From a virus: a stretch of 60,321 bases of DNA. The notes under the pieces were generated by a model. It did no database searches, had not been told where the DNA came from, and saw nothing but the letters and a program-made list of their open reading frames with translations. A program made the translations under genes and the position numbers. The stretch spans positions 1-60,321 of IMG/VR virus record IMGVR_UViG_3300025154_001315, one strand, 5' to 3'. Below, piece by piece: positions 1 to 60,321 of the stretch; position 1 is the first letter of the stretch, and every line of letters begins with the position of its first letter.

Positions 1-794
1 CAGCCTCGGTAGGTGCAAGTGGGCGCGTACTGGGAGGTGAACTCCTTGGCCTCCGTGCCGAGGGCTTCCAGCACCTTCACCCTGCTCGCCCTGCACTTGC
101 GTCCGACGAGGCTGCTGGTCCGCCTGGCATCGGCGGGGATGAGCAGCTTGAGCGTCGTGTGCTCGTGGCCGTGCAGGACGGACTTCCACGCGATGAACTC
201 CCCCTCTTGCGGAGGGAGCTGGAAGTGAGGCAGGCCGGCGCCGCTCAGGTCGGCGCTGCGCAGGTCGGCGCTGCGCAGGTTGGCGCTGCGCAGGTCGGCG
301 CTGCGCAGGTTGGCGCTCCTCAGGTTGGCGCCGCTCAGGTCGGCATCGCTCAGGTCGGCGCCGCTCAGGTCGGCGCTGCGCAGGTTGGCATCGCTCAGGT
401 TGGCGCTGCGCAGGTCGGCGCTGCGCAGGTTGGCGCTCCTCAGGTCGGCATCGCTCAGGTTGGCGTCGCTCAGGTTGGCGCTGCGCAGGTCGGCGCTGCG
501 CAGGTTGGCGCTGCGCAGGTTGGCGCTGCGCAGGTCGGCGCTGCGCAGGTTGGCATCGCTCAGGTCGGCATCGCTCAGGTCGGCGCCGCTCAGGTCGGCG
601 CCGCTCAGGTCGGCGCTGCGCAGGTTGGCGCTGCGCAGGTTGGCGCTCCTCAGGTTGGCGTCGCTCAGGTTGGCGCTGCGCAGGTCGGCGCTGCGCAGGT
701 TGGCGCTGCGCAGGTCGGCGCGCTTGCCGTCTTGATCTCCGCGCAGATACTTGGCGTGCAGCTCCAGCACTTCCTTCAGGTTGATGGGGTCCAT
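1..794 (-). CDS. Pentapeptide-repeat protein, N-terminal part (continues at 60195-60084)
   Basis: Start ATG at 794 has AGGAG about 10 nt upstream. The protein opens with MDPINLKEVLELHAKYLRGD, a leader common to phage pentapeptide proteins. About 32 tandem five-residue repeats of the type A(D/N)LRS follow between about 735 and 240, predicting a right-handed quadrilateral beta-helix. The DNA here is a 15-bp near-identical tandem array. After the repeats comes a globular domain of the DUF5758 type (IAWKSV, LIPADARR, GRKCRASRVKVLEALG). The frame is open to the window edge and joins the terminal fragment at the other end, giving about 299 residues in the circle. Pentapeptide proteins can mimic DNA and protect gyrase, but phage copies of this type have no proven role. 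The plus-strand frames across the array are artefacts of the repeat. Confidence 0.9.
   Translation of the reverse strand, partial: MDPINLKEVLELHAKYLRGDQDGKRADLRSANLRSADLRSANLSDANLRSANLRSANLRSADLSGADLSGADLSDADLSDANLRSADLRSANLRSANLRSADLRSANLSDANLSDADLRSANLRSADLRSANLSDANLRSADLSGADLSDADLSGANLRSANLRSADLRSANLRSADLRSADLSGAGLPHFQLPPQEGEFIAWKSVLHGHEHTTLKLLIPADARRTSSLVGRKCRASRVKVLEALGTEAKEFTSQYAPTCTYRG
7..132. repeat. Left copy of 126-bp terminal direct repeat
   Basis: These bases recur without a mismatch at 60196-60321. The first six bases of the window (1-6) do not match the bases preceding the right copy, so they look like an end artefact. The pentapeptide-repeat reading frame passes through both copies in the same frame. 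This fits a circular genome, or a circularly permuted one, cut by the assembler with an overlap. A short physical terminal repeat is the less likely alternative. Confidence 0.95.
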
Positions 795-896
795 GTACTC
801 AGCTCCTTGTGGGGTGGGGGTTACTCCGCCTTGCCAGGGCGCTTGGCATCGTCGTTCTCGGGCGCTTGTGGGGGCGCTATATAAAGGTAGGGCCGG
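795..896 (-). promoter_or_regulatory. Leader and possible promoter of the pentapeptide gene
   Basis: Read on the minus strand, this gap holds CTACCTTTATATAG. It resembles the GCTACCTTGTA element found at 2441, 38659 and 39946 and contains a TATATA stretch usable as a -10 box. It lies about 90 nt upstream of the pentapeptide ATG and directly after the stop of the 897-1151 gene. Assignment as a promoter is inference from recurrence and position. Confidence 0.4.
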
Positions 897-1151
897 CTAC
901 TCCACGTCGTCGTTCTCAGTCCTGCGGAAGGGCTTGCCGCGCCTGAGCGCCGTCTTGTCCACGGCGGCCATGATGTCGGGGAGGGACACCTTCTTCAGCC
1001 CCTGGTAGCAGAACGCGCGGATGAGGTTGGCGACGTTCATGCGGCGCTGCCTCTCGGGGTCCTTGGCGCTTCGGGCGCGGCACTTCGTGTTCAAGTCGTT
1101 AAGAGCTTTTCGCAGCTCTTCCGGTATCTTCAGGCTCTGAACCTGGTGCAT
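897..1151 (-). CDS. Small ribbon-helix-helix-like regulator A
   Basis: 84 residues. ATG at 1151 is preceded by GAGGAG at good spacing. A longer in-frame extension to 1397 lacks this and would cover the control region. The order is a short strand (QSLKIPEELRKAL), a basic linker (CRARSAKDPERQRR), a second helix pair (MNVANLIRAFCYQGLKKVS), then DIMAAVDKTALRRGKPFRRTE. The last block matches the 1607-1954 product (KKAIDKEGVRCGKRPFRRIQ), so the two divergently transcribed genes are paralogs. The strand-helix-helix pattern suggests a ribbon-helix-helix DNA-binding protein, but no family was recognised outright. A repressor role over the intervening operator-like pair is inferred from position. Confidence 0.7.
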   Translation of the reverse strand: MHQVQSLKIPEELRKALNDLNTKCRARSAKDPERQRRMNVANLIRAFCYQGLKKVSLPDIMAAVDKTALRRGKPFRRTENDDVE

Positions 1152-1606
1152 TTGCGTCGCTCCTCGGTTGGTTGTTGGCGGTAAGGTAGTGTTGCTAGTT
1201 GGGCAGCCTAGCGCCTGTTTGGCGGGTTGGCAAGCATCGTAGTGCGATTCATCTGACGAAGGGGCTTGGGACTCACGTTGCAGGACGTGTTTTGAGGGGG
1301 CGCGTAACGGGGCCTGCAACGGCGGTAGTAACGTCGCTCTTCGCACTACGATGGCGGCGGTTTTACCTATGGGGAGGGGGTAAAATCCAGGCTTCACCTC
1401 TATACTCTGTTACTACTGTTACAACTTCCTTATAGAAAGAGTAGTAAGGGGTGCTTAGAAGGTGTGGTAAGACTGGGTGCCAACTTGCCTATATGCGGTT
1501 TGGCCCGTGTAAACCTGAAGCAGTAACGGGGCTCGGCGGGCTTGCGTGGAGTGGTTAGTGGGGGTAGTATGGCGGGTGTTGGTTCCTCGCAAGTGCAGAG
1601 TAAGGA
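1152..1606. promoter_or_regulatory. Divergent control region between the RHH-like genes
   Basis: 455 bp without a credible gene separates two divergent paralogous regulators. It holds an exact 13-bp inverted pair, CATCGTAGTGCGA at 1235-1247 and its complement at 1341-1353, with the GTAGTGCG core seen elsewhere in intergenic DNA. The stretch 1380-1600 is the most AT-rich and T-run-rich of the left arm and could house promoters for both directions. No -10/-35 pair stands out enough to name. Confidence 0.55.
1235..1353. promoter_or_regulatory. Inverted operator pair (CATCGTAGTGCGA)
   Basis: Two exact 13-bp sites in opposite orientation are separated by 93 bp. Each contains ATCG and CGAT half-sites around TAGTG, giving weak internal dyad symmetry typical of sites bound by dimeric regulators. 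The spacing would allow DNA looping by a tetramer. Partner protein is unknown; the adjacent RHH-like proteins are the obvious candidates. Confidence 0.5.
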
Positions 1607-1954
1607 GTGAATGTGAAACGCACGATGGAGTTGCCGGACAAGGTTCATCAAGGAATCCTGGATTTGGCGGCCCGCCTCCGCATGGAGAACGGAGGCGCGG
1701 TCAAGTACAACCCCAGCAGCGTGACCAGGGTTGTTCTGGCGTTGGGCTTGGCCACTTTGTCGACGGAGGATGTGAAGAAGGCCATCGACAAGGAGGGAGT
1801 GCGGTGCGGCAAGCGCCCGTTCCGTCGAATCCAGACCGAGGAGGAAAAGAGCTACATCGTGGCGCGGATAACTCGCCTGAACTTGAAGCGCATGACCGCA
1901 GCAGAGGTTGACGAAGCGCTCAGAGCGTGGGACGCGCAGCGAGGCCGAAAGTGA
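1607..1954 (+). CDS. Small ribbon-helix-helix-like regulator B
   Basis: 115 residues. ATG at 1607 follows AAGGAG closely (GTAAGGAGTGA). The N-terminal segment KRTMELPDKVHQGILDLA resembles the KIPEELRKAL strand-helix start of the 897-1151 product. PSSVTRVVLALGLATLS corresponds to its second helix, and CGKRPFRRIQTEEE is the shared signature. It carries about 30 extra C-terminal residues (TRLNLKRMTAAEVDEALRAW). Its stop overlaps the GTG of the next gene (GTGA), so the two are translationally coupled. A DNA-binding regulatory role is inferred from the paralogy and the divergent arrangement. Confidence 0.7.
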   Translation: MNVKRTMELPDKVHQGILDLAARLRMENGGAVKYNPSSVTRVVLALGLATLSTEDVKKAIDKEGVRCGKRPFRRIQTEEEKSYIVARITRLNLKRMTAAEVDEALRAWDAQRGRK

Positions 1955-2136
1955 CCGGACTTCTTTCTAGACTCTTTTCAATTCACGACGTGGTCTACAG
2001 GCTCAACCGCAGGGACGACACGCCGCGCAAGCGCATCAACATCACACAGGTCTTGGTGGTGTACCTGAAGCTGGGTATCCCGCGCGTGTCCGACGACGAG
2101 CTGATGGCCGGGATCAAGGACCACTACGGACCATGA
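1951..2136 (+). CDS. Small ribbon-helix-helix-like regulator C
   Basis: 61 residues from GTG at 1951, which overlaps the upstream stop by GTGA and has GAGG a few bases before it. A longer reading from GTG 1927 would overlap the previous gene further. The core KRINITQVLVVYLKLG followed by VSDDELMAGIKD aligns with RRMNVANLIRAFCYQG...LPDIMAAV in regulator A and SSVTRVVLALG...TEDVKKAI in regulator B. It is therefore a third, shortened member of the same set. It lacks the GK.PFRR tail. Possibly it forms heterodimers with the others; that is inference. Confidence 0.6.
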   Translation: MTGLLSRLFSIHDVVYRLNRRDDTPRKRINITQVLVVYLKLGIPRVSDDELMAGIKDHYGP

Positions 2137-2149
2137 CCTGACAACTTCG

Positions 2150-2188
2150 AACCGGGCCCGTGGAGCGACGGGCCCGGTTTCGTTTCTG
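2150..2188 (+). terminator. Rho-independent terminator after the RHH-like operon
   Basis: Perfect 12-bp stem AACCGGGCCCGT / ACGGGCCCGGTT with a 6-nt loop, followed by TCGTTTCTG. It lies 14 bp after the stop of the 1951-2136 gene. Confidence 0.75.
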
Positions 2189-2419
2189 ACAGCCCGTTCA
2201 GATCAGCCCCTCCCGTTGGTTGCGAATTCGTAAGTTGACAGCTCCCTCGCGCCGTCGCTGTGGGAAAGTGCCGAATTCGTTTGCGGCGGGGTGGGGCTCA
2301 GCTCATGAAGCGAGTCGCAGCGCGCTACCATTACATAGCTGCCCGGCGGCCGGTGTGATCTCCCTCCGCTAGATTCTTGATCAAGTCGGGCTTGATGGGC
2401 CGGAGCAGGCAGCCGGGCA
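2189..2419. promoter_or_regulatory. Gene-free spacer with repeat motifs
   Basis: No convincing ORF. GAATTCGT occurs at 2224 and 2273 and TTGACAG at 2235. The same two words recur in the repeat-dense region at 4.5-5.07 kb. GCTACCATTACATAG at 2324 resembles CACTACCATTAGCAAG at 5162. These shared words suggest common cis-acting sites. Confidence 0.4.
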
Positions 2420-2457
2420 CTTGTAATCGTAGTGCGGCGTGCTACCTTGTAGGTGCA
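2420..2457 (+). promoter_or_regulatory. Putative early promoter/operator, plus-strand copy
   Basis: A 38-bp stretch that matches the reverse complement of 39931-39967 at all but one position, in both cases just upstream of the first gene of an operon. It contains TTGTAA (possible -35), the GTAGTGCG core, and GCTACCTTGTAG (TACCTT possible -10, spacer 16). The near-perfect conservation between two distant, oppositely oriented operon starts is the main evidence. Confidence 0.65.
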
Positions 2458-2483
2458 AGGCAGCGCACACAAGGAGGCCAAAC

Positions 2484-2723
2484 GTGAAGGACCAACGCCG
2501 TGAAGTGCCCCTGGCAGTGATGATTAAGATGGCCCAGCACTACCGGGACTGCCACACCGTCGGGCACCGGGGCTGCGCCCGATGCACCCCCGCCAAGTGC
2601 CCCCACTGCCAAGCGGAAGGCCGTGAGGAGTACGCGCGGCAGGCCAAGGTGCTGGACCGGGCGGCCAACGCCTTCTTGGCCGCGCACGGCTTCAACCCCT
2701 ACAACGTGACGAAGGGAGGGTAG
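2484..2723 (+). CDS. Small Cys/His-rich protein, putative zinc finger
   Basis: 79 residues from GTG 2484, with AAGGAGG 6-7 nt upstream. An upstream ATG at 2439 falls inside the conserved promoter element and is rejected. HYRDCHTVGHRGCARCTPAKCPHC places His/Cys residues in C-x2-C and C-x4-C spacings that would bind zinc, followed by an alkaline helix (EEYARQAKVLDRAANAFLA). First gene of a plus-strand cluster of small proteins, probably early. No family recognised. Confidence 0.75.
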   Translation: MKDQRREVPLAVMIKMAQHYRDCHTVGHRGCARCTPAKCPHCQAEGREEYARQAKVLDRAANAFLAAHGFNPYNVTKGG

Positions 2724-2724
2724 G

Positions 2725-2963
2725 ATGAAGACCAAGCTGGGCTACCTGGGCAACTTCACCTTCAAGCACCCGAACGAGGGCCCCGACAACTACGCGCCGC
2801 GCTGCCCCTACTGCAAGGCGGAGCTCGACGTCCTCACCGATGAGGAGTACAAGAACAAGGTTTCACGCACATCAACTGCCACTGCCCCACCGTCGGCGAC
2901 CACGGCCACGCGGACCACTGCCCCGTCACCATCCTGTCCAAGAAGCTGAGCGAGGAGGAGTGA
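2725..2963 (+). pseudogene. Zinc-ribbon-like small protein with a -1 frameshift
   Basis: ATG at 2725 sits just behind the previous stop with AGGGTAGG upstream. Residues MKTKLGYLGNFTFKHPNEGP and RCPYCKAELDVL look coding. After codon ~48 (AAG GTT TCA, near 2861-2870) this frame turns into Thr/Pro/Ser low complexity. The -1 frame then reads FTHINCHCPTVGDHGHADHC and PVTILSKKLSEEE to TGA at 2961. That tail resembles the C-terminus of the 3835-4125 product (CTCRKYNDHTTDCPVSTFS), and its end supplies GAGGAGGAG for the next gene. So the true gene spans both frames. A base error, a real mutation or programmed -1 shifting would all explain it. Confidence 0.65.
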
Positions 2964-2965
2964 AC

Positions 2966-3310
2966 ATGAGGACCGGTATCAAGTGGGACGATGTGAAGCA
3001 GTGGATGCAGAGCGAGAAGTTTGAGGAGGAAGAGGACGGCAGCTTCCGCCGCGTCTACTTGGGCACCGTCTTCACGCTGTCGCCGTCCGGCAAGTTCTAC
3101 ATGCCGTGGGCGCGCAGCAACGTCACCGAGGAGGAGGCCGCGAAGGACGAAGAGTTCTACGATGCGCTGCATGAAGAGGCCGAAGAGCACGGCTACTTCA
3201 TCCAGTCCGGCGAAGGCGACCCGTGCGACATCTTTGTCACCGAAGCGAAGGAGGACGAGAAGCCGCCTGACAGCATCGTGCAGCCGGATCGCTGCCGGCA
3301 GGACGACTGA
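2966..3310 (+). CDS. Conserved-looking hypothetical acidic protein
   Basis: 114 residues. ATG at 2966 is chosen because GAGGAGGAG lies directly upstream; a longer frame back to 2840 is out-of-frame overlap with the previous gene. MRTGIKWDDVKQWMQSEKF is followed by a run of Glu, then a beta-rich middle (RVYLGTVFTLSPSGKFYMPW) and an acidic tail. Stop overlaps the next ATG (TGATG). No family recognised; early-cluster position suggests a host-takeover or accessory role, without direct evidence. Confidence 0.7.
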   Translation: MRTGIKWDDVKQWMQSEKFEEEEDGSFRRVYLGTVFTLSPSGKFYMPWARSNVTEEEAAKDEEFYDALHEEAEEHGYFIQSGEGDPCDIFVTEAKEDEKPPDSIVQPDRCRQDD

Positions 3311-3750
3311 TGTCCGCCTCCCACTGGTCCAAGATGGGGCTGCCCACCCCCACGAAGGAGCCGAAGCCCATGAAGCTGATCGACCACATGAAGAGCATGG
3401 AAGCTGAGTACCGGGAGTTCCTCTCCAAGATGATACGAGCCAAGACCGAGCAGTTCAACAAGACGATCGAGGTCGCCAAGAACGTGCGCCCCATCCGGCG
3501 CGCCGCGCAGAAGCACGACCTGCGCTACTTCTGGGGCGACCAGCTCTGGTGCCAGGATGTCAGCATCATGTCCTGGGATGAGTTCGTGGATGACGAGGCC
3601 TTCAAGTTCGCCGATGATCCGATGAACGAGGTCAACGCGAAGCAGCCGGAGGACGACGAGTGCGCGGAGTGGCTGAACACCGTGTTCGATTCCGTCTACC
3701 GCAGCCTCGCCGACGAGTTGAAGCTGCCGCTGGATGTCCTGGAGAGCTAG
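3310..3750 (+). CDS. Hypothetical early-cluster protein
   Basis: 146 residues, translationally coupled to the gene before it (ATG inside the TGATG junction). A long amphipathic helical section (MKLIDHMKSMEAEYREFLSK, then KTEQFNKTIEVAKNVRPIRR) is followed by an aromatic segment (DLRYFWGDQLWCQDV) and a Glu/Asp-rich C-terminus. No catalytic motif or membrane segment seen. Not recognised. Confidence 0.7.
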   Translation: MSASHWSKMGLPTPTKEPKPMKLIDHMKSMEAEYREFLSKMIRAKTEQFNKTIEVAKNVRPIRRAAQKHDLRYFWGDQLWCQDVSIMSWDEFVDDEAFKFADDPMNEVNAKQPEDDECAEWLNTVFDSVYRSLADELKLPLDVLES

Positions 3751-3834
3751 GCCCAAGCCACTTGCAATCACCACCCGGCACACTACTATTAAGGTGCGGT
3801 AACGGCGCCGCCAAGAACGCACAAGGGGCACAAC
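3751..3834 (+). promoter_or_regulatory. Short spacer with possible promoter
   Basis: 84 bp between genes. TTGCAA at about 3763 and TATTAAG at about 3787 are plausible -35 and -10 elements. The start of the next gene is preceded by AAGGGGCACAAC. Weak evidence only. Confidence 0.3.
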
Positions 3835-4125
3835 ATGGCGTTTGACTTTGCGGTGGGGCAGCGGGTAATTGTCATACAGGTAAGCCTGGGCGATACGGAC
3901 TGCGACCACCCGGAAGCGCGTGGTGTGATTACGCGCCTGGACCCCAGGGGCAGCTACAGCGGTTCAGGTGAGCTGGAGCTCCACATCAAGGCCGATGACG
4001 GAAACCCCACTGTGGAGCCGGCCGACTGGTGCATCCCCGAAGTTGCCTGCACCTGCCGCAAGTACAACGATCACACCACCGACTGCCCCGTGTCCACCTT
4101 CAGCACCGCCGCCCACTACCGCTAG
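3835..4125 (+). CDS. Small beta-rich protein with C-terminal Cys/His cluster
   Basis: 96 residues. The N-terminal half (VGQRVIVIQVSLGD, ARGVITRLDPRG, ELELHIKADDG) reads like a small beta barrel. The end, ACTCRKYNDHTTDCPVSTFS, has C-x-C-x(n)-H-x3-C spacing shared with the frameshifted 2725-2963 product, so the two genes belong to one family of putative metal-binding tails. The next gene begins 10 nt after the stop with AGGAGG embedded in the junction. Confidence 0.75.
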   Translation: MAFDFAVGQRVIVIQVSLGDTDCDHPEARGVITRLDPRGSYSGSGELELHIKADDGNPTVEPADWCIPEVACTCRKYNDHTTDCPVSTFSTAAHYR

Positions 4126-4135
4126 GAGGCAAGCA

Positions 4136-4465
4136 ATGATTACCGCCAAGACCAACAAGACGGAAGCGCAGTACACCATCGGCTACATCAAGGAAGCAAT
4201 ACAAGACATGAAGCCTGAGGGCTACAAGCAGACCGATGTGGATGGCGCGCTGGCTAAGCTGGCGGCGGTCAAAGGCGACGAGACGGTTAGCTTCACACGA
4301 TGGGAAGCGGACATCGTATGGTGGTGTCTCTACCACATGCTGGATGCCAGCAACGAAATCCTCTGCAATTCGTTGGAGGGGCAGCTCTCCGAGGGGCTGG
4401 CCCCCTACCGCGGACACACCGACGTCTGCCCGACCTGTGGGCAGCTCACCAACACCAAGTCCTAG
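4136..4465 (+). CDS. Hypothetical protein with C-terminal CxxC pair
   Basis: 109 residues. ATG 4136 follows TAGGAGGCAAGCA; the longer frame from 3968 overlaps the previous gene and is rejected. Mostly helical (IGYIKEAIQDMKPEGY, VDGALAKLAAVKG, RWEADIVWWCLYHMLD) and ends VCPTCGQLTNTKS, a half zinc ribbon. Last gene before a strong terminator, closing the early plus-strand cluster. Function unknown. Confidence 0.75.
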   Translation: MITAKTNKTEAQYTIGYIKEAIQDMKPEGYKQTDVDGALAKLAAVKGDETVSFTRWEADIVWWCLYHMLDASNEILCNSLEGQLSEGLAPYRGHTDVCPTCGQLTNTKS

Positions 4466-4486
4466 CGCCCGGCCGACGCTAGGACT

Positions 4487-4521
4487 GCCCCGCCCGCTAG
4501 CACAGGGGCGGGGCTTTTCTT
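4487..4521 (+). terminator. Rho-independent terminator closing the early cluster
   Basis: GCCCCGCCC and GGGCGGGGC form a 9-bp stem with a 10-nt loop, followed by TTTTCTTT. It starts 21 bp after the stop of the 4136-4465 gene. Confidence 0.85.
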
Positions 4522-4528
4522 TGCTCGC

Positions 4529-4556
4529 GTAGCACGATTCTTGACAATCGTGCTAC
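4529..4556. promoter_or_regulatory. Perfect 11-bp inverted repeat with TTGACA loop
   Basis: GTAGCACGATT / AATCGTGCTAC arms around CTTGAC. The arms resemble the recurring (G)TAGTGCGATT operator word. No T-run follows, so it is a better operator or origin dyad than a terminator. Confidence 0.6.
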
Positions 4557-4587
4557 TCCAGTCATTAAGCAGATTCGTCGAGTTTGC

Positions 4588-4606
4588 GTGTAAAGTTCCT
4601 TTACAC
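4588..4606. promoter_or_regulatory. Perfect 8-bp dyad GTGTAAAG/CTTTACAC
   Basis: Arms GTGTAAAG and CTTTACAC are separated by TTC. It resembles the second tight dyad at 5098-5114 (GTGCGTA/TACGCAC, also a 3-nt spacer), suggesting both are protein-binding sites flanking the repeat region. Confidence 0.5.
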
Positions 4607-5097
4607 TGATCCTAAAGCCCGATCGACGATCCGCCACCCGAGCTCGACGTATCGATCATACGAGTGAACGAGGTACGACGATCAATCCTCGTCCATCCAA
4701 GAGCGAAGTGCGAAGAGCCGAGTCCCATCTCCCTCCGCCAGAGCTCGAAGTGTCCGGGAAACACGAACTTGACAGTCAGATCCTGAGTTCTTGGACTCCA
4801 AGATCTGAATTCGTCATTTCCTCATACGATCGCGGACGAGTTTGACAGTCTGAGAGCGTAGATCTACATTCCCAGGTCCGAATTCGTCGTTTCCTCGACT
4901 GATCGTAGATCTTGGCTCGTGGTTCGAGGATCTTGGGACCTGGGAGCGGAGATCTTGGCTCTTGGTTGGCGGGATCTCAGTTCTCGGGTCGTCGAATCTG
5001 AAGATCCGGGAAAGTTGACAGCCGGATGCGATAAGATCTAAGATCTAAGTTCCAAATTCGTCAGAATCGGGGGTGCGTAATGTAGTGCGCGGGGTGG

Positions 5098-5114
5098 GTG
5101 CGTACTTTACGCAC
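5098..5114. promoter_or_regulatory. Perfect dyad GTGCGTA-CTT-TACGCAC in island leader
   Basis: Seven-bp arms with a 3-nt centre, flanked by GTAGTGCG at 5082 and GTAGTGTG at 5120 and followed by the inverted CGCACTAC at 5160. This clustering of operator-like words 150-220 bp before the first ORF of the island suggests its control region. Confidence 0.5.
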
Positions 5115-5311
5115 CTAAAGTAGTGTGTAAGCAAGGTGTGTGCTAGGCTGCTTTGCCCGCGCACTACCATTAGCAAGCGGCCCGTGGGGCAGGGTGCTTG
5201 GCACTTGGCACCCCGGCTGCACTACAGCCCGGCAACGTTGCAGCAACGCGCCCCGGCCTAGGGGCGTGCCACCCCACTTGCAGTTAACCCGTACCATACA
5301 AAGGTAACAAC

Positions 5312-5833
5312 ATGGCCAAGCACACCACCACCACCACCACCACCACTGGCAAGGGCAAGCGCGTGCCCGTGCCCAACGCCAAGCCCCAGGCGCCCGCCAA
5401 GCAGGCCCCGGCCGCCGCGCCCGTGGCCCCGGCCAGCCCCAGCACGGCCGCCGCGCTGGGCAACGCGCCCCTGGGGCAGCCGCCCGCCAGCGTGGCCCCG
5501 CAGGCCAGCCCCGCCCCCCGGTACTTGGCGCTGGCGGGCGTGGCGGCCCTGGCCGGGGACGTGGCCCTGGCCGTGTTGTACAGCGGGGGCAACCCCAAGC
5601 GCGGCAACCCCAAGCCCGGCCAGCCCCGCAGCGCCAGCCAACAGGCGTGGTTGCTGTACGCCGGGTGCGCCACCGTGGGCGCCTACCGCGCGGCCGTGCA
5701 GGCGTACGTGGCCAGCGGCGCCATGCCCTTGCTGGGCCACTGCACCAACGCCAACGCCAACTTGGCGTGGGACGCGGCCCACGGGCTGGTTGCCCTGGGC
5801 GGCGCGGCCCCCCGCACCCTGCCCAGCAAGTAG
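5312..5833 (+). CDS. Ala/Pro-rich protein encoded without GA/TC
   Basis: 173 residues. ATG 5312 has only AAAGG upstream, a Shine-Dalgarno that avoids GA. An eight-Thr run and a basic Ala/Pro-rich linker (residues 5-70) precede a more ordered half (YLALAGVAALAGDVALAVLY, QQAWLLYAGCATVGAYRAAV, WDAAHGLVALGG). It has no Glu, Ile or Phe and just two Asp, the codons that would need GA or TC. Ser is only AGC and Leu only CTG or TTG. Stop is TAG. Conserved helices with Trp/Tyr suggest a real protein shaped by the DNA constraint. Function unknown. Confidence 0.6.
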   Translation: MAKHTTTTTTTTGKGKRVPVPNAKPQAPAKQAPAAAPVAPASPSTAAALGNAPLGQPPASVAPQASPAPRYLALAGVAALAGDVALAVLYSGGNPKRGNPKPGQPRSASQQAWLLYAGCATVGAYRAAVQAYVASGAMPLLGHCTNANANLAWDAAHGLVALGGAAPRTLPSK

Positions 5834-5848
5834 CGGTTAACCCCTAGT

Positions 5849-5880
5849 GCGCCCCGGCCAACACTGGCCGGGGCGCTTTG
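5849..5880 (+). terminator. Strong terminator between the two island ORFs
   Basis: Perfect 12-bp stem GCGCCCCGGCCA / TGGCCGGGGCGC with loop ACAC, followed by TTTG. Located 16 bp after the stop of the 5312-5833 ORF. Confidence 0.8.
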
Positions 5881-5891
5881 TTAGGTACCCC

Positions 5892-6200
5892 ATGGCCCAA
5901 TGCACTTGCCACCCTGGCCCCCACCAGCCCGGCACCACGGCCCCCGGCTGCCCCACCTGTACCGCCTGCCCCACCTGCCAAGCACCACACTACCACCCCG
6001 CGCAAGCCATACCCTACGGCGTTTGCCCCATAGCGGGCGGCTGCCCCACCTGCCGCTACCCCAACAGCAACCCGTGGCCCCCGCAGTGCCCCTGGTTGTT
6101 GGGCACGGGCCCCAAGCCCAACGCCCCGCAGTGCCACACGGGCCCCTGCCCCCTTTGCCACCTGGGGCACCACGGGTGTTGCGGCTGTAGCGCCCCGTAG
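5892..6200 (+). CDS. Cys/Pro-rich protein with CPxC motifs, encoded without GA/TC
   Basis: 102 residues from ATG 5892, with TTAGG upstream (again no GA). An upstream ATG at 5847 would pass through the terminator hairpin and is less likely. 16 Cys and several His include three CPTC units and one CPLC, giving up to four or more zinc knuckles. There is no Asp, Glu or Phe. Both Ile codons are ATA, very unusual in this genome but the natural choice where ATC is barred. Stop is TAG. The order of CxxC pairs suggests a compact metal-binding protein, family unknown. Confidence 0.6.
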   Translation: MAQCTCHPGPHQPGTTAPGCPTCTACPTCQAPHYHPAQAIPYGVCPIAGGCPTCRYPNSNPWPPQCPWLLGTGPKPNAPQCHTGPCPLCHLGHHGCCGCSAP

Positions 6201-6216
6201 CGCGTAGTGCGTAGCT

Positions 6217-6251
6217 GCCCGGCCCCCTGCCCAGGGGGCCGGGCTTTTTTT
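6217..6251 (+). terminator. Rho-independent terminator at the island's end
   Basis: Perfect 13-bp stem GCCCGGCCCCCTG / CAGGGGGCCGGGC with a 2-nt loop, then seven T. GA/TC avoidance ends about 30 bp after it. Confidence 0.9.
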
Positions 6252-6312
6252 GTGCCCGTTTTTGGTTTGGCACAACACCTGCTCACTCTCCGGCTTATTG
6301 GAGAGGAGTTCT

Positions 6313-6420
6313 ATGGACGAAGTCCCGAGAACGAAGACCGAGGAACCTTCCCCGAGCCCCGAGCCCCGAGCCCAGACCTCCCAGCCAAGCCCCTTGCACC
6401 TCGTCCGTCAGCGGTGCTAG
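6313..6420 (+). CDS. Possible 35-residue leader peptide
   Basis: ATG 6313 is preceded by an excellent GGAGAGGAG. It encodes MDEVPRTKTEEPSPSPEPRA and a short Pro/Ser tail, ending in TAG at 6418, 10 bp before the next gene. The DNA holds three tandem CCCCGAG units. The next gene has a poor ribosome site of its own, so this short frame may drive coupled translation. Low information content keeps confidence modest. Confidence 0.35.
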   Translation: MDEVPRTKTEEPSPSPEPRAQTSQPSPLHLVRQRC

Positions 6421-6430
6421 CTTGTAGCGC

Positions 6431-6922
6431 ATGGATCAAGACGTCATTGTAGAAGCCAAGTTCCTCGTCAGGCCCGCTGAGCCGGACGACTTCGCCTTCA
6501 TCTTCTCCACTTGGCTGAAGAGCTACCGGTACAACAACCAGGACGTCTCCCGCGTCCCGGCCGAGCTCTACTACCGCAAACACCACGAGGTGATTGCCCG
6601 GCTGCGTGACCGCTGCGCCCTCCCAGTCGCCTGCCTCCCTGATTCACCCGCTGTGATCATCGGCTTCGCAGCGCTGGAGCTGCCCCCGGCCCTGCTGAAC
6701 ACCTCCTCTCTCCCACCGCCCGCTCCGGCGCCTCCCGTCATCCACTGGGTCTACGTGAAGCGCGCGTGGCGGCGGATGGGCGTGGCCACTCGGCTTCTCG
6801 GGCAACTCTCCCCCTCCGCCTGCTGCCACTCCCACTGGACCAGCGCCATCCACCCCTGGGCTCACGTCAAGTGGTCCGGCCTCCGCTACGATCCGTACTT
6901 GCAGGTCACCCCGCAGTCCTAG
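6431..6922 (+). CDS. GNAT-family N-acetyltransferase-like protein
   Basis: 163 residues. N-terminal RPAEPDDFAFIFSTWLKSYR is typical of a phage GNAT subgroup often found beside terminase genes. IHWVYVKRAWRRMGVATRLL contains the acetyl-CoA-binding turn (R-R-x-G-V-A). VIIGFAALEL supplies the preceding strand. The catalytic base is not evident. The GNAT fold is also used by the phage Mu DNA modifier Mom, so modification of DNA rather than protein is possible here given the downstream thymidine-modification genes. Its last codons read VTPQS-stop, and that DNA recurs at three later gene junctions. Confidence 0.75.
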   Translation: MDQDVIVEAKFLVRPAEPDDFAFIFSTWLKSYRYNNQDVSRVPAELYYRKHHEVIARLRDRCALPVACLPDSPAVIIGFAALELPPALLNTSSLPPPAPAPPVIHWVYVKRAWRRMGVATRLLGQLSPSACCHSHWTSAIHPWAHVKWSGLRYDPYLQVTPQS

Positions 6923-6931
6923 GAGCACCGC
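6904..6931 (+). repeat. Junction linker repeat, copy 1
   Basis: GTCACCCCGCAGTCCTAG, then GAGCACCGC before the ATG at 6932. It encodes the last residues (VTPQS) of the GNAT gene plus the ribosome site of the next gene, so this is probably the parent copy. Confidence 0.8.
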
Positions 6932-7153
6932 ATGAACCCGCTATTCCAGGTCCACACGCTGAACGACGACGGCATCAACAAGGCGAGGGCGATGGCCGAG
7001 GACTTCAGTGCTCTCGTGTCGAAGTTGCAAATCATCCTCGGCGACGGCGGCGTCAAAAGCCGAGAGTTTTCGCTCGTCAAGACGAAGCTCGAAGAGGCCG
7101 CGTTCTTCGCCAAGAAGGCGATGGCCAACCAGCTCGAGAACCAGACGAAGTAG
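6932..7153 (+). CDS. Acb2/Tad1-hairpin-like small protein (putative anti-CBASS sponge)
   Basis: 73 residues forming two long helices. The second half, SREFSLVKTKLEEAAFFAKK, matches the signature of the phage Acb2 family (pattern SRE-x-SL-x2-T-x-LEEA-x2-W/F-A). Those proteins hexamerise and bind cyclic di- and trinucleotides to block CBASS defence. The size is slightly below the usual 80-95 residues. It lies in a small accessory cassette ahead of terminase, next to a RyR-domain gene. Assignment rests on motif recall only; a structural prediction would settle it. Confidence 0.6.
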   Translation: MNPLFQVHTLNDDGINKARAMAEDFSALVSKLQIILGDGGVKSREFSLVKTKLEEAAFFAKKAMANQLENQTK

Positions 7154-7161
7154 AACTCCCA

Positions 7162-7189
7162 GTTCACCCCGCAGTCCTAGGAGCACCGC
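7162..7189 (+). repeat. Junction linker repeat, copy 2
   Basis: GTTCACCCCGCAGTCCTAG followed by GAGCACCGC and ATG at 7190. Nearly identical to copy 1 but here entirely noncoding, 8 bp after the preceding stop. Confidence 0.85.
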
Positions 7190-7537
7190 ATGGCCAAGTT
7201 ACTCGTCGAGAACATCGCTCGCATCACTCACGAAGCGAACCGCGCCTACTGCCTCGCCCTGGGGGACAAGAGCCAGCTTCCGTGGGACGAAGCGCCGCAG
7301 TGGCAGCGCGACTCCGCCATCAACGGTGTGCGACACACCCTGGAGCACCCGAGCGCTCCGCCCTCCGTCTCTCACGACTCCTGGCTCGCCGAGAAGAAAG
7401 CGGCGGGGTGGAAGTACGGACCCGTCAAGGATCCGGAGAAGAAAGAGCACCCCTGCTTCGTGCCCTACGAGGAGCTTCCCGAGGATCAGAAGCTCAAGGA
7501 CACGCTGTTCCAGAACGTCGTCCGCAGCTTCATCTAG
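7190..7537 (+). CDS. RyR-domain protein
   Basis: 115 residues. IARITHEANRAYCLALGD, WDEAPQWQRDSAINGVRHTL and GWKYGPVKDPEKKEHPCFVP are the hallmarks of the phage RyR domain, named after the ryanodine-receptor repeat. Such domains are widespread in phages. They have been suggested to bind nucleotide-derived ligands, but no enzymatic role is known. Adjacent to the Acb2-like gene and preceded by the same linker, so both may act on host nucleotide signals; that pairing is inference. A half-size relative lies at 52815-52970. Confidence 0.85.
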   Translation: MAKLLVENIARITHEANRAYCLALGDKSQLPWDEAPQWQRDSAINGVRHTLEHPSAPPSVSHDSWLAEKKAAGWKYGPVKDPEKKEHPCFVPYEELPEDQKLKDTLFQNVVRSFI

Positions 7538-7560
7538 TTCACCCCGCAGTCCTAGAGGAG
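7537..7560 (+). repeat. Junction linker repeat, copy 3
   Basis: GTTCACCCCGCAGTCCTAG then AGGAG, serving as ribosome site for the ATG at 7568. Starts on the last base of the RyR gene's stop. Confidence 0.85.
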
Positions 7561-7567
7561 AAGAACC

Positions 7568-7810
7568 ATGCACTACCGCAACGGACGTGAAGCGAAGAAC
7601 GGCGACAAGATCGTGAAGCTGGAGGGCGGCAAGGTCGTCGCCTTCGGGGTGCTGCACAGCGCCGTCCCCGGCAACGACTTCTGCAACGGAAACATCGCCA
7701 CCATCCAGCCGCCCAACGACTACGCCTGCATGTGCGATTGCCTGCACGTCGACGACGTCGACGCGGTCCTGGCCGAGAAGGGCCTGGACAAGCGCCCCGC
7801 CGGAAAGTAA
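7568..7810 (+). CDS. Small hypothetical phage protein
   Basis: 80 residues. MHYRNGREAKNGDKIVKLEG opens a short beta-barrel-like fold seen in many phage small proteins (pattern MKYRDG-x-EAKVGD). Two Cys near CMCDCLHVDDVDAVL. Ribosome site GAGGAGAAG. Third gene of the linker-joined cassette. Function unknown. Confidence 0.7.
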   Translation: MHYRNGREAKNGDKIVKLEGGKVVAFGVLHSAVPGNDFCNGNIATIQPPNDYACMCDCLHVDDVDAVLAEKGLDKRPAGK

Positions 7811-7816
7811 TCGGAA

Positions 7817-7840
7817 GTTCACCCCGCAGTCCTAGGAGCC
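7817..7840 (+). repeat. Junction linker repeat, copy 4
   Basis: GTTCACCCCGCAGTCCTAG followed by GAGC, just before ATG 7845. Fourth copy within 1 kb. A degenerate match (ACCCCGCAGTCGTGTAGGAG) lies at the end of the lysis gene near 35700. Confidence 0.85.
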
Positions 7841-7844
7841 CACG

Positions 7845-8165
7845 ATGCCCAGGCGTCTCCCGAAGCACGAAGTCGTCGAGTCCGAAGAGCCCGAGATCGT
7901 CACCGAGAACCCAACCGGCTTCTTCAAGGCCCCCAAGGCGCGGACGGTGATCCACGTCCGTACGCACGTCACCACGCAGATCGGCGCGTTCGGCAGCAGC
8001 CTGGACGCCAGCAAGAACAACCTCAAGATGGAGCTGCGCCCCGACCTGGGCGGCGTGCTGGTCTGCGCCAACTTCAACGGCAAGGAGCGCGAGTTCCTGG
8101 TCCCCTTCTCCATCATCGCCCACGCCGAGCTGGCGGTCGAGGTCGTCGACGTCGAGAAGGAGTAG
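7845..8165 (+). CDS. Hypothetical protein ahead of terminase
   Basis: 106 residues: a charged N-terminus (PKHEVVESEEPEIVTENP), then alternating strands (TVIHVRTHVTTQIGAFGSS, MELRPDLGGVLVCANF) and an acidic end. No recognised family. It follows the fourth linker copy and precedes the small terminase by 28 bp. Confidence 0.65.
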   Translation: MPRRLPKHEVVESEEPEIVTENPTGFFKAPKARTVIHVRTHVTTQIGAFGSSLDASKNNLKMELRPDLGGVLVCANFNGKEREFLVPFSIIAHAELAVEVVDVEKE

Positions 8166-8193
8166 CCCCTCCCCGCCCGCAAGGAGCACGAAG

Positions 8194-8694
8194 ATGGTTG
8201 GAAAGCTCACCAGTCCGAAGCGGGTCCTGTCCCTCAAGCGGAGGGAGATCGCCCTCGCCCTCCGCTTGCAGGGCTACACCTACCACGAAATCGGCAAGCG
8301 GCTCAAGATCAGCCACGTCTCCGCGTGGCAGCACGTCAAGTCGGCGATGGAGGAGCACCGCAAGGCCCTGGCGGAGGACGTGGAGCAGGTCCGCGACATG
8401 GAGGTCAACCGCCTCGACGGGATGCTGGAGAAGCTCTACCCCCGCCGCAAGGACCCGCGCACGGCGGACACCATCCTGCGCTTGATGGACCGGCGCTCCA
8501 AGCTCCTGGGCCTGGACGTGCCGAATAAGGTGGACGTCAACGTCACCGGCCTGGAGAAGCTCAGCGATGAAGAACTCGTCAAGAAGGCCGAAGCCGTCTT
8601 CCGGCGCTCTGCCCGCAAGTCTGCAGAAGAAGCTGAGCGATCTGGAGAGGGCTCAGTTGATCCTGACGATTCGGGAGGCGCAGAAGAGGCATAG
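8194..8694 (+). CDS. terS: Terminase small subunit
   Basis: 166 residues. An N-terminal helix-turn-helix (ALRLQGYTYHEIGKRLKISH, then VSAWQHVKSAMEEHRKAL) for DNA recognition is followed by a helical oligomerisation region (EVNRLDGMLEKLYPRRKD, ADTILRLMDRRSKLLGL) typical of small terminases. The acidic Ser/Glu/Asp tail overlaps the start of the large subunit by 128 nt. Ribosome site AAGGAG. Recognises the packaging site; the repeat-dense gene-free DNA at 4.5-5.07 kb is a candidate target. Confidence 0.8.
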   Translation: MVGKLTSPKRVLSLKRREIALALRLQGYTYHEIGKRLKISHVSAWQHVKSAMEEHRKALAEDVEQVRDMEVNRLDGMLEKLYPRRKDPRTADTILRLMDRRSKLLGLDVPNKVDVNVTGLEKLSDEELVKKAEAVFRRSARKSAEEAERSGEGSVDPDDSGGAEEA

Positions 8695-10105
8695 GCCATC
8701 GTTCCTCGACCTAGACTTCACCGCGCAGACCCGCTTCCTCAACGACACTTCCCCGCTCAAGGTGGGTCTCTGCACCCGCCGAGCGGGGAAGTCTTTTGGG
8801 ATGGGGCTGGGGCTGCTCCGGGCGGCGTACTACACCCCCGGCTGCAACTGCCTCTACGTCGCCCTGACACGCGACTCCGCCAAGAAGATCATGTGGAAGG
8901 ACGTGCTCAAGGTCATCGACAAGGAGGAGGGGCTGAACTGCAAGTTCCACGAGAACGACCTGACCTGCACCCTCCCCGACCCCATCAACAGCGTCATCTA
9001 CCTGCTGGGCGCCGACAGCAGCGAGAAGGAGAAGGCCAAGATGCTTGGCCAGAAGTATCGGCGCATCGTCATCGACGAGGCGAGCCAGTACTCCATCAAC
9101 CTGGAGGAGCTCGTCTACGGCACGCTCAAGCCCAGCGTGGCCGACTACCGTGGCGACATCTACCTCATCGGCACCCCCAGCGATATCCACAAGGGCCTCT
9201 ACTACGAGCTGACGCAGGGCCAGGACCCGACCACGCCGCACACCTGGAAGGCGAAGGGTTGGTCTGGGCACGCCTGGAGCGCCTTCCACAATCCGTACAT
9301 GGCGGAGAAGTGGCAGGCCGAGATCGACGACCTGAAGCTGGCGAACCCGCTCATCGACGAGACGCCCCTCTTCCAGCAGAACTACTACGGGCGTTGGTGC
9401 ATCAACGAGAGCGCCCTGGTGTACCGCTTCAACCGGGAGAGGAACCTGTGGTCTGGCGCCCTCCCCAAGTACGACAAGGGTGACTGGCACTTCATCCTTG
9501 GGGTGGACCTCGGCTACAACGACCCCTCCGCCTTCAGCCTCTGCGCCTACCACGACAACGACCCCTGCCTCTACGTGGTCTACTGCGAAGCCAAGGCGAA
9601 GATGGACATCACCGAGGTGGCGGAGCGCATCCGCATCTACCAATACCGCGTCCAGCACGAGTTCAAGCAGACGATCGAGGCGATGGTGGTGGACGGCAGC
9701 AACAAGCAGGCCGTGGAGGAGATGCGCCGCCGCCACGACCTGCCGGTTCAGGCCACCATGAAGACGGGCAAGTCCGACTTCATCGAGCTGATGAACGGCG
9801 ACTTCATCATGGGGAAGATCAAGGTCCACGAGACGCAGGCATACGACCTGACCGTGGAGTACGGCAGCCTCATCTGGAACGAGCACAGCATCAAGCGTGA
9901 GGAGCACCCCGCTTGCCCCAATCACTGTACTGACGCTACCCTGTATGCGTGGCGCAAGTGCTATCAGTATCTGAGCACGAAGCCGCAGAGCGCCCCCAAG
10001 CCCGGCACCAAGGAGTGGTTTGACGCGGAGGCGGCGGAGATGGAAGCGATGGAGCTCGCCCGTCTTGAGGAAGAGAAGGTCATGGAAAGGGACTGGTCAT
10101 GGTGA
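8567..10105 (+). CDS. terL: Terminase large subunit
   Basis: 512 residues. Packaging ATPase with Walker A CTRRAGKS (near residue 70), Walker B RRIVIDEAS (near 165), and the RNase H-like nuclease start LGVDLGYNDPS (near 312). Further acidic positions include VVDGSNKQAVEEM. ATG 8567 follows GGAGAAG and lies within the small-subunit gene; no later ATG keeps the N-terminal helix KKLSDLERAQLILTIREAQK. Length is normal for the family. First of the long late operon. Confidence 0.92.
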   Translation: MKNSSRRPKPSSGALPASLQKKLSDLERAQLILTIREAQKRHRPSFLDLDFTAQTRFLNDTSPLKVGLCTRRAGKSFGMGLGLLRAAYYTPGCNCLYVALTRDSAKKIMWKDVLKVIDKEEGLNCKFHENDLTCTLPDPINSVIYLLGADSSEKEKAKMLGQKYRRIVIDEASQYSINLEELVYGTLKPSVADYRGDIYLIGTPSDIHKGLYYELTQGQDPTTPHTWKAKGWSGHAWSAFHNPYMAEKWQAEIDDLKLANPLIDETPLFQQNYYGRWCINESALVYRFNRERNLWSGALPKYDKGDWHFILGVDLGYNDPSAFSLCAYHDNDPCLYVVYCEAKAKMDITEVAERIRIYQYRVQHEFKQTIEAMVVDGSNKQAVEEMRRRHDLPVQATMKTGKSDFIELMNGDFIMGKIKVHETQAYDLTVEYGSLIWNEHSIKREEHPACPNHCTDATLYAWRKCYQYLSTKPQSAPKPGTKEWFDAEAAEMEAMELARLEEEKVMERDWSW

Positions 10106-10392
10106 AGAAGACGAAGCGCGAGGTGGCCGACGACCTGGAGCGTCTGCTCAAGCTGGCCCTGAAGCACAAGGCGCGGCGCCTGCGCTGCGGTGAGCTGGAA
10201 GTGGAGCTCGACCCGTCCGCGTTCGCGCCCCTCCCCACGCCCGCCAATCCGGACGACGTGGTCAAGGCCCTGGAGGCCGCGCGCAAGGAAGTCACCTGTC
10301 GCTGCGGCCACCCCTACGACGAGCACAACGAGATGGGCTGCCTCCACGGCTGCCCCCTGGGGACCTGTGCCCCTGAGAAAGAGGAAAGCTGA
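10099..10392 (+). CDS. Hypothetical protein between terminase and portal
   Basis: 97 residues. Basic helical N-terminus (KTKREVADDLERLLKLALKH) and a C-terminal Cys/His cluster, VTCRCGHPYDEHNEMGCLHG then CPLGTC, likely a zinc site. Overlaps the terminase stop and shares its final base with the portal start, so it is coupled on both sides. No known family. Confidence 0.7.
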   Translation: MVKKTKREVADDLERLLKLALKHKARRLRCGELEVELDPSAFAPLPTPANPDDVVKALEAARKEVTCRCGHPYDEHNEMGCLHGCPLGTCAPEKEES

Positions 10393-12335
10393 TGGACTTC
10401 CGCGACTTCCACGTCAAGGGCGAGAAGCGCCCGAACAAGGAGCTCGAGGCGCGACCCCGCTGGTGGCTGGAGGAGGAGAACCTCAAGATCGCACAGTCGG
10501 TGAGCGCTGCCCTGGAGGTCATCAGCAAGGACCAGAACGAGCGGCTGAAGCAGTACCTCATCAGCACGCGGCTGTACGGCAACCTGGGCGTGAGCGGGCC
10601 CAGCGGAACCAGCTTCAGCAAGCTCAGCTCCACGCACCCGGTTCTCAAGGACAAGATCAGCTACAACGTGGTGCAGAGCGCGGTGGACACCATCGTCAGC
10701 AAGACCACGAAGAACCGCCCCAAGCCCCTGGCCCTCACCAACGGCGGCAGCTACAAGGAGCAGCGCAAGGCCAAGAAGCTGAACCGCTTCACGGAGGGCG
10801 TGTTCTACGAGCAGAAGGCGTACGAGAAGGGCGAAGTACAGATGCTGGACGGCTGCATCTGGGGCGACGGCCCCATGCACGTCTACGCTACCGACGAGGA
10901 CCGGGTGGGCTGGGAGCGCGTCCTCCCCCACGAGCTGTGGGTGGACAAGCTGGAGGCCTTCTACGGCGAGCCGCGCAACCTGCACCGCTGCAAGGACGTC
11001 GACCGGGAGGTGGCCTCCGCGTTCGTGACCAAGCTGCACAAGGGCAGCCCCAAGCTGCTCAAGGAGCTGCTGAAGGCCGTGGCCCAGGCCCCCGCCGCCC
11101 GCCCGGACGCTCACGGCACCTACGGCACCGTGAGCGACCTCATCACCATCCGGGAGTCGTGGCACCTCCCCAGCGGAAAGGACACCGGCGACGGCAGGCA
11201 CGTCCTCACCATCGAGGGGGCGACGCTCTTCGCGGAGGAGTGGAAGCGGCGGAGGTTCCCCTTCACCAAGTTCACGTGGTCGCGGCGGCGGCACGGGTAC
11301 TGGGGGCAGGGCTTGGCGGAGCAGCTCCAGCCCATCCAGCTCGAAGTCAACAAGCTGATGACCATCATCCAGCGGAGCTTTCACCTGGGAGGCACCTTCA
11401 AGGTCCTGCTGGAGAACGGGAGCAAGATCGTCAAGGAGCACCTGAACAACGACGTCGGCGCCCTGGTGATGTACAGCGGGACCAAGCCCGACTACATCGT
11501 CCCCCCGCTGGTCCCGCCGGAGATCTACCGGCACCTCCAGACCCTCCGCGATGCGGCGTACGAGCAGGCGGGCATCAGCCAACTCAGCGCGAGCAGCCAG
11601 CTTCCGCAGGGCGTGGAGTCGGGCAAGGCGATGCGGACCCTGAACAACATCGAGTCTGAGCGCTTCATCAGCATCGGCCACGCCTACGAGCGCTTCTACA
11701 TGGACGCGGCGGCGCTGAGCATCGAGACGGCCAAGGAGATCGCGGCTCGACACAAGGGCCACTACATGGTGAAGGTGCCGGGGCGAGTCTACTTCGAGGA
11801 CCTGGACTGGAGCGACGTCGATCTCGAGGAGGACTGCTTCGTCATGCAGGTGATGCCCATCAGCTCCCTGCCCAACGACCCAGCCGGGCGACTGGAGACG
11901 GTGCAGGAGTACATCCAGGCAGGCTTCTTCACCCCGCGCCAGGGAAAGAAGCTGATGGACTTCCCGGACCTGGAGGCGGCGGAGGGCTTGCAGGCCGCCA
12001 GCGAGGACTATCTCACCAAGATCCTGGACCTGATCCTGGACGAGGGAGTCTACACCCCGCCCGACCAGTTCGACGACCTGGAGCTCGGCCGCGTGATGGC
12101 GCTGGAGTACTACCAGCGCGGCAAGGCTAGCGATCTGGAGGAGGAGAAGCTGGAGATGCTCATCCGGTTCGTCGGCCAGATCGACGCGCGCAAGGCCGCT
12201 GCCCAGAAGCAGCTCCAGGAGCAGCAGACCGCGCAGCAGATGCAGCAGGCCCAGGCGGGGGTGCAGCCCCAGGCGGAGCCCGAGCCCCCGCCCACCAGCG
12301 ACATCATCCCCAACGTGCCGGGGATGCAGCAGTAG
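10392..12335 (+). CDS. Portal protein
   Basis: 647 residues, in the usual place after terminase. Features fitting podovirus portals: GQGLAEQLQPIQLEVNKLM and an adjacent long helix, repeated amphipathic helices around YEQAGISQLSASSQLPQGVE, and a Gln-rich C-terminal barrel-like tail (residues 585-635). The dodecameric ring docks terminase and passes DNA. Catalytic residues are not expected. Assignment is from gene order and overall pattern. Confidence 0.8.
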   Translation: MDFRDFHVKGEKRPNKELEARPRWWLEEENLKIAQSVSAALEVISKDQNERLKQYLISTRLYGNLGVSGPSGTSFSKLSSTHPVLKDKISYNVVQSAVDTIVSKTTKNRPKPLALTNGGSYKEQRKAKKLNRFTEGVFYEQKAYEKGEVQMLDGCIWGDGPMHVYATDEDRVGWERVLPHELWVDKLEAFYGEPRNLHRCKDVDREVASAFVTKLHKGSPKLLKELLKAVAQAPAARPDAHGTYGTVSDLITIRESWHLPSGKDTGDGRHVLTIEGATLFAEEWKRRRFPFTKFTWSRRRHGYWGQGLAEQLQPIQLEVNKLMTIIQRSFHLGGTFKVLLENGSKIVKEHLNNDVGALVMYSGTKPDYIVPPLVPPEIYRHLQTLRDAAYEQAGISQLSASSQLPQGVESGKAMRTLNNIESERFISIGHAYERFYMDAAALSIETAKEIAARHKGHYMVKVPGRVYFEDLDWSDVDLEEDCFVMQVMPISSLPNDPAGRLETVQEYIQAGFFTPRQGKKLMDFPDLEAAEGLQAASEDYLTKILDLILDEGVYTPPDQFDDLELGRVMALEYYQRGKASDLEEEKLEMLIRFVGQIDARKAAAQKQLQEQQTAQQMQQAQAGVQPQAEPEPPPTSDIIPNVPGMQQ

Positions 12336-12368
12336 TTCTCGCAGCTCACCCGTAGCAAGGAGTAGATC

Positions 12369-13322
12369 ATGCCCGAGGCAACCCCAGTCGCCCCCGTCGT
12401 CGAAGCCCCGAAGGTCGAAGCCCCGAAGACCGAGCCGGTCAAGACCGAAGCCCCGCCCGTCGCCGCTCCTCCCCCCGCCGCTCCCGCCAAGGACGACGCG
12501 GCGGAGCGCATCGCCAAGGCGTTCGGCGCCATGAGCAAGAAGGAGAAGCAGCTCGTGGAGGAGAGCCGCAAGCTCAGCGCCGAGCGCGCGGAGCTGGCCA
12601 AGGACCGCGAGGCGGTGGCGGCGCACAAGGCCGCGCTCGCCGCCGCCAAGGCCAAGCCCCTGGAGGCGCTGGCCGCCCTGGGTCTCAGCTACGACGAGCT
12701 GACGAACGTCATCGCCAACAACAACCAGCTCACCCCGGAGCTGAGGACCAAGGCGGAGATCGAGGAGGCGAAGGACCTCGCACGCAAGGCGGCGGCGGAC
12801 CTTGAGGAGATGAAGAAGGAGAACGCCACGGCGGCCGAGCGGGCCAAGGAGGCGCGGAAGCAGGCGGCGCAGCAGCAGTTCCAGGCGCAGTATGACCGCT
12901 GGGTGGCGGGCACGGTTGCATTCGTCAAGGCGAATGCAGTACAGTATGAACTGACGAACCTCAACGATGCCCAGGGCGAAGTGCCCAAGCTCATCGAGGC
13001 GGTTCACAAGAAGACGGGCAACCTGCTGACGAAGGAAGAAGCCGCAGAGCGCATCGAGGCGTACTTCGTCGAGCGGGTTGAGAAGTCGGTGGCCAGCGAG
13101 AAGTGGAAGCGCCTGCAAGCGGAGAAAGCAGCCAAGGCCACGCCCCCGGCCGCCAAGAAGGGGGAAGAGAAGCCGGTCGAAGCGAAGCGGCCTACCCTGA
13201 ACAACGACCTCACCGCAACCACCAAAGTCCCCGTGCCGAAGAAGAACGAGACGCGGGAAGAGACGATGGCCAGGGTGAAGGCTGCATTCGAAGCGGCGAA
13301 GGCCAAGAACACTCCGGCCTAG
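12369..13322 (+). CDS. Capsid scaffolding protein
   Basis: 317 residues, highly charged and helical with an Ala/Pro/Glu/Lys-rich disordered N-terminus (residues 1-40), coiled-coil heptads (KEKQLVEESRKLSAERAELA; ADLEEMKKENATAAERAKEA), and a basic C-terminal helix (ARVKAAFEAAKAKN) that would bind capsid. Sits between portal and major capsid protein, the classic scaffold position. No protease motif. Confidence 0.8.
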   Translation: MPEATPVAPVVEAPKVEAPKTEPVKTEAPPVAAPPPAAPAKDDAAERIAKAFGAMSKKEKQLVEESRKLSAERAELAKDREAVAAHKAALAAAKAKPLEALAALGLSYDELTNVIANNNQLTPELRTKAEIEEAKDLARKAAADLEEMKKENATAAERAKEARKQAAQQQFQAQYDRWVAGTVAFVKANAVQYELTNLNDAQGEVPKLIEAVHKKTGNLLTKEEAAERIEAYFVERVEKSVASEKWKRLQAEKAAKATPPAAKKGEEKPVEAKRPTLNNDLTATTKVPVPKKNETREETMARVKAAFEAAKAKNTPA

Positions 13323-13370
13323 TACCTCCCCCGCAGTGCTGCCGCCAAGCGGCAGGAAGGACAAAGGATC

Positions 13371-14606
13371 ATGGCGAATCTCGACCTGACCGCGATGTCG
13401 GCGGCTCTCAAGGAGTACTACCACGGCCAGAAGGTCACCGACCTGACCTTCAAGAAGAACCCCACCCTGGCCCTGCTCAAGAAGGACACCAAGGCGGGCG
13501 GCGAGGTCATCCCCGTCCCCGTGATGTACGGCAAGAGCCAGGGGCGCAGCGGCGACTTCGCCACGGCGCAGGCCAACCAGACCGCTCCGGTGCTGGCGAA
13601 GTTCATGCTCACCCGCAAGAGCGACTACTCGCTCGCCACCATCGACAACCAGACCCTGGAGGCCACGCAGAACGACGTGGAGGCCTTCATCAAGGCGAGC
13701 GAGCTGCACATCGACGCCGCCTACCACACCATCGTCGCGTCGGCGGCCAGCGGCATCTTTCGCGCGGGCACCGGCACCATCGGCCAGATCCACGCGGACT
13801 GGACCGACGGCAACGACGGCGTCTTCGAGCTGGCGGAGGCCGTGCAGGCGCTCCAGTTCGAGGTCGGCATGGCCATCACCGCCTCCAGCGGCGACGGCAG
13901 CGGCACGGTGCGCGCGGGCGTGGGCTACGTCCTCGCGGTGAACGTCGCCAGCGGCAGCATCACCGTGAGCACCACTCGCGGCGGCGCCGCGGGCGAGCCG
14001 ACGGCCTGGGCCGCCCTGGACTACCTCCAGGTCCAGGGCGACTACAACGCCAAGATCAGCGGGTTCGGCGCGTGGCTGCCCATCGTCCGCACCGGCCTCG
14101 CCACGAGCTTCTACGGCGTGAACCGGAGCCTGCACGAGCGGCGGCTGGCGGGCGTGTACCACGACGGCAGCGCCCAGTCCATCGAGGAGGCCGCGATCGA
14201 CCTCTCGAACTACACGGCGGAGAACGGCGGCAGCGGCAGCAAGCTCATCACCAACTACCGCTCCTACGGCGCGCTGAAGAAGGCCCTGGGCTCGAAGGTC
14301 CAGTACGTGGACCTGGAGACCGAGGTCGGCATCGGCTTCCGCGGGATCCGCATCAGCGGCGACGACGGCGAGATCGACGTCATCCCGGACCGCAACTGCC
14401 CCGCGCGCCTGGGCTACCTGCTCGACATGGACACGTGGTGCCTGCGCTCCGTGGGCGAGGTGCCGCACATCATCACCTACGGCAAGGAAGGGCTGGAGAT
14501 GCTCCGCGTCTCCAACCAGGACGCCGCCGAGGTCCGTATCGCGTACTACGCGAATCTCGAGTGCAACGATCCCGGCGCCAACGGCGTGGTCCAGTTCGGG
14601 GCCTAG
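13371..14606 (+). CDS. Major capsid protein
   Basis: 411 residues with HK97-type features: N-arm MANLDLTAMSAALKEYYHGQ, FKKNPTLALLKKDTKAGGEV, long spine-helix region around TLEATQNDVEAFIKASELHI, and a C-terminal beta-rich P-domain. Gly/Ser-rich loop near residues 165-175. Preceded by CAGGAAGGAC. A terminator follows directly, as expected for the most abundant late product. Confidence 0.88.
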   Translation: MANLDLTAMSAALKEYYHGQKVTDLTFKKNPTLALLKKDTKAGGEVIPVPVMYGKSQGRSGDFATAQANQTAPVLAKFMLTRKSDYSLATIDNQTLEATQNDVEAFIKASELHIDAAYHTIVASAASGIFRAGTGTIGQIHADWTDGNDGVFELAEAVQALQFEVGMAITASSGDGSGTVRAGVGYVLAVNVASGSITVSTTRGGAAGEPTAWAALDYLQVQGDYNAKISGFGAWLPIVRTGLATSFYGVNRSLHERRLAGVYHDGSAQSIEEAAIDLSNYTAENGGSGSKLITNYRSYGALKKALGSKVQYVDLETEVGIGFRGIRISGDDGEIDVIPDRNCPARLGYLLDMDTWCLRSVGEVPHIITYGKEGLEMLRVSNQDAAEVRIAYYANLECNDPGANGVVQFGA

Positions 14607-14627
14607 TCGCCAGCGCGCAGTGAACTA

Positions 14628-14664
14628 GGGGGAGCCCGACCCATCGGGCTCCCCCGCCCTTTTC
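14628..14664 (+). terminator. Terminator after the major capsid gene
   Basis: 12-bp perfect stem GGGGGAGCCCGA / TCGGGCTCCCCC, loop CCCA, then GCCCTTTT. The next gene's ribosome site (CGGAGGA) begins immediately after. Confidence 0.85.
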
Positions 14665-14673
14665 GGAGGAATC

Positions 14674-15120
14674 ATGGCTTACGCACTCCCCACGGTGGCG
14701 GCGGTCTCCAACGGAGGCAGCAACCCCACCGCGAAGATCCCCTTCAACGTCGTCCTCACCGTCACCAGCACCGGCACGGTCGGCATCAAGATCCGGCGGG
14801 TCGTCTGCTCGCAGATCAGCGGGCCGGGCGTCACCATCGGCAACCCGGACCTGAACAGCGGCAGCTCCAGCGAGGACAGCGGCGGCGCCAGCGCCGACCG
14901 CACCCTCCCCACCGGCCTGAGCCACGCGGGGACCAACCAGCCGAGCACGAGCGGCTACCGGGCCAACGCGGGCAGCAGCGCGGCCACGGCGCTCACCGTG
15001 CCGTGCGTGGGCCTGAGGGCTGGGGCCGTGGTGCTCAAGTTCATCGTGATCGTGACCCGCGACGACGACGACACCGAGGTCATGGTCATCTGCGCCGACG
15101 AGTCCATCACCGTCGAGTAG
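14674..15120 (+). CDS. Putative head decoration or minor structural protein
   Basis: 148 residues, Gly/Ser/Thr-rich and beta-strand-rich (FNVVLTVTSTGTVGIKIRRV; GAVVLKFIVIVTRDDDDTEV). Residues 60-105 are a Ser/Gly/Ala loop region (NSGSSSEDSGGASADRT). No signal peptide. Position just after the capsid gene suggests a capsid-surface protein. Family not recognised. Confidence 0.6.
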   Translation: MAYALPTVAAVSNGGSNPTAKIPFNVVLTVTSTGTVGIKIRRVVCSQISGPGVTIGNPDLNSGSSSEDSGGASADRTLPTGLSHAGTNQPSTSGYRANAGSSAATALTVPCVGLRAGAVVLKFIVIVTRDDDDTEVMVICADESITVE

Positions 15121-15223
15121 TACCCTGGGAATGGCGGGGCGTAGGGCCCCGCCACCCCGGTCCACATCAGGGGCGATCACTGGACCGTAACCAACTCCGC
15201 CCTCAGCACTGAAGGAGATACAG
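15121..15223. other. Intergenic hairpin spacer
   Basis: Contains GGCGGGGC and GCCCCGCC as an 8-bp stem without a T-run, then AAGGAGATACAG as ribosome site for the next gene. Probably an mRNA-processing or stability hairpin rather than a full terminator. Confidence 0.35.
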
Positions 15224-15613
15224 ATGAACCGAATGCTCACGCAGTTCCGCTACAGCTTCTACAAGAAGCTCGTCGACATCTTCGGCGAGGTCGCCATCGG
15301 GGCCAGCGGCGCTCCCACCCTCACCACCGCCAACAGCAAGGGCATCGCCAGCATCTCGCGAACCTCGGCGGGCCTGTACGTGCTCACGCTGAGCGAGGCG
15401 GTCAACAAGATCCTCGACCTGCATGTGATGTTCCTGGACGCCACCGACACGACCTGCCCGCAGGTCAAGATCGTGTCGCGCACGACCAGCGTCATCACCT
15501 TCCTGTGCCTGGGCCCCACCGACACTGCCGACACGGCGCTCACGGCCACGGACCCGGCCGACGGCGACACGATGCTGATCCACCTCATCGTGAACGACAC
15601 CTCGGCGATCTAG
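15224..15613 (+). CDS. Small beta-rich structural protein
   Basis: 129 residues. GASGAPTLTTANSKGIASIS followed by RTSAGLYVLTLSE is a pattern common in small phage virion proteins that carry one beta-sandwich. Compact beta fold throughout, ends MLIHLIVNDTSAI. Likely a capsid or tail surface subunit in the head gene cluster. Exact role unknown. Confidence 0.65.
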   Translation: MNRMLTQFRYSFYKKLVDIFGEVAIGASGAPTLTTANSKGIASISRTSAGLYVLTLSEAVNKILDLHVMFLDATDTTCPQVKIVSRTTSVITFLCLGPTDTADTALTATDPADGDTMLIHLIVNDTSAI

Positions 15614-15625
15614 GAGACCTGACTC

Positions 15626-16009
15626 ATGGCGACCACGGCAACCATCACGCTCTCCGCGGACAAGGTCGTCCCCGGCGAAAAGTTCTCGGTGAGCCTGACG
15701 CTCGCCAAGGACGTCGCGTACGAGGTCATCTCCATCACCCCCACCGCCACCGACGAGTGCCTCCTGGGCGTGCCGGACCTCCGGTCGCGCACCTGGACGG
15801 CCATCGTCCGCAGCAACCCCAAGGAGGCCACCTACACGTTCGGCGCGCGCCTGCTGCTGAGCGACGGCACCATCGTCGTCGCCACGGGCGCGAACCTGCT
15901 GTGCCTCGGAAGCGACGACCTCTCCGCCAGCCGCTCAAACCAGGGTGGCGAAGTCGGAGAGCTGCTGTTCAACCAACTCGCGGACAGCGGCCTCGTGGCC
16001 GCGTTCTAG
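15626..16009 (+). CDS. Putative structural protein, beta-sandwich type
   Basis: 127 residues: ATITLSADKVVPGEKFSVSL resembles the start of an Ig-like or beta-sandwich domain, with repeated short strands after it. The gene is closely spaced between neighbours (12 and 9 bp). No enzymatic motif. Assigned as structural only from context. Confidence 0.6.
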   Translation: MATTATITLSADKVVPGEKFSVSLTLAKDVAYEVISITPTATDECLLGVPDLRSRTWTAIVRSNPKEATYTFGARLLLSDGTIVVATGANLLCLGSDDLSASRSNQGGEVGELLFNQLADSGLVAAF

Positions 16010-16018
16010 GAGCCGATC

Positions 16019-17008
16019 ATGCCCAACACCACCCTCAGCGTCAAGAACTCGGCGGGAGCCGCCCAGTCCCTCAGCGGCGTCGAAGACGCCGGCAACAGCA
16101 GCGCCATCGTCACCAAGCACCTCCCCGTCGACTCCGACGGCACGGTGCTCTTCACCGAGGCGGCGGCGTCCGCTGACGCCGTGGCCAACCCCACGCTGGG
16201 CTCCATCCAGGGGCTCGCCAAGGTGTTCAACGGCACCACCTGGGACCGGGCCCGCTCCGGCACGTCGGACGACGGCGTGGCCGATGCCACTCACATCCTC
16301 GGGTCGCTGAAGGCCATCACCAAGGTCTTCAACGCCACCACCTGGGACCGGCTCCGGTCCGCGCTCACGGGCGATGCCGTGTCCGAGGCCAACGCCATCC
16401 TCGGGTCCATCAAGACCGTCAACAAGATCTTCAACGGCACGACCTGGGACCGACTCCGCTCGGCCCCCGGCACCGTCGGTGTCCTCGCTGCGAACAACGA
16501 GGGAACCAAGGCCACCTACGCCACGGGCGCAACGCAGATCACGCCCGATGCGACCCCGACCGACGTGGTGGAGATCGTCGGTAGCGCCACGAAGACGGTT
16601 CGCATCAAGAAGATCATCTTCCAGGGCAACGCAACCACGGCCAAGCAGTGGCCCGTTCAGATCATCCGCAGGGCCGAGGCCATCACCGACGGCACCGCCG
16701 TCGTTCCCGTCGTCACGCAGTTCGACACGGGCGACGACGCGCCGACGGCGGTGGTCAACCACTACACCGGCGATCCCACCCCCAAGGCCGCCAGCCCGGC
16801 GAGCAGCGTTCTGTTCGCCACCGACGTGACGTTCACCGCTCCTGCCACCGCCGCCGCACCACTGGTGCTGGACTTCAGCCGCAACCAGGACAAGCCCATC
16901 ATCTTGCGCGGAGCGGCGGACTGCCTCGTCATCAACCTCGGCGGCGGGGCCCTGGTGGCCGGCGAGAAGTTTTCGTACAGCGTGGAGTGGGAGGAGGACG
17001 CGAGCTAG
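16019..17008 (+). CDS. Virion protein with three FNGTTWDR repeats
   Basis: 329 residues. A unit of about 40 residues, LGSI(Q/K)xxxKVFN(G/A)TTWDR(A/L)RSA, occurs three times between residues 60 and 155. The remainder is a beta-sandwich (RIKKIIFQGNATTAKQWPVQ, LVINLGGGALVAGEKFSYSV). Motifs of the NGTTWDR type are widespread in phage structural and adhesin-like proteins. Probably a head fiber or tail-associated protein. Confidence 0.65.
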   Translation: MPNTTLSVKNSAGAAQSLSGVEDAGNSSAIVTKHLPVDSDGTVLFTEAAASADAVANPTLGSIQGLAKVFNGTTWDRARSGTSDDGVADATHILGSLKAITKVFNATTWDRLRSALTGDAVSEANAILGSIKTVNKIFNGTTWDRLRSAPGTVGVLAANNEGTKATYATGATQITPDATPTDVVEIVGSATKTVRIKKIIFQGNATTAKQWPVQIIRRAEAITDGTAVVPVVTQFDTGDDAPTAVVNHYTGDPTPKAASPASSVLFATDVTFTAPATAAAPLVLDFSRNQDKPIILRGAADCLVINLGGGALVAGEKFSYSVEWEEDAS

Positions 17009-17010
17009 TC

Positions 17011-17235
17011 ATGGCGACCGGAATCGCAGAGATGCTCGCCGCGAAGGAACCGGAGGTTCCTGAGGGCGAGGAGGCGATGGGCGAAGACATGGGCCTGGAG
17101 GCAGCCGCCGACGAGCTCATCAAGGGGATGCACGCGCGCGATCCGAAGATGGTGGTGAGCGCGCTGCGGAACGCCTTCGCCATCATGGGCAGCGAACCGC
17201 CGGAGGAAGCAGGCGGCATGGGCCTGGAAGAGTAG
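17011..17235 (+). CDS. Small acidic protein before the connector gene
   Basis: 74 residues from ATG 17011, 2 bp after the previous stop. Very acidic (EPEVPEGEEAMGEDMGLEAA) with one amphipathic helix (DPKMVVSALRNAFAIM). Ends before a terminator. Acidic small proteins at this position can be assembly chaperones, but nothing specific identifies it. Confidence 0.6.
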   Translation: MATGIAEMLAAKEPEVPEGEEAMGEDMGLEAAADELIKGMHARDPKMVVSALRNAFAIMGSEPPEEAGGMGLEE

Positions 17236-17247
17236 CGTGGTCCTTGC

Positions 17248-17283
17248 GGCCCCCCGGAGAAAGGCTCCGGGGGGCCGTTGAGT
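17248..17283 (+). terminator. Terminator after the head gene block
   Basis: 12-bp perfect stem GGCCCCCCGGAG / CTCCGGGGGGCC with loop AAAGG, followed by GTTGAGTTT. Confidence 0.75.
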
Positions 17284-17295
17284 TTGGAGGAGTGA

Positions 17296-18270
17296 ATGGC
17301 TACCCTGGCAACCCTGATTGCAAACGCGCGGCAGCGGGCCGATATGGTCGGTTCGGACTTCTGCACCGACGATGAGTTCACCACGTGGATCAACGAGAGC
17401 TTGTACGAGCTCTACGACCTGCTCATCCAGAAGTACGGCAACGACTACTTCGTCAGCACCGCGACCATCACAGCCGATGGAACGTCTGACGAGTTCGACC
17501 TGCCGAGCGACATGTACAAGATGATCGGCCTGGACGCGCTGGAGACGGACGAGTACCTGCCGGTGAAGCGATTCAACTTCGCCGAGCGAAACTTCGCCGC
17601 GCTCACCACGACCGTGGACGCCGCGCGCTACCGGCTGCTCGGCGACCAGATCCAGATCTTGCCCCGCCAGTCTTCCGGCCAAGTGTTCCGGCTCTGGTAC
17701 ATCCCCAAGCTGACCAGCATGGTGGCGACGACCCCAAGCGACATCACTGCGAACACAGCGGCCGGGACTACGCTCACCGCTTCCATCACTGGGACCAGCA
17801 CTGCCACGGGCGACGACGCGGGCCCTCACGATGTGGTGTTGCTGCTCGTCTACCACTCCTCCTCCGCCAGCCCGTACCTCGCCGTGTTCGTGGACGGGGA
17901 GTTCGTGGGCGACACGGCGCTCTCCGCTGCGCCGTTCACGGTGGCGTTGAGCACGGTGAGCGCCAAGCTGACTGGCCTGACGCTGAGCGTCGCGGGCAGC
18001 ACCATCGTCCATCCGGTGTACACCTACGCCTGGAGCTTCAACACGGGGGACCCAACCAGCTACAGCCCCACCGCCTGCGATCCGTATCTGGAGTACGTGT
18101 CGGTGGACGTGGCCATCAAGGCGCTGGAGAAGGAAGAGTCCAGCACCACCGAGCTTCGAGAGCGGAAGAAGGCGCTGAAGAAGCGAATCGAGGAGGCCGC
18201 TGAGAACCGAGATGCCGGGCTGCCCGCCACCGTGAGCGACAACTCCGCCAGCTTCGAGGAGGACTACTAG
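17296..18270 (+). CDS. Head-tail adaptor (gp4-like) with an inserted domain
   Basis: 324 residues. The N-terminal part (LIANARQRADMVGSDFCTDD; FTTWINESLYELYDLLIQKY) and the C-terminal helix (YVSVDVAIKALEKEESSTTE, then RERKKALKKRIEEAAENRD) form the pattern of gp4-like podovirus head-to-tail connectors, usually near 200 residues. Residues about 150-255 interrupt it with a Thr/Ser/Ala-rich beta segment (TANTAAGTTLTASITGTSTA; LAVFVDGEFVGD), likely an inserted Ig-like domain exposed at the neck. Confidence 0.75.
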   Translation: MATLATLIANARQRADMVGSDFCTDDEFTTWINESLYELYDLLIQKYGNDYFVSTATITADGTSDEFDLPSDMYKMIGLDALETDEYLPVKRFNFAERNFAALTTTVDAARYRLLGDQIQILPRQSSGQVFRLWYIPKLTSMVATTPSDITANTAAGTTLTASITGTSTATGDDAGPHDVVLLLVYHSSSASPYLAVFVDGEFVGDTALSAAPFTVALSTVSAKLTGLTLSVAGSTIVHPVYTYAWSFNTGDPTSYSPTACDPYLEYVSVDVAIKALEKEESSTTELRERKKALKKRIEEAAENRDAGLPATVSDNSASFEEDY

Positions 18271-18271
18271 G

Positions 18272-18640
18272 ATGGGCCGCCGCATCCCCAGGGTGTACAA
18301 GATCCAGTCCAAGGACCCGGTGTTCAACAGGTTCCAGGACGAGATCGTCGCCGCCATCAACAGCCTTGCGGATGCCGTGGTCAACAGCGTGTCGACCATC
18401 GGGGGCGGTCATGGGGATGCGAGCACCGCTACTACCACTACGGACTCCGCCGGGTGGTACGAGGAGACGTTCTACTACCCCAGCCCGCTCGTGCTGAGCA
18501 GGACGCCGCTGCGCAGTAGTATCATGGTCTTCAAGAATGGCCTGCTGGAGCGCAGCTGGACGCTCAGCGGGCGGTTGGTGGTTCTGGTGTCAGCTCTTAC
18601 TGCCGAGGATGCCCATGTCGTCATTCGCTACCAAGTCTAG
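18272..18640 (+). CDS. Hypothetical tail-region protein
   Basis: 122 residues, ATG one base after the previous stop. Basic helical N-terminus (RVYKIQSKDPVFNRFQDEIV), a Gly/Ser/Thr linker, then a beta segment ending ALTAEDAHVVIRYQV. The end resembles short phage fiber-attachment domains. Overlaps the next gene's start by 26 nt. Confidence 0.6.
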   Translation: MGRRIPRVYKIQSKDPVFNRFQDEIVAAINSLADAVVNSVSTIGGGHGDASTATTTTDSAGWYEETFYYPSPLVLSRTPLRSSIMVFKNGLLERSWTLSGRLVVLVSALTAEDAHVVIRYQV

Positions 18641-19796
18641 CTTGCTGGTCCTGACGTTGCTGGCCGCCTCCGTCGCCGTGGCGCAGATCACCACGCGGCA
18701 GGCGCGGACAACCGGAGTCCCCGTGGCGGTGGGGGCGCCAGACGCTGGTAGCAACGGGAGCAGCGCCAGCTTCGCGCGGCTGGACCACGTCCACCCGGCA
18801 GGTTACGCTACGACGGCGGAGAGCTTGCTCGCCGACGGGGCGGACTGCACGGCTGGTACTCAGTGCGCCATCGGGGTGGACCAGAACGGCAACGCCGAGG
18901 GGTGCTGGACGCCGGCCAATCCAGTGTCTGATTGCTCTATCGGTGAATTCGTTGACTACATCAACGGGGCCTCGGTGGGCTGCAACCCGGAAGATGACCC
19001 TTCCGTCCCCAGCTGCACCGAAGATCAAATAATCCGCATGGGCGTGACAGCTTGGGGGTGCGGCGCGGCCGTCGAAGCCGAGACTGACCCCACCGTTCCT
19101 GCGGCTGCGATCTGCAGTGATGGCGACTACATGGGCGTGAACGGAACTGCCTGGGACTGCGAGACACCGCCGGTGCTGCACGACATCGCGGAGGCTGGGA
19201 GTTGGAACGGCGGCGCAGGCTGCAGCAGCACCCTTGACGCCCCGGTTTGGAACCAAACGACGCACGAGTGGAACTGCCAGACGCTCATCGCCCTGAACTA
19301 TCTCACCTGTTCGACGGGGCAGGTCCCGCGCAACAACGGGTCCTCGACGGCGTGGGTCTGCGACACGATGGGGGCAGCGTCGAAGAAGCTCTCAGGTGAC
19401 CAGAGCACCACGTCTACCACCTACGGCAATGTGAGCGGATTCTCGTGGACGGCGGCTGCGAGCACTGCTTACGCGGTGGACTGCTACTTCTCCTACAAGA
19501 GTGCGGCGACCACCACTGGCATCGGCCTCGCGTTGGCCGGGCCGGAGAGTGCTACCTTCTCCTACTCGGTCCACATCTGGGAGGGCTCTACCTTTGGTTT
19601 GGTATCCAACCAGAACGAGCCCGCCGCGACGCCAACTACCACCGACGTCGATGCTGCGGATACCTACTACTTCGCCAACATCAAGGGCTTCGTCATCGTA
19701 TCCGGATCGTCAGGGACCATCACGGTGCAGATGAAGTCTGAGGTCGACAGCTCCGCAGTGACTCTTCAAGCCGGTTCCTGGTGCCGCGTAGAGTAA
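18615..19796 (+). CDS. Putative tail fiber protein with a Sec signal peptide
   Basis: 393 residues from ATG 18615 (ATG 18609 is an alternative; an extension to 18537 is out-of-frame overlap with the previous gene). Residues 1-23 (MSSFATKSSLLVLTLLAASV then AVA) form a textbook signal peptide. Then comes the phage-fiber signature GSNGSSASFARLDHVHP, a Cys-rich middle with pairs in repeated settings (TEDQIIRMGVTAWGCGA), and a C-terminal beta domain (TAYAVDCYFSYKSAA). Export of a tail fiber is unusual. The Cys content suits disulfides formed outside the cytoplasm. Confidence 0.65.
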   Translation: MSSFATKSSLLVLTLLAASVAVAQITTRQARTTGVPVAVGAPDAGSNGSSASFARLDHVHPAGYATTAESLLADGADCTAGTQCAIGVDQNGNAEGCWTPANPVSDCSIGEFVDYINGASVGCNPEDDPSVPSCTEDQIIRMGVTAWGCGAAVEAETDPTVPAAAICSDGDYMGVNGTAWDCETPPVLHDIAEAGSWNGGAGCSSTLDAPVWNQTTHEWNCQTLIALNYLTCSTGQVPRNNGSSTAWVCDTMGAASKKLSGDQSTTSTTYGNVSGFSWTAAASTAYAVDCYFSYKSAATTTGIGLALAGPESATFSYSVHIWEGSTFGLVSNQNEPAATPTTTDVDAADTYYFANIKGFVIVSGSSGTITVQMKSEVDSSAVTLQAGSWCRVE

Positions 19797-19806
19797 GGAG
19801 ACCACA

Positions 19807-22761
19807 ATGGCTCTTCAACGACAGACGGTTGCCCTGCCGTTCGCCACGGGCATCGACACGAAGACCGACCCCAAGCAGGTCCAGATGGGGAAGCTGCTCG
19901 CCTTGCAGAACGGCGTGTACCGCACCCCCAAGGCCGTGAGCAAGCGGTACGGAACGGCGAAGCTCGGAGATACGCTGTTCAGCGCCAAGAGTCTGCATAC
20001 CTATAAGGACGAGCTGCTGGATCTTGAGAACACTGGCTCACTGAAGACCATTCCTAACGACAGCGCGGCGACGGAGAAGGGAGATGTGCCGACTGGGGTT
20101 CTCAGCACCTCCCCAATCGTGGCGAACACGAGCGACAACTACAGCGCGGACAGCGCCTATGCCAACGGCTACTGGATGCACTCTTGGGTCGTCCTGGCCA
20201 GCGACGGTCTGTCCTGCACGCTGTACTACTCCGTGGTGGATGCCGCGACCGGGGCCGAAGTGCTGGCAGGCTACGAGGCCAACACTTCCCCCAAGGTGCG
20301 CCCGCGCTGCCTCGCACTCGGCACGAAGCTGTTCCTCATCTACTACTGGGACACGGCCGGAACGATGGTGTTCCGCTCCATGGACACCGAGGCTACCCCC
20401 GCCATCGGCAACCGCACCTCCATCGGTGGCTGTACCAATACCGGCACCTTCGACGCGGTGACCATCGGCTCTGCCATCTACCTTGCCCACCAGGAAGACG
20501 CCACGACCATTCGGCTCACGAAGCTGATTGCCGACGGCACTTCCATCAACATTAGCATCACGGCGGCGTCTGCGGCCTTCGCCATTACGGTCTTCGCAGA
20601 TCGCACTGATACTCCGAGCGTGGTGCTGGCTTGGAACATCACCGGGCATCTGTACTACGCGGGCTACGCTGTGGCGGACCTCGCCGAAGTGCAGGCTCCC
20701 GTGGATCACACGCACACGATATACTCGGACGTGCTGACCGGTGCGTCGTTCGAGGGAAGCTCCGGCGGAGAGTTCTCAATCTTCCTGGGGGCACACTACG
20801 TCTCAGGCATCGACGCTGTCTTCAAAGTAGACGTGTCCGGCTGGGCGGCCACCCCAGCTACGGAGTCTGCGGAAGTGGTGCGCGATGTGCGACTGGTGGG
20901 CAAGGCGTTCGTCGACGATATCAACGACAGCGGGATGTACCTCCCGCTCATCCATACCAGCTCGCTTCAGTCTACGAACTTCCTCTACAACGTCTACACC
21001 TTGCAGTGGGCGGCCCGCTGGAACTATGGAACGGCCTACCGGCAGGCGTACAGCTCCACCGTCACGCGAGCGCTGGCGAGTTCCTGCATGTACACCAACG
21101 CTGCGGGAGATACTTGCTGGTCCATGGCGACTGGCGTGCGAAGCCCTCTGGCTGACCTCTCAGACTCCTCACTGCCTGTGGGCGCGCAGCTCACCACTTG
21201 GAACTTCACCGAGGAGACGTACAAGAACCTCGCGTTGGAGCTGGCGGGGGCGCTGCACTTCTCCGGTCCGCAGCTCACCATGTACGACGGTCGAAACATC
21301 GTGGAGCACGGCTTCTACCTGTGGCCCGAGGGCGTGACCGTCACCGGCACCGAGAGTGGCGGCACGGACGACGCCAACAAGTACGGCTACGTCGTGGTCT
21401 ACACTTGGGTGGACAACTTGGGGCAGGTTCATCGCAGTGCCCCCAGCCCAGTCGTGCAGTACATTCTCAACGATCCTGATCTCAACATCGGCGTGGGCGG
21501 AGTGGATACCACCGTCACCATTCCGCGGCTGAGCATTACCAACAAGACCGGAGTGCAGGCCGTCATCTACCGAACCGAAAAGGCAGGGGGTATCTACTAC
21601 AAGCTCGGCATGACCGCGTGCGGTCCCGCCGCGGGTGACGACGATACGACGTTCGCGGACACCGTCACCGACGCTTCGCTCGTGGCGGGTACTACGCTGC
21701 TCTACACGATGGGTGGAGTGATGCCCAACGCCTGCGCCAACCCCTGCCTGTGTCCCACTGAGTTCCAGGGACGGCTCTTCTACGTCGACTCCGTCAACCG
21801 CTACCGCATCATGTTCAGCCAGCAGGTCGTCAGCAGCAACGGCGGCGCGGCCAGCCCCGTGGAGCTGGTGGACGACTTCTTCATCGGGCTGCCAGAGACC
21901 GGGGGCCCCTGCACTGGCATCGGCGTGCTGGACGAGAAGCTCATCTTCTTCAAGAAGGACCGGCTGTTCCAGTTCGTCGGTCAGCTTCCGGACGTCTTCG
22001 GCATGAACGCGAACTACACGGTTCAGCAGCTCCAGATGAACATGGGCACGGAGGAGCCGAGGAGCATCGTCAGTGGCCCTGACGGGCTGTTCTTCCGCAG
22101 CGCGATGGGCTTGGCCATGCTGGATCGCAGCTTGCAGTCGTCGCTCGTGGGGTACGACGCCGACGGGCTGCTCACCGGCACCGTGGTCGGGGCGGTGGTC
22201 GTGCCAGACCAGCATCAGGTGCGCTTCACGCTGAGTGGCACGGTCACGCTGGTCTACGACTACCTCGCCAAGCAGTGGAGCCACTTCACGCACTCCGCCG
22301 ACGGGCTGAGCGCGGTGCTCTACCAGGATCTGCACGTCCGCCTGGGCGACGATGGTGTCCTCCTCCAGGACGACGTCACCACCTACGCGGACAACGGAGT
22401 GTTCGTTCCGTACTCCATGACGACGTCCTGGGTGCAGTTCTCCAATCTCCAGGGGTTCCAGCGGGTGCGCCGCGCCCTGCTGGTCGGGGAGTGCCTGGGG
22501 GTTTGCTACGTCAACGTCAGCGTGTACTATGACTACCAGACCCCTGTCGTACAGACGTTCGCCTCCTTTGAAGCATCCCCCGCCACCGTGCCGTTCAAGC
22601 ACAGGTACGATCTGGCACGACAGAAGTGCTCGGCGCTGAAGCTGGTCATCAGCGACGCCGAGAGCAGCGACCCGTCTTGCGGAATGTCGTTCTCCGCGCT
22701 GACGTTCGAAGCTGGGATGAAGCAGGGCAGCGACAAGGTGCCTGCCTCGCAGGCGGACTAG
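19807..22761 (+). CDS. Large tail hub/nozzle-like structural protein
   Basis: 984 residues, beta-rich throughout. The opening (LPFATGIDTKTDPKQVQMGK, LLALQNGVYRTPKAVSKRYG) is the pattern of podovirus tail nozzle proteins (tail tubular protein B-like), and WP/beta-propeller-like strands follow. The middle FQGRLFYVDSVNRYRIMFSQ and DVFGMNANYTVQQLQMN are typical of the same class. Follows adaptor and fiber genes, where the nozzle is expected. Confidence 0.7.
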   Translation: MALQRQTVALPFATGIDTKTDPKQVQMGKLLALQNGVYRTPKAVSKRYGTAKLGDTLFSAKSLHTYKDELLDLENTGSLKTIPNDSAATEKGDVPTGVLSTSPIVANTSDNYSADSAYANGYWMHSWVVLASDGLSCTLYYSVVDAATGAEVLAGYEANTSPKVRPRCLALGTKLFLIYYWDTAGTMVFRSMDTEATPAIGNRTSIGGCTNTGTFDAVTIGSAIYLAHQEDATTIRLTKLIADGTSINISITAASAAFAITVFADRTDTPSVVLAWNITGHLYYAGYAVADLAEVQAPVDHTHTIYSDVLTGASFEGSSGGEFSIFLGAHYVSGIDAVFKVDVSGWAATPATESAEVVRDVRLVGKAFVDDINDSGMYLPLIHTSSLQSTNFLYNVYTLQWAARWNYGTAYRQAYSSTVTRALASSCMYTNAAGDTCWSMATGVRSPLADLSDSSLPVGAQLTTWNFTEETYKNLALELAGALHFSGPQLTMYDGRNIVEHGFYLWPEGVTVTGTESGGTDDANKYGYVVVYTWVDNLGQVHRSAPSPVVQYILNDPDLNIGVGGVDTTVTIPRLSITNKTGVQAVIYRTEKAGGIYYKLGMTACGPAAGDDDTTFADTVTDASLVAGTTLLYTMGGVMPNACANPCLCPTEFQGRLFYVDSVNRYRIMFSQQVVSSNGGAASPVELVDDFFIGLPETGGPCTGIGVLDEKLIFFKKDRLFQFVGQLPDVFGMNANYTVQQLQMNMGTEEPRSIVSGPDGLFFRSAMGLAMLDRSLQSSLVGYDADGLLTGTVVGAVVVPDQHQVRFTLSGTVTLVYDYLAKQWSHFTHSADGLSAVLYQDLHVRLGDDGVLLQDDVTTYADNGVFVPYSMTTSWVQFSNLQGFQRVRRALLVGECLGVCYVNVSVYYDYQTPVVQTFASFEASPATVPFKHRYDLARQKCSALKLVISDAESSDPSCGMSFSALTFEAGMKQGSDKVPASQAD

Positions 22762-22771
22762 GGAGCTTGGA

Positions 22772-25700
22772 ATGCCGTTGTTCACCGATATGGTGAAGAC
22801 CGCCACGGCGCGGAAGACCGGTTCGAGCGGGTTGGCCCTGGGCGGCAAGCAGCCCAGGGTCTTCCCGTTCGACAGGGAGCCTGCGACGCCCGGCCTGCTG
22901 GACGGTGTGGCGAGCAGCAGCGTCGCGGGGCAGTACAGCGCTCCTGTGGCCTCGCCGGAGCCGGTAGCGGCCCCCACACAGGCCCCCGCCCCAAAACCGC
23001 AGGGCGATGCCTCCCTGCCCTTCGAGAGCGCCTCCGCAACCCCCGCCGCACCCCTGCCTTTTGCGCCCCCGCCAGAGCAGGTTGACGGGCTGGTGCTACC
23101 CGACATGAGCGTGGGCGACCCCGATGCCTTCACGGGTGAGGCCTTCGACCCGTACTCGGACGACGGCCTGGACGCCTGGGGCTTCGACAGGGAGGGCTTC
23201 GGCAAGGACGGGTTCAACAAGGCCGGCTACGACCGCGAGGGCTACAACCGCGACGGCCTGAACGCTGCGGGCTACGACCGTGACGGCCTGGGCTGGGGTG
23301 TGATGAAGCCCGATGACTTCGAGCCGCCCTACAACCCGAAGTACGACACGAAGAAGGATGGAGACCAGCGGTTTGATATGGGCGGCGCCAGGACGCGCAC
23401 GGCCGCCGAGAAGGCCGCCGCCGCAGAGAATTACCAAGGAGGGTCTGACTTCGTCGGCGATGCGGACGAAGAGGAAAGGCCCGGCCCTCCGGGCTCCAGC
23501 ACCGGCACCGACGCGCCGGATTACCACGAAGGTGGAATCGTAGGCTACGCAGAAGGAGGCACCGTGTCCAGTCCAGTGTGGGGCTACGACGTCATCAACG
23601 GCGTTCGTACCGACGGCAACGAGCAGGCACGCAACGATCAGCTCGCCTACATCCAGCAGTTGCAGGAGCTCGCGGCGGGGCGGGGCCCCAGCGCGGCCCG
23701 TGCTCAGCTCATGCTCGCGATGACGCAGAACCAGAACAACATGGCGGCGCAGGCGGCGAGCGCGCGGGGCATCAACCCCGCGCTGGCGCTGACCAACGCC
23801 CTCCGCCAAGGGAGCATGGCCAATCAGAACAGCGCAGGGCAGGCTGCCCTGCTCAGGGCGCAGGAGCAGCTCGCCGCCACGGGGCAGCTTGGCACTGCGC
23901 TCGGGCAGATGCGTCAGCAGGATCTGCTCAGTTCGCAGCTCTCGCAGCAGGCCGCTCTCGCCAACCAGAATCGGCTCGACAACATCCTGGGAGCGCTCAT
24001 CACGGGAGGTGCATCCGCGCTGGCCAAGAGCGGGCTCGGTGGCGGGGGTGGAGGGATGCCCAGCAGCAAGGGCGGCGACGGCCCCAGCACCGATGTCGGT
24101 TCCAGCGGGCTGGCGCTGGGCAGCAAGGACGGCAAGCCCGGAGCATCCCCGTTCAGCGACGACAAGGTGTACGCCGATGACTTCTACATCCCCGGCGTGA
24201 CCCCTACCACGACCATCAGCAGCGGCGACGTGGGTAACAGCAGCGTCAGCACCACCGAGGGGCTGGACCAGGGACCCGCCCCGCTGCCCGAGCAGCCTGC
24301 CTTCGACGTCAGCGGCGCGGAGATGCCCTTCTACGACGCGCTGCCTCCGGGCGGTGGCGTGCTGAGCGAGCTTCCTTCCGACATCCCGGTGATGGTCGGC
24401 GGTGAAGAGCTCGGCGGTGATCTCGTCCCCGAGCCCGCTCCGCTCGAATCCCTGCCCGAGCTGGATATGCAGATCCAGCCCACCGAGCCTGACTTCTTCC
24501 TGCCGGAGGAGAAGCTCGAAGAGCCGGTCTACGACCCCTACGAGGACAACTACGGCGGGGACTTCCCGTCTTCCGACGAGAGCGAGGCCCCCAGCGAGCC
24601 TGTGGAGACGGAGGCTCCTCCCGAGCCCGCCGATGACGACGAAGACCCGAACGACTGGACCGGGGAGGAGTGGTTCAGCGGCGGCATGGCCGGGACGCAA
24701 GACCTGGACGACGAGGGTGGCCCCGTGCCGGGTGAGCCCAAGTACCCCGGCGTGGACCACCCCGCCAACGACACCGTGGACGCGGAGCTGACCCCGAAGG
24801 AGGTGGTGCTGCCCCTGAGCGTGACGCAGTCCGCCAATCCGCCGGAGGCGGCGCGGGCCTTCATGCAGTCCGTCATGGACCAGGAGGAGGGCGAGCCGGA
24901 CTACGGCGACGTGCTGGAGGCGCGGCGGTTCGCGGAGGGTGGAGAGGTCCCTGCCGCAAAGCCCAGCTTCATGGACAACGTGCGAAAGGGCTGGAGCGAG
25001 TTCGACATGAAGGGCGCTCTGGCGGACGCAGTCAAGCAGAGCGTCGTGGGAGGGCTGGGCGCGGGCATGAACACGGTCAGCGGCAACATCCCCAAAATGC
25101 TGTCCGACGTCTATGCCCCGTTCGCCCCCGCCGTGGACAAGCACATCACCCGCCCCGCCCTCAACGCGGCGGGGCAGCACCTGAGCCCCAAGGGCGAGCT
25201 GGCCATGCGCTCCATGGCGCAGGGGTTGCTCAACCCCATCGAGGGCGTGAGCCCCGGCGACCAGCTCGATGAGTACGGGATGACCCCGAAGGGCCGAGGG
25301 GCGGTGGAGGACACATCCCCCGCCGCCATGTTCGCCATGACGCAGGTGCCCAACCTACTCATGGGCGCGGCGTCCAGGTTGCGGCCCGCCGCCGCTCCGG
25401 CCTCGCGTGGCGCGCAGTGGGACGCCTACCTGAAGGCGCAGGGCAAGCCTGCGCTCAAGGCGGCTCCGCCCCTGGCTTCGCCGGAGAGCACCCGCGCTGC
25501 CCCCGCGTCGTACGTTGCCGATGTCCGCGACATCGACGATCTGCTCAACCTGAACGTCAGGCGCGAGCCCGTCGGTGGCGACTTCATGGCGATGGAGAAG
25601 GCGCAGATCTTCGACAGGAAGAGCAAGGGCCCCATCAACATCGACCCGCCCGGCAAGGTGACTCCGGCCTTTGAGCGCGCCCCCGACACCGACCTCACCG

Positions 25701-25969
25701 TCGCGCAGTTGGACGAAGTGCTGAACTGGCTGCACAAGGAACAGGGCCGCGCGCACCTCCGGCCTGACGGCGGCCAGCGTAGCAGCGGCCCGCTACAGAC
25801 GAAGAGCAGCCCCTACGACGCCGGCCCTCCCGCCGACACCTACGGGGACTGGGCCGAGTTCATGGACTTCAACGGCGTGCCGGGCGCTCCGAGGACGGCG
25901 GGTACGCAGACGAACGCGAGCGTGAGGGCCGTGGGGGAAGTGACGAAGCCCGGTAAGGTTCGTCGTTAG
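22772..25969 (+). CDS. Large internal-virion-like protein with GYDREG repeats
   Basis: 1065 residues. Residues 125-170 hold at least seven degenerate units of the type G(F/Y)(D/N)(R/K)(E/D)G, reminiscent of the repeat series found in some secreted and phage proteins. HEGGIVGYAEGG and DTVDAELTPKEVVLPLSVTQ are motifs recurrent in phage internal or tail-lumen proteins. Large Ala/Gln and acidic low-complexity stretches separate them. Stop overlaps the convergent 25966-26160 gene by four bases. Probably ejected with DNA. No enzymatic domain identified. Confidence 0.6.
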   Translation: MPLFTDMVKTATARKTGSSGLALGGKQPRVFPFDREPATPGLLDGVASSSVAGQYSAPVASPEPVAAPTQAPAPKPQGDASLPFESASATPAAPLPFAPPPEQVDGLVLPDMSVGDPDAFTGEAFDPYSDDGLDAWGFDREGFGKDGFNKAGYDREGYNRDGLNAAGYDRDGLGWGVMKPDDFEPPYNPKYDTKKDGDQRFDMGGARTRTAAEKAAAAENYQGGSDFVGDADEEERPGPPGSSTGTDAPDYHEGGIVGYAEGGTVSSPVWGYDVINGVRTDGNEQARNDQLAYIQQLQELAAGRGPSAARAQLMLAMTQNQNNMAAQAASARGINPALALTNALRQGSMANQNSAGQAALLRAQEQLAATGQLGTALGQMRQQDLLSSQLSQQAALANQNRLDNILGALITGGASALAKSGLGGGGGGMPSSKGGDGPSTDVGSSGLALGSKDGKPGASPFSDDKVYADDFYIPGVTPTTTISSGDVGNSSVSTTEGLDQGPAPLPEQPAFDVSGAEMPFYDALPPGGGVLSELPSDIPVMVGGEELGGDLVPEPAPLESLPELDMQIQPTEPDFFLPEEKLEEPVYDPYEDNYGGDFPSSDESEAPSEPVETEAPPEPADDDEDPNDWTGEEWFSGGMAGTQDLDDEGGPVPGEPKYPGVDHPANDTVDAELTPKEVVLPLSVTQSANPPEAARAFMQSVMDQEEGEPDYGDVLEARRFAEGGEVPAAKPSFMDNVRKGWSEFDMKGALADAVKQSVVGGLGAGMNTVSGNIPKMLSDVYAPFAPAVDKHITRPALNAAGQHLSPKGELAMRSMAQGLLNPIEGVSPGDQLDEYGMTPKGRGAVEDTSPAAMFAMTQVPNLLMGAASRLRPAAAPASRGAQWDAYLKAQGKPALKAAPPLASPESTRAAPASYVADVRDIDDLLNLNVRREPVGGDFMAMEKAQIFDRKSKGPINIDPPGKVTPAFERAPDTDLTVAQLDEVLNWLHKEQGRAHLRPDGGQRSSGPLQTKSSPYDAGPPADTYGDWAEFMDFNGVPGAPRTAGTQTNASVRAVGEVTKPGKVRR

Positions 25970-26160
25970 AGGCGCTTGAAGTTCTTGCGGGCCTTGCAGA
26001 TGACGGTGTAGTCGTCACGGTTGCCAGGAGTACACAGCGAGCGGTCTTTGGCCTTGCAGGGCATGTCGCACAGGTGGTCATTGCAGCAAATCCACCTTCC
26101 GCCGGTAGTGCCCTCGGCGGGTGTCTGATACAGGAAGGGGCACCGCACGTCTTTGGTCAT
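25966..26160 (-). CDS. Cys-rich small protein, minus-strand moron
   Basis: 64 residues. ATG 26160 has AAGGAG 6 nt upstream. Eight Cys (VRCPFLYQ, WICCNDHLCDMPCKAKD, SLCTPG, VICKARK) and no His pairs suggest disulfides or a small zinc site. It is the only gene on the minus strand inside the 28-kb late operon, and its stop codon overlaps the convergent upstream stop (TTAG). That is the usual sign of an inserted, independently transcribed gene. Confidence 0.65.
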   Translation of the reverse strand: MTKDVRCPFLYQTPAEGTTGGRWICCNDHLCDMPCKAKDRSLCTPGNRDDYTVICKARKNFKRL

Positions 26161-26245
26161 GTGGCTCTCCTTGTTAAGTGCTACCCTTGCCTACATGGTA
26201 CGCCCCGCAAACCCGATAGCAAGGCCCTGGGCCCGGAGAAACTAG
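26161..26245. promoter_or_regulatory. Divergent gap before internal protein 2
   Basis: 85 bp between a minus-strand gene and the next plus gene. GCTACCCTTGCCTACATGG at about 26181 resembles the GCTACCTTGTA promoter element. It could restart late transcription after the inserted gene. Confidence 0.35.
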
Positions 26246-28042
26246 ATGCCCTTCAAGAATCCCGAGGCGAAGAGCCAGAGCGACAAGAGCTACTACCAGG
26301 ACCACAAGTTCACGGTCCTGGGCGAGAATTCCGCCTTCTTCAACCTGCGCTCCCCCACAGGGCAGACGGTGCGGGTGGCCAAGGCGGGGTTGAGTCCCAC
26401 CACCCTGGAGCGCATCCGGGGCTTCAACCCGCCGCAGAAGATGGCGGGGGGCGGAGAGGTGGAGGAACAGGCCGAGCAGACGAGTCCGCTACTCGACGAG
26501 CCCGGGGAAGGTGAGACGTTCGACCCATCCGCAGGCAGCCCTGAGCTCGGCGTATTCGATTACATCGCTCCCGCTGGCGAGGGCAAGGCCCCTGTGGGCC
26601 CCCTGACCCCCAAGATCGCCCAGGCGGCGAGCGCAGTCGCAGACATTGTCGCGCCGAAGCAGACGGTTCCGTTCGACCAGTCCATTCCGGATGCGTCCTC
26701 CGCGCAAGGCAAGACGGCTCCCGGCCTGACTCCGTTCATGCCGGTGGACAAGTTCATGGCGGAGTCGGACAAGCTGCCCGGCGTGCTGCCGGAGCCGCCA
26801 CCGCCCCCCGAGGACGACGAGGCGATGAACGATTTCACGCTCAGGTTGAAGAACCTGATGCGCGACGCAGCCAGCGCGTCCTACGTCGGGCGCCCCAACA
26901 TGCCCGAGTTCCCGGAGCTGAGCTTCGACGGGCTGGCCGACATGAAGACGCAGGAGAAGCTCCTGGGCGTGGCGGGGGCGCTGGCCAAGGAGCGCGAGGC
27001 CGCCGCCCTGGAGAACTACCTGGGCAAGAAGAACGAGCTGGGCGCCAAGCAACAGGAAGAGCTCGCCAAGCGCAACGCCGCCACCGCCGAGAAGATGAAG
27101 GACATCGAGAACACGCGCATCAACCCCAATCAGTTCTGGGAGTCGAAGAGCAACGGGGACCGCGCCGTGTCGCTCATCAGCATCATCCTGGGCGGGCTGG
27201 GCGCGGGGCTCCAGCGGTCCAACACGAACCAAGTGCTCCAACTCCTGGAGAAGTCCGTGGAGCAGGACGTCGAGGCGCAGAAGGCCAACCTGGGCAAGAA
27301 GCAGAACGCCCTCAGCATGTACATGGCCGAGACGCGTGACATCAAGGAGGCGCAGAAGCTTGCCGCCGCCGACCTGTACGACGTGGTGGCTACGCAGATG
27401 AAGATTGCCGCCGCCAAGTCCGGCAGCGAGCAGGCGCTCATCCTGGGCAACCAAGCCGCCGCGAAACTCCAGTGGCAGGCGACGCAGTATCGTCAGGGCT
27501 ACCTCCTGCAGAAGTATGGCGGCGAGATGGACAAGGCCAAGATGGAGCTTCAGCGCAACGTCGCCAACGCGAACATGCAGGCCCAAGCGGTGAAGGCCAA
27601 GCTCAAGCAGTACAACGACGCCCGTGCCCTCATGGTCACCGGGCCGGGCGGCAAGCGGTATGTCGCCAAGTCGCCCACCGACTACAAGGCGGCGCAGGAG
27701 AAGATGGTAGGCTGGCAGACCGTGATGGGTCCGCTCAGGGAGTTGAGGGGGCTGTATGCCAAGGATAAGATGGGCATCTGGAACCTGCTCTCCGACAAGG
27801 CAGCGCAGGCGGAGGTCTACCAGAAGATCCTCACGCAGACCATCGCCCGCGCCAACGAGCGCGGCGTGCTGTCTGACAAGGACCGCAAGTTCTACACCGA
27901 CCTCGTTGGCACGCCCATCGGCCTGAAGCCCAACTCCAGTCAGTACGGGGCGCGGCTCTCCGCACTGAGCGACGTCCTGGACAACGCCGTGATGTCAGCG
28001 CTGTCCGTCCACACCGAACCGCTGGACACCGCGCTGCGCTAG
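26246..28042 (+). CDS. Internal-virion-like protein 2
   Basis: 598 residues. After a short ordered start (FFNLRSPTGQTVRVAKAGLS), Pro/Glu-rich linkers lead to a long helical core: EKLLGVAGALAKEREAAALE, LLEKSVEQDVEAQKANLGKK, AAAKLQWQATQYRQGYLL. NGDRAVSLISIILGGLGAGL is a single hydrophobic segment that could be membrane-active. Helical, Gln/Ala/Lys-rich proteins in this position are ejection proteins that form the trans-envelope channel. Inference from composition and gene order. Confidence 0.6.
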   Translation: MPFKNPEAKSQSDKSYYQDHKFTVLGENSAFFNLRSPTGQTVRVAKAGLSPTTLERIRGFNPPQKMAGGGEVEEQAEQTSPLLDEPGEGETFDPSAGSPELGVFDYIAPAGEGKAPVGPLTPKIAQAASAVADIVAPKQTVPFDQSIPDASSAQGKTAPGLTPFMPVDKFMAESDKLPGVLPEPPPPPEDDEAMNDFTLRLKNLMRDAASASYVGRPNMPEFPELSFDGLADMKTQEKLLGVAGALAKEREAAALENYLGKKNELGAKQQEELAKRNAATAEKMKDIENTRINPNQFWESKSNGDRAVSLISIILGGLGAGLQRSNTNQVLQLLEKSVEQDVEAQKANLGKKQNALSMYMAETRDIKEAQKLAAADLYDVVATQMKIAAAKSGSEQALILGNQAAAKLQWQATQYRQGYLLQKYGGEMDKAKMELQRNVANANMQAQAVKAKLKQYNDARALMVTGPGGKRYVAKSPTDYKAAQEKMVGWQTVMGPLRELRGLYAKDKMGIWNLLSDKAAQAEVYQKILTQTIARANERGVLSDKDRKFYTDLVGTPIGLKPNSSQYGARLSALSDVLDNAVMSALSVHTEPLDTALR

Positions 28043-28051
28043 GGGACTTCG

Positions 28052-31000
28052 ATGCCCGAGAACTCGAAGTACATGGTGGACAGCAGCGGCGGCATCCGTC
28101 AGGTGCCTGCCGCTGAAGTAGCAACCAAGCTGAACACCGGCTGGCTTCCCGCCAGTCCCGAGCAGATCAAGCAGGCCGAGCGCGACGAGCGAATGAACGT
28201 TGGCGAAGCCGTGGCGGCGGGGGCCTTGGCGGCGACGCGCACCGCCACGATGGGTCTCAGCGACTTGGCTTACACCGAGTCTGGCCTGTTGGATGCGGAG
28301 CAGATCACCGACGTCAAGGAAGCCTACCCCGTCGCCAGCGGAGTAGGCACGGCGGCCGGCATCCTTGTCCCACTGGCGGTCTCCGGCGGGTCCAGCGCGC
28401 TCGCGCAGGGCGCGAAGGGCGGAGTGCAGGCCGCCGCCCGCGCGACCATGCCCGCAGTGGCCAACCGCCTTGGCCGAGCGGTGGAGTCCAAGGTGGCGGG
28501 GGCGCTGGCGCGGGACGGCCTGGGGCTGGCCGAGCGCGTGGCGGCCAAGGCCGTGAGCGCCGGAGCCGGGAACGCCGTGGAGGGCGCGTTCTACGGCATG
28601 GGCAACGTGGTCAGCGAGTACGCCCTGGGCGACCCGAACTTGACAGCCGAGTCTGCCGCTGCTGAGGTCGGCTTCTCGGCGCTCATGGGGGCTGGGGTCG
28701 GAGGCGCGCTGGGAGCTGCCGGCGAGACCCTGCCCGCCGCGCTGGGCATCGCCGGGCGCAAGGTGCGGAGCGTGAAGGACTATCTGGTGGAGAAGTACCC
28801 CGCCACCGCCGCCAAGCTGACCGGTCACAGCGAGGATAAGGTCCGATTCCTGCTGGAGAACCGGCACCTGAAGAACGCGCCCGAGGAGTGGCGCAAGGTC
28901 GAGGAGAGCTTCATCCGCAGCATGGACGACACGACCCTGGCGGACTCGCAGTACATCCGCGCCCACGACGACCTCGCGCCGCTGGCCCGCGAGGAGCTCG
29001 CGGCCACTCTGCCCCAGGAGCGCGCTCACGCCGCGCGCGAGGAGCTGCTGGCTCAGGCTGAGGACATGCTGGCGGCCATGCGCGCCGATCCGCTGAACTT
29101 CGAACACTACGACTACAGCAAGATTCTCAAGAACATCGAGAACTACAAGAACACCACCGGCCCCGAGACGGCGAGCCTCCAGCGCAGGCTGGCGGGCCTG
29201 CACGAGCGGTGGATGCGCGACCCCGCCGCCTACCTCGACCCCGAGCCCTTGGCTCAGCCCGCCGACACGCTGGCCCAGGCCCTGAGCGCCGTGGACGAGC
29301 TGCCGGTGCCGCAGGCCGCTGACCTCGCCAAGAAGGCGGAGATCCGAGCGGCGGTGGAGGCGGAACGGGCAGCTCAGGCCCGCGCCCTGGACCCGAGCAC
29401 GAAGGACGCAGCCCAGGAAGCCGCCATCCGCGCCGCCAAGGACGCCGCGCTCCAGACCAGCCCCCAAGCCATCCGCGCTGCGAAGATCGCGGCGATGGCG
29501 GCCAAGTACGAAAAGGGCTCCCCGCCCATCATCGGCAAGGAGACGGCGGGGCGCTTGGCCAAGGAGTACGCCGCTGCCCAGGCCATGCCGAGCAGCAACG
29601 TCGTCGAGAAGATCACGCGCGACGAAGCCCTCAAGTCCCTGGAGAAGCGAGCCGCCAAGGAGGCCTTCGAGGAGGCGAAGCGGCTGGGGCTGGACTTGCC
29701 GGGGCGCGGAGAGGCCAGCCAGACGGCTGTTCACCTGCTGAAGAACCCGAAGGACACGGCCCTGTCCGCAGCAGATGCCAATATTCTCCGGTCAGAAGGC
29801 GCGTGGGCCAAGGAAGAGCCGAACTATCTGTTCTCGGCCTTCAAGGACACGGTCAAGGATTTGGAGGCGTTGTTCAGGAAGGCGAAGAAAAAGGCCTCCA
29901 GTGGAGTGGGCAAAGGCACCGCCAGAAGCGACAACAACCTCGCCTCCACGTCCATCGCCGACCGAGCAGTCGCGCTGCAAGAGTTCCTCAACAAGGACAT
30001 GCAGCGCATCCGCGACGCCACGCCGGAACAGTGGCCCACGCTGGAGAAGGAGTTCAAGAAGTTCTACGCTGACGCTGAGGAGCTGATGACTCCGGCAGGC
30101 GGCAAGGGCGGCAACGTGGCGGAGGTGCGAGAGCCCGTGCTCAAGGCTCTGCGCCGTATGCGCGACGTGGAAGCGCCCCCTAAGCCCGCCCAGGCCCCTG
30201 CCAAAGCCGCTCGAGAGGCCCTCGAAGCGCCCCCGGCCGCCCCTGCGCCCACCCCAGCCCCGCCCCAGGCGGTTGCTCAGGAGGCCGTTCAGGAGGCCCT
30301 GCCGCCCGCGCCCCCCATGCTGCACCCCAAGGCAGCGGCGGCCCTGGACCGCGTGGAGGCGACCCGCGCCGCGCTGGAGACCGCTACGCACCAGGACCTC
30401 CCGGCGCTCCGCAAGGCGCTGCGTGAGGCAGCGGAGAGCTTGGAGGCCGAGCTGCCCCAGCACGCCGCCCAGCTCCGCAAGATGGACAAGCTGTTCGGCT
30501 CCGCCGCCCGCGCCCCGGCGGAGATCCTGCACAAGACCACGCAACTCCGCAACAACCTCGTGGACCTGCTGCCCGAGGACGGCCGGCTCATCCGCGGTTC
30601 GAAGGAGAACGTCTACAAGAAGGCCAAGGAGCTGGCCGACGATCTCAGCCGCGCGCTGCACGACCCCAACCGCTGGGGCACCGCCGCCAGCGGAGTGGAG
30701 CGGATGGAGACGGCCAGGGTCCTGCTGGAGAAGGCGCGGAAGAACCTCGTCGACGGCGAGGCCAAGCTGCTCCGCCCCGCCCGTCACGGCTACGCGGTGG
30801 ACGTGCCCAAGGTGCGCGCCTTCTTCAAGGAGTTCGACACCCCCGCCGGCGAGCGCCGCCGCCAAGCCCTGAGCAACTACCTGGAGGCCGGCGCCCGCTA
30901 CGCCGACGAGTTCAACGCGACCTACAGCACCCTCAAGCCCAAGGACCTGAATGCTGAGGCGCTGAAGTCTCTGGTCAGCAAGACCGGCGACGCGGCGCAG

Positions 31001-31957
31001 CAGATGCGAAAGCAGGGCCTCCTGGAGCAGTACACCAAGGAGCTCGCCCCGGAGCCGGGTGGTCTGAACGCTGCCTTGCTGAAGCCCGCGCTCGGCGGCT
31101 ACGCTTTCGGCGGTACGGGCGCGGCGCTCGGCGCGCTGCACGGAGCTTATGGGCTGAGCAAGAACGTCCCCGCCGCCGTGGCTGCGCTGGCCAACCTGGA
31201 ACGCGCGGCCAAGGCCGTGTCCAACCGAATGGACAACGCCGTGAGCACGCTGGTCCGTCACGGCGTCAAGGCGTGGAAGGTGGGGCGCGGCGAGGCGGCG
31301 GCGGGGCTGGGCAGCATCTTCGCCAAGCCCTACGAGAAGTCGGAGAAGAGCTACTCCAAGCACTCCGCTGAGATGAACCGGCTGGCGCAGGATCCGCAGG
31401 CGCTGGCGGATACGCTGGCCCGCCAGACCGGCAGCTTGACTCAGCACGCCCCCGACACTGCCCTGGCGATGCAGCAGACCACGGTGCGTGGCGTGATGTA
31501 CCTCGCCAGCCTCGCCAGGAAGATGGGCGCGGGCGGCGCGCTGGCGGCGGAGTGGCGTCCCAGCCGCACCGACATCATACTCTACAACCGCGCGGCGGAG
31601 GTGGTGGAGAACCCGGAGGTGGTGATCAAGCAGGCGGCGGCCGGGACCTTGACCGTAGAGGCAGTGCAGGCGCTCAAGGCCGTGTACCCCACCTACCACT
31701 TGGAGCTGACCCGTCGCATCTACTGGATGCTGGCGGAGCTGAAGACTCCGCCGGACTTGCAGACCCGGAATATGCTGGGGATGTTGCTGGAGCAGGACCT
31801 GGATGGGACCAGCGCACCCCAGGTATTGCTGTCGAATCAGGCAGCGTATACCATGCCTGACAGGAAGGACAACGCACGGCCTTCGCAGCGCAGTGGAGTC
31901 ACCGTGTCCGACCGCGCGCTCACCGCAACGCAGCAGACCGAAAAGGAGCAGCCATGA
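28052..31957 (+). CDS. Internal-virion-like protein 3, very large
   Basis: 1301 residues. The N-terminal 250 contain hydrophobic Gly/Ala-rich helices (ASGVGTAAGILVPLAVSGG; VGFSALMGAGVGGALGAAG) that look membrane-interactive. The central 700 are long Ala/Glu/Lys/Arg helices with heptads. A second glycine-rich hydrophobic stretch lies near residue 1020 (GGYAFGGTGAALGALHGAYG). This mix fits a large ejection protein forming the periplasmic channel. No transglycosylase motif found. Four-base overlap with the next start (ATGA). Confidence 0.6.
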   Translation: MPENSKYMVDSSGGIRQVPAAEVATKLNTGWLPASPEQIKQAERDERMNVGEAVAAGALAATRTATMGLSDLAYTESGLLDAEQITDVKEAYPVASGVGTAAGILVPLAVSGGSSALAQGAKGGVQAAARATMPAVANRLGRAVESKVAGALARDGLGLAERVAAKAVSAGAGNAVEGAFYGMGNVVSEYALGDPNLTAESAAAEVGFSALMGAGVGGALGAAGETLPAALGIAGRKVRSVKDYLVEKYPATAAKLTGHSEDKVRFLLENRHLKNAPEEWRKVEESFIRSMDDTTLADSQYIRAHDDLAPLAREELAATLPQERAHAAREELLAQAEDMLAAMRADPLNFEHYDYSKILKNIENYKNTTGPETASLQRRLAGLHERWMRDPAAYLDPEPLAQPADTLAQALSAVDELPVPQAADLAKKAEIRAAVEAERAAQARALDPSTKDAAQEAAIRAAKDAALQTSPQAIRAAKIAAMAAKYEKGSPPIIGKETAGRLAKEYAAAQAMPSSNVVEKITRDEALKSLEKRAAKEAFEEAKRLGLDLPGRGEASQTAVHLLKNPKDTALSAADANILRSEGAWAKEEPNYLFSAFKDTVKDLEALFRKAKKKASSGVGKGTARSDNNLASTSIADRAVALQEFLNKDMQRIRDATPEQWPTLEKEFKKFYADAEELMTPAGGKGGNVAEVREPVLKALRRMRDVEAPPKPAQAPAKAAREALEAPPAAPAPTPAPPQAVAQEAVQEALPPAPPMLHPKAAAALDRVEATRAALETATHQDLPALRKALREAAESLEAELPQHAAQLRKMDKLFGSAARAPAEILHKTTQLRNNLVDLLPEDGRLIRGSKENVYKKAKELADDLSRALHDPNRWGTAASGVERMETARVLLEKARKNLVDGEAKLLRPARHGYAVDVPKVRAFFKEFDTPAGERRRQALSNYLEAGARYADEFNATYSTLKPKDLNAEALKSLVSKTGDAAQQMRKQGLLEQYTKELAPEPGGLNAALLKPALGGYAFGGTGAALGALHGAYGLSKNVPAAVAALANLERAAKAVSNRMDNAVSTLVRHGVKAWKVGRGEAAAGLGSIFAKPYEKSEKSYSKHSAEMNRLAQDPQALADTLARQTGSLTQHAPDTALAMQQTTVRGVMYLASLARKMGAGGALAAEWRPSRTDIILYNRAAEVVENPEVVIKQAAAGTLTVEAVQALKAVYPTYHLELTRRIYWMLAELKTPPDLQTRNMLGMLLEQDLDGTSAPQVLLSNQAAYTMPDRKDNARPSQRSGVTVSDRALTATQQTEKEQP

Positions 31958-32547
31958 AGAAGCTGACCAAGATGCAGAAGTTGCTTGCCGTGCTGGTGGC
32001 CGTCTTGGTCCCCGGCAGCGTCATCGCCGGGAGCATTAGCCTCACCACCCCCAGCGGGCAGCAGAAGCCGCTGCGCGGCGACGAGCACGGCGCGGCCTAC
32101 ACCACGCTCAACACGCGCGCCGCCGATGGCGGCGCGCTGCCCCCGCAGCAGGTGACGCCCGTCAGCCCCGACGGCGGCGCCCCTGCCTTCCGCGAGTCTC
32201 CGTACATCTCCACCACCGAGGGATGTATGCAGGTAGAGTGCAGCCTCGTCGGCGACGCCGGCGTCGTGCGCGGCGTCATCCCGGTGGATGGGGGCACCTA
32301 CTACCCGCAGGCCGGTGTTCGGTATGTGGCCGTCACCACCTCCGCCACTGGAGTTCGCGTTCACAACCAAGCCTGCAACTCCTACTTGAGCGGCGCCGGG
32401 CTGCTCCTCAATGAGGGCCTGACACTCGGCTTCTACGGCCCCAAGAACCCCGACGGTGGCGTCGGCGACCTCGCGATGCACTGCTGCTCTCTGGCCGCGA
32501 GCAGCGCCAGCGCCCCAGCCCTGTTCCAGCTCTGCCCGGAGCCGTAA
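31954..32547 (+). CDS. Secreted structural protein with signal peptide
   Basis: 197 residues. KKLTKMQKLLAVLVAVLVPG then SVIAG is a Sec signal peptide with likely cleavage after about residue 26. The mature part is beta-rich with several Cys (GCMQVECSLVGD, QACNSYL, HCCSLAASS) suited to disulfides. Overlaps the upstream stop by ATGA and is followed directly by another signal-peptide gene. Likely a tail or receptor-binding component exported before assembly, or a surface protein; no family recognised. Confidence 0.6.
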   Translation: MKKLTKMQKLLAVLVAVLVPGSVIAGSISLTTPSGQQKPLRGDEHGAAYTTLNTRAADGGALPPQQVTPVSPDGGAPAFRESPYISTTEGCMQVECSLVGDAGVVRGVIPVDGGTYYPQAGVRYVAVTTSATGVRVHNQACNSYLSGAGLLLNEGLTLGFYGPKNPDGGVGDLAMHCCSLAASSASAPALFQLCPEP

Positions 32548-32548
32548 G

Positions 32549-34420
32549 ATGCGCTACTTGATTCTCCTCTGCGCGCTCTCGCTGCTCGCGCCGTCGCGCG
32601 GTGCGGCTCAGTCGCTCGACCTCGGGCTGTCGCTTGGCGGCGGGGCGCGGGTGAGCACGTATAGCGGAGCCGTCGACTGGAGCCGCTCGTGGAGCGCGGA
32701 CTGGCCGAGCGGGATTCCGGCGCCGACGATTGAGTGCGAGGCGGACGCGGACTCGTTCGACTGCACTGGCGCGACGGCGAGCGTCGTCGGGGCGCCCACC
32801 TACGTCACGGCGGCTGGATACCCGGAGCGGTGGGCAGCGCGATTGAACGGGACGACGGACTACTACACACTGGGGGACATTGGCGACCCGTGGACCGATT
32901 ATTCAATCTGCATCCAGTTCAATACGTTGGCTGTTGCAGCAAATCGCCGGATTGTGACCAAGGGGGGGGCGGGTGGCGATGCGCTCATTCTGCGTGTCGA
33001 AAACAGCGGTGTCTTGAAGTTCTACGCATTCAGCGCGGTGTCGAACTCTAGCATCAGCTCGGCTGCGCTGTCCGTTGGGGTATGGAACACAGCCTGCGTC
33101 AGCTACGATTATGTTGCAAACGGCACCAGCATCATGCGGATGAATTTGAACGGCGTGGAATCGACGCCCGTCACCAACGCAGTTGGCCCTGCTCCAGATG
33201 TTGCAGAGCCCCTGAAGGTCGGCGCAGCTGGCGGCGTGATCGGTGAATACTTCAGCGGGGACGTGCTGAGTGTGCGCGTCTGGTACAACGCGCTATCCGC
33301 GTCGGAGCAGGCGCTGTGGGTCGCCAGCCAGCAAGCCCGCCTCGCGGCCAAGCCGGTGAACGCGCTGGTCACGGTGTCCAGCGGCGCCACCACGGCAATC
33401 GGCACGAGCGGGACCATGTACTCGCTGCCGGCGAACTCCCTCGCGTGCGGCGCGGCCGGGTGCGAAATCTGGAGCGCGGCGGCGCATTCCAATCTGCTCA
33501 CCAACTCCGAGAGCGGGAACGCCGGAGCCACAACCGTGAACTACGAGGCCGGCCCACAGGGCGGTTCGCCTACCGCCGAGCGGTTCACCATGAACACGAA
33601 TGTGGAAACCGTCTGGCAGTCCTCTGTGGCGGCCGGAACGACGCTAGCAAACAAGATGTTTTACTTGTCAGTCTGGCTCAAGGCAGTTTCAACACCGTGT
33701 TCTGCATATTTCGGAGCCACTGACACAAACGCCTGGACCGCCGGGCAGGCAGTTCAACAGGCGTGCTCAATCGGAACGACATGGGGGCGGTGCCTGATTC
33801 CTGTGGTGTACGGATCTGGTGCGCTTGGTTCCACGGCAGGCGTCGTGGGTCCCAGCACGAAGGGCAGACTGGGCAATCCTGATCTACCCGCCTGCGACCT
33901 TTCTGCGGTCAACATCAAGTTTGAGTTGTCCCCTGTCGCAGGCCCCTACGTCGCGACTGCCGGGACGCCGGTGGCCGGGGCGGCGGATTCGTCTTACACC
34001 GACGACACGACTGGCAAGATCACCGATGCGCGCGGGTGCGTGGCCGCCGAGTTCACGGTCAACGCATGGACGGCTAACGCACGTGCGGTCGGCTTCAACG
34101 GGGCGGCGGTTCCCGGCCTCAGCATCAACGCCACCAACAGTTTCAGCCTGTGGGATGGCACTGCGCCCGTAGTCCTCAACTCCGTGTCCTGCCCCGGCAG
34201 CGTCTGCCGTGTACTCGCGTGGTGGAGCGGGTCCGCGATGGGCCTGCTGGACCTCAACGGAGGCGGCTCGTCGTCTGGAGCCTATGACGGCACCATGTTT
34301 ACCGGCACGCCGCGCCTGTTCCAAGCTTCGCAGAGCGGCACAGCCAATCACCTGAACGGCCCATTCAAGCGCCTCGTGTGGGGCCGCACCTTGAGCGAGT
34401 GCCGGAGGATGCCGCAATGA
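32549..34420 (+). CDS. LamG/concanavalin-like receptor-binding candidate with signal peptide
   Basis: 623 residues. ATG 32549 follows the previous stop by one base; a longer frame from 32456 overlaps the previous gene and is rejected. MRYLILLCALSLLAPSRGAA is a signal peptide. Residues 45-240 read as a LamG-type sandwich (RWAARLNGTTDYYTLGDIGD, LSVRVWYNALSASEQALWVA). A second related domain follows (SFSLWDGTAPVVLN, KRLVWGRTLSECRR). Carbohydrate-binding sandwiches of this kind are common in phage adhesins. Third exported product in a row. Confidence 0.65.
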   Translation: MRYLILLCALSLLAPSRGAAQSLDLGLSLGGGARVSTYSGAVDWSRSWSADWPSGIPAPTIECEADADSFDCTGATASVVGAPTYVTAAGYPERWAARLNGTTDYYTLGDIGDPWTDYSICIQFNTLAVAANRRIVTKGGAGGDALILRVENSGVLKFYAFSAVSNSSISSAALSVGVWNTACVSYDYVANGTSIMRMNLNGVESTPVTNAVGPAPDVAEPLKVGAAGGVIGEYFSGDVLSVRVWYNALSASEQALWVASQQARLAAKPVNALVTVSSGATTAIGTSGTMYSLPANSLACGAAGCEIWSAAAHSNLLTNSESGNAGATTVNYEAGPQGGSPTAERFTMNTNVETVWQSSVAAGTTLANKMFYLSVWLKAVSTPCSAYFGATDTNAWTAGQAVQQACSIGTTWGRCLIPVVYGSGALGSTAGVVGPSTKGRLGNPDLPACDLSAVNIKFELSPVAGPYVATAGTPVAGAADSSYTDDTTGKITDARGCVAAEFTVNAWTANARAVGFNGAAVPGLSINATNSFSLWDGTAPVVLNSVSCPGSVCRVLAWWSGSAMGLLDLNGGGSSSGAYDGTMFTGTPRLFQASQSGTANHLNGPFKRLVWGRTLSECRRMPQ

Positions 34421-34923
34421 GCCCCAAGATCCTCGGCGTCCTCGCCATCGTCGCAGCAGGCGCAGGCGTCGCGCTCAGCGCGGGCGAAGCGGTGGACGTG
34501 GACGCGGTGGCCACGGCAGAGGACGGCAGCAAGAGCGTCGTGACCGTGCGCTGCAAGGCGGGCGCGAAGGCCGAGGAGATGGACTGCGGCGACCTCCCGG
34601 CGAACGTGGAGCCGGTGGCGCTGACCGCGAGCGCGCCCTACGTCACGCTCTCGGCTGCGGGCACGAAGGAGGCGCGCGAGCAGCCTTGCGCGTGCGGGCC
34701 GGTGGACGGCAAGCGGGTCTGCACCGTCCTCGACGCCGAGGGTGAGCGGCCAGCGCGCCCCGGCGAGCACCTCGCGGCCGGGACGTGGCAGGGCGCGTGC
34801 GCGCCTAAGCCCTGCTTCGAGCATGCCGCCGTCATCGCCCAGCGCGGCCTCGGCTACGCGCAGCCCGTCGCGTGCGGCGGCAGGGCGGCGAAGGAAGCAG
34901 CAGAGATAGGAGGAGCACCATGA
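34417..34923 (+). CDS. Exported Cys-rich protein
   Basis: 168 residues from ATG 34417 (ATGA overlap with the previous stop). MSPKILGVLAIVAAGAGVAL then SAG is a signal peptide or N-terminal anchor. The mature part has seven or more Cys (VRCKAG, MDCGDL, QPCACGPVDG, VCTVLD, GACAPKPCFEH). Next gene overlaps by ATGA, and the segment belongs to the lysis-proximal cluster. Possibly an exported virion or envelope-acting protein. Family not recognised. Confidence 0.55.
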   Translation: MSPKILGVLAIVAAGAGVALSAGEAVDVDAVATAEDGSKSVVTVRCKAGAKAEEMDCGDLPANVEPVALTASAPYVTLSAAGTKEAREQPCACGPVDGKRVCTVLDAEGERPARPGEHLAAGTWQGACAPKPCFEHAAVIAQRGLGYAQPVACGGRAAKEAAEIGGAP

Positions 34924-35177
34924 CGAAGAACGAAACCGCTACCTGGGTCCGCTGGTCCATCGGAGTTCTCGTCACGCTGGTCTTGGCCCTGGGTGGCTAC
35001 GCCCTGGCCCAAGACCGAAAGGTGACTACCCTGGAGGTCCAGCAGAAGTACACCGACCAGAAGGTGAGCGACGTGCTCCAGCGGGTGGAGGCGCTGCTCA
35101 ACAAGCAGGAACCGGTGATCGAAGCGATGAAGAGACACATCGCAATCGACGAGCGCGACTGGAAGGCTTCCAAGTGA
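34920..35177 (+). CDS. Membrane-anchored coiled-coil protein, spanin/Rz-like candidate
   Basis: 85 residues, AGGAGGAGC ribosome site, ATGA overlap upstream. One N-terminal transmembrane segment (WSIGVLVTLVLALGGYALA) followed by a periplasmic coiled coil (TLEVQQKYTDQKVSDVLQRV, EALLNKQEPVIEAMKR). This is the topology of an i-spanin. The next gene is a peptidase, which supports a lysis role. No outer-membrane partner is certain. Confidence 0.6.
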   Translation: MTKNETATWVRWSIGVLVTLVLALGGYALAQDRKVTTLEVQQKYTDQKVSDVLQRVEALLNKQEPVIEAMKRHIAIDERDWKASK

Positions 35178-35716
35178 AGTTCACCTCCCCAGTGGAGCCG
35201 ATGATCATCACCAGCTTCTTCGGCCCACGCCCCAAGCCCAACGGCCCCACGCACCCTGGCCTGGACTTCGCGGCGGTGCTGGGGCAGGCGGTGCGCGCCG
35301 TGCTCCCTGGGGTCGTGCTTCGCAGCTACTACAGCCCCAACCTCCGCCGCGTTCCCGTCTTCCTGCCGGAAGCAGGCCCCGACGGGCTCCCCATCCAAGC
35401 GATCAAGGACGGCAAGCCGGTCTTCAAGATGGAGAACTACCCCTGGCGCCCTGGCGACCCGAAGCCCGACGGCATGGGCTTCGGGGAAACGGTGCTGCTC
35501 CTCCACGAGGACGGGCGGCTCACGCGGTACGCCCACTTCAGCAAGCGTCTGGTCAGGGCCGGAGAGCGCGTCGCTCAGGGCCAGATACTCGGACAGGCCG
35601 GGACCTCCGGCTACAGCTTCGGAGTGCATCTGCACTTCGAACTCAGGGGCGATGGAGGGCGAAGCTACTTCGATCCCCTCCCCGAGTTCGCCCACCTCAA
35701 CCCCGCAGTCGTGTAG
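35174..35716 (+). CDS. M23-family peptidase (endolysin candidate)
   Basis: 180 residues from GTG 35174, coupled through GTGA. FGPRPKPNGPTHPGLDFAAV gives the first zinc ligands (H, D) of the LytM/M23 fold and GVHLHFELRG the HxH motif. FKMENYPWRPGDPKPDGMGF is an insert between them. No signal peptide, so it needs a holin to reach the peptidoglycan. Cleaves peptide cross-links at lysis, or acts as a virion peptidase at entry. Confidence 0.8.
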   Translation: MKFTSPVEPMIITSFFGPRPKPNGPTHPGLDFAAVLGQAVRAVLPGVVLRSYYSPNLRRVPVFLPEAGPDGLPIQAIKDGKPVFKMENYPWRPGDPKPDGMGFGETVLLLHEDGRLTRYAHFSKRLVRAGERVAQGQILGQAGTSGYSFGVHLHFELRGDGGRSYFDPLPEFAHLNPAVV

Positions 35717-35725
35717 GAGACCAAG

Positions 35726-36379
35726 ATGCCCGAGAACGAAAACCTGACGTTGGAGCAGAAGGTGGCCAAGCTGGAGCAGGCGTGGAACACCAGCCCGGAC
35801 ACCGTCATCCCCGCCAAGTACGCCAAGCTGGCGTGGATCATCTTCATGGTCCTGTCCATGCTCGTCGCCGGCTGGCAGAGCACCGCGATCCTCATCTGGG
35901 GGCAGGACAGCAAGTACGCCGCGATCTCCGCCATCTGGGTCGGCGTGGTCGCGGCCATCATCCGCTTCCTCACCACCAACAGCTTCGGCAACGCGGCCAA
36001 GCTGCTCGTCGTCGGGCTGCTCGGCCTCTCGGTGCTCGGCACCTCGGCGTGCGTCCACTGGAACAAGCCCAAGCTGGAGGCCGGGCTGAAGCAGTGTGCT
36101 GCCGGCTTCGTCGATGCTGAGGTCCAGGGCATCCTGCCCGACGTGCTGAAGGCCATCCAGGGGGACAAGGCGGACTGGCAGGCCCAGCTCGATCAGGTGC
36201 TGATGCGTGGTGGGATGGCCGCCATCTGCGCCCTGGGTGTCGTCATCAGCACGCTGGAGAGCGGCACGGGGGGCACGGCGGGCGCCATGCCCCTGGTGAT
36301 GCAGCCCCCGGAGGCCGGGGGTCTGCCCAGGGCGGTGGTCCTGCTCCGGGCCTACAGCTATGTGGAGAGCAGGCAGTAG
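35726..36379 (+). CDS. Holin-like protein fused to a lipobox segment
   Basis: 217 residues. After a charged helix (residues 1-30), transmembrane segments follow: KLAWIIFMVLSMLVAGW, YAAISAIWVGVVAAIIRFL and AAKLLVVGLLGLSVLGTSAC. The last one ends like a bacterial lipoprotein signal (LxxTSAC), then comes a helical domain with C (KQCAAGFVDAEVQGI). This could be a holin joined to an o-spanin-like tail, or a holin with an accidental lipobox. Last gene of the late operon, right before the terminator. Confidence 0.55.
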   Translation: MPENENLTLEQKVAKLEQAWNTSPDTVIPAKYAKLAWIIFMVLSMLVAGWQSTAILIWGQDSKYAAISAIWVGVVAAIIRFLTTNSFGNAAKLLVVGLLGLSVLGTSACVHWNKPKLEAGLKQCAAGFVDAEVQGILPDVLKAIQGDKADWQAQLDQVLMRGGMAAICALGVVISTLESGTGGTAGAMPLVMQPPEAGGLPRAVVLLRAYSYVESRQ

Positions 36380-36403
36380 CGCGGGCCGGTTTCGCGCTCG
36401 GTG

Positions 36404-36440
36404 GGGGGCTTGGCGGCTCGGCGCCAAGCCCCCTGCTTTT
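36404..36440. terminator. Late-operon terminator between convergent arms
   Basis: 12-bp perfect stem GGGGGCTTGGCG / CGCCAAGCCCCC with a 6-nt loop, followed by TGCTTTTT in the plus direction. It ends plus-strand late transcription just before the opposing minus-strand genes. Confidence 0.85.
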
Positions 36441-36565
36441 TAGGGCCCCGTGGGGGTGGCGGTACAGCATCTCGACCGCCAAAACAGCCCCTCCTGAGCG
36501 TTTGCGGCCCGCTGCCAGGTAGGGCGGCGGGCCTAGCTTTTGGCGCTCCCGAGGGGCGGGGCCCG
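36441..36565. terminator. Second convergent hairpin spacer
   Basis: 125 bp without a gene. GGCCCGCTGCC at 36506 pairs, with one mismatch, with GGGCGGCGGGCC at 36522, then TAGCTTTT. It is a second, weaker plus-direction terminator, or part of the end of the minus transcript. Confidence 0.5.
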
Positions 36566-36736
36566 CTACTTCTTGCACTTCTGACACACGGCCGTCTGTA
36601 TCTTGGTGCCGAGTGCCGTCCAGGACGTAATCTTCAGCGAGCAGCGGTGTTCGCAGCACATCTTGCCACAGACACGGCACGTCCATGTGGGAGGGCAGCC
36701 CTTGCGGAAGCACACCCTCCTCACCATCTTCTTCAT
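36566..36736 (-). CDS. 56-residue zinc-ribbon-like protein
   Basis: ATG 36736 overlaps the preceding stop (TGATG). MKKMVRRVCFRKGCPPTWTC, then RVCGKMCCEHRCSLK, and the end VCQKCKK. Ten Cys include CxxC and CC/HxC spacings, enough for two zinc sites. Codon choice and overlap with its neighbour support a real gene. Last gene on the minus arm. Confidence 0.7.
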   Translation of the reverse strand: MKKMVRRVCFRKGCPPTWTCRVCGKMCCEHRCSLKITSWTALGTKIQTAVCQKCKK

Positions 36737-37062
36737 CACCGCCCCCTGCTAAGTCCGTAGGCCACGCCCGCCCCGAACCCCGCGCTCCTGGCGTCGTCCA
36801 GCGCGCACCAGATGGCGAACTGCGCGATGCTCCGGTGCTTTGCCACGATGACGCCCTGCCGCTCCAGCTCGGTGACCAGCCACGCCGCCCGGTCGCGGCT
36901 CAGGTCCAGGTACTTGGGGGCCTTGCGGTGCTTGACGGGCTTGGGCGGGACGCGCCGGGGGCTGGGCTTGGGCAGCACCCTCCTCCGCACCCCCGCCAAG
37001 CTGGCGGGGAGGGCGAAGGGCTTCCAGATGCCCGGCAGCGCGATGACCTTTGCGGTGTTCAT
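36736..37062 (-). CDS. Small basic protein, hypothetical
   Basis: 108 residues from ATG 37062 (GGAG upstream; a GTG at 37071 is also open). Proline- and Arg/Lys-rich first half (SPRRVPPKPVKHRKAPKYLD), then a helical half (LSRDRAAWLVTELERQGVIV, QFAIWCALDDARSAGFG). Resembles winged-helix-like small regulators in length only. Function unknown. Confidence 0.65.
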   Translation of the reverse strand: MNTAKVIALPGIWKPFALPASLAGVRRRVLPKPSPRRVPPKPVKHRKAPKYLDLSRDRAAWLVTELERQGVIVAKHRSIAQFAIWCALDDARSAGFGAGVAYGLSRGR

Positions 37063-37067
37063 GTTGG

Positions 37068-37274
37068 TCACTCCGTTCGGAAGTCGCCGCCGTCGTACAG
37101 CCTGCGGAGCGCGCCTTCAATGTCCATCAGCTTGGTGAGCTTCTTTCCTAGGTCGTCCTCGTTCGCGGCGGGGCACAGCCCGTAGCTGACGGCGGCCTTG
37201 CGGTGCATCCGCAAGAGCTGTTGGAAGCCGTGCTTCTGCGCCAGCGCCACCTCCCGTTCTGCGTCCGTCTTCAC
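37068..37274 (-). CDS. Small hypothetical helical protein
   Basis: 68 residues from GTG 37274, preceded by GGGAGG. A longer frame to 37346 lacks a ribosome site. Sequence VKTDAEREVALAQKHGFQQL, then AANEDDLGKKLTKLMDIEGA. The start overlaps the upstream stop by GTGA. Not recognised. Confidence 0.65.
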   Translation of the reverse strand: MKTDAEREVALAQKHGFQQLLRMHRKAAVSYGLCPAANEDDLGKKLTKLMDIEGALRRLYDGGDFRTE

Positions 37275-37468
37275 GGTTGCACCTCCCGCATGTCCATCAC
37301 CTCGCCCCCGTTGAGCTGCCGCACCAGCTCCTCCACCACGCAGCACCAGAACTCCCGGCCGGGGCTGTGGCGGGGGAACTCCAGCGCCACCTCCGCTGCC
37401 ACCCGGCGCGCGGTGAGGGGGTGATGTTCCTTCAGCATCCTGACGGCCTGCTTCTTTGCGTCTTCCAC
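37271..37468 (-). CDS. Small hypothetical protein
   Basis: 65 residues from GTG 37468 with GGAGG upstream (GGAGGAACATC). MLKEHHPLTARRVAAEVALE suggests a helix-turn-helix-like N-terminus, followed by an aromatic/Cys patch (GREFWCCVVEELVRQLN). No clear family. Confidence 0.6.
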   Translation of the reverse strand: MEDAKKQAVRMLKEHHPLTARRVAAEVALEFPRHSPGREFWCCVVEELVRQLNGGEVMDMREVQP

Positions 37469-37487
37469 GATGTTCCTCCTACGGTGA

Positions 37488-37511
37488 GGGCGGGGCCGCG
37501 CGGCCCCGCCC
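37488..37511 (-). terminator. GC hairpin after the DUF932 gene
   Basis: Perfect 10-bp stem GGGCGGGGCC / GGCCCCGCCC with loop GCGC lies 16 bp downstream of the DUF932 stop. No T-run follows on the minus strand, so it may attenuate or protect mRNA rather than terminate fully. Confidence 0.4.
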
Positions 37512-37526
37512 GTTGGTCTGCCAGAC

Positions 37527-38606
37527 CTACGCCTTCACCTCGACCTGCTTCAGCAGCGACGACGCGCGCTTCTCCAGGTCCAGCCGGTCGTCGTTCCACT
37601 TCATGCTGTGGGCGTGGCCCGTCAGGCCCTGCACCACGCCCCACAGGCTCCGGGGGTTCAGCCCCGGCTCCTCGCTGGCGATGCGGAAGGCCTCCTGCGC
37701 CTGCTTGGGGCTGAAGCCCCTGGCCTGGACCCAGGCGTAGGTGTCCTCGTCCGTCTTCGCCACCTCCAGGGCGCGCGCAGCCTTCACCGCCGCCGCGACG
37801 GGGGACACCTTCGCCTCCAGGTACTTCTGGAGCGCCGGCTTCGCCTCCGCCATGTAGCGGCGGGGGCCGCCGCTGCTGTGGCGGATGCGGAGGTCCAGGG
37901 CGAGGTCGAAGCCCCAGATGATGCGGTTGTCGCAGATGCGGTTGTAGTAGAACAGCGTGAGGAAGAAGGCCCCCGCGCCCACCTCGCTGTTGCCGATGAT
38001 GAGGCCCTTGTAGAGCGCCGACTTGCCGGGGATGTCGATGGGGTGGCTGTCGTCCACGAGGCAGATGAAGACGTCCCGGTCGCTGGCGTACAGGGTCGTC
38101 GCCTTCTTGGGGTCGGTCTTGGCGTAGCTGGCGCTGGGCACCTTCCACACGCCCAGGTCCATGTGCTCCAGCACGGCGCCGCTGGCGTCAGCGTCGTAGA
38201 TGCGCCCGTAGGTCGGGCTGGTGAAGCACGACGCGCTCCACGCCTTGCCGTCGTTGCGGAGCAGGGTCTTGCTGTTGTTCTCCTCCGCCCGCCCCAGGCT
38301 GTGCTGGAGCGGTACGATGGCCACCTCCGCCGGCAGGCTGCGGAGGTAGCTGGCGGGGGCGTGGGCGCGGGAGCAGAGCTGGCCGAACGCCCAGTTGTTG
38401 AGACGCGTGGGAACCTTCTTCGCCTTGTCCTGGATGGACACCTCGCCGTCCTTCGCGCTCAGCTCCATGGCCCGCAGGTCCAGCACGCGCTCCAGGCTCT
38501 TTTCCTTCTTCTGCAGGTTGTACTCGTGGAGGGCCTTCATGCTGAGGAAACGCTGGTCGTCGGGCCTCGTGCTCCACTCCTTGTTCAACCGCATGTCGTT
38601 CGACAT
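37527..38606 (-). CDS. DUF932-family protein
   Basis: 359 residues. ATG 38606 is preceded by GGAGGCAACA; a 75-residue upstream extension is low-complexity and rejected. Matches the DUF932 (phage/plasmid-like, YfjQ-type) pattern: FGQLCSRAHAPASYLRSLPA, LRNDGKAWSASCFTSPTYGR, VGAGAFFLTLFYYNRICDNR. The family is widespread on plasmids and phages, of unknown biochemistry, and often sits next to recombination genes. Own promoter element upstream (38648-38661). Confidence 0.8.
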   Translation of the reverse strand: MSNDMRLNKEWSTRPDDQRFLSMKALHEYNLQKKEKSLERVLDLRAMELSAKDGEVSIQDKAKKVPTRLNNWAFGQLCSRAHAPASYLRSLPAEVAIVPLQHSLGRAEENNSKTLLRNDGKAWSASCFTSPTYGRIYDADASGAVLEHMDLGVWKVPSASYAKTDPKKATTLYASDRDVFICLVDDSHPIDIPGKSALYKGLIIGNSEVGAGAFFLTLFYYNRICDNRIIWGFDLALDLRIRHSSGGPRRYMAEAKPALQKYLEAKVSPVAAAVKAARALEVAKTDEDTYAWVQARGFSPKQAQEAFRIASEEPGLNPRSLWGVVQGLTGHAHSMKWNDDRLDLEKRASSLLKQVEVKA

Positions 38607-38703
38607 TGTTGCCTCCTTGGTTTGACCACCTGTTGCCTTGCCGCAAGTACAAGGTAGCGCGTTTGCCTGTGAACACAAGCCTAAATGCGCTACTTCTGGC
38701 GTT
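38607..38703 (-). promoter_or_regulatory. Promoter region of the DUF932 gene
   Basis: 97 bp. TACAAGGTAGCGCG at 38648-38661 equals 39936-39949 exactly and its complement recurs at 2437-2450 with two changes. On the minus strand this reads CGCGCTACCTTGTA, the putative phage promoter core, about 42 nt ahead of the ATG. Confidence 0.5.
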
Positions 38704-38892
38704 CTAGTGCGGTATCTTCGCCGTCTTCCACGCGTCCGGCAGGAAGCCTCCCTTGTCCAGCCAGCCGTCCAGCGCCTCCACCAGCTCCGCGAGGCGGACG
38801 GCGTCCTCCTCCAACGGCGGGTTGTGCTCATCGCCGTAGAGCATACGCTGCACGATGCGGCGCTGCTCTTCCAGGTTCGCGTTCGGGTCCAT
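38704..38892 (-). CDS. Small hypothetical acidic protein
   Basis: 62 residues, ATG 38892 with GGAGAAGTGAAC upstream. Two predicted helices (ANLEEQRRIVQRMLYGDE and DAVRLAELVEALDGWLDKGG). First of a close-packed group of five minus-strand small genes. Function unknown. Confidence 0.65.
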   Translation of the reverse strand: MDPNANLEEQRRIVQRMLYGDEHNPPLEEDAVRLAELVEALDGWLDKGGFLPDAWKTAKIPH

Positions 38893-38894
38893 GT

Positions 38895-39080
38895 TCACTT
38901 CTCCTTGAAGCGGACTTCGTCAATCCACTTGGCGCAGTTTCGGCAGCCTCGGCGCGGAAGGAACGTTTCATCGCCCGGCGTGGTCGTTATCTTGTTGGAA
39001 CCGCAGAAGGGGCATTCGTCCGGGTGCATTTTGGTCATACACTCGAACCACTCCCGCTGGACAGAGATGGTGTAGGCCAT
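38895..39080 (-). CDS. Small zinc-ribbon protein
   Basis: 61 residues from ATG 39080 (GGAGGTGAAC). ECPFCGSNKITTTPGDETF followed by RRGCRNCAKWIDEVRFK gives two CxxC knuckles 20 residues apart, a classic zinc ribbon. Such proteins in phages often act on host transcription or replication, but no partner is evident. Confidence 0.7.
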   Translation of the reverse strand: MAYTISVQREWFECMTKMHPDECPFCGSNKITTTPGDETFLPRRGCRNCAKWIDEVRFKEK

Positions 39081-39082
39081 GT

Positions 39083-39274
39083 TCACCTCCCTCCGCCAAC
39101 GGCGCGGCGCGGTTCGTCGTTCTCAGGGCTCTGCACCCAGGTCTCCTTCACGTCGCTGTGGTCCGGGCAGGTATCGTCGTCGCGGCCCAGCGCCTTGCCG
39201 CACACTCCGCAGTAGCGGACCAGCCGCCAGCCCTTGCAGAGCATGAGCGTGCCCGCCTCCAGCCAGTCGTTCAC
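39083..39274 (-). CDS. Small zinc-binding protein
   Basis: 63 residues from GTG 39274 (AAGGAGGGAAA upstream). LVRYCGVCGKALGRDDDTCP followed by DHSDVK gives one CxxC knuckle and a CPDH pair. Coupled to the next upstream gene (GTGA). Unknown role. Confidence 0.65.
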   Translation of the reverse strand: MNDWLEAGTLMLCKGWRLVRYCGVCGKALGRDDDTCPDHSDVKETWVQSPENDEPRRAVGGGR

Positions 39275-39612
39275 TTTCCCTCCTTGGCGCAGGCGACACA
39301 GAGCTCGAAGCCGCGTTCCGTGACCAACGTAGCGGTCTGTTCTGAGATGTCTTTGTCGCAGTTGAAGCACCGCTTGGGCAGCTTCTTGGTCGAGCCCCGC
39401 TCCTTGGACTTGTAGAGCACCAGCGCGGAGAACCGAGTATCCGGGTGCTTCTGGTTGTACCCCTCGAAGACTTCCGTGTTGGCGGTGGAGAACTTGATGG
39501 TCATCAGCTCACACTTCTCCTCCCGCAAGCGCGCCAGCAGCTTATTCAGGTGGTCTTGGAAGGCCAGTGCCTCCGGGTGCGTGACCAGCTCCGCGTGCGT
39601 GAAGGCGCTCAT
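39271..39612 (-). CDS. Hypothetical protein with C-terminal zinc ribbon
   Basis: 113 residues. Helical start (HPEALAFQDHLNKLLARLRE), a mixed centre (TANTEVFEGYNQKHPDTRF), then KRCFNCDKDISEQTATLVTE and LCVACAKEGK, giving two CxxC motifs that should form one zinc ribbon. Confidence 0.7.
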   Translation of the reverse strand: MSAFTHAELVTHPEALAFQDHLNKLLARLREEKCELMTIKFSTANTEVFEGYNQKHPDTRFSALVLYKSKERGSTKKLPKRCFNCDKDISEQTATLVTERGFELCVACAKEGK

Positions 39613-39902
39613 CGCTCACCCCTGCTGAGCGCCAGCTCCTCGCGGTGCTCCTTGGCGTGCTGCGCGGCGCAGGCTTCGCCGCAGAAGGGGTGGAGCTCGC
39701 CGCCCCACCGCTCCAGGCCGCACTGGACGCACTTGCCCAGGAGCCACTTGTTTCCCTTGCGGACCAGCGAGGCGAGCTGCGACGCCCCAAACTCCGCCAC
39801 GATGCGGACGCTGGCGGGGTCCTCTGGGTTCATCCCCTGCAACCGCAAGCGCAGCCCTTCGATCGTCGCCAGCACTTCCCACTTCTCAAACGTCTTCGCC
39901 AT
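39609..39902 (-). CDS. Hypothetical protein with Cys/His cluster
   Basis: 97 residues from ATG 39902, with GGAGG-like GGTTGAAC upstream. Coiled-coil-like helix (FEKWEVLATIEGLRLRLQGM), then KCVQCGLERWGGELHPFCGE and ACAAQHAKEHREE, arranged as C-x2-C...H-x2-C-x3-C. First gene of an operon, 29 nt after the promoter element at 39931-39967. Confidence 0.7.
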   Translation of the reverse strand: MAKTFEKWEVLATIEGLRLRLQGMNPEDPASVRIVAEFGASQLASLVRKGNKWLLGKCVQCGLERWGGELHPFCGEACAAQHAKEHREELALSRGER

Positions 39903-39930
39903 GTTCAACCTCCGTGTTTGGTTGCCCGCT

Positions 39931-39967
39931 GCACCTACAAGGTAGCGCGCCGCACTACGATTACAAG
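39931..39967 (-). promoter_or_regulatory. Putative early promoter/operator, minus-strand copy
   Basis: Reverse complement equals 2420-2457 except for one base. Contains CGCACTAC (operator core) and TACAAGGTAGCGCG. Precedes the 39902-38704 operon and follows a terminator, so it should drive this cluster. Confidence 0.65.
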
Positions 39968-39993
39968 GCCAAAGCGCACTTCCCAAACGTCAA

Positions 39994-40021
39994 GGCCCCC
40001 GCTCCGTAAGGAGCGGGGGCC
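39994..40021 (-). terminator. Terminator of the replication operon segment
   Basis: 12-bp perfect stem GGCCCCCGCTCC / GGAGCGGGGGCC with loop GTAA. In the minus direction it is followed by TTGACGTTT. It lies about 30 bp after the stop of the 40050-40883 gene and 27 bp before the next promoter. Confidence 0.7.
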
Positions 40022-40049
40022 TCTGGTCAACACCCGTGGGAGGGTGGAG

Positions 40050-40883
40050 CTAGTAGAGCTCGATGAAGTTGTGGTCGGTGTCCCAGGCGATGGCGGCGGC
40101 GCTGCCCCCGGCCTCCTTGAACTGCGCGACGGTCATGCCGTTCTTGTAGAGCTTGAAGAGGTCGAAGCTCTTGGAGCCCGCGCGCTTGGGGTTCTCCTTG
40201 GTGAGCAGCTTGATCTTCTTGCCGTCCAGGTCCTTCTCGGCCTTCTTCTGGTCCTCGCCGGCCTTCGCCACCTTCGCCGCCGCCTTCACGACCTGCTTCT
40301 CGGTCTTCGCCATGACTTGCTCCTCGGTAGTGGAGGGCGGAATGCCCTCACGCTGAGTACTGTTGTACTGCTCCCGCTCCTGCTTTGCAAGCGTTTCCAA
40401 CTCCAACTCCTTGTCCAGTTGCGCTTGCAATTCCGCCTCGCGGCCCTGGGCCTTGCCCCAAGTCCGCTCGATCTTGTTGTCCGCCCCCACGTCCACGATG
40501 CCGACCTTGGGGAGCCCCTGCGGCTTGCACTTGGGGCACAGGGCTTGGTACTTCTCCACGGAGACTTCGGTGATCATCGTCCCGCAGCGCCGGCACATCT
40601 TGTTCCGCACGTTGTACAGGCGCAGGCACTCCTTGCAGGTCACGGTCTCGGGGTTGTTGGCGCCGCCCCAGGCCAGCACCTCCCCGATGTAGCGGGGCCC
40701 GTAGTTGCTGCACAAGGGCCGCTCCGCCGGCCCGAAGTGCCGCTGCTGATCGGTGGGGCAGAAGTGGATGGGCATCCCCACCAAGGGCTTGGCCTTCCGC
40801 TTGGCGGGGGTGGGCACCTTGGCGGCCTCGAAGACCTCGGCGGCCATGCGCTTGGCGGCGCGCTTCTTTGCATCCGTCTTCAT
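40050..40883 (-). CDS. Hypothetical protein with multiple CxxC zinc motifs
   Basis: 277 residues. Basic leader (KKRAAKRMAAEVFEAAKVPT), several Cys pairs (TCKECLRLYNVRNKMCRRCG; LCPKCKPQGLPK), then a long charged coiled coil (EAELQAQLDKELELETLAKQ) and a helix-turn-helix-looking C-terminus (FDLFKLYKNGMTVAQFKEAG). The C-terminal HTH plus zinc ribbons suggest a DNA-binding role, perhaps in replication. Next to the SNF2 helicase. No family recognised. Confidence 0.65.
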   Translation of the reverse strand: MKTDAKKRAAKRMAAEVFEAAKVPTPAKRKAKPLVGMPIHFCPTDQQRHFGPAERPLCSNYGPRYIGEVLAWGGANNPETVTCKECLRLYNVRNKMCRRCGTMITEVSVEKYQALCPKCKPQGLPKVGIVDVGADNKIERTWGKAQGREAELQAQLDKELELETLAKQEREQYNSTQREGIPPSTTEEQVMAKTEKQVVKAAAKVAKAGEDQKKAEKDLDGKKIKLLTKENPKRAGSKSFDLFKLYKNGMTVAQFKEAGGSAAAIAWDTDHNFIELY

Positions 40884-40884
40884 G

Positions 40885-42288
40885 TTAGTACCTCCTCTTC
40901 AAGTGGTCCTTCAACGCGTTCAGCAACTTCTGCTGCGTCCTGTCCTTCTTGTTCAGCATTCCGCGGATGGCCTCGTCGACGGTATCCTTGGCCACTATCC
41001 AGTGAACCACCACACGCTCCTTCTGGCCCTGCCGCCACACTCGCCGCACGAGCTGCTCCGTGTCTTCGAGGTTGGGGGAGAGGCTGTGAAACACCACAGC
41101 CGCCCCCACCCCTTGGAGGTTGAGGCCGTGCGCTACCGACTGCGGCTGAGCCAGGAGAACCTGGAGCCGCCCGCCGTTCCAGGCCGCCTCCACCTCCCGC
41201 TGCTTCTTCGCGGTCACGCCCCCGCCAAGGTACTCAGCCTCGGGGAACACCTTCTGCAGCCGCTCCAGGTCGTGCTTGAACTCGTAGGCGATGAGGGCAG
41301 GCTTGCCGCTCAGCTCCTCCACGAGCTCCTGCACCGCCTCCAGCTTGGCATCGTGGATGTGCGCCCACTTGGCCTTGCCGCTCGGCACTTCGCCCTCGGG
41401 CGTGCCCAGGTAGGCCCCACCGTTCGCTATCTGGCGGCACTTGCCGAAGGTCGCGGCGGCGTTGGCGGCGGTGAGGGTGCCTTCCTTCAGCTCCGTGATG
41501 AGCAGGTCCTCCATCTGGTCGTACGCCTTGCGCGCCTCGGGGGGCAGCTCCACCGTGATGGTGTTGTTGATGAGAGGCGGGAGGTGGAGGTAGTCCTCGG
41601 CGCTCATGCGGAGGACCAGCGGGCGCAGCGCCTTGTAGATGCGCTCTTCGGCGTCGGGCTTCGGGACCCAGGTGTAGCCTCCGTACCCGGTGGAGTTGAA
41701 GAAGCTCATCCTGTAGTGCGTGACGTAGCGCCCCAGCGCGGCGCCCTGGTCCAGCGCGTAGACCTGCCCGAACAGGTCCAGCAGCCCGTTGGGAGCGGGC
41801 GTGCCCGTCAGGATATAGCGGCGCCGGAACTTGTTGAGGTGGGGCTTCAGCAGCTTGAAGCGGAGCGTTTGGGGGTTCTTTATCCGCGTAGATTCATCAA
41901 TGACCAGCATCTGCCACGGCCAGTCCTGGCCCTTCACCGCGTCGAAGAGCCAGCTCAGCCCTTCGAAGTTGATAACGTCCACCCCGCCCGTCAGCTCGCC
42001 GCTAGCCAGCAGGTCGGCCTTCTGGGGGCCGTGGAGCACGCGCAGGGTGATGTCGTGGAAGTCGTCCCAACGAGCAACCTCGCCCGGCCACACGGAGGTG
42101 GCCGGGCGCAGGGGAGCGATGACCAAAGCGCGACGTACCAGCTTCGTCTTTCTCAGCACCTTGAACGCGGCCAGCGTCGTGCTGGTCTTGCCGAGCCCTG
42201 GCGACAAAAAGAGGCCAGCCGCCCCCTGCTGTACCATGAACTTGATGGCTTTCTTCTGGTATCCGTGCGGTCGCCAGGGCTCAGACAT
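40885..42288 (-). CDS. SNF2-like superfamily 2 DNA helicase/ATPase
   Basis: 467 residues. Motif I GLFLSPGLGKTSTTLAAF (Walker A), motif II MLVIDESTRIKN (DEST variant of DEAH), motif III ILTGTPAPN, motif V VAHGLNLQGVGAAVVFHSLS and motif VI EQLVRRVWRQGQ are all present in order. Matches compact SNF2 helicases common in phages near the replication genes; role in remodelling or recombination-dependent replication. Confidence 0.92.
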   Translation of the reverse strand: MSEPWRPHGYQKKAIKFMVQQGAAGLFLSPGLGKTSTTLAAFKVLRKTKLVRRALVIAPLRPATSVWPGEVARWDDFHDITLRVLHGPQKADLLASGELTGGVDVINFEGLSWLFDAVKGQDWPWQMLVIDESTRIKNPQTLRFKLLKPHLNKFRRRYILTGTPAPNGLLDLFGQVYALDQGAALGRYVTHYRMSFFNSTGYGGYTWVPKPDAEERIYKALRPLVLRMSAEDYLHLPPLINNTITVELPPEARKAYDQMEDLLITELKEGTLTAANAAATFGKCRQIANGGAYLGTPEGEVPSGKAKWAHIHDAKLEAVQELVEELSGKPALIAYEFKHDLERLQKVFPEAEYLGGGVTAKKQREVEAAWNGGRLQVLLAQPQSVAHGLNLQGVGAAVVFHSLSPNLEDTEQLVRRVWRQGQKERVVVHWIVAKDTVDEAIRGMLNKKDRTQQKLLNALKDHLKRRY

Positions 42289-42772
42289 TTTTCTTCCTCT
42301 TCTTGCTGAGTACGTGAATGCGGAAGTGCTCAGCTCGCGTCACAACTTCCAGGTTCTCTGGGCGATTGTCGCGCTTTATCTCGTTGATGTGATGAACCAG
42401 CTCGCCCTTCTGTAGAGGGCGGCCCAGTTTCTTTTCCGCCACCACTCTGTGCTCGTGCTTCCCGCGAACTTTCCGGTAGCTATTGCCGTGCCCTCGGTTT
42501 CTCTGCTTATCCCCGTTGTTCATACGGCCGCGCCGGGCCTGCTCTTCGTTCGACATCGTCCTGGTGTTGTGCCCTGCTATGAACCTCGGCGCCTGTGTGC
42601 GCTCGCCGCATCCGCATAAGCACAGCCTCCAACGCTGCTGCGACTTTGGCGTGTGGTAGTACGCGACGACGCAAGCGAGGCAGTAGTTGGAGAGCCCATC
42701 CTTGTTCTTGGCCTTGCGACCAAAGTCAAGTAGAGGCTTCAGTCTGCCACACTTGTAGCATCGCTTCTTCAT
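42281..42772 (-). CDS. HNH endonuclease
   Basis: 163 residues. N-terminal zinc-ribbon (KRCYKCGRLKPLLDFGRKAK; SNYCLACVVAY), a basic linker, and an HNH core VHHINEIKRDNRPENLEVVT with a downstream H (RAEHFRIHVLS). A free-standing homing-type nuclease inserted between helicase and zinc-finger genes; stop overlaps the helicase start by 8 bases. Confidence 0.9.
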   Translation of the reverse strand: MKKRCYKCGRLKPLLDFGRKAKNKDGLSNYCLACVVAYYHTPKSQQRWRLCLCGCGERTQAPRFIAGHNTRTMSNEEQARRGRMNNGDKQRNRGHGNSYRKVRGKHEHRVVAEKKLGRPLQKGELVHHINEIKRDNRPENLEVVTRAEHFRIHVLSKKRKKNV

Positions 42773-42782
42773 CAGCGCGCTC

Positions 42783-43070
42783 CTAGTAGATGGTACCCAG
42801 GGCCTTCATGGCGGGGCTGAAGAACACGCTGCACTTGGGGCACGTGAAGCCGTCCGGCTGCACCCCCATGAACAGCAGCACCTCCAGCGGGCCCTGGCAG
42901 TAGGGGCACACCGGGGGCGGGGGCTTGGCGGCGGGGGCTCCGGAAGGGCTCTCGAGGCCCGCCCTGCGGGCCTTGGCCTGTGCCAGCCAGTGGGGCGGGC
43001 ACCCTTCGCTGTCCGTGCCGCCCAGGTGATTGCGCTCGCACTCCGGGCACCAGTCGTTGCCGTGGCTCAT
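42783..43070 (-). CDS. Zinc-ribbon small protein
   Basis: 95 residues. WCPECERNHLGGTDSEGCPP and VCPYCQGPLEVLLFMGV then FTCPKCSVFFSPAMK contain three CxxC-type knuckles plus a Cys-Pro, enough for two zinc sites. Pro-rich linker between them. No specific family. Confidence 0.7.
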   Translation of the reverse strand: MSHGNDWCPECERNHLGGTDSEGCPPHWLAQAKARRAGLESPSGAPAAKPPPPVCPYCQGPLEVLLFMGVQPDGFTCPKCSVFFSPAMKALGTIY

Positions 43071-43079
43071 GTTCGCCTC

Positions 43080-43343
43080 CTAGTGGCCAGTCCTGCGGTG
43101 GCGGGCCAGCAAACTCTTCAGCTCGGCCCTTACTTCTCGGATGCTGTCTTCTGTCCTGTCGTTGTACCACAGCGCGATGGAGAGCACGTCTAGGATATCG
43201 TCGTCAGTGTCGACGTAACTGGTCCAAGTGAACTCAGCAGCCTCCTGGCCCTCGTGTTTCTTGATGTCTATCGCTCGGTTCTCCGATAAGACGCTCTCAA
43301 CGTCTTCGCCAGTTGCGTTGGCCTGCCAGCCTTTGAGATACAT
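43080..43343 (-). CDS. Hypothetical acidic protein
   Basis: 87 residues with GGAGGCGAAC before the ATG. WTSYVDTDDDILDVLSIALW and DSIREVRAELKSLLARHRRT give an acidic patch and an amphipathic helix. Spaced 9 bp from both neighbours. Not recognised. Confidence 0.65.
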   Translation of the reverse strand: MYLKGWQANATGEDVESVLSENRAIDIKKHEGQEAAEFTWTSYVDTDDDILDVLSIALWYNDRTEDSIREVRAELKSLLARHRRTGH

Positions 43344-43352
43344 GTTCGCCTC

Positions 43353-43682
43353 CTAGTGTACGTTCGTGTTTGGCCAGTTGTTGACGCTGTGGCCGCTCAA
43401 CCAGTCGTTGACCACCACCTTCCCCAGCGCGACGTTGTCCACCACGCGCACGGCGAAGTCGTGCTTCTGCAGCATCGCGTGGAACTTGGCCTGCAAGGGC
43501 GTCGGCTTCAGCCCTTCGCGCTTGAATTCGATGAACAGCACCTTGCCCTGGTGGAGAAACATCCTGTCCGGCCATGCTCGGTTTCCCAGGCCGTTCATCT
43601 TGCGGCAGACCACCCCCATCTTCCGGGCGTGGTCCACCACGGCCTGCTCGATGCTCGCCTCCAAGCGCTTGCGGGGGGCCAT
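43353..43682 (-). CDS. VRR-NUC domain nuclease
   Basis: 109 residues from ATG 43682, overlapping the upstream stop (TGATG); a longer frame is a shadow. ASIEQAVVDHARKMGVVC, NRAWPDRMFLHQGKVLFIEF then KREGLKPTPLQ contain the PD-(D/E)xK-type catalytic residues D, E, K of VRR-NUC nucleases (Fan1-like, often stand-alone in phages). Likely resolves branched DNA during replication. Confidence 0.85.
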   Translation of the reverse strand: MAPRKRLEASIEQAVVDHARKMGVVCRKMNGLGNRAWPDRMFLHQGKVLFIEFKREGLKPTPLQAKFHAMLQKHDFAVRVVDNVALGKVVVNDWLSGHSVNNWPNTNVH

Positions 43683-43684
43683 CA

Positions 43685-43996
43685 CTACGCTCCCTTGGAC
43701 GGCGGGTTGCTCGCCTGCTCCGCCTGCCGGGCCTTGCGCTTGGCGGCGGCGCGGGCGATGTAGCCGGTGAAGTTGAAGAAGCGGCTCACCAAGTTGCGGA
43801 GGCCCTGCTTCTGCTGCTCGGCGGCTCGGGCCGCTGCCGCGTCCTTGTGGCTGTCGAACCGCTCCAGCCACTTGCTCCGAATGACCTTGTCGTTGGTCTT
43901 CCGGTACTGGCTCACGCTGTAGAACCGAATGCTGTTGTCCCCCGCCTTGCGGATGCTGCGGAGTTCCTTCGCCTCGTCGTTTGCCTTGTTCCTCAT
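43685..43996 (-). CDS. Hypothetical basic protein
   Basis: 103 residues from ATG 43996 (GGAGGCACGCA upstream). Highly basic, helical (ELRSIRKAGDNSIRFYSVSQ; KVIRSKWLERFDSHKDAAAA; IARAAAKRKARQAEQA). Possibly nucleic-acid-binding by charge. First gene of its operon after the control region. Confidence 0.6.
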   Translation of the reverse strand: MRNKANDEAKELRSIRKAGDNSIRFYSVSQYRKTNDKVIRSKWLERFDSHKDAAAARAAEQQKQGLRNLVSRFFNFTGYIARAAAKRKARQAEQASNPPSKGA

Positions 43997-44091
43997 TGCG
44001 TGCCTCCTAACGTTGCCTGCCTGCCAGCGCCTACCGTGGCACAAAGCAGGCAGGCGCACAAACGCTTTGTAGTGTGATTAACTGCGAACCT
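43997..44091 (-). promoter_or_regulatory. Control region with TTAATCACACTAC element
   Basis: 95 bp between a nuclease gene and a basic-protein gene. GTAGTGTGATTA (44069-44080 on the plus strand) matches the recurrent operator core. GCCTGCCTGC and GCAGGCAGGC (10-bp arms, 21 nt apart) form a stem in the leader just before the ribosome site. Confidence 0.45.
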
Positions 44092-44874
44092 CTAGAACTT
44101 GCAGATGCCGTTCTTCTGGACGCTGTAGGGGCAGTAGCGGCACGTCGGGTTCGGGGTGGGGGCGTGAACGGTGTCGGTGAACATGGGCTGCACCTTCTTG
44201 GTCCACCGCTTCTGCTCTGCCTCCAGCTCCGCCCGCGTCAGCACGCCGTTCTCCCTAGTCACTTCCTTGCCCACGTCCGTGAACCACAGGCTGGCGGTGG
44301 CCAGCTCCATCTCCGGCATGGAGGTGAGCATCGCCACGCAGTAGCAGCGGAGCTGATCGTCGTACTCGCCGTCGGGCTTGTAGCGGCCGGTCTTCCAGTC
44401 CGTGATGTGGACGCACTTCTTGTTCACCTTGCGGACGCCGTCGTCCAGGATGCCACCCGGCCCGGCCCGCACCTCCACCCCTATCTCCACGAGGTCCAGC
44501 TTGAGGCGGACCCACACGTCGCGGGCCATCCACTCGCAGGGCTTCCAGGCGGCGGTGAAGGCCGCGTCGAGCTCGGTGCGGACCTTGCCCTTCTTGTAGG
44601 TGGCGCGCAGCGCCTTGAGCTTGGCGACGGTGGCGGGGTGCCACACCACCTCCTCCCCCTGGAAGATGGTGGCCAGCACCTTGATGCGGTTGGCCACGAA
44701 GTGCTCGCACTGTTCGTGGATGAAGCTGCCCCTCACCAGCGCGGGGCCTCCGGGGTCGGGCAGCTTGTGGAGGTACTTGTAGCTCGCCTTCGCCGGACAC
44801 TCCTCGTAGCAGCCCAGCTTGGACGGCGCCCAGGAGTTGTGCTTCCGAATGACGTCGAACCCTTGCTTCTTCAT
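44092..44874 (-). CDS. RecB/Cas4-like PD-(D/E)xK nuclease
   Basis: 260 residues. WAPSKLGCYEECPAKASYKY starts the family core, GSFIHEQCEHF is the conserved GxxxHxxxE box, ITDWKTGRYKPDG carries the catalytic DxK, and the C-terminal CRYCPYSVQKNGICKF completes a four-Cys Fe-S or zinc site. Phage exonucleases of this type act in recombination and end processing beside the polymerase. Confidence 0.85.
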   Translation of the reverse strand: MKKQGFDVIRKHNSWAPSKLGCYEECPAKASYKYLHKLPDPGGPALVRGSFIHEQCEHFVANRIKVLATIFQGEEVVWHPATVAKLKALRATYKKGKVRTELDAAFTAAWKPCEWMARDVWVRLKLDLVEIGVEVRAGPGGILDDGVRKVNKKCVHITDWKTGRYKPDGEYDDQLRCYCVAMLTSMPEMELATASLWFTDVGKEVTRENGVLTRAELEAEQKRWTKKVQPMFTDTVHAPTPNPTCRYCPYSVQKNGICKF

Positions 44875-45065
44875 TACTCGCTCTCTTTCTCTTCAGTCAC
44901 GGGGAACAGTCGCATCTCGCCGGTCCAGTTTAGGGGAGTGGTGTCCAGCGTGCAACCGATGGAGCCGTCCGGCAGCAGGGCCGCGCTGCCGATGCGCGTC
45001 CAGTGACGCTTGTCGCCCTTGGTGATCTGCACACTGATAGTGAAGAACTTCGTCAGGGTTGCCAT
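44874..45065 (-). CDS. Small hypothetical protein between polymerase and nuclease
   Basis: 63 residues, coupled to both neighbours (single-base overlap with the nuclease; 3-bp gap to polymerase). Beta-rich (FFTISVQITKGDKRHWTRIG; ALLPDGSIGCTLDTTPLNW). A DUF736-like small protein is possible, but the match is not clear. Constant location inside the replication operon suggests an accessory to DNA metabolism. Confidence 0.6.
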   Translation of the reverse strand: MATLTKFFTISVQITKGDKRHWTRIGSAALLPDGSIGCTLDTTPLNWTGEMRLFPVTEEKESE

Positions 45066-45068
45066 AGG

Positions 45069-46907
45069 TCAGTCCTCGTACTTCTTCAGCTCACCCCAAG
45101 TGGGGCCTACCTTGCCGTCGCTGAGCATGGGGACGTCGAACTTCGCGCTGGCCATGACGTCGTTGAGGATCTTCATCTCACTCTCCACCGCCTTGTTGGG
45201 AACGCTGATGTTGATCTCGTCGTGGACGGTGACCAGGAAGCGTCCGTTCTTCTTGGCCTCGTTGTAGCGGATGACGGCCTCTTTCGTGCAGCTCGCCGCG
45301 CTGCGCTGGATGAGGTAATTCAACATCTTGTACTCGAAGGTCCTCATCTTCCCGTTGATGGGGCGCGGCGCCTCGCAGTAGATGAGGCCCCCGCCCCACT
45401 CCCGCACCGGCTCGCCCCTGCGCCCGCGTGCCTTGAGCTCAGCGTCCAGGGCTTGGACGTCCGGCAGGGCGGCCTTGTGCGCGCCACGGATGCGGGTGGC
45501 CTGAGCCTTGTCGCACTTGAGCTTCTCCATGATGGCGGGCACCCCGCCGCCGTACACCTGGAGGAAGTTCATGATTTTCACCTGCCTACGGTGCAGGTCC
45601 AAGCCGGTGATGTCGCGGATGAGGTCGTGGACCAGGACGTGGACGTCCACGTTGTTGTCGGCGTTGTAGGCCCGGCACAGGGCGCCGTCCTCGTAGTGCC
45701 CCAAGATGCGGAGCTCCTGCTGCCTGTAGTCTCGGTGGCAGAACTGCGCCCCCTCGTCCGGCAGGATGTAGCACCGCACGCGCGGCAGCTCGGGCACCCC
45801 CAGGAACTTGGGATGGACGTAGCCGTCGTCCTTGTCCATGTAGTCTTTCGTGATGTTCATGAAGTAGCTGCACGACAGGCGGGCCGTGCGGGTGCCTGCC
45901 AGCCCGCCGCCATGCTCCTGGCGCACTTGGTTCCAGGAGGTGGCGATGTAGCCCCCGAGCCGCGTGGCCATCTCCAGCCAGGGCCGCATGGACATGCTGA
46001 GGACGGTACACATCCGGTTGCGGTAGCCGAACACGCTGGCGACCTTGGGGTCGCGGAACTTGTCCACCGTCAGGTACTTCTTGCTGACGCTCTTCTCCTG
46101 CTTCTTGGGCGTCAGCCGCCACTCGGTGATCATGTTCGCCTTGTCCAGCGCCGCCGCCACGTCCTCGTCACTGTCCAGGTTCAGCCCTGGGGCCCTCAGC
46201 CGCTTTCGCAGCCACGCATCGGCCTTGGCCACGGCCTTCTCGAACAGGGGAATGTCGCGCTCCAGCCCTTCCACGTCCACCCGCATCCCGGTGCGCTCGT
46301 TCTCCAACAGGATGGGCATCAGCCTGCGCTCGCGGTCGTAGGCTTGGCGCATCCCCTTGTCGAACTCCGGCACGATGTGGTTGAACAGCAGGTCCGTCCT
46401 GTCCACGTCGCCGATGGCGTACTCGCCGACCAGCTTGCCGGGGGCCTTGCAGATGTGGGCGCCCCACTTCTTGTCGTTCTTGGCCACGATGCCCTTGGCG
46501 ATGAGCCAGTCGCGGACACGCTCCTGCTCCTCGGGCTTGATACCCAGGATGCGCTCGGCACTGGGCTTCAAGCTGAAGGTGGAGGCGTGGGGGTCCTTGA
46601 GGAAGATGGCGTAGAGGGTGTCGTGAATGCGCTCCCAGCTTGGCATCTTCAGCTTCCACCGCACCTCCGCCACGTCCGCGTCGAACTTGCCGTACTGGAA
46701 GAGCAGTGGGGCGCCGCTGTCGTAGACGTCCTTCAAGGCTCCACGCGCCTGGGCCTCGGTGCAGTTGTTCTCCGTCGGGTGGCCGAAGGCGTAGTACCGG
46801 CCCTTCCGTCCCGGATACTTGATGGCCACCCCCACGGGCTTGGGCGGGTACTCAGGACGGGGCTGGATGGCTTCGCTCTCGAAGTCGACCGTGATGGGCT
46901 TCTTCAT
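45069..46907 (-). CDS. Family A DNA polymerase
   Basis: 612 residues from ATG 46907 (GGAGCACGC upstream; a longer frame is a shadow). N-terminal DnaQ-type 3'-5' exonuclease starts with ITVDFESEAI. The polymerase core shows TARLSCSYFMN, motif A FCHRDYRQQELRILG, motif B RRQVKIMNFLQVYGGG (R-x3-K-x6-YG), and motif C LVTVHDEINIS. Intact catalytic residues. This is the replicative enzyme and must accept modified dUTP if 5-hydroxymethyluracil is made. Confidence 0.95.
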   Translation of the reverse strand: MKKPITVDFESEAIQPRPEYPPKPVGVAIKYPGRKGRYYAFGHPTENNCTEAQARGALKDVYDSGAPLLFQYGKFDADVAEVRWKLKMPSWERIHDTLYAIFLKDPHASTFSLKPSAERILGIKPEEQERVRDWLIAKGIVAKNDKKWGAHICKAPGKLVGEYAIGDVDRTDLLFNHIVPEFDKGMRQAYDRERRLMPILLENERTGMRVDVEGLERDIPLFEKAVAKADAWLRKRLRAPGLNLDSDEDVAAALDKANMITEWRLTPKKQEKSVSKKYLTVDKFRDPKVASVFGYRNRMCTVLSMSMRPWLEMATRLGGYIATSWNQVRQEHGGGLAGTRTARLSCSYFMNITKDYMDKDDGYVHPKFLGVPELPRVRCYILPDEGAQFCHRDYRQQELRILGHYEDGALCRAYNADNNVDVHVLVHDLIRDITGLDLHRRQVKIMNFLQVYGGGVPAIMEKLKCDKAQATRIRGAHKAALPDVQALDAELKARGRRGEPVREWGGGLIYCEAPRPINGKMRTFEYKMLNYLIQRSAASCTKEAVIRYNEAKKNGRFLVTVHDEINISVPNKAVESEMKILNDVMASAKFDVPMLSDGKVGPTWGELKKYED

Positions 46908-47116
46908 GCGTGCTCCAACATGCCGGCCAACTGCGCGCACTCGTGGCACAGCTTCTCGCCCAGCTTGATGGTCATCCCGCAGCCGGGGCAGCTCACCCAG
47001 TACAACTCCTTCTCGTCCGCCCTGTTGTGAAACGTCCTCTCCCACCCCTCCTTGTACTCCTTGCTCGTGGGGATGCTAGCGATCGACGCGTGATGGTGCG
47101 TTCCTGGTATCTTCAT
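46904..47116 (-). CDS. Small zinc-ribbon protein upstream of polymerase
   Basis: 70 residues from ATG 47116. EYKEGWERTFHNRADEKELY is followed by WVSCPGCGMTIKLGEKLCHE and CAQLAGMLEHA, giving C-x2-C and C-x2-C pairs. Coupled to the polymerase start by a 4-base overlap (ATGA). Role unknown. Confidence 0.7.
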   Translation of the reverse strand: MKIPGTHHHASIASIPTSKEYKEGWERTFHNRADEKELYWVSCPGCGMTIKLGEKLCHECAQLAGMLEHA

Positions 47117-47246
47117 TTGCCTTGTCCTCCCGCGCCCACTTGCGGCGCTCAAGTACCAACTCTCGGTTCTTCGCATAATAGCGGGCGCTGTAGGTGCGCC
47201 ACCCTGCCCGCCGGGCCGTGTCCAAGGGCTCTCGAGGCCTTGCCAT
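47076..47246 (-). CDS. Small basic protein, HNH-accessory-like
   Basis: 56 residues, GGGAGCACGC before ATG 47246. MARPREPLDTARRAGWRTYS then ARYYAKNRELVLERRKWARE resembles the basic helix (YYAKNRE...RRxW) seen in front of HNH nucleases and in small DNA-binding phage proteins. Overlaps the next gene by 41 nt in another frame, so it may be marginal. Confidence 0.5.
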   Translation of the reverse strand: MARPREPLDTARRAGWRTYSARYYAKNRELVLERRKWAREDKANEDTRNAPSRVDR

Positions 47247-47264
47247 GCGTGCTCCCAAGCCAAA

Positions 47265-47289
47265 GCCGGGCCCCCAAGCGGGGCCCGGC
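47265..47289 (-). terminator. GC-rich hairpin, partial terminator
   Basis: 10-bp perfect stem GCCGGGCCCC / GGGGCCCGGC with a 5-nt loop, followed on the minus strand by TTTGG. It separates the SSB-like gene from the polymerase operon and sits right next to the candidate structured RNA. Confidence 0.55.
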
Positions 47290-47297
47290 AAACAAAA

Positions 47298-47444
47298 GGT
47301 GAGGAGGCGGACCGGACTTGCACCGGAGTTTCTCGGCTTGTAGCTGTCATTGACCGGGAGCTACGGGGCGCGACCCCGCGCTTTTCCCCAGTCTGGCGCC
47401 AGCGTCCGAGTGCCCTAGTCTCATTGGACGACCACCTCCTCACC
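47298..47444 (-). ncRNA. Candidate structured RNA, 147 nt
   Basis: Outer 10-bp perfect stem (GGTGAGGAGG with CCTCCTCACC) encloses several internal helices read on the minus strand: CGTCC/GGACG, the palindrome CTGGCGCCAG, CGGGG-TCGCG-CCCCG, GTAGCT/AGCTAC, and a final CCGG-TGCAAGT-CCGG arm resembling a tRNA T-arm. A T-run (CTTTTGTTT) follows. No ORF of coding quality. Not a standard tRNA: the arm does not directly abut the acceptor-like stem. Strand chosen from the T-run and the T-arm likeness; the other strand is possible. Confidence 0.45.
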
Positions 47445-47452
47445 AACCTAGC

Positions 47453-48208
47453 CTAGAACTTCCGGCCCTTGCCCTTGGCGGGCTTGGCCGGCTCCTCCTC
47501 CGCGCGCGCCTCCGGGTACGGGAAGGCGATGGACTCGGCCACCTCCGCCCGCTTGGCCATGATGCCCGCCATCAGCTCGCTCTCCACGGTGCCGACCTCG
47601 TTGAACGTCACCTTGAACTGCGTCTTGGCGTCCGGCACCACCGCGATCTCCGTCAGCACGCCGAACGGCGGGCGCTTGAGCACGTTGGCGATGTTCTTCA
47701 CGTAGAGGCTCCACGCCTTCACGCTCGTCACGGGCAGCTTGAAGAAGAAGGCCTCCACGTCCTTGATGTTGTCGGCGGTGAGGCCGTTGCTGCTGATGAG
47801 CGCCAGCCGGCGGATGTTCTTGCACGCCTTGCCCTTGCCGGTGTCGGCCGTGCCGAACTCGTTCTTGGGGCAGCCCCGGCACTGTTCGTGCTGGGGCTCG
47901 GAGGACTTCTCGTGCGGCTTCAGGCCCTCCTCGTCCTCGCTGAAGGCGTAGCAGCACGGCGGCCGGGGGTTGTCCGGGTCGAACTTCCCGTCGTACATGG
48001 CGTTCTCGTAGATGCTGTGCAGCACCACGACCACCGCCTTGTTGTCCTTGACGGGCTGCCCCGCCACGGTGAGCACGCCGCTCTTGACGCTGATGAAGCT
48101 GCCCGCCGGGGTCTGCTCCTTGTCGCTGGCCTCCTTGGCGTACTTCGCCAGATCCTCGTCCCAGTTGGCCAGCGCGGTCGTCGTCGCCTTCTTCACGTTC
48201 TTCGCCAT
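47453..48208 (-). CDS. Putative single-stranded DNA-binding protein
   Basis: 251 residues from ATG 48208 (AGGAGCAGTTCAG upstream). PAGSFISVKSGVLTVAGQPV, AVVVVLHSIYENAMYDGKFD and the Cys cluster EQCRGCPKNEFGTADTGKGK are the pattern of a phage protein found beside family A polymerases and RecB-like nucleases and thought to bind ssDNA. Acidic/Lys C-terminus. Likely abundant, with its own promoter and downstream hairpin. Confidence 0.6.
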   Translation of the reverse strand: MAKNVKKATTTALANWDEDLAKYAKEASDKEQTPAGSFISVKSGVLTVAGQPVKDNKAVVVVLHSIYENAMYDGKFDPDNPRPPCCYAFSEDEEGLKPHEKSSEPQHEQCRGCPKNEFGTADTGKGKACKNIRRLALISSNGLTADNIKDVEAFFFKLPVTSVKAWSLYVKNIANVLKRPPFGVLTEIAVVPDAKTQFKVTFNEVGTVESELMAGIMAKRAEVAESIAFPYPEARAEEEPAKPAKGKGRKF

Positions 48209-48321
48209 CTGAACTGCTCCTTGTGCGCGTAGAGAACTGGCCACCCCGCCCGCGCCTGACGGGGGCCTGTACAGCGGGGAAGACTACTTCTCGGCTTCGC
48301 CGAGGCTTGCTTTCCAGTTGC
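48209..48321. other. Short spacer
   Basis: 113 bp between genes. It holds the SSB-like gene's ribosome site on its left edge and GC-rich sequence with no clear motif or ORF; nothing further seen. Confidence 0.5.
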
Positions 48322-48711
48322 TCACTTGCCGCTCTTGGTGATGCTGAGCTTGACCACGCCGAACGGCTCGACGCCCGGCACCTTGATCTGGTCATCCAGG
48401 CGCGCCCTGTAGGCGCTGTCGTTCACGCGGCGCTGGAGCAGGTCGAACGCCCCCTCCTTCGCCACGTACTTGTAGAAGGCCTCCCAGTCCTGCACCTGGG
48501 CCACGGTCTGGCGACTGACGCTGGCGGTGGCCACCTTGCCGCGCGCCCCCTCCACGTCGCCCTTGCTGAAGCTGTTGAGGATGTGGTCGCTGAGGGCAGT
48601 CTCCTGCGCCTTGAGCGTGCCGATGCGCTTCTCTTCCTCCAGGCGCTTGGCTCGCATCTGGTACAGCTTGTCGATGCAGGCGCCGAGGGTCTTCGGATAC
48701 TTCGCTTCCAT
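48322..48711 (-). CDS. Conserved phage protein of unknown function
   Basis: 129 residues from ATG 48711 (GGAGGCACAC). Helical N-half (CIDKLYQMRAKRLEEEKRIG, TALSDHILNSFSKGD) and a C-half (VATASVSRQTVAQVQDWEAF, DQIKVPGVEPFGVVKLSITK) that recur together in podovirus replication regions. No named function known to me. Not a nuclease by motif. Confidence 0.65.
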   Translation of the reverse strand: MEAKYPKTLGACIDKLYQMRAKRLEEEKRIGTLKAQETALSDHILNSFSKGDVEGARGKVATASVSRQTVAQVQDWEAFYKYVAKEGAFDLLQRRVNDSAYRARLDDQIKVPGVEPFGVVKLSITKSGK

Positions 48712-48825
48712 GTGTGCCTCCAGTTCGCTACGCGAACGGCCTTCATCCGCCATTCGCTGTCAAGTTGCCTACCCGTAACTGCCCGCCACCCTACACGGGC
48801 GGCGGGCAGACGGGCAAGCGTTGAA
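48712..48825. promoter_or_regulatory. Spacer with possible stem
   Basis: 114 bp. TTGCCTACCCG, CTGCCCGCC and GGCGGGCAG form a GC-rich stem (48780-48809), a candidate terminator for the upstream gene without a clear T-run. Confidence 0.3.
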
Positions 48826-49173
48826 CTACTTCTTGCGAAACTGTCCGCCACCAGTCGGGCAGTCCAGATTGTCGTGGTCTCCCCACGTCGCTCCGCAGGT
48901 GGCGCAGAGCGTGCCCATGGGGTAGGACATGGGCGTCACATCCTTCGCCGCCTTCGGGTCCTGGATGACGCCCGCCTCCACCAGCTCGATGTACTTGGTC
49001 AGGTAGTGCTGGGCCTTCTTCAGATCCTCCAGGCCGTTCTTCTCCTTCCACCGCGCGATGTACTTGGTGATGGCCCCCTGGAAGTAGTCCAGGCCCAGCG
49101 CCCCCGCCCAGTCCCAGTGCTGGATGGGCTTCTGGTAGTGCTTCCCGCCGACCTGCATGTCGTTCGCCTTCAT
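48826..49173 (-). CDS. DUF3310 family protein with C-terminal zinc site
   Basis: 115 residues from ATG 49173. VGGKHYQKPIQHWDWAGALG then LDYFQGAITKYIARWKEKNG and LEDLKKAQHYLTKYIELVEA are the DUF3310 signature (family of small phage proteins near nucleotide metabolism genes). Extra C-terminal LCATCGATWGDHDNLDCPTG looks like a zinc knuckle. Coupled with the HD gene by ATGA overlap. Confidence 0.85.
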   Translation of the reverse strand: MKANDMQVGGKHYQKPIQHWDWAGALGLDYFQGAITKYIARWKEKNGLEDLKKAQHYLTKYIELVEAGVIQDPKAAKDVTPMSYPMGTLCATCGATWGDHDNLDCPTGGGQFRKK

Positions 49174-49685
49174 CGCCACTCTCCCTTCAGGTAGTCCACC
49201 AGCTCCGGCACGCCCTTCAGCTCCCCACACTCCTGCACCACGTAGTCCAGCACTCGGTTGAACACCTCCGTGTGGCGGGGGTGGCGGCAGCCCATCTGCC
49301 GCTCGTACAAGAGGTGCATGGCGAGGTCCAGGCGGTCAGCGGCTTGGACGACCAGCCTCTCCCACTTGTTCATGTCGGGCATCAGCACGCTGTTGCTGAT
49401 TCTCCACTCCACTTCCTCCAGCTCCAGGTCCTGACTCATCGTGGGGTGTCGCTTCTTCATGTGGGCAGGCACGTCGCCGGTCCACACCTCCGGCGCGTCG
49501 TGGACAAGGAGGGCATACAGCACCACCTCCATCCTGGCGGCGGGCAGGGCGTACATCAGCTCCATGGCGATGCACTGCGCCCCGTAGACGTGCTCCGCGA
49601 TGGTGTGGTTGTAGAGCGTGGGGACGGCGTGCAGCCGCTTCACGTGGCCTGCTTCGCGCAGGGCCTCCAGGCGCTTGAAGTTCAC
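49170..49685 (-). CDS. HD-domain nucleotidase (YfbR-like)
   Basis: 171 residues from GTG 49685 with AAGGAGG upstream. H and HD motifs (NHTIAEHVYGAQCIAMELMY; VVLYALLVHDAPEVWTGDVP) and a final D (VVQAADRLDLAM) match YfbR-type 5'-deoxynucleotidases. In a hypermodified phage it would remove dTMP so that modified nucleotides dominate; that link is inference. Confidence 0.85.
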   Translation of the reverse strand: MNFKRLEALREAGHVKRLHAVPTLYNHTIAEHVYGAQCIAMELMYALPAARMEVVLYALLVHDAPEVWTGDVPAHMKKRHPTMSQDLELEEVEWRISNSVLMPDMNKWERLVVQAADRLDLAMHLLYERQMGCRHPRHTEVFNRVLDYVVQECGELKGVPELVDYLKGEWR

Positions 49686-49894
49686 GAGAGCCCCTCCTTC
49701 TCCGCCCACCAGCCCTCAACGATGAGCTCTCCGTCACCAGCCTTCATGCTGTACACCTCGCTGTCGTCGTGGATGACTGACTTCGGGATCCAGTGCTCCT
49801 CCCCGTCTGACTCCAGGTAGACGAGCAGGGCCTTGGCCGTCTCGCGGACGGGGCGTGCCTTGCCCAGCCGCGCGGGTTCCAGTTCTGCACTCAC
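49682..49894 (-). CDS. Small hypothetical acidic protein
   Basis: 70 residues from GTG 49894 (GTGA overlap). Sequence ARPVRETAKALLVYLESDGE, then EHWIPKSVIHDDSEVYSMKA. A short beta-sandwich-like pattern (W-I-P-K-S) seen in phage small proteins. Unknown. Confidence 0.65.
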   Translation of the reverse strand: MSAELEPARLGKARPVRETAKALLVYLESDGEEHWIPKSVIHDDSEVYSMKAGDGELIVEGWWAEKEGLS

Positions 49895-50106
49895 TTCACA
49901 CCCCAGCGTTGAATTGCGTCCATCATCTTCACGTCGCACGGGCTCTCGTGACCCCACTGACCCTGTGTGGCGTGTGCAGCGACGCGATACCAGCACCACA
50001 TCACCAGCGACTTTGGCAGGTGCCACGCGATCCAGATGGTCGCCCTCTGGACAAGGCGCCGCCGCAAGGCGCCTGCCTCCCACAACTTCCACTTGAGCCA
50101 CTTCAT
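49891..50106 (-). CDS. Small basic amphipathic protein
   Basis: 71 residues, start ATG 50106. Trp- and Arg-rich (MKWLKWKLWEAGALRRRLVQ; ATIWIAWHLPKSLVMWCWYR), potentially membrane-associated. Shares its start base with the next stop. No recognised family. Confidence 0.65.
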   Translation of the reverse strand: MKWLKWKLWEAGALRRRLVQRATIWIAWHLPKSLVMWCWYRVAAHATQGQWGHESPCDVKMMDAIQRWGVK

Positions 50107-51194
50107 CACTTGGCCTCCTTCTTCGGGTGCGCCGCCAGCCACGTCGCCGCCGCCAGCTTCCAGTCGGTGGCGATGCAGCCCTCCAGGTAGCCCGCGTCCC
50201 GGTTCTTCCAGGCGTTCCACAGGGGCGCGGCCACGAACTTCCACCACGGGTGCGTGAAGCTGCTGACCTGCACCTCCTGCCCGCCGTCAAACAGCAGGAA
50301 GAACGTCTCCAGGTCCTGGTGCCAGTAGTGGAGCTGGTCCTGGCGGTGGCAGGAGTTGTCCGGGTCGACGAACATGGGCTGCGGCTTCACCGCCCCCAGC
50401 GCGTAGGGGCTGCGCTCCTGGTAGACGCTCGGGCTCCACCCCGCCTTGATGCGCTCCCACACCTTGCCGCCCTCGCCCCCGGTGTAGACGTGGAGGCTGT
50501 CCGAGAACTGGACGTAGGTGCCCACCTCCAAGCCCAGGCGGGCGGCCATGTACTCCTGGAGGATGGAGAAGTGGACGACGTTGGCCCCGTAGGCGCCCCA
50601 GATGAGGTCGTTGCTGCGGTTGCAGACGGTCATGTTAAGCCGCCCGTCCCTCACCTTGAAGTAGGCGTTCGTGTTGCAGGGTATGTCAGTGCTGTCGATC
50701 CCCGCCTCCACGTGCGTCCCGTAGTCCACTCCGTGCAGGTCGTACGGGGGGCGCCACATCTGGAGCACTGCGCGCCTACTGTCGGGCTTCTGCTTCAGGT
50801 GGTTCACCAGGAAGTCGAGCTGGTCCACCCCGAACGCCTTGCGCCAACGGTAGCCGTAGCTCCCCTGCATCCTGTGGCCGTCGTCGCTGTAGTTGCGGAA
50901 CTTGGGGACCAAGTACTCCATGAACCGCACATCGTCGCGACCGGCGAGGAGCCACAGAGACTCGAACAGGTGGAGGAAGGGGTTGGCATCCCGCTCCTTG
51001 TAGAACAGCACCCGCTCCAGGGGGCGTTCGTAGTACGTGGCCACCGGCTCGTCGAACTCCAGGGTGTCCCCGTTGCGGCTAGTCTGCCGGTGCCAGCTCG
51101 TACCCTCGCCCTTGTCCTCACCCTCGTCGTACTCCAGCAGCATGAACAGCACCTTCCGCAGCGCGTCGTTGACACCTCGTGCGTGGATCTCCAT
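50106..51194 (-). CDS. Thymidylate synthase homolog (putative dUMP hydroxymethylase)
   Basis: 362 residues. Catalytic Cys lies in DSTDIPCNTNAYFKVRDGRL; thymidylate synthases normally have PCH, here PCN. RSNDLIWGAYGANVVHFSIL carries the Asn that recognises uracil rather than the Asp of dCMP enzymes, so dUMP is the likely substrate. The N-terminal DEPVATYYERPLERVLFYKE and DANPFLHLFESLWLLAGRDD follow the phage pattern. Part of a block with dCMP deaminase and modification enzymes. It could make thymidine or 5-hydroxymethyl-dUMP; the latter is favoured by context. Confidence 0.8.
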   Translation of the reverse strand: MEIHARGVNDALRKVLFMLLEYDEGEDKGEGTSWHRQTSRNGDTLEFDEPVATYYERPLERVLFYKERDANPFLHLFESLWLLAGRDDVRFMEYLVPKFRNYSDDGHRMQGSYGYRWRKAFGVDQLDFLVNHLKQKPDSRRAVLQMWRPPYDLHGVDYGTHVEAGIDSTDIPCNTNAYFKVRDGRLNMTVCNRSNDLIWGAYGANVVHFSILQEYMAARLGLEVGTYVQFSDSLHVYTGGEGGKVWERIKAGWSPSVYQERSPYALGAVKPQPMFVDPDNSCHRQDQLHYWHQDLETFFLLFDGGQEVQVSSFTHPWWKFVAAPLWNAWKNRDAGYLEGCIATDWKLAAATWLAAHPKKEAK

Positions 51195-51652
51195 CACTTC
51201 ACCTCCCTGCGAATGCCGACCATTCCGTAGTTCCACAGCCCGAAGAAGTGCCTGTCCTGCGCCCTGTCGGCCAGCCGCTTCAGCCCGAGGATGTCATCCA
51301 GCGCGGCCACCGGCACGCCATCGATCATGTACGCCCTGCCGGCGTTGAGATAGCGTTGGCGCAGCCCGCTCGCGGGGATGTAGTCCACCTTGATGCCGTC
51401 GATCTCCGTTGTCGCGCTGCCCTCGGTGGAGCCCTTCGCCAACTTGGCCTCGATGCCCTCGCCACTCGGGGCCTTGGTCACCAGGAAGTCGATGTCGCCC
51501 GGGATGACGTCGAACCCCAACATCCACAGCGCCGCCGTTCCGATCAGCACGCCCGTCGCGCTGTCGTCCTTCCTCAGCAGGATGTGAGCCTTCTTGATGA
51601 CTTCGCGGCCAACCTCAGCTTGCTTGCACAGCTTCATTTCGTTCATCTCCAT
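51194..51652 (-). CDS. Nucleotidyltransferase (MNT-like)
   Basis: 152 residues. GVLIGTAALWMLGFDVIPGD and IDFLVTK contain G-x and D-x-D of nucleotidyltransferases, with a third acid at GIKVDYIPAS. AYMIDGVPVAALDDILGLKR is the C-terminal helical marker of AbiEii/MNT-type enzymes. Could act on DNA-linked hydroxymethyluracil or on a small nucleotide. Single-base overlap with the synthase start. Confidence 0.75.
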   Translation of the reverse strand: MEMNEMKLCKQAEVGREVIKKAHILLRKDDSATGVLIGTAALWMLGFDVIPGDIDFLVTKAPSGEGIEAKLAKGSTEGSATTEIDGIKVDYIPASGLRQRYLNAGRAYMIDGVPVAALDDILGLKRLADRAQDRHFFGLWNYGMVGIRREVK

Positions 51653-51656
51653 CACT

Positions 51657-52427
51657 TCACCCCTTCTTCAGCGCCTTGGCCCACTGCACCCTCACGTCCA
51701 TCATCCCAGCCTCCATGCCGGTCCACGCCTTCTTCTCCCGCACCGTCACGGCGTGGGGGTACATCGCAGCCAGCCTGCGGGCACTGTCCGTCTGGCAGGG
51801 GGTGGTCCTCCAGGTGGAGCACCCGCCCTGGACGTTGCTCGGGCCTGCGTTCAGTCGGTACTCCAGGCTGAGGCGGTTGGGCAGCCCGGCGGACAGGAGC
51901 TGCAGAGTCATGTTGAAGTCCTCCATCGTGGCCACGTCCTTGGCCAGCCCCTTGCCGAAGGTGGCCTTGGCGTCCATCACCATCGGCACGTTGTAGGCCA
52001 GCGCGTACATCATCCGCTTGCACTCCAGCCACATCTCCGTGCTGGCCCAATAGGCGGTCCGCACCATCCAGCCGCAGTGGGCGCGCACGTCGAGCGTCTT
52101 CTCCAGCCAGTTGAAGGCGCCCACCATCTGCTGGTCCGTGGCGTTCTTGATCTTCATGTCGGCGCGTCGCACCTGGATGGTCAGGTCGTCGTCCAGCATG
52201 ACGAACTTCTGGATATCCTGCTCCGCGCAGTAGCGCAGGATGTAGTCGCGCGTGGCGGTGATGCCCTTGGCCTTGCACCAGAGCACGTTGCGCCCCCTGC
52301 TCTGGTGGCTGGGCGCCTCGCTGGGCGGGCACACCAGCTTCGTGTGCCTCTTCACGGCGTCGGGCAGTCGGTCGTAGGTCCACTGCCGGTCCACTCGGTT
52401 CATCGTCGGGATGAATACGTTGATCAC
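51657..52427 (-). CDS. GT-A-type glycosyltransferase
   Basis: 256 residues from GTG 52427, with AAGGAGG upstream. N-terminal INVFIPTMNRVDRQWTYDRL is the beta1 nucleotide-binding strand; QKFVMLDDDLTIQVRR gives the DDD metal-binding motif. TMEDFNMTLQLLSAGLPNRL resembles the acceptor half. In the context of thymine modification it may add sugar to 5-hydroxymethyluracil, but virion protein glycosylation cannot be excluded. Confidence 0.75.
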   Translation of the reverse strand: MINVFIPTMNRVDRQWTYDRLPDAVKRHTKLVCPPSEAPSHQSRGRNVLWCKAKGITATRDYILRYCAEQDIQKFVMLDDDLTIQVRRADMKIKNATDQQMVGAFNWLEKTLDVRAHCGWMVRTAYWASTEMWLECKRMMYALAYNVPMVMDAKATFGKGLAKDVATMEDFNMTLQLLSAGLPNRLSLEYRLNAGPSNVQGGCSTWRTTPCQTDSARRLAAMYPHAVTVREKKAWTGMEAGMMDVRVQWAKALKKG

Positions 52428-52443
52428 TTGCTTGCCTCCTTCA
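52421..52443. repeat. 23-bp junction repeat, copy 1
   Basis: Exact match to 52612-52634. Encodes KEASK-stop of one gene and the AAGGAGG and GTG of the next on the minus strand. Confidence 0.85.
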
Positions 52444-52618
52444 ACTGCGCCTCCAGTTCCTGTATCCGCTCCCTCGTCTTGACCAAGCTGGCCTCGCCCG
52501 CCGCCAAGTGCTGTCGCCTATCAGCCAGCTCCGCCTCCAGCGCGTGGCGCTGCGCCGCGTCGGTGCTCTGCCGCATCTTGATGACCTCGTCCAACATCTG
52601 CTCTTGCATGGTGATCAC
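52424..52618 (-). CDS. Small coiled-coil protein
   Basis: 64 residues from GTG 52618 (AAGGAGG 7 nt upstream). Heptads in QMLDEVIKMRQSTDAAQRHA, LEAELADRRQHLAAGE and RERIQELEAQLKEASK. Shares its last five residues and junction DNA with the adjacent gene. Unknown. Confidence 0.6.
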   Translation of the reverse strand: MITMQEQMLDEVIKMRQSTDAAQRHALEAELADRRQHLAAGEASLVKTRERIQELEAQLKEASK

Positions 52619-52634
52619 TTGCTTGCCTCCTTCA
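52612..52634. repeat. 23-bp junction repeat, copy 2
   Basis: Exact copy of 52421-52443, again joining two coupled minus-strand genes. Confidence 0.85.
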
Positions 52635-52818
52635 CGTTGAGCTGTTGCAACCACTCCTTGATCCAGATCCTGCTGCCCGTCTTCTCCGCCTTGCGAGCCT
52701 CCTTCATGAACTCGGTGAAATGCTTCCGGCAAAGGTAGCTCACCTGCTCCTCCACGTCAAGGATGAAGACGCGCTGCCGGGCTTCCTTCTCCTCGCACTT
52801 GGCAACTTCGCACTTCAT
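52615..52818 (-). CDS. Small Cys-containing protein
   Basis: 67 residues from ATG 52818. MKCEVAKCEEKEARQRVFIL then DVEEQVSYLCRKHFTEFMKE gives C-x5-C and C-x3-H, a plausible zinc finger resembling the small phage C2H2-like proteins. Ends NVKEASK like its downstream neighbour. Overlaps the preceding stop (ATGA). Confidence 0.65.
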   Translation of the reverse strand: MKCEVAKCEEKEARQRVFILDVEEQVSYLCRKHFTEFMKEARKAEKTGSRIWIKEWLQQLNVKEASK

Positions 52819-52970
52819 CGGTACACGTTCCTTGCCGCCGCGACGGCCGCGCGGGCGGCAGCTATCCACTGCGCCCGCTCGCGCACGGTGAGGTCCAGCC
52901 ACCGCTGAGCACCCTGGCAGTAGGCGCGATGGGCTGCGCGGCCGAGCTTTTCCAAACTTTCTTCGTTCAT
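52815..52970 (-). CDS. Half-size RyR-like protein
   Basis: 51 residues from ATG 52970. ESLEKLGRAAHRAYCQGAQR, then LTVRERAQWIAAARAAVAAA, aligns with the first half of the RyR-domain protein at 7190-7537 (IARITHEANRAYCLALGD ... PQWQRDSAINGVRHTL). The GWKYGPVKDPEKKEH half is absent. Overlaps the next gene by ATGA. Real on codon and overlap grounds; function unknown. Confidence 0.65.
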   Translation of the reverse strand: MNEESLEKLGRAAHRAYCQGAQRWLDLTVRERAQWIAAARAAVAAARNVYR

Positions 52971-53015
52971 TCTTCGTTCCCCGGCTTTTTGAGTGTGGGA
53001 TGACCGGTAGTGTGA
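52971..53015 (-). promoter_or_regulatory. Short control gap with CTAATCACACTAC element
   Basis: 45 bp. GTAGTGTGATTA (plus strand 53007-53018) starts within the stop of the kinase-like gene and matches the elements at 44069 and 56149. TTTTTGAG follows at 52985. A short transcription restart site is likely. Confidence 0.45.
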
Positions 53016-53969
53016 TTAGGCTATCTCGATACCGTTGCGCTCATGGGGGCGCTGATGGGGCGGGAGGTAGGTGGAGCGCGGCTTGCCCACGCCAGTCACC
53101 ACCTTCATTCGCTTTGCGTGTTCACAGAGACAGAATTGGACGTCGTGAGCGCTGAGCGTGCCGCTGTTCGGGAACCACTTCGTCCAGTTCTGGTTCACCA
53201 GCACGCGGAGGGCCACGACCTCCTCCAGCCACGTGTGCGAGTTGAGCGTGAAGTCCGGGTCGCGGCCCGCGATGTAGTTGAGCCCACGCCGCGCCCCCGG
53301 CCCCACCGGGGTCCAGGTCTCCTCGTCCCAGAACAGACCGGGGTAACAGAGGATGAAGTCCTGGAGGACCTCCTTCACCATGAAGCCGGTGCCACCGAAC
53401 CCCTCCAGCTTCATCATCTCCTCCCCCAGCGCCGCCCAGCTCGGGCTCTTGAACTTGAGCAGCGGAGCCAGCCGCTCCTTGTAGGCCGCCGCCAAGCCGC
53501 TCAGGTAGTCCACCACCACATCCTCCTTGGGCTCCTTCCGGCCGCCGTTGGTTATGACGTAGGCTCCGGTGAACACCTCCTGCCGCACGCGCACCCGCTT
53601 GTGGGGCCCGCGCACCCGCTCCACAGGGCTCTGGAGGCGCTCCTTGGCCACGCGCAGCACGCGGGCAGCCTGCCACCTTGCCTGCCAGCCAACAGCCTGT
53701 GCGAACCCTGCCGTTCCGAAGTACCTAAAGGTAGCGCAGTTGAGCAACGCCTGCTCGTACTTCCCCGGCTTGACGTTGGCCTTGTAGATGGCGAGGAAGG
53801 CCTGCGTCGTGCGGTCGTTCACGCGGCGGACATTGGTGAAGCTGTACTTCTGCAGGATCTCATCCTTGGTCCAGGGCCACGGCGCCCCGCTCTCCTTCTT
53901 GAGCCGGATGTTCTCGCGCTCGTGGATGTAGTAGAGGAACTTCTTGATGCCTTCGCTGCTAGCCTTCAT
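53016..53969 (-). CDS. Putative 5-hydroxymethyluracil DNA kinase (aGPT-PPlase family)
   Basis: 317 residues. KFLYYIHERENIRLKKESGA, then PWPWTKDEILQKYSFTNVRR and VNDRTTQAF is the hallmark opening of the family first called alpha-glutamyl/putrescinyl thymine pyrophosphorylase and later linked to 5-hydroxymethyl-dU DNA kinase in hypermodified phages. GFGGTGFMVKEVLQDFILCY and GPGARRGLNYIAGRD follow the same pattern. The phosphorylated product would be the substrate for amine or sugar addition. This gene is the strongest single marker of thymidine hypermodification in the window. Confidence 0.8.
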   Translation of the reverse strand: MKASSEGIKKFLYYIHERENIRLKKESGAPWPWTKDEILQKYSFTNVRRVNDRTTQAFLAIYKANVKPGKYEQALLNCATFRYFGTAGFAQAVGWQARWQAARVLRVAKERLQSPVERVRGPHKRVRVRQEVFTGAYVITNGGRKEPKEDVVVDYLSGLAAAYKERLAPLLKFKSPSWAALGEEMMKLEGFGGTGFMVKEVLQDFILCYPGLFWDEETWTPVGPGARRGLNYIAGRDPDFTLNSHTWLEEVVALRVLVNQNWTKWFPNSGTLSAHDVQFCLCEHAKRMKVVTGVGKPRSTYLPPHQRPHERNGIEIA

Positions 53970-54616
53970 CGCTCACCTCGTACGTAGATGGCCGTCGTGT
54001 GCCACAACTTCTCGTTGTCCAGCTTCGGCGGCTTGAGCCACCTGAAGCCCTGCTCCTGCAACTCCACGTCCAACAGGTTGGCCGCCTCCCACTGCCCCTT
54101 CTTCTGTAGATGGTACTCGATGAGCACCGCCTGGAGCCGCTTGGGCAGCGCCCGGCCCAACAGCAGGTCGTACTCGGCGCCCTCGCAGTCCATCTTGAGC
54201 ACGGTGAAGCTACACAGCTTGAGCAGCGCCCCCATGCGGACCACCGTCACCGGCACGGGCTCCCGCCCGCGCGTGGGGACCGTGCTGTGGCTCCCCTTGT
54301 TCGGGCCAGGGCTGGTCCACAGGGGGATGGTCGCCCCTTGGTAGCTGTCACCCACCACCGCGCAGTTCATGGGGCGGACGTTGTGGCCGATGTTCCGCTT
54401 GAGCAGCGCGTAGTTCTCGGGCTCGGGCTCCACCGCCGTCACGGACTTGCACTGCTCCCCCGCCCACTGCGCGTAGCTGCCGATGTTGGCGCCGATGTCC
54501 AGCACCACGTCGGACTTGCCCAGCGGGAGGCGCTGGTAGCCCTTGAGCTCGTTGATGACGTACTTGTCCATCGTACCGGGACGGACCCAGTAAGTCTTGT
54601 AGGCGTCGTACTTCAT
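53966..54616 (-). CDS. FkbM-family methyltransferase
   Basis: 216 residues from ATG 54616 (GAGGAGGTGCT). SAM motif I DVVLDIGANIGSYAQWAGEQ, motif II (VTAVEPEPENYALL) and the family mark LKMDCEGAEYDLLLGR are present. FkbM enzymes O-methylate sugars or small molecules. Here the target might be a DNA-linked sugar. Four-base overlaps with both neighbours. Confidence 0.85.
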   Translation of the reverse strand: MKYDAYKTYWVRPGTMDKYVINELKGYQRLPLGKSDVVLDIGANIGSYAQWAGEQCKSVTAVEPEPENYALLKRNIGHNVRPMNCAVVGDSYQGATIPLWTSPGPNKGSHSTVPTRGREPVPVTVVRMGALLKLCSFTVLKMDCEGAEYDLLLGRALPKRLQAVLIEYHLQKKGQWEAANLLDVELQEQGFRWLKPPKLDNEKLWHTTAIYVRGER

Positions 54617-55119
54617 AGCACCTCCTCCAGCTTCGCCACGTCCACGCGCCCAAGGTGGATGAGCTGCTCCATCAGCCATTTGTCGCGGGGGCTGCGACTG
54701 GCGTAGGTGTCCTCCGCGTAGAGCACCGTGTTGATGCCGTTGGCCAGCACCACGTCCTTGAAGCACTGCGGGCAGGGGATGTGCGTGCAGATGAGGGCAG
54801 TGTTGATGCTGCCCATGTTGACCCCGGCCAGCAGCGCCTTGCGGGCGGCGTTGACTTCCGCGTGGATGACGAGGTCGTACTTGGTGAGGTAGAACATGTG
54901 CCCCAGCTTGTCGTCCACCTCGCCCGTGCGGTTGTTCCACAGCGACTCGTCCTCCTCCACCCCAGGCGGGAAGCCGTTGTAGCCGAGGTGAACGCTGCCC
55001 GTCGCGGCGTCGTAGATGGCCGCCCCCACCTTGGTCGAGGGGTCCTTGCTCCGGCTCTCCGCCCACAACCGGCAGATGGCCATCACCGACTCCGGCACGC
55101 CCAGCTTGCTCTTCAGCAT
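54613..55119 (-). CDS. dCMP deaminase
   Basis: 168 residues from ATG 55119, with GGGAGGCAAGTG upstream. Zinc ligands lie in YDLVIHAEVNAARKALLAGV (HAE) and ICTHIPCPQCFKDVV (PCxxC). SKDPSTKVGAAIYDAATG and LGYNGFPPGV are the family start. Supplies dUMP to the synthase homolog. The frame is open upstream into the previous gene, but codon pattern and ribosome site support this start. Confidence 0.9.
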   Translation of the reverse strand: MLKSKLGVPESVMAICRLWAESRSKDPSTKVGAAIYDAATGSVHLGYNGFPPGVEEDESLWNNRTGEVDDKLGHMFYLTKYDLVIHAEVNAARKALLAGVNMGSINTALICTHIPCPQCFKDVVLANGINTVLYAEDTYASRSPRDKWLMEQLIHLGRVDVAKLEEVL

Positions 55120-55548
55120 CACTTGCCTCCCTTCGGGTACGACGCGCGCCACGCATAGCCCCGCGCCTTCTGCTTCGCTATCATCGCCTTGATCTTGCGC
55201 GGCTGGGCCGCGCAAGATCAAGGCGGCCACCGGGCGAACCTCCACCACGCGGCGCTTCAATACGCGTCCGCCGCGCAGGCGGTCGGCGTCCTTCTTCGCG
55301 TACTGTGCGTCCTCCAACGCCTCCTGCGCCACGCGCTTCTGCGTCGCGAGCTGCTGCTTCAGCAGCTTCGCCTCCTCGCGCAGCCGCACGACCTCCGCTT
55401 TCAGCCCTTCGAAGTTCATGTCGTACTTCACACCCTGCACCTTCGGGCGCGGCTTGAAGCCCTGGCAGGTTCCCCTTCCGGCACTGCCAATCGGCACCCT
55501 GTCCTCGCCGGCCGCGCTGCATCCGCCATCGCAGTCCTTGCAGTTCAT
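55119..55548 (-). pseudogene. Cys-rich coiled-coil protein with a frameshift beside a palindrome
   Basis: From ATG 55548 (AAGGAGGCGTGACA) it reads MNCKDCDGGCSAAGEDRVPI, a second Cys (GTCQGFKPRPKVQG), and a coiled coil (LKAEVVRLREEAKLLKQQLA). At about 55224 the frame meets an 18-bp perfect inverted repeat and then runs without stop into the deaminase. The +1 frame after the palindrome reads KIKAMIAKQKARGYAWRASY then PKGGK and TGA, ending in the TGATG junction typical here. So the original gene probably ended there and a change at the palindrome shifted it. Confidence 0.6.
55186..55224. repeat. 18-bp perfect inverted repeat, 3-nt loop
   Basis: GCCTTGATCTTGCGCGGC and its complement flank TGG. 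It lies inside a coding frame, lacks a T-run, and coincides with the frameshift in the 55119-55548 gene. It looks like a template-switch (snap-back) mutation or an assembly error rather than a terminator. Confidence 0.85.
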
Positions 55549-55550
55549 TG

Positions 55551-55802
55551 TCACGCCTCCTTGAGCGCCGACAGCCGCTTGCGGTCCAGCACCTGGATGA
55601 CCCCGTAAGCCTTGCAGGGCCCCAGCACACCCTCGGCACGCTATCTGTTGATAATGGTGCTGGTAAAGCTCCGGTTGCAGCCCGCCATCTCCGCGAGCTT
55701 AGCCTGCGTCACGCGCACCACCCCGTCCTCCACCGGCACCTCCACTGCGTCCAGGGGGTAGCCCAGCTTAGTCAACATCCCAACCAGTTCGCTTAGCTTC
55801 AT
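55551..55802 (-). pseudogene. Crp-type winged-helix regulator interrupted by an in-frame TAG
   Basis: From ATG 55802 (GAGGTGG upstream) it reads MKLSELVGMLTKLGYPLDAV, then VRVTQAKLAEMAGCNRSFTS and TIINR to TAG at 55643-55641. The same frame continues after that codon with RAEGVLGPCKAYGVIQVLDR then KRLSALKEA and TGA at 55551. The second part is precisely the wing and last helix expected after the recognition helix in a Crp-like domain, and a Leu or similar codon should stand where TAG is. The extended gene also carries AAGGAGG for the next start. Amber readthrough, a nonsense mutation, or a base error are all possible. Confidence 0.75.
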
Positions 55803-55804
55803 GG

Positions 55805-56026
55805 CTAGAGCCACCTCACGCACTTCGGGTTCTTGCACGAAGCGGAGCTGCGACCCGTGGCGTACACCACAAAGCTCAGCGCCTTGGCCTGCCCGCAGAC
55901 GGGGCAGTTGATGGCGCCGCTGATGTTGTGCTCCCCCTTGGTGGCCTTGGTCACGGCAGCCATCGCCTTCTCCACGTCCTCGGGCTTACCGTCGTAGTCC
56001 AGGCTCTTCCTGTCGTCCATCTTCAT
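55805..56026 (-). CDS. Zinc-ribbon protein
   Basis: 73 residues from ATG 56026 (GGAGGCAGCAC). DVEKAMAAVTKATKGEHNIS, then INCPVCGQAKALSFVVYATG and SCKNPKCVRW, is a standard two-knuckle zinc ribbon. Resembles small phage DNA-metabolism zinc ribbons. Function unknown. Confidence 0.75.
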   Translation of the reverse strand: MKMDDRKSLDYDGKPEDVEKAMAAVTKATKGEHNISGAINCPVCGQAKALSFVVYATGRSSASCKNPKCVRWL

Positions 56027-56157
56027 GTGCTGCCTCCTCTTGCAATTCCACCCACCATATGGCAAGTGGCACTGTGCTCCAGGCTGCGTTGCTTGCCAAC
56101 CTGCAAAGCAAGCTAGCAGGCACTTGGCCCAGAACACAAGGGGGTGCGGTAGTGCGA
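56027..56157 (-). promoter_or_regulatory. Control region with TTAATCGCACTACC element
   Basis: 131 bp starting at the stop of the 56158 gene (its TAA overlaps the element). GTAGTGCG at 56149 belongs to the recurrent core. GTGTTC near 56134 repeats a word at 38670. CTTGC...GCAAG arms around 56095-56116 form a short stem. Probable promoter for the downstream 56026 gene group. Confidence 0.45.
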
Positions 56158-56388
56158 TTAACGCTTGGTCTTGTGGAACTTTGGGAACTCAGCCTTCAGC
56201 CGCTTGAGCTCTTCCTTCGCGTACTTGATGGTCGTGGTGGGGGCGGTGGGCTCGGGCGGGAGACGCTTCTTTCGCTTGTAGGGAGCGCGCCCCGCCTCGT
56301 GGTGTCGCATGTTGCCGCGCATTCCCAAGTGATGGAGGAAAGACTCGCAGGTCTTGTACTCCTTGCCGCAGGAGCAGCGCCAGCTCAC
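56158..56388 (-). CDS. C2H2-type zinc-finger small protein
   Basis: 76 residues from GTG 56388, coupled (GTGA) to the upstream gene. RCSCGKEYKTCESFLHHLGM, then RGNMRHHEAGRAPYKRKKRL, fits a C-x-C...H-x3/4-H finger plus a nuclear-localisation-like basic linker (a coincidence in phage). Lysine-rich end. DNA binding plausible. Confidence 0.7.
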   Translation of the reverse strand: MSWRCSCGKEYKTCESFLHHLGMRGNMRHHEAGRAPYKRKKRLPPEPTAPTTTIKYAKEELKRLKAEFPKFHKTKR

Positions 56389-56549
56389 GGCCCGCCCCCC
56401 ATCTTTAGCGCCGCGCCGGAGTCGGTGGCGAGGGCGGCGGCCACCCGCTCCAGCGCGGTTTCCAGCGCGGTTTCCAGCGCCTCCACCTTCTGCTCCAGTA
56501 GTCGAACGCGGGCGCGCAGCTCGCGGATCTCGTCGTGGTCGATGCTCAT
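56385..56549 (-). CDS. 54-residue coiled-coil protein
   Basis: ATG 56549 overlaps the upstream stop by ATGA. HDEIRELRARVRLLEQKVEA then LETALETALERVAAALATD is an uninterrupted heptad repeat. Probably a small oligomerising protein. Function unknown. Confidence 0.65.
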   Translation of the reverse strand: MSIDHDEIRELRARVRLLEQKVEALETALETALERVAAALATDSGAALKMGGGP

Positions 56550-57067
56550 GGCGTCTCCTTAGCCGGCGCGGGGAGCAGGGTCTTGCTCCAGGCTGCCCGT
56601 GCGATCTCCTCGTGTGATTTGAGCGACCCGATCAAGTTGACGCTCTTGTGCCCGTCCGCGCGCTCCTTGTCGGTGAAACACCGGCCGTCCAACTCGGCGC
56701 GGAAGGCGGTCCAGAAGGCGTCGAACAACAGAGGGGCGTTGCTGGTCGTCGTGTAGCCAGCCGTCAGCGAGGTTGCCGGCGCGGGGAGTAGAGCGCGGGC
56801 GGCGCACAGCCAGCACTTGCTGATGCTGTCGGACTGGGCGATGTAACCAGGGTCATCGCAACGACACGCGCGGGACTCGTTTGCGTAAGCGGCTCGCAGC
56901 GCCCCCTCCAGCGCCTTCACGCGCCCGAGCGCCTCCGTCAGCGCCGGCGAGTCGGGGCAGATGAAATCGCCCTCCAGCGTCACGCCATGCCGGTGGCGTT
57001 CCAACTCGCGCTCCAGCGCCTTCACCTGCCGCGACAGGTGTGTCAACTGCTCGCACAAGAGACTCAT
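56546..57067 (-). CDS. Coiled-coil/Cys-containing protein
   Basis: 173 residues. Coiled coil LCEQLTHLSRQVKALERELE then two Cys pairs (ACRCDDPGYIA, KCWLCAARALL) and a mostly helical C-half with aromatic residues (LLFDAFWTAFRAELDG). A Pro/Ala repeat LLPAPA occurs twice (residues ~93 and ~165), perhaps from an internal duplication. Unknown. Confidence 0.65.
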   Translation of the reverse strand: MSLLCEQLTHLSRQVKALERELERHRHGVTLEGDFICPDSPALTEALGRVKALEGALRAAYANESRACRCDDPGYIAQSDSISKCWLCAARALLPAPATSLTAGYTTTSNAPLLFDAFWTAFRAELDGRCFTDKERADGHKSVNLIGSLKSHEEIARAAWSKTLLPAPAKETP

Positions 57068-57300
57068 GGTTGCTCCTCGTACGCGGGGCGCTGCTGTCCG
57101 TACAGTTCGTAATACTCCTCACCGCTGTCTTCAAAAGCAGCGAAGCACTCCGGGTGCATGGTCCCCGGCCCGCTGTCGTAGCCCTCCGCCCAGAACCACC
57201 GCTTGTAGGACGACCCGCGCAAGATGAGCTCCCCGCAGTAGGTGCAGGTGTGCTCCTTTCGCGCGGCCTTCACCGTAGTGAATCCTAGCGTTATTCCCAT
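57064..57300 (-). CDS. Zinc-ribbon protein of phage type
   Basis: 78 residues. KEHTCTYCGELILRGSSYKR and GTMHPECFAAFED form a C-x2-C...H-x2-C treble-clef-type zinc site, a pattern common in small phage proteins (LIM-like). ATGA overlap upstream. Function unknown. Confidence 0.75.
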   Translation of the reverse strand: MGITLGFTTVKAARKEHTCTYCGELILRGSSYKRWFWAEGYDSGPGTMHPECFAAFEDSGEEYYELYGQQRPAYEEQP

Positions 57301-57304
57301 GTAC

Positions 57305-57496
57305 TCACCCCTTCACTTTGGCGGGAGGGGCACAGTCTTCGGGGTCATGTCCGCGCTTCTTCTCGTGAATGTTCCCCGCGCAGTAGTCGCAGAGCGACAT
57401 GCCGCAGACACCACACTCGATGTCCTTGCCGTCGTGGCTATAGCCCGACTTGCTCGTGTCACCCCCACACTCTCCGCACTTCGGTTGCTTCTTCAT
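57305..57496 (-). CDS. Small three-knuckle zinc protein
   Basis: 63 residues. PKCGECGGDTSKSGYSHDGK, then IECGVCGMSLCDYCAGNIHE and DPEDC, gives seven Cys and two His for two interleaved zinc sites (cross-brace-like). Unknown partner. Confidence 0.7.
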   Translation of the reverse strand: MKKQPKCGECGGDTSKSGYSHDGKDIECGVCGMSLCDYCAGNIHEKKRGHDPEDCAPPAKVKG

Positions 57497-57507
57497 GCAC
57501 TCACCTC

Positions 57508-57771
57508 CTACCTACAGTAGAACGCCAGACTCAGCGCGTGGTCCACTACGAGCGTGTCGTTTCGCCCGACCCAGGCCCCTTCGCCGTTCTTCCCTCGTAT
57601 CCAGCCGTTCTCAACCTGGATGAACTTCCCATCCCAGGTCTTGCCCATCGTGCCGCAGAAGATGTGTATGCGTCTTCGCACTTCGTCGTCCTTGCGGCAC
57701 TCCACCAAGTACCCCACTCCAGCAGCGGCGAAGCAGAAGCAGGACATCGCCGCCAGCGTTCTCATCTTCAT
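57508..57771 (-). CDS. Exported or membrane-anchored small protein
   Basis: 87 residues from ATG 57771 (AGGAGGTGAGTAC). MKMRTLAAMSCFCFAAAGVG then YLVECRKDD is a hydrophobic start usable as signal anchor, with a lipobox-like C near residue 25. The rest is short beta (HIFCGTMGKTWDGKFIQVEN). A candidate superinfection-exclusion or envelope protein by location type only. Confidence 0.55.
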   Translation of the reverse strand: MKMRTLAAMSCFCFAAAGVGYLVECRKDDEVRRRIHIFCGTMGKTWDGKFIQVENGWIRGKNGEGAWVGRNDTLVVDHALSLAFYCR

Positions 57772-57782
57772 GTACTCACCTC

Positions 57783-59774
57783 CTAGAACTTCGCGCTCCC
57801 CGGTCCGAAGTACCGAGACCAGTGGTCCGACAACTCCTTCACTCCTGCCCCAACCCACCGCTCCACATTCCGCACGGCGTACAGCCGGTCCAAGCCGCCG
57901 TTCAAGCGCATGGGGCCGCCGCCGTTCACCTGTCGCAGCCCCGCCTTCTTCAGCTCACGCCCCAGGCCGCAGGCCGTCACCCGCCCCGCATGCTCGGGGT
58001 CGTACGCCCTGAGTAGCTGCTTGTTCGTGTACAGGTCGCACTCCTTGGCTTGCCGCTCCCCCAGCAGGCGCAGGACGCTCACGGGGTCCTCCAGCAGCCC
58101 CGCCACCCAGGCCCCCACGTCGCTCTTGTTATCGAGGATCATGGCGCGCTTGCTACCGGTGTCCATGGCCGCGTCCATAGCCTCGAAGTCCCCAAGGTTC
58201 AAGTTGAGGAGGTGGTGGAACAGCGCCGCCGCGCCCTCTGGGGACTTGTACCACTTGTCGTAGGCAGCGTACTCCTCTCGCTTGGCCGGGGCGCCGACCA
58301 GTTCGTGGATGAAGAAGCGCCGGTCTCCGTCCTCCATGAAGAAGGCGTCCGGGTGGTTGCTGGTGAAGAGGTAGTTCACGCAGTCCGGCACGCTGTACTC
58401 AGGCAGGTACTTGATGTTGATGCTCAGCTTCTGCTGCGTGATCATGCTTTTCAGCATGTCGGCGTGGTCACGCTGGTCCGTGCCGGTGATCTCGTCCCCG
58501 AGTACGAACTGCTTGTTCTTCGCCCACCCGTTGAAGTTCCCCTTGAGGTTCTTCGGCTTCACCTCCTCGCCGTTCTCCCCGTAGATGCGGAGCATGGTGT
58601 GGCCTATCAGCGTCTTGCCGGTGCCTTGGGCCACTCCCCAGATGCACGCTGCGCTGAACAGCTTGGCTCCAGGGTGCTGGAGCGGATAGGCTAGCCATCG
58701 CTCAAACCACTGTTTTTCCTTGTGTTTCTCCTTGAAGACGAAGTCCAGCAGCCAGCGCCAGGGCTTGATGTCGCCGCGCTTGGGCTCCACGCCCCAGCCC
58801 TTCCAGTCGTTCCAGTTGTTGTTGTGGAACTGCGGCTTGCCGGGGTCGTAGGTGATGCTGTCCAGCTCGAATCGTCGTTCCCAGTCGAGCCAGGGCTGGG
58901 CAATCTTCGTCTTCACCGGCACCGGCACGCCCTTCAGCATCTTCACCATGTTGAAGTAGCGGTTGCTGTAGCTGTGATGGACGAAGTCGTTGGGGCGGAT
59001 GCGCCGCCCGTTCGCCTGGACCAGCACCACCCCCTGCTCGCGGATGTAGGCAATCTCCTTGTTCAGCTCCCACAGCGCCACCCCCTCGGCAAAGGGCACC
59101 GCTGACGTCAGCACCGCCGCCACGTCGCCCCCCGCCACCAAGAAGTCGTCGAGGCCCTGCTTCTTACCGTCGGGGGTGGGCGGAAGGGATGCCACCTTGA
59201 CCGTCGCGCCCCTGGCAGTGAGCTCCCGCGCCAGCCTGACCTGCGCACTCACCACGCTGGGGTTGGTGGCCGCGTCGCTGTCGAAGACAATCGTCGTGTC
59301 CCGGCTTCTCCAGTCCACGGCCTCGAGCTGGGGGAGCAGGGACATACCCCGCTTGCCGCTGCGCCACACGTCCACGCCTCCCAGCCCGATGCAGTTGAAC
59401 CCAGCGGCGCAGGCGGCAGCGGCCTTGAGCTCCCCTTCCGTTATGAGTACCGCGTTCCCGTCCACTTCCTTGAACACGGCAGCCCAGGGCTTGGGGAGCA
59501 GCGGGGGGAGGTAGACCTCGTTCAGCGAGCCCTTGGGCTGGGCGTACCGCTGGGGCTTTTCCATCGCGAAGCCGCCTGGAGCGTCCCCCAGGAACCTAAC
59601 CCTGTAGAAGCTAGACTGCTGCCCCGTAGGAGTGAAGTATGGGAGCAGCAGCCCGGTGCGGAGGGCGCCCACCTTAGCGGCCGTCTCCATCGGGCTCAGC
59701 TCCTTGTAGCCCAGATGCTTGGCCTGTTGGTCTGTGATGCCTGAGGACTTCCACTTATCACTTGCGAGTGACAC
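57783..59774 (-). CDS. Primase-helicase (TOPRIM plus SF3-type ATPase)
   Basis: 663 residues from GTG 59774 (AGAGGGCAAGC). N-terminal TOPRIM-like part (VLITEGELKAAAACAAGFNC, then IGLGGVDVW; DTTIVFDSDAATNPSVVSAQ) resembles DUF3854; the C-terminal helicase has IWGVAQGTGKTLIGHTMLRI (Walker A), FVLGDEITGTDQRDHADMLK and NYLFTSNHPDAFFMEDGDRR (D5/DUF5906 class). Synthesises primers and unwinds DNA at the fork with the family A polymerase. Confidence 0.9.
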   Translation of the reverse strand: MSLASDKWKSSGITDQQAKHLGYKELSPMETAAKVGALRTGLLLPYFTPTGQQSSFYRVRFLGDAPGGFAMEKPQRYAQPKGSLNEVYLPPLLPKPWAAVFKEVDGNAVLITEGELKAAAACAAGFNCIGLGGVDVWRSGKRGMSLLPQLEAVDWRSRDTTIVFDSDAATNPSVVSAQVRLARELTARGATVKVASLPPTPDGKKQGLDDFLVAGGDVAAVLTSAVPFAEGVALWELNKEIAYIREQGVVLVQANGRRIRPNDFVHHSYSNRYFNMVKMLKGVPVPVKTKIAQPWLDWERRFELDSITYDPGKPQFHNNNWNDWKGWGVEPKRGDIKPWRWLLDFVFKEKHKEKQWFERWLAYPLQHPGAKLFSAACIWGVAQGTGKTLIGHTMLRIYGENGEEVKPKNLKGNFNGWAKNKQFVLGDEITGTDQRDHADMLKSMITQQKLSINIKYLPEYSVPDCVNYLFTSNHPDAFFMEDGDRRFFIHELVGAPAKREEYAAYDKWYKSPEGAAALFHHLLNLNLGDFEAMDAAMDTGSKRAMILDNKSDVGAWVAGLLEDPVSVLRLLGERQAKECDLYTNKQLLRAYDPEHAGRVTACGLGRELKKAGLRQVNGGGPMRLNGGLDRLYAVRNVERWVGAGVKELSDHWSRYFGPGSAKF

Positions 59775-60072
59775 GCTTGCCCTCTTCTTTCCAACGCCGG
59801 AGGTCTTCGTCGCTTGGATCGATATCTGTCATGCCGTAGTAGTGCTCGAAGAAGTTCAGCTTCTCAGCTCTCAGGCAGTCCCACATTGAAAACTGACTCC
59901 CGACGGTAGTTGCCACACACGTTCCAGCCCCGGACCACGACCACGCGCCGCTGCACCGCTGCCAGTAGCCAGTATAGAGGCGCGTCAGATAAGAGCCCTC
60001 TGGCAGCGCCAGCCCATCTTGCCGCAGTCGTGCCAAGAGCAAGTCAGCTATCTTGGGCTTGTCCCTTCGCAT
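59758..60072 (-). CDS. Hypothetical small protein
   Basis: 104 residues from ATG 60072 (GGAGGGTG). KPKIADLLLARLRQDGLALP, then TRLYTGYWQRCSGAWSWSG and a charged end. A Trp/Gly-rich core resembles small phage scaffold-like proteins with no known name. Overlaps the primase start by 17 nt. Confidence 0.65.
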   Translation of the reverse strand: MRRDKPKIADLLLARLRQDGLALPEGSYLTRLYTGYWQRCSGAWSWSGAGTCVATTVGSQFSMWDCLRAEKLNFFEHYYGMTDIDPSDEDLRRWKEEGKRVTRK

Positions 60073-60083
60073 CACACCCTCCT

Positions 60084-60321
60084 CTACATCCTGAACTCGT
60101 CGGCCTCTGCGCGCGTCATGAAGAAGTGAATGCCTTGGGCGCACTCCACGCGGATGTCGTCGCTGTAGCCGTCGGGCTCAGCCACCTCGCCCACGCGGTA
60201 GGTGCAAGTGGGCGCGTACTGGGAGGTGAACTCCTTGGCCTCCGTGCCGAGGGCTTCCAGCACCTTCACCCTGCTCGCCCTGCACTTGCGTCCGACGAGG
60301 CTGCTGGTCCGCCTGGCATCG
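60084..60321 (-). CDS. Pentapeptide-repeat protein, C-terminal part
   Basis: Continuation of the 1-794 gene across the terminal overlap, in the same frame. It includes TSQYAPTCTYRVGEVAEPDG and the end VECAQGIHFFMTRAEADEFR with stop at 60084. The CAQGIHFF motif is the conserved core of the DUF5758 domain. A GTG at 60269 could be misread as an internal start, but the repeat arm lies upstream in the circle. Confidence 0.88.
   Translation of the reverse strand, partial: DARRTSSLVGRKCRASRVKVLEALGTEAKEFTSQYAPTCTYRVGEVAEPDGYSDDIRVECAQGIHFFMTRAEADEFRM
60196..60321. repeat. Right copy of 126-bp terminal direct repeat
   Basis: Identical to 7-132. Joining the two copies restores a complete pentapeptide gene and gives about 60,195 unique bases. 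Confidence 0.95.

What the first reader, a model, noticed from the sequence alone, without database searches (positions are those of the whole stretch)
18615..34923. Several late proteins with Sec signal peptides
Products at 18615, 31954, 32549 and 34417 start with convincing signal peptides and are Cys-rich or LamG-like. Phage virion parts are normally assembled in the cytoplasm. Export would permit disulfides and attachment outside, or these could be cell-surface proteins made during infection, for example to alter receptors.
Basis: seen in the sequence. Interest (0 to 1): 0.5.

Follow-up and report, generated by a model that had tools for sequence, protein, structure and literature searches.

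The report
Phage tail fibres with export signals
This bacterial virus appears to build its receptor-gripping proteins with the tag cells use to send proteins out of the cell, a feature also present on the tail fibre of two laboratory Myxococcus phages, which hints that part of the virus particle may be finished outside the cell interior.

Summary
Observation confirmed. My rule-based score gives 6.6-9.3. In the E. coli calibration 20 of 21 known exported proteins score 6.5 or more and 0 of 47 cytosolic ones exceed 4.9, but 4 of 20 membrane proteins pass 6. They hold 44 Cys, beside three proteins with none in 2,964 residues.

The window is a circularly mapping 60.3-kb SU10-like phage. ORF 18615 sits in the tail-fibre slot between adaptor and tail protein; 0 of 27 slot genes in 14 relatives carry a signal. 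ORF 32549 has a LamG domain and a sub-threshold head-spike-fibre domain. The 32549-34417 pair recurs in an unrelated tailed phage. Three of 11 relatives carry signal-bearing adhesin-like genes downstream of the same late gene.

Strongest support: Myxococcus phages Mx8 and Mx9 have a 28-residue signal exactly before a tail-fibre N-domain. Of the best 80 (of 241) viral-contig homologues of that domain, 79 start at the domain without a signal; the exception is an Mx8-identical record.

Best reading: receptor-binding fibres made as Sec precursors and joined to virions at lysis. Export is likely; virion attachment is inferred. The rival is receptor blocking at the cell surface.

The parts
18615..19796 (+). 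Signal peptide (res. 1-23) + Cys-rich fibre-like protein (DHVHP motif at res. 57, Cys pairs, beta-rich C-terminal ~120 aa); occupies the tail-fibre slot between adaptor and tail protein
   Evidence: SP score 7.5; slot comparison with 14 relatives; motif scan; no family match; model poor, only C-terminal strands reach pLDDT 60-75
31954..32547 (+). Signal peptide (res. 1-25) + 172-aa mature protein, 6 Cys, no relatives found; first gene after the 22772-28052 block
   Evidence: SP score 9.3; ATGA overlap with 28052; no match in phages
32549..34420 (+). Signal peptide (res. 1-20 or 1-22) + Laminin_G_3 domain (100-253) + head-spike-fibre-like domain (312-479)
   Evidence: SP 6.6; PF13385 E=1.4e-12; NF048003 E=1.5e-7, 32.1 bits, cut-off 36; homologue L013:9905-11788
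34417..34923 (+). Signal peptide or signal anchor + Cys-rich 168-aa protein; partner gene of 32549
   Evidence: SP 7.4; homologue directly downstream of the LamG gene in L013 (11785-12381), hydrophobic N-terminus kept, 5 shared Cys
17296..18270 (+). SU10-type adaptor; left border of the fibre slot
   Evidence: PF24175 E=1.8e-8; homologues in 18 of 19 relatives
18272..18640 (+). Small protein of the slot, no signal peptide; resembles by eye the ~100-aa slot proteins of relatives, no detectable homology
   Evidence: no family match
19807..22761 (+). Large tail protein; right border of the fibre slot
   Evidence: homologues in 15 of 19 relatives, 28-35% identity in G003
28052..31957 (+). Last of three Cys-free proteins (ejection proteins by position only); the signal-bearing genes follow it directly
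   Evidence: homologues in 12 of 19 relatives; no Pfam match
34920..35177 (+). Holin/spanin-like one-TM protein, start of the lysis genes
   Evidence: weak PHROG matches incl. Rz-like spanin (read from 34917); score 7.7
35174..35716 (+). Peptidase M23 endolysin
   Evidence: PF01551 E=1.2e-23

Best explanation
The four proteins are late, Sec-exported adhesins, and at least 18615 and 32549 are receptor-binding fibres of the virion. Proposed steps: (1) ribosomes make the fibre as a precursor whose signal peptide sends it through SecYEG into the periplasm (shown by sequence only); (2) signal peptidase removes the signal, leaving a mature N-terminus like that of an ordinary cytoplasmic fibre (supported by Mx8/Mx9 versus their signal-less homologues; inferred for the window); (3) the many cysteines pair in the oxidising periplasm, stiffening the fibre (inferred from Cys content); (4) capsids and tails, built in the cytoplasm, meet the fibres only when the neighbouring lysis genes open the cell, and the fibres then bind (inferred; recalled precedent: P22 tailspikes add to finished heads in vitro).
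For: Signal peptides beyond chance. Tail-fibre slot: 0 of 27 slot genes in 14 relatives has a signal; 7 of the 14 have an H-x-H-type fibre there (read by eye from the table), the window has 18615, whose H-x-H motif lies 34 residues after the predicted cut, as in those fibres it lies 34-35 residues from Met. Head-spike-fibre-like domain and LamG in 32549. Elimination: most late genes without a signal have homologues in relatives' head-to-tail blocks, the rest are small or lysis-type, so the visible fibre candidates bear signals. Similar position in relatives: signal-bearing adhesin-like proteins downstream of the 28052 homologue in G038 (second gene), G027 (third gene; 623 aa, 17 Cys) and G033 (tenth gene), 3 of 11 contigs that show that region. 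Cultivated precedent: Mx8p64 and Mx9_p14 (annotated 'putative tail fiber protein') score 8.5, and the predicted cut falls at the start of the fibre N-domain; of the best 80 of 241 viral-contig homologues, 79 have a start codon within 6 residues of the domain and no signal, the 80th being a 49,534-base record identical to Mx8 over the query.
Against: No proteomics, no cleavage data, host unknown. Most relatives' fibres have no signal; 8 of 11 contigs lack a signal-bearing adhesin-like gene after 28052. The share of signal-scoring proteins of >=120 aa is 4 of 41 in the window versus 17 of 452 in 19 relatives, p=0.09, and several of the 17 are plainly not secreted; in the shorter relative loci 10 of 1,221 genes passed at >=110 aa, none read as a fibre. 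Mx4 (1-50 kb) has 5 of 51 passing but none of its five proteins tested at 36907-42901 does; Mx1 (first 50 of 170 kb) 0 of 37. The LamG homologue of L013 has a short hydrophobic N-terminus (MHALAILAFALA) that fails my scorer and matches neither LamG nor the spike-fibre family. None of the 19 relatives has homologues of the four proteins. AlphaFold models were unusable. The Mx8 and Mx9 signals are identical in DNA, so they give no evidence of selection on the signal. The membrane between fibres and capsids until lysis is a cost this reading must accept.
Confidence: 0.5

Rival explanations
1. The proteins are exported but act on the infected cell, not in the virion: they coat or block receptors at the surface so that progeny do not re-adsorb to debris and late superinfection is prevented.
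For: Export is what the sequence shows. Lambda has a signal-bearing late protein, Lom, between its tail fibre genes. The genes 31954-34923 lie directly before lysis-type genes. LamG domains can bind surface glycans (general knowledge).
Against: 18615 fills the fibre slot and 32549 has a spike-fibre-like domain; if these are not virion parts I see no other receptor-binding protein among the late genes. Mx8p64 keeps the N-domain with which signal-less fibres begin. By inspection of the N-termini none of the four has a lipobox, unlike lipoprotein blockers.
Confidence: 0.27
2. The hydrophobic N-termini are uncleaved membrane anchors or virion-internal hydrophobic segments; no export of a mature protein takes place. 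Virions may pick the fibres up at the inner membrane.
For: 4 of 20 inner-membrane proteins pass the scorer; the best cut of 34417 lies inside its hydrophobic run; the L013 LamG N-terminus is short.
Against: Acceptable -3/-1 sites in 18615, 31954 and 32549; high Cys content of these proteins; in Mx8/Mx9 the cut falls at the domain border.
Confidence: 0.15
3. 31954-34923 are auxiliary (moron-like) genes for secreted host-type lectins, exchanged among phages of the same hosts and unrelated to 18615.
For: The 32549-34417 pair recurs in an unrelated tailed phage, L013; A1 matched none of 41 other records searched, and pattern scans of viral and genome contigs gave no further relative of 32549.
Against: Position inside the late operon with overlapping or adjoining starts, spike-fibre-like domain, and in L013 the pair lies between a tail-fibre-like and lysis-like genes (read by eye; only a weak Gp53-like match).
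Confidence: 0.08

Closest known systems
Myxococcus phages Mx8 and Mx9, protein p64 / Mx9_p14 (tail fibre)
   Same: Fibre-like protein behind a Sec-type signal peptide, in a short-tailed phage; neighbouring genes are also signal-bearing with 7 Cys each (Mx8p66, Mx9_p15)
   Different: No sequence similarity to the four window proteins; Mx8 and Mx9 are temperate and P22-like (PMC6070905, passages). In that review 'signal' and 'tail fib' occur 0 times
Bdellovibrio MAT (mosaic adhesive trimeric) fibres
   Same: Phage-tail-fibre-like trimeric adhesins that carry signal peptides and work outside the cell (PMC10769870, passages)
   Different: Cellular proteins for prey recognition; defining ~130-aa beta-rich domain after the signal not tested here; the window proteins belong to a phage late operon
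Head spike fibre domain NF048003 (gene transfer agents and phages)
   Same: Residues 312-479 of 32549 match nearly the whole profile (5-182 of 182), E=1.5e-7
   Different: Below the curated cut-off (32.1 versus 36 bits); position in the virion unknown; a signal peptide is not part of that family's definition as I know it (recalled)
Lambda Lom
   Same: Signal-bearing product of the late operon beside tail fibre genes
   Different: Outer-membrane protein (barrel recalled); the window proteins are Cys-rich, LamG- or fibre-like
Filamentous phage coat proteins (recalled, no call)
   Same: Virion proteins with Sec signal peptides
   Different: Assembled and extruded at the membrane without lysis; not tailed phages

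Membership tests
Sec signal peptide (signal peptidase I type) | Positive n-region, hydrophobic h-region, small residues at -3/-1 | tested here: met
   Scores 6.6-9.3 with calibration and controls; doubtful for 34417, whose cut falls inside the hydrophobic run
Sec signal peptide (signal peptidase I type) | Cleavage and export of the mature protein | not testable with these tools
   needs N-terminal sequencing
Phage tail fibre (18615) | Gene position of tail fibres in related phages | tested here: met
   Slot between adaptor and tail protein; H-x-H fibres there in 7 of 14 relatives, read by eye
Phage tail fibre (18615) | Sequence similarity to known fibre families | tested here: not met
   No match in Pfam, PHROGs, NCBIfam or phages; only a short DHVHP motif. 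Called fibre-like, not a member
Phage tail fibre (18615) | Trimeric fibre with beta-rich tip | tested here: inconclusive
   Single-sequence model, mean pLDDT 40; weak TNF/jelly-roll matches, best E=5e-3, none at 0.001
Laminin_G_3 / concanavalin A-like (32549) | Profile match above curated cut-off | tested here: met
   48.4 bits versus 27.6, positions 1-149 of 151; the L013 homologue does not match
Head spike fibre NF048003 (32549) | Profile match above curated cut-off | tested here: not met
   32.1 bits versus 36, E=1.5e-7, nearly full length; L013 homologue no match
Superinfection-exclusion lipoproteins (Llp-like) | Lipobox Cys at the cleavage site | tested here: not met
   By inspection of the N-termini; the only early Cys is C8 of 32549, inside the h-region and preceded by L, not a small residue
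MAT fibres of Bdellovibrio | Conserved ~130-aa beta-rich domain after the signal | not tested
   Sequences not fetched; feature read in PMC10769870

The most novel reading that the evidence does not exclude
Some tailed phages, Mx8 and Mx9 of Myxococcus and the window phage among them, assemble their virion in two compartments: capsid and tail in the cytoplasm, receptor-binding fibres as Sec-exported, disulfide-bonded periplasmic proteins that join the particle only at lysis. Signal peptides have been added to fibres independently in unrelated phage lineages.
Probability: 0.4. Interest if true: 0.85.

Novelty: new variant of a known kind. Interest (0 to 1): 0.6.

Why it matters
Tailed-phage assembly is taken to be wholly cytoplasmic (general knowledge). 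A receptor-binding fibre that must cross the inner membrane first would change how fibre attachment, disulfide use and lysis timing are understood, and would be useful for engineering oxidised fibres. It can be tested at once in Mx8, a cultivated transducing phage of Myxococcus xanthus, where the fibre N-domain carries an added module that 79 of the best 80 viral-contig homologues lack. I saw no report of a signal peptide on a tailed-phage fibre in the listings of nine searches of the open library (two listings were cut short), with passages or parts of four papers opened; that is not proof that none exists.

Tried and rejected
Relatives of the four proteins in named phages by tblastn: none for 18615, 31954 or 32549, nor for either L013 protein or the G027 protein; 34417 itself was not searched there. 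In viral contigs: none for 18615 and 34417, one (L013) for 32549; 31954 was not searched there. Genome contigs: A1 none; terminase alignment one Rhodobacteraceae MAG, so no host genome and no host assignment. 42 records searched for 18615 and for A1: 0 and 1 (L013) matches.

Structures: both AlphaFold jobs gave unusable models (mean pLDDT 40 and 32). Foldseek on 18615 gave no match at E<=0.001; its TNF-like rows are a hint at most. No solved-structure sequence match for 32549, and one chance-level row (E=0.21) for 18615.

Considered and dropped: chance hydrophobic N-termini; wrong start codons; a dual-start cytoplasmic form of Mx8p64 (the only start-like codons at residues 20-45 are 44 and 45, inside the domain); L013 as a relative of Mx4 (no L013 protein matched the Mx genes); RNA features (Rfam: none). 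Papers: phiCbK (PMC3556154, passages) concerned lysis; PMC10720576 read in part; PMC10769870 and PMC6070905 as passages; other papers seen only as listings.
Full report
What the window is. The window is an IMG/VR virus record of 60,321 bases. A second contig (L002/G001, 31,374 bases) is identical to it over its whole length and runs across its ends, joining window 42958-60321 to window 7-14142 with about 126 shared bases, so the genome maps as a circle. It is an SU10-like tailed phage: SU10_adaptor at 17296-18270, a weak SU10 major capsid match at 13371-14606, terminase at 8567-10105 (about 25% identical to T5-type terminases). The minus-strand half has DNA polymerase A, SNF2 helicase, thymidylate synthase and 5-hmdU kinase domains; no integrase was seen among the 30 window proteins scanned against Pfam. 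No named phage matched the late-region DNA in a near search.

The observation. All four starts are right and the N-termini have the three parts of a Sec signal peptide, least clearly 34417. My scorer was calibrated on 95 E. coli proteins and applied to 86 predicted window genes. Five of 13 late genes and one of 73 others pass; internal start codons pass at 4 of 644 (two of the four inside the membrane protein 35726); shuffled N-termini pass in 1.0 gene per genome on average, at most 4. The passing late genes are the four of the finding and the 85-aa lysis-type protein 34920. The four hold 44 Cys; the three proteins 22772, 26246 and 28052, taken as ejection proteins by position, hold none in 2,964 residues. 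Some other late genes, terminase and 10099, are also Cys-rich.

What the proteins are. 32549 has a LamG domain and, at residues 312-479, a nearly full-length match to the phage head spike fibre domain NF048003 that stays below its curated cut-off. 18615 has no family match, but lies between adaptor and tail protein. In 14 relatives where this slot is resolved (G019 left out because its two genes lie far apart on the contig; four contigs lacked one border gene), 27 slot genes were seen; none has a signal (highest score 3.0). In 7 of the 14 one gene is a fibre of the type GPxWA..N...D.H.H, read by eye from the listed N-termini. A stricter motif scan, [DSN]HxH within the first 110 residues, hit 8 of 1,166 proteins: 18615, three of those seven fibres plus the one of G019, and three unrelated proteins. 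The motif of 18615 lies 34 residues after its predicted cut; in the four fibres it lies 34-35 residues from Met. Sequence similarity between 18615 and the slot fibres was not detected. Most of the remaining late genes of the window have homologues in relatives (terminase, portal, scaffold, capsid, 15224, 16019, 17011, adaptor, tail protein, 22772, 26246, 28052); 14674, 15626 and 18272 (at most 148 aa) and the lysis-type genes have none. So the visible fibre candidates bear signals, though 16019 and 22772 have no assigned function and the argument is one of elimination.

Relatives. A scan with a terminase alignment gave 80 loci of 106 found; 18 long contigs were read over their whole length, plus G003. 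Downstream of the 28052 homologue, signal-bearing adhesin-like genes occur in G038 (second gene, fibre-like, cut by the contig end), G027 (third gene, 623 aa, 17 Cys) and G033 (tenth gene, 356 aa, no Cys), 3 of the 11 contigs that show genes there. G029 has two signal-bearing proteins elsewhere, between scaffold and portal. Overall 17 of 452 proteins of at least 120 aa in the 19 relatives pass the scorer against 4 of 41 in the window (p=0.09); several of the 17 are membrane, pilin-like or scaffold proteins. In the shorter loci 10 of 1,221 genes pass at 110 aa or more, none read as a fibre. Position and content therefore matter more than the bare score. None of the 19 relatives has a homologue of the four proteins.

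The mobile pair. L013, an otherwise unrelated phage contig with a baseplate gene and 70% GC, has homologues of 32549 (39% in the alignment) and 34417 (38%) as adjacent genes, between a tail-fibre-like and lysis-like genes by eye. The 34417 homologue keeps a signal-like N-terminus (score 7.4); the LamG homologue has a short hydrophobic one that fails the scorer and matches neither LamG nor the spike-fibre family.

Cultivated precedent. Of proteins of at least 120 aa, T7 (17-40 kb) has 0 of 14 passing and phiEco32 (1-45 kb) 0 of 31; P22 has 1 of 32 (Rz) and lambda (1-24 kb) 1 of 20 (Lom). Myxococcus phage Mx8 has 6 of 47: p64, p66, two lipoprotein-like and two membrane-like proteins; Mx9 (1-50 kb) has 4 of 46: the p64 homologue annotated 'putative tail fiber protein', a GDSL-like hydrolase and two membrane-like proteins. 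p64's predicted mature part begins TRNSVGTYTLPGGNPVV and p64 matches tail-fibre PHROGs, best E=4e-5. Homologues in Stenotrophomonas phage BUCT555 and Bradyrhizobium phage ppBjS10J-1 begin within about eight residues of the domain and score no signal. In viral contigs the domain was found 241 times; of the best 80, 79 have a start codon within 6 residues of it and no signal, and the one with a signal is a 49,534-base record identical to Mx8 over the query. So in Mx8 and Mx9 a signal peptide stands exactly in front of a fibre domain that other phages make without one. The Mx8 and Mx9 signals are identical in DNA, hence probably one event. Mx4 (5 of 51 passing, none of them fibre-like by eye) and the first 50 kb of Mx1 (0 of 37) show no such fibre, so this is not a rule for all Myxococcus phages.

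How it most likely works. Fibre precursors are exported by Sec, processed, oxidised and perhaps trimerised in the periplasm, and meet the capsids when the lysis genes, which follow directly, open the cell. The first step rests on sequence, the second on the Mx8 comparison, the rest is inference. The chief rival is action at the surface of the infected cell. That the window phage infects a myxobacterium is a guess from GC content, the Mx8/Mx9 parallel and one weak small-protein match (w57305 to Mx9 and Mx4); it was not tested.

Novelty. Tail fibres, LamG domains and Sec signals are each known; a Sec signal on the fibres of tailed phages was not seen in the searches listed under Why it matters. 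Bdellovibrio exports fibre-like adhesins of its own (PMC10769870, passages), which shows that such trimers can fold outside the cytoplasm and leaves open an exchange between phage fibres and exported adhesins in either direction.

Noticed in passing
window 3-794 (-), repeat array 230-721: 15-base tandem repeat, about 33 copies, inside a 264-aa minus-strand gene; five-residue (ADLRS-like) repeats, probably a pentapeptide-repeat protein (name recalled).
   Followed up: no
window 35726-36379 (+): Lysis-region membrane protein with an internal start-like codon (codon 74, GTG) followed by a lipoprotein-like signal (LGLSVLGTSAC); possible holin with an embedded in-frame outer-membrane spanin.
   Followed up: no
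window 50106-51236 (-), 53016-53969 (-), 53966-55156 (-): Thymidylate-synthase, 5-hmdU kinase and FkbM methyltransferase domains in one region: possibly hypermodified thymidine DNA.
   Followed up: no
L105 13098-13694 (-) and 13998-14555 (-) (contig G019): Two proteins with type IV prepilin-like N-termini (GFTLVELMIVV / GFTLIELMIVV; motif recalled) encoded by a relative of the window phage.
   Followed up: no
L141 6467-7192 (Mx9_p15): Signal-bearing, 7-Cys GDSL-like hydrolase (Pfam match below cut-off, PHROG lipase E=2e-11) directly after the signal-bearing tail fibre of Mx9.
   Followed up: partly
window 16218-16461 (+): 102-base repeat, 2.4 copies, inside gene 16019-17008 between capsid and adaptor.
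   Followed up: no
window 7-132 and 60196-60321: About 126-base direct repeat of the ends, implied by L002, which joins them: circularly permuted or circular genome.
   Followed up: partly
L092-L093 (contig G029 39314-40995, -): Two adjacent signal-bearing Cys-containing proteins (120 and 434 aa) between the scaffold and portal genes of a 61.6-kb relative.
   Followed up: partly
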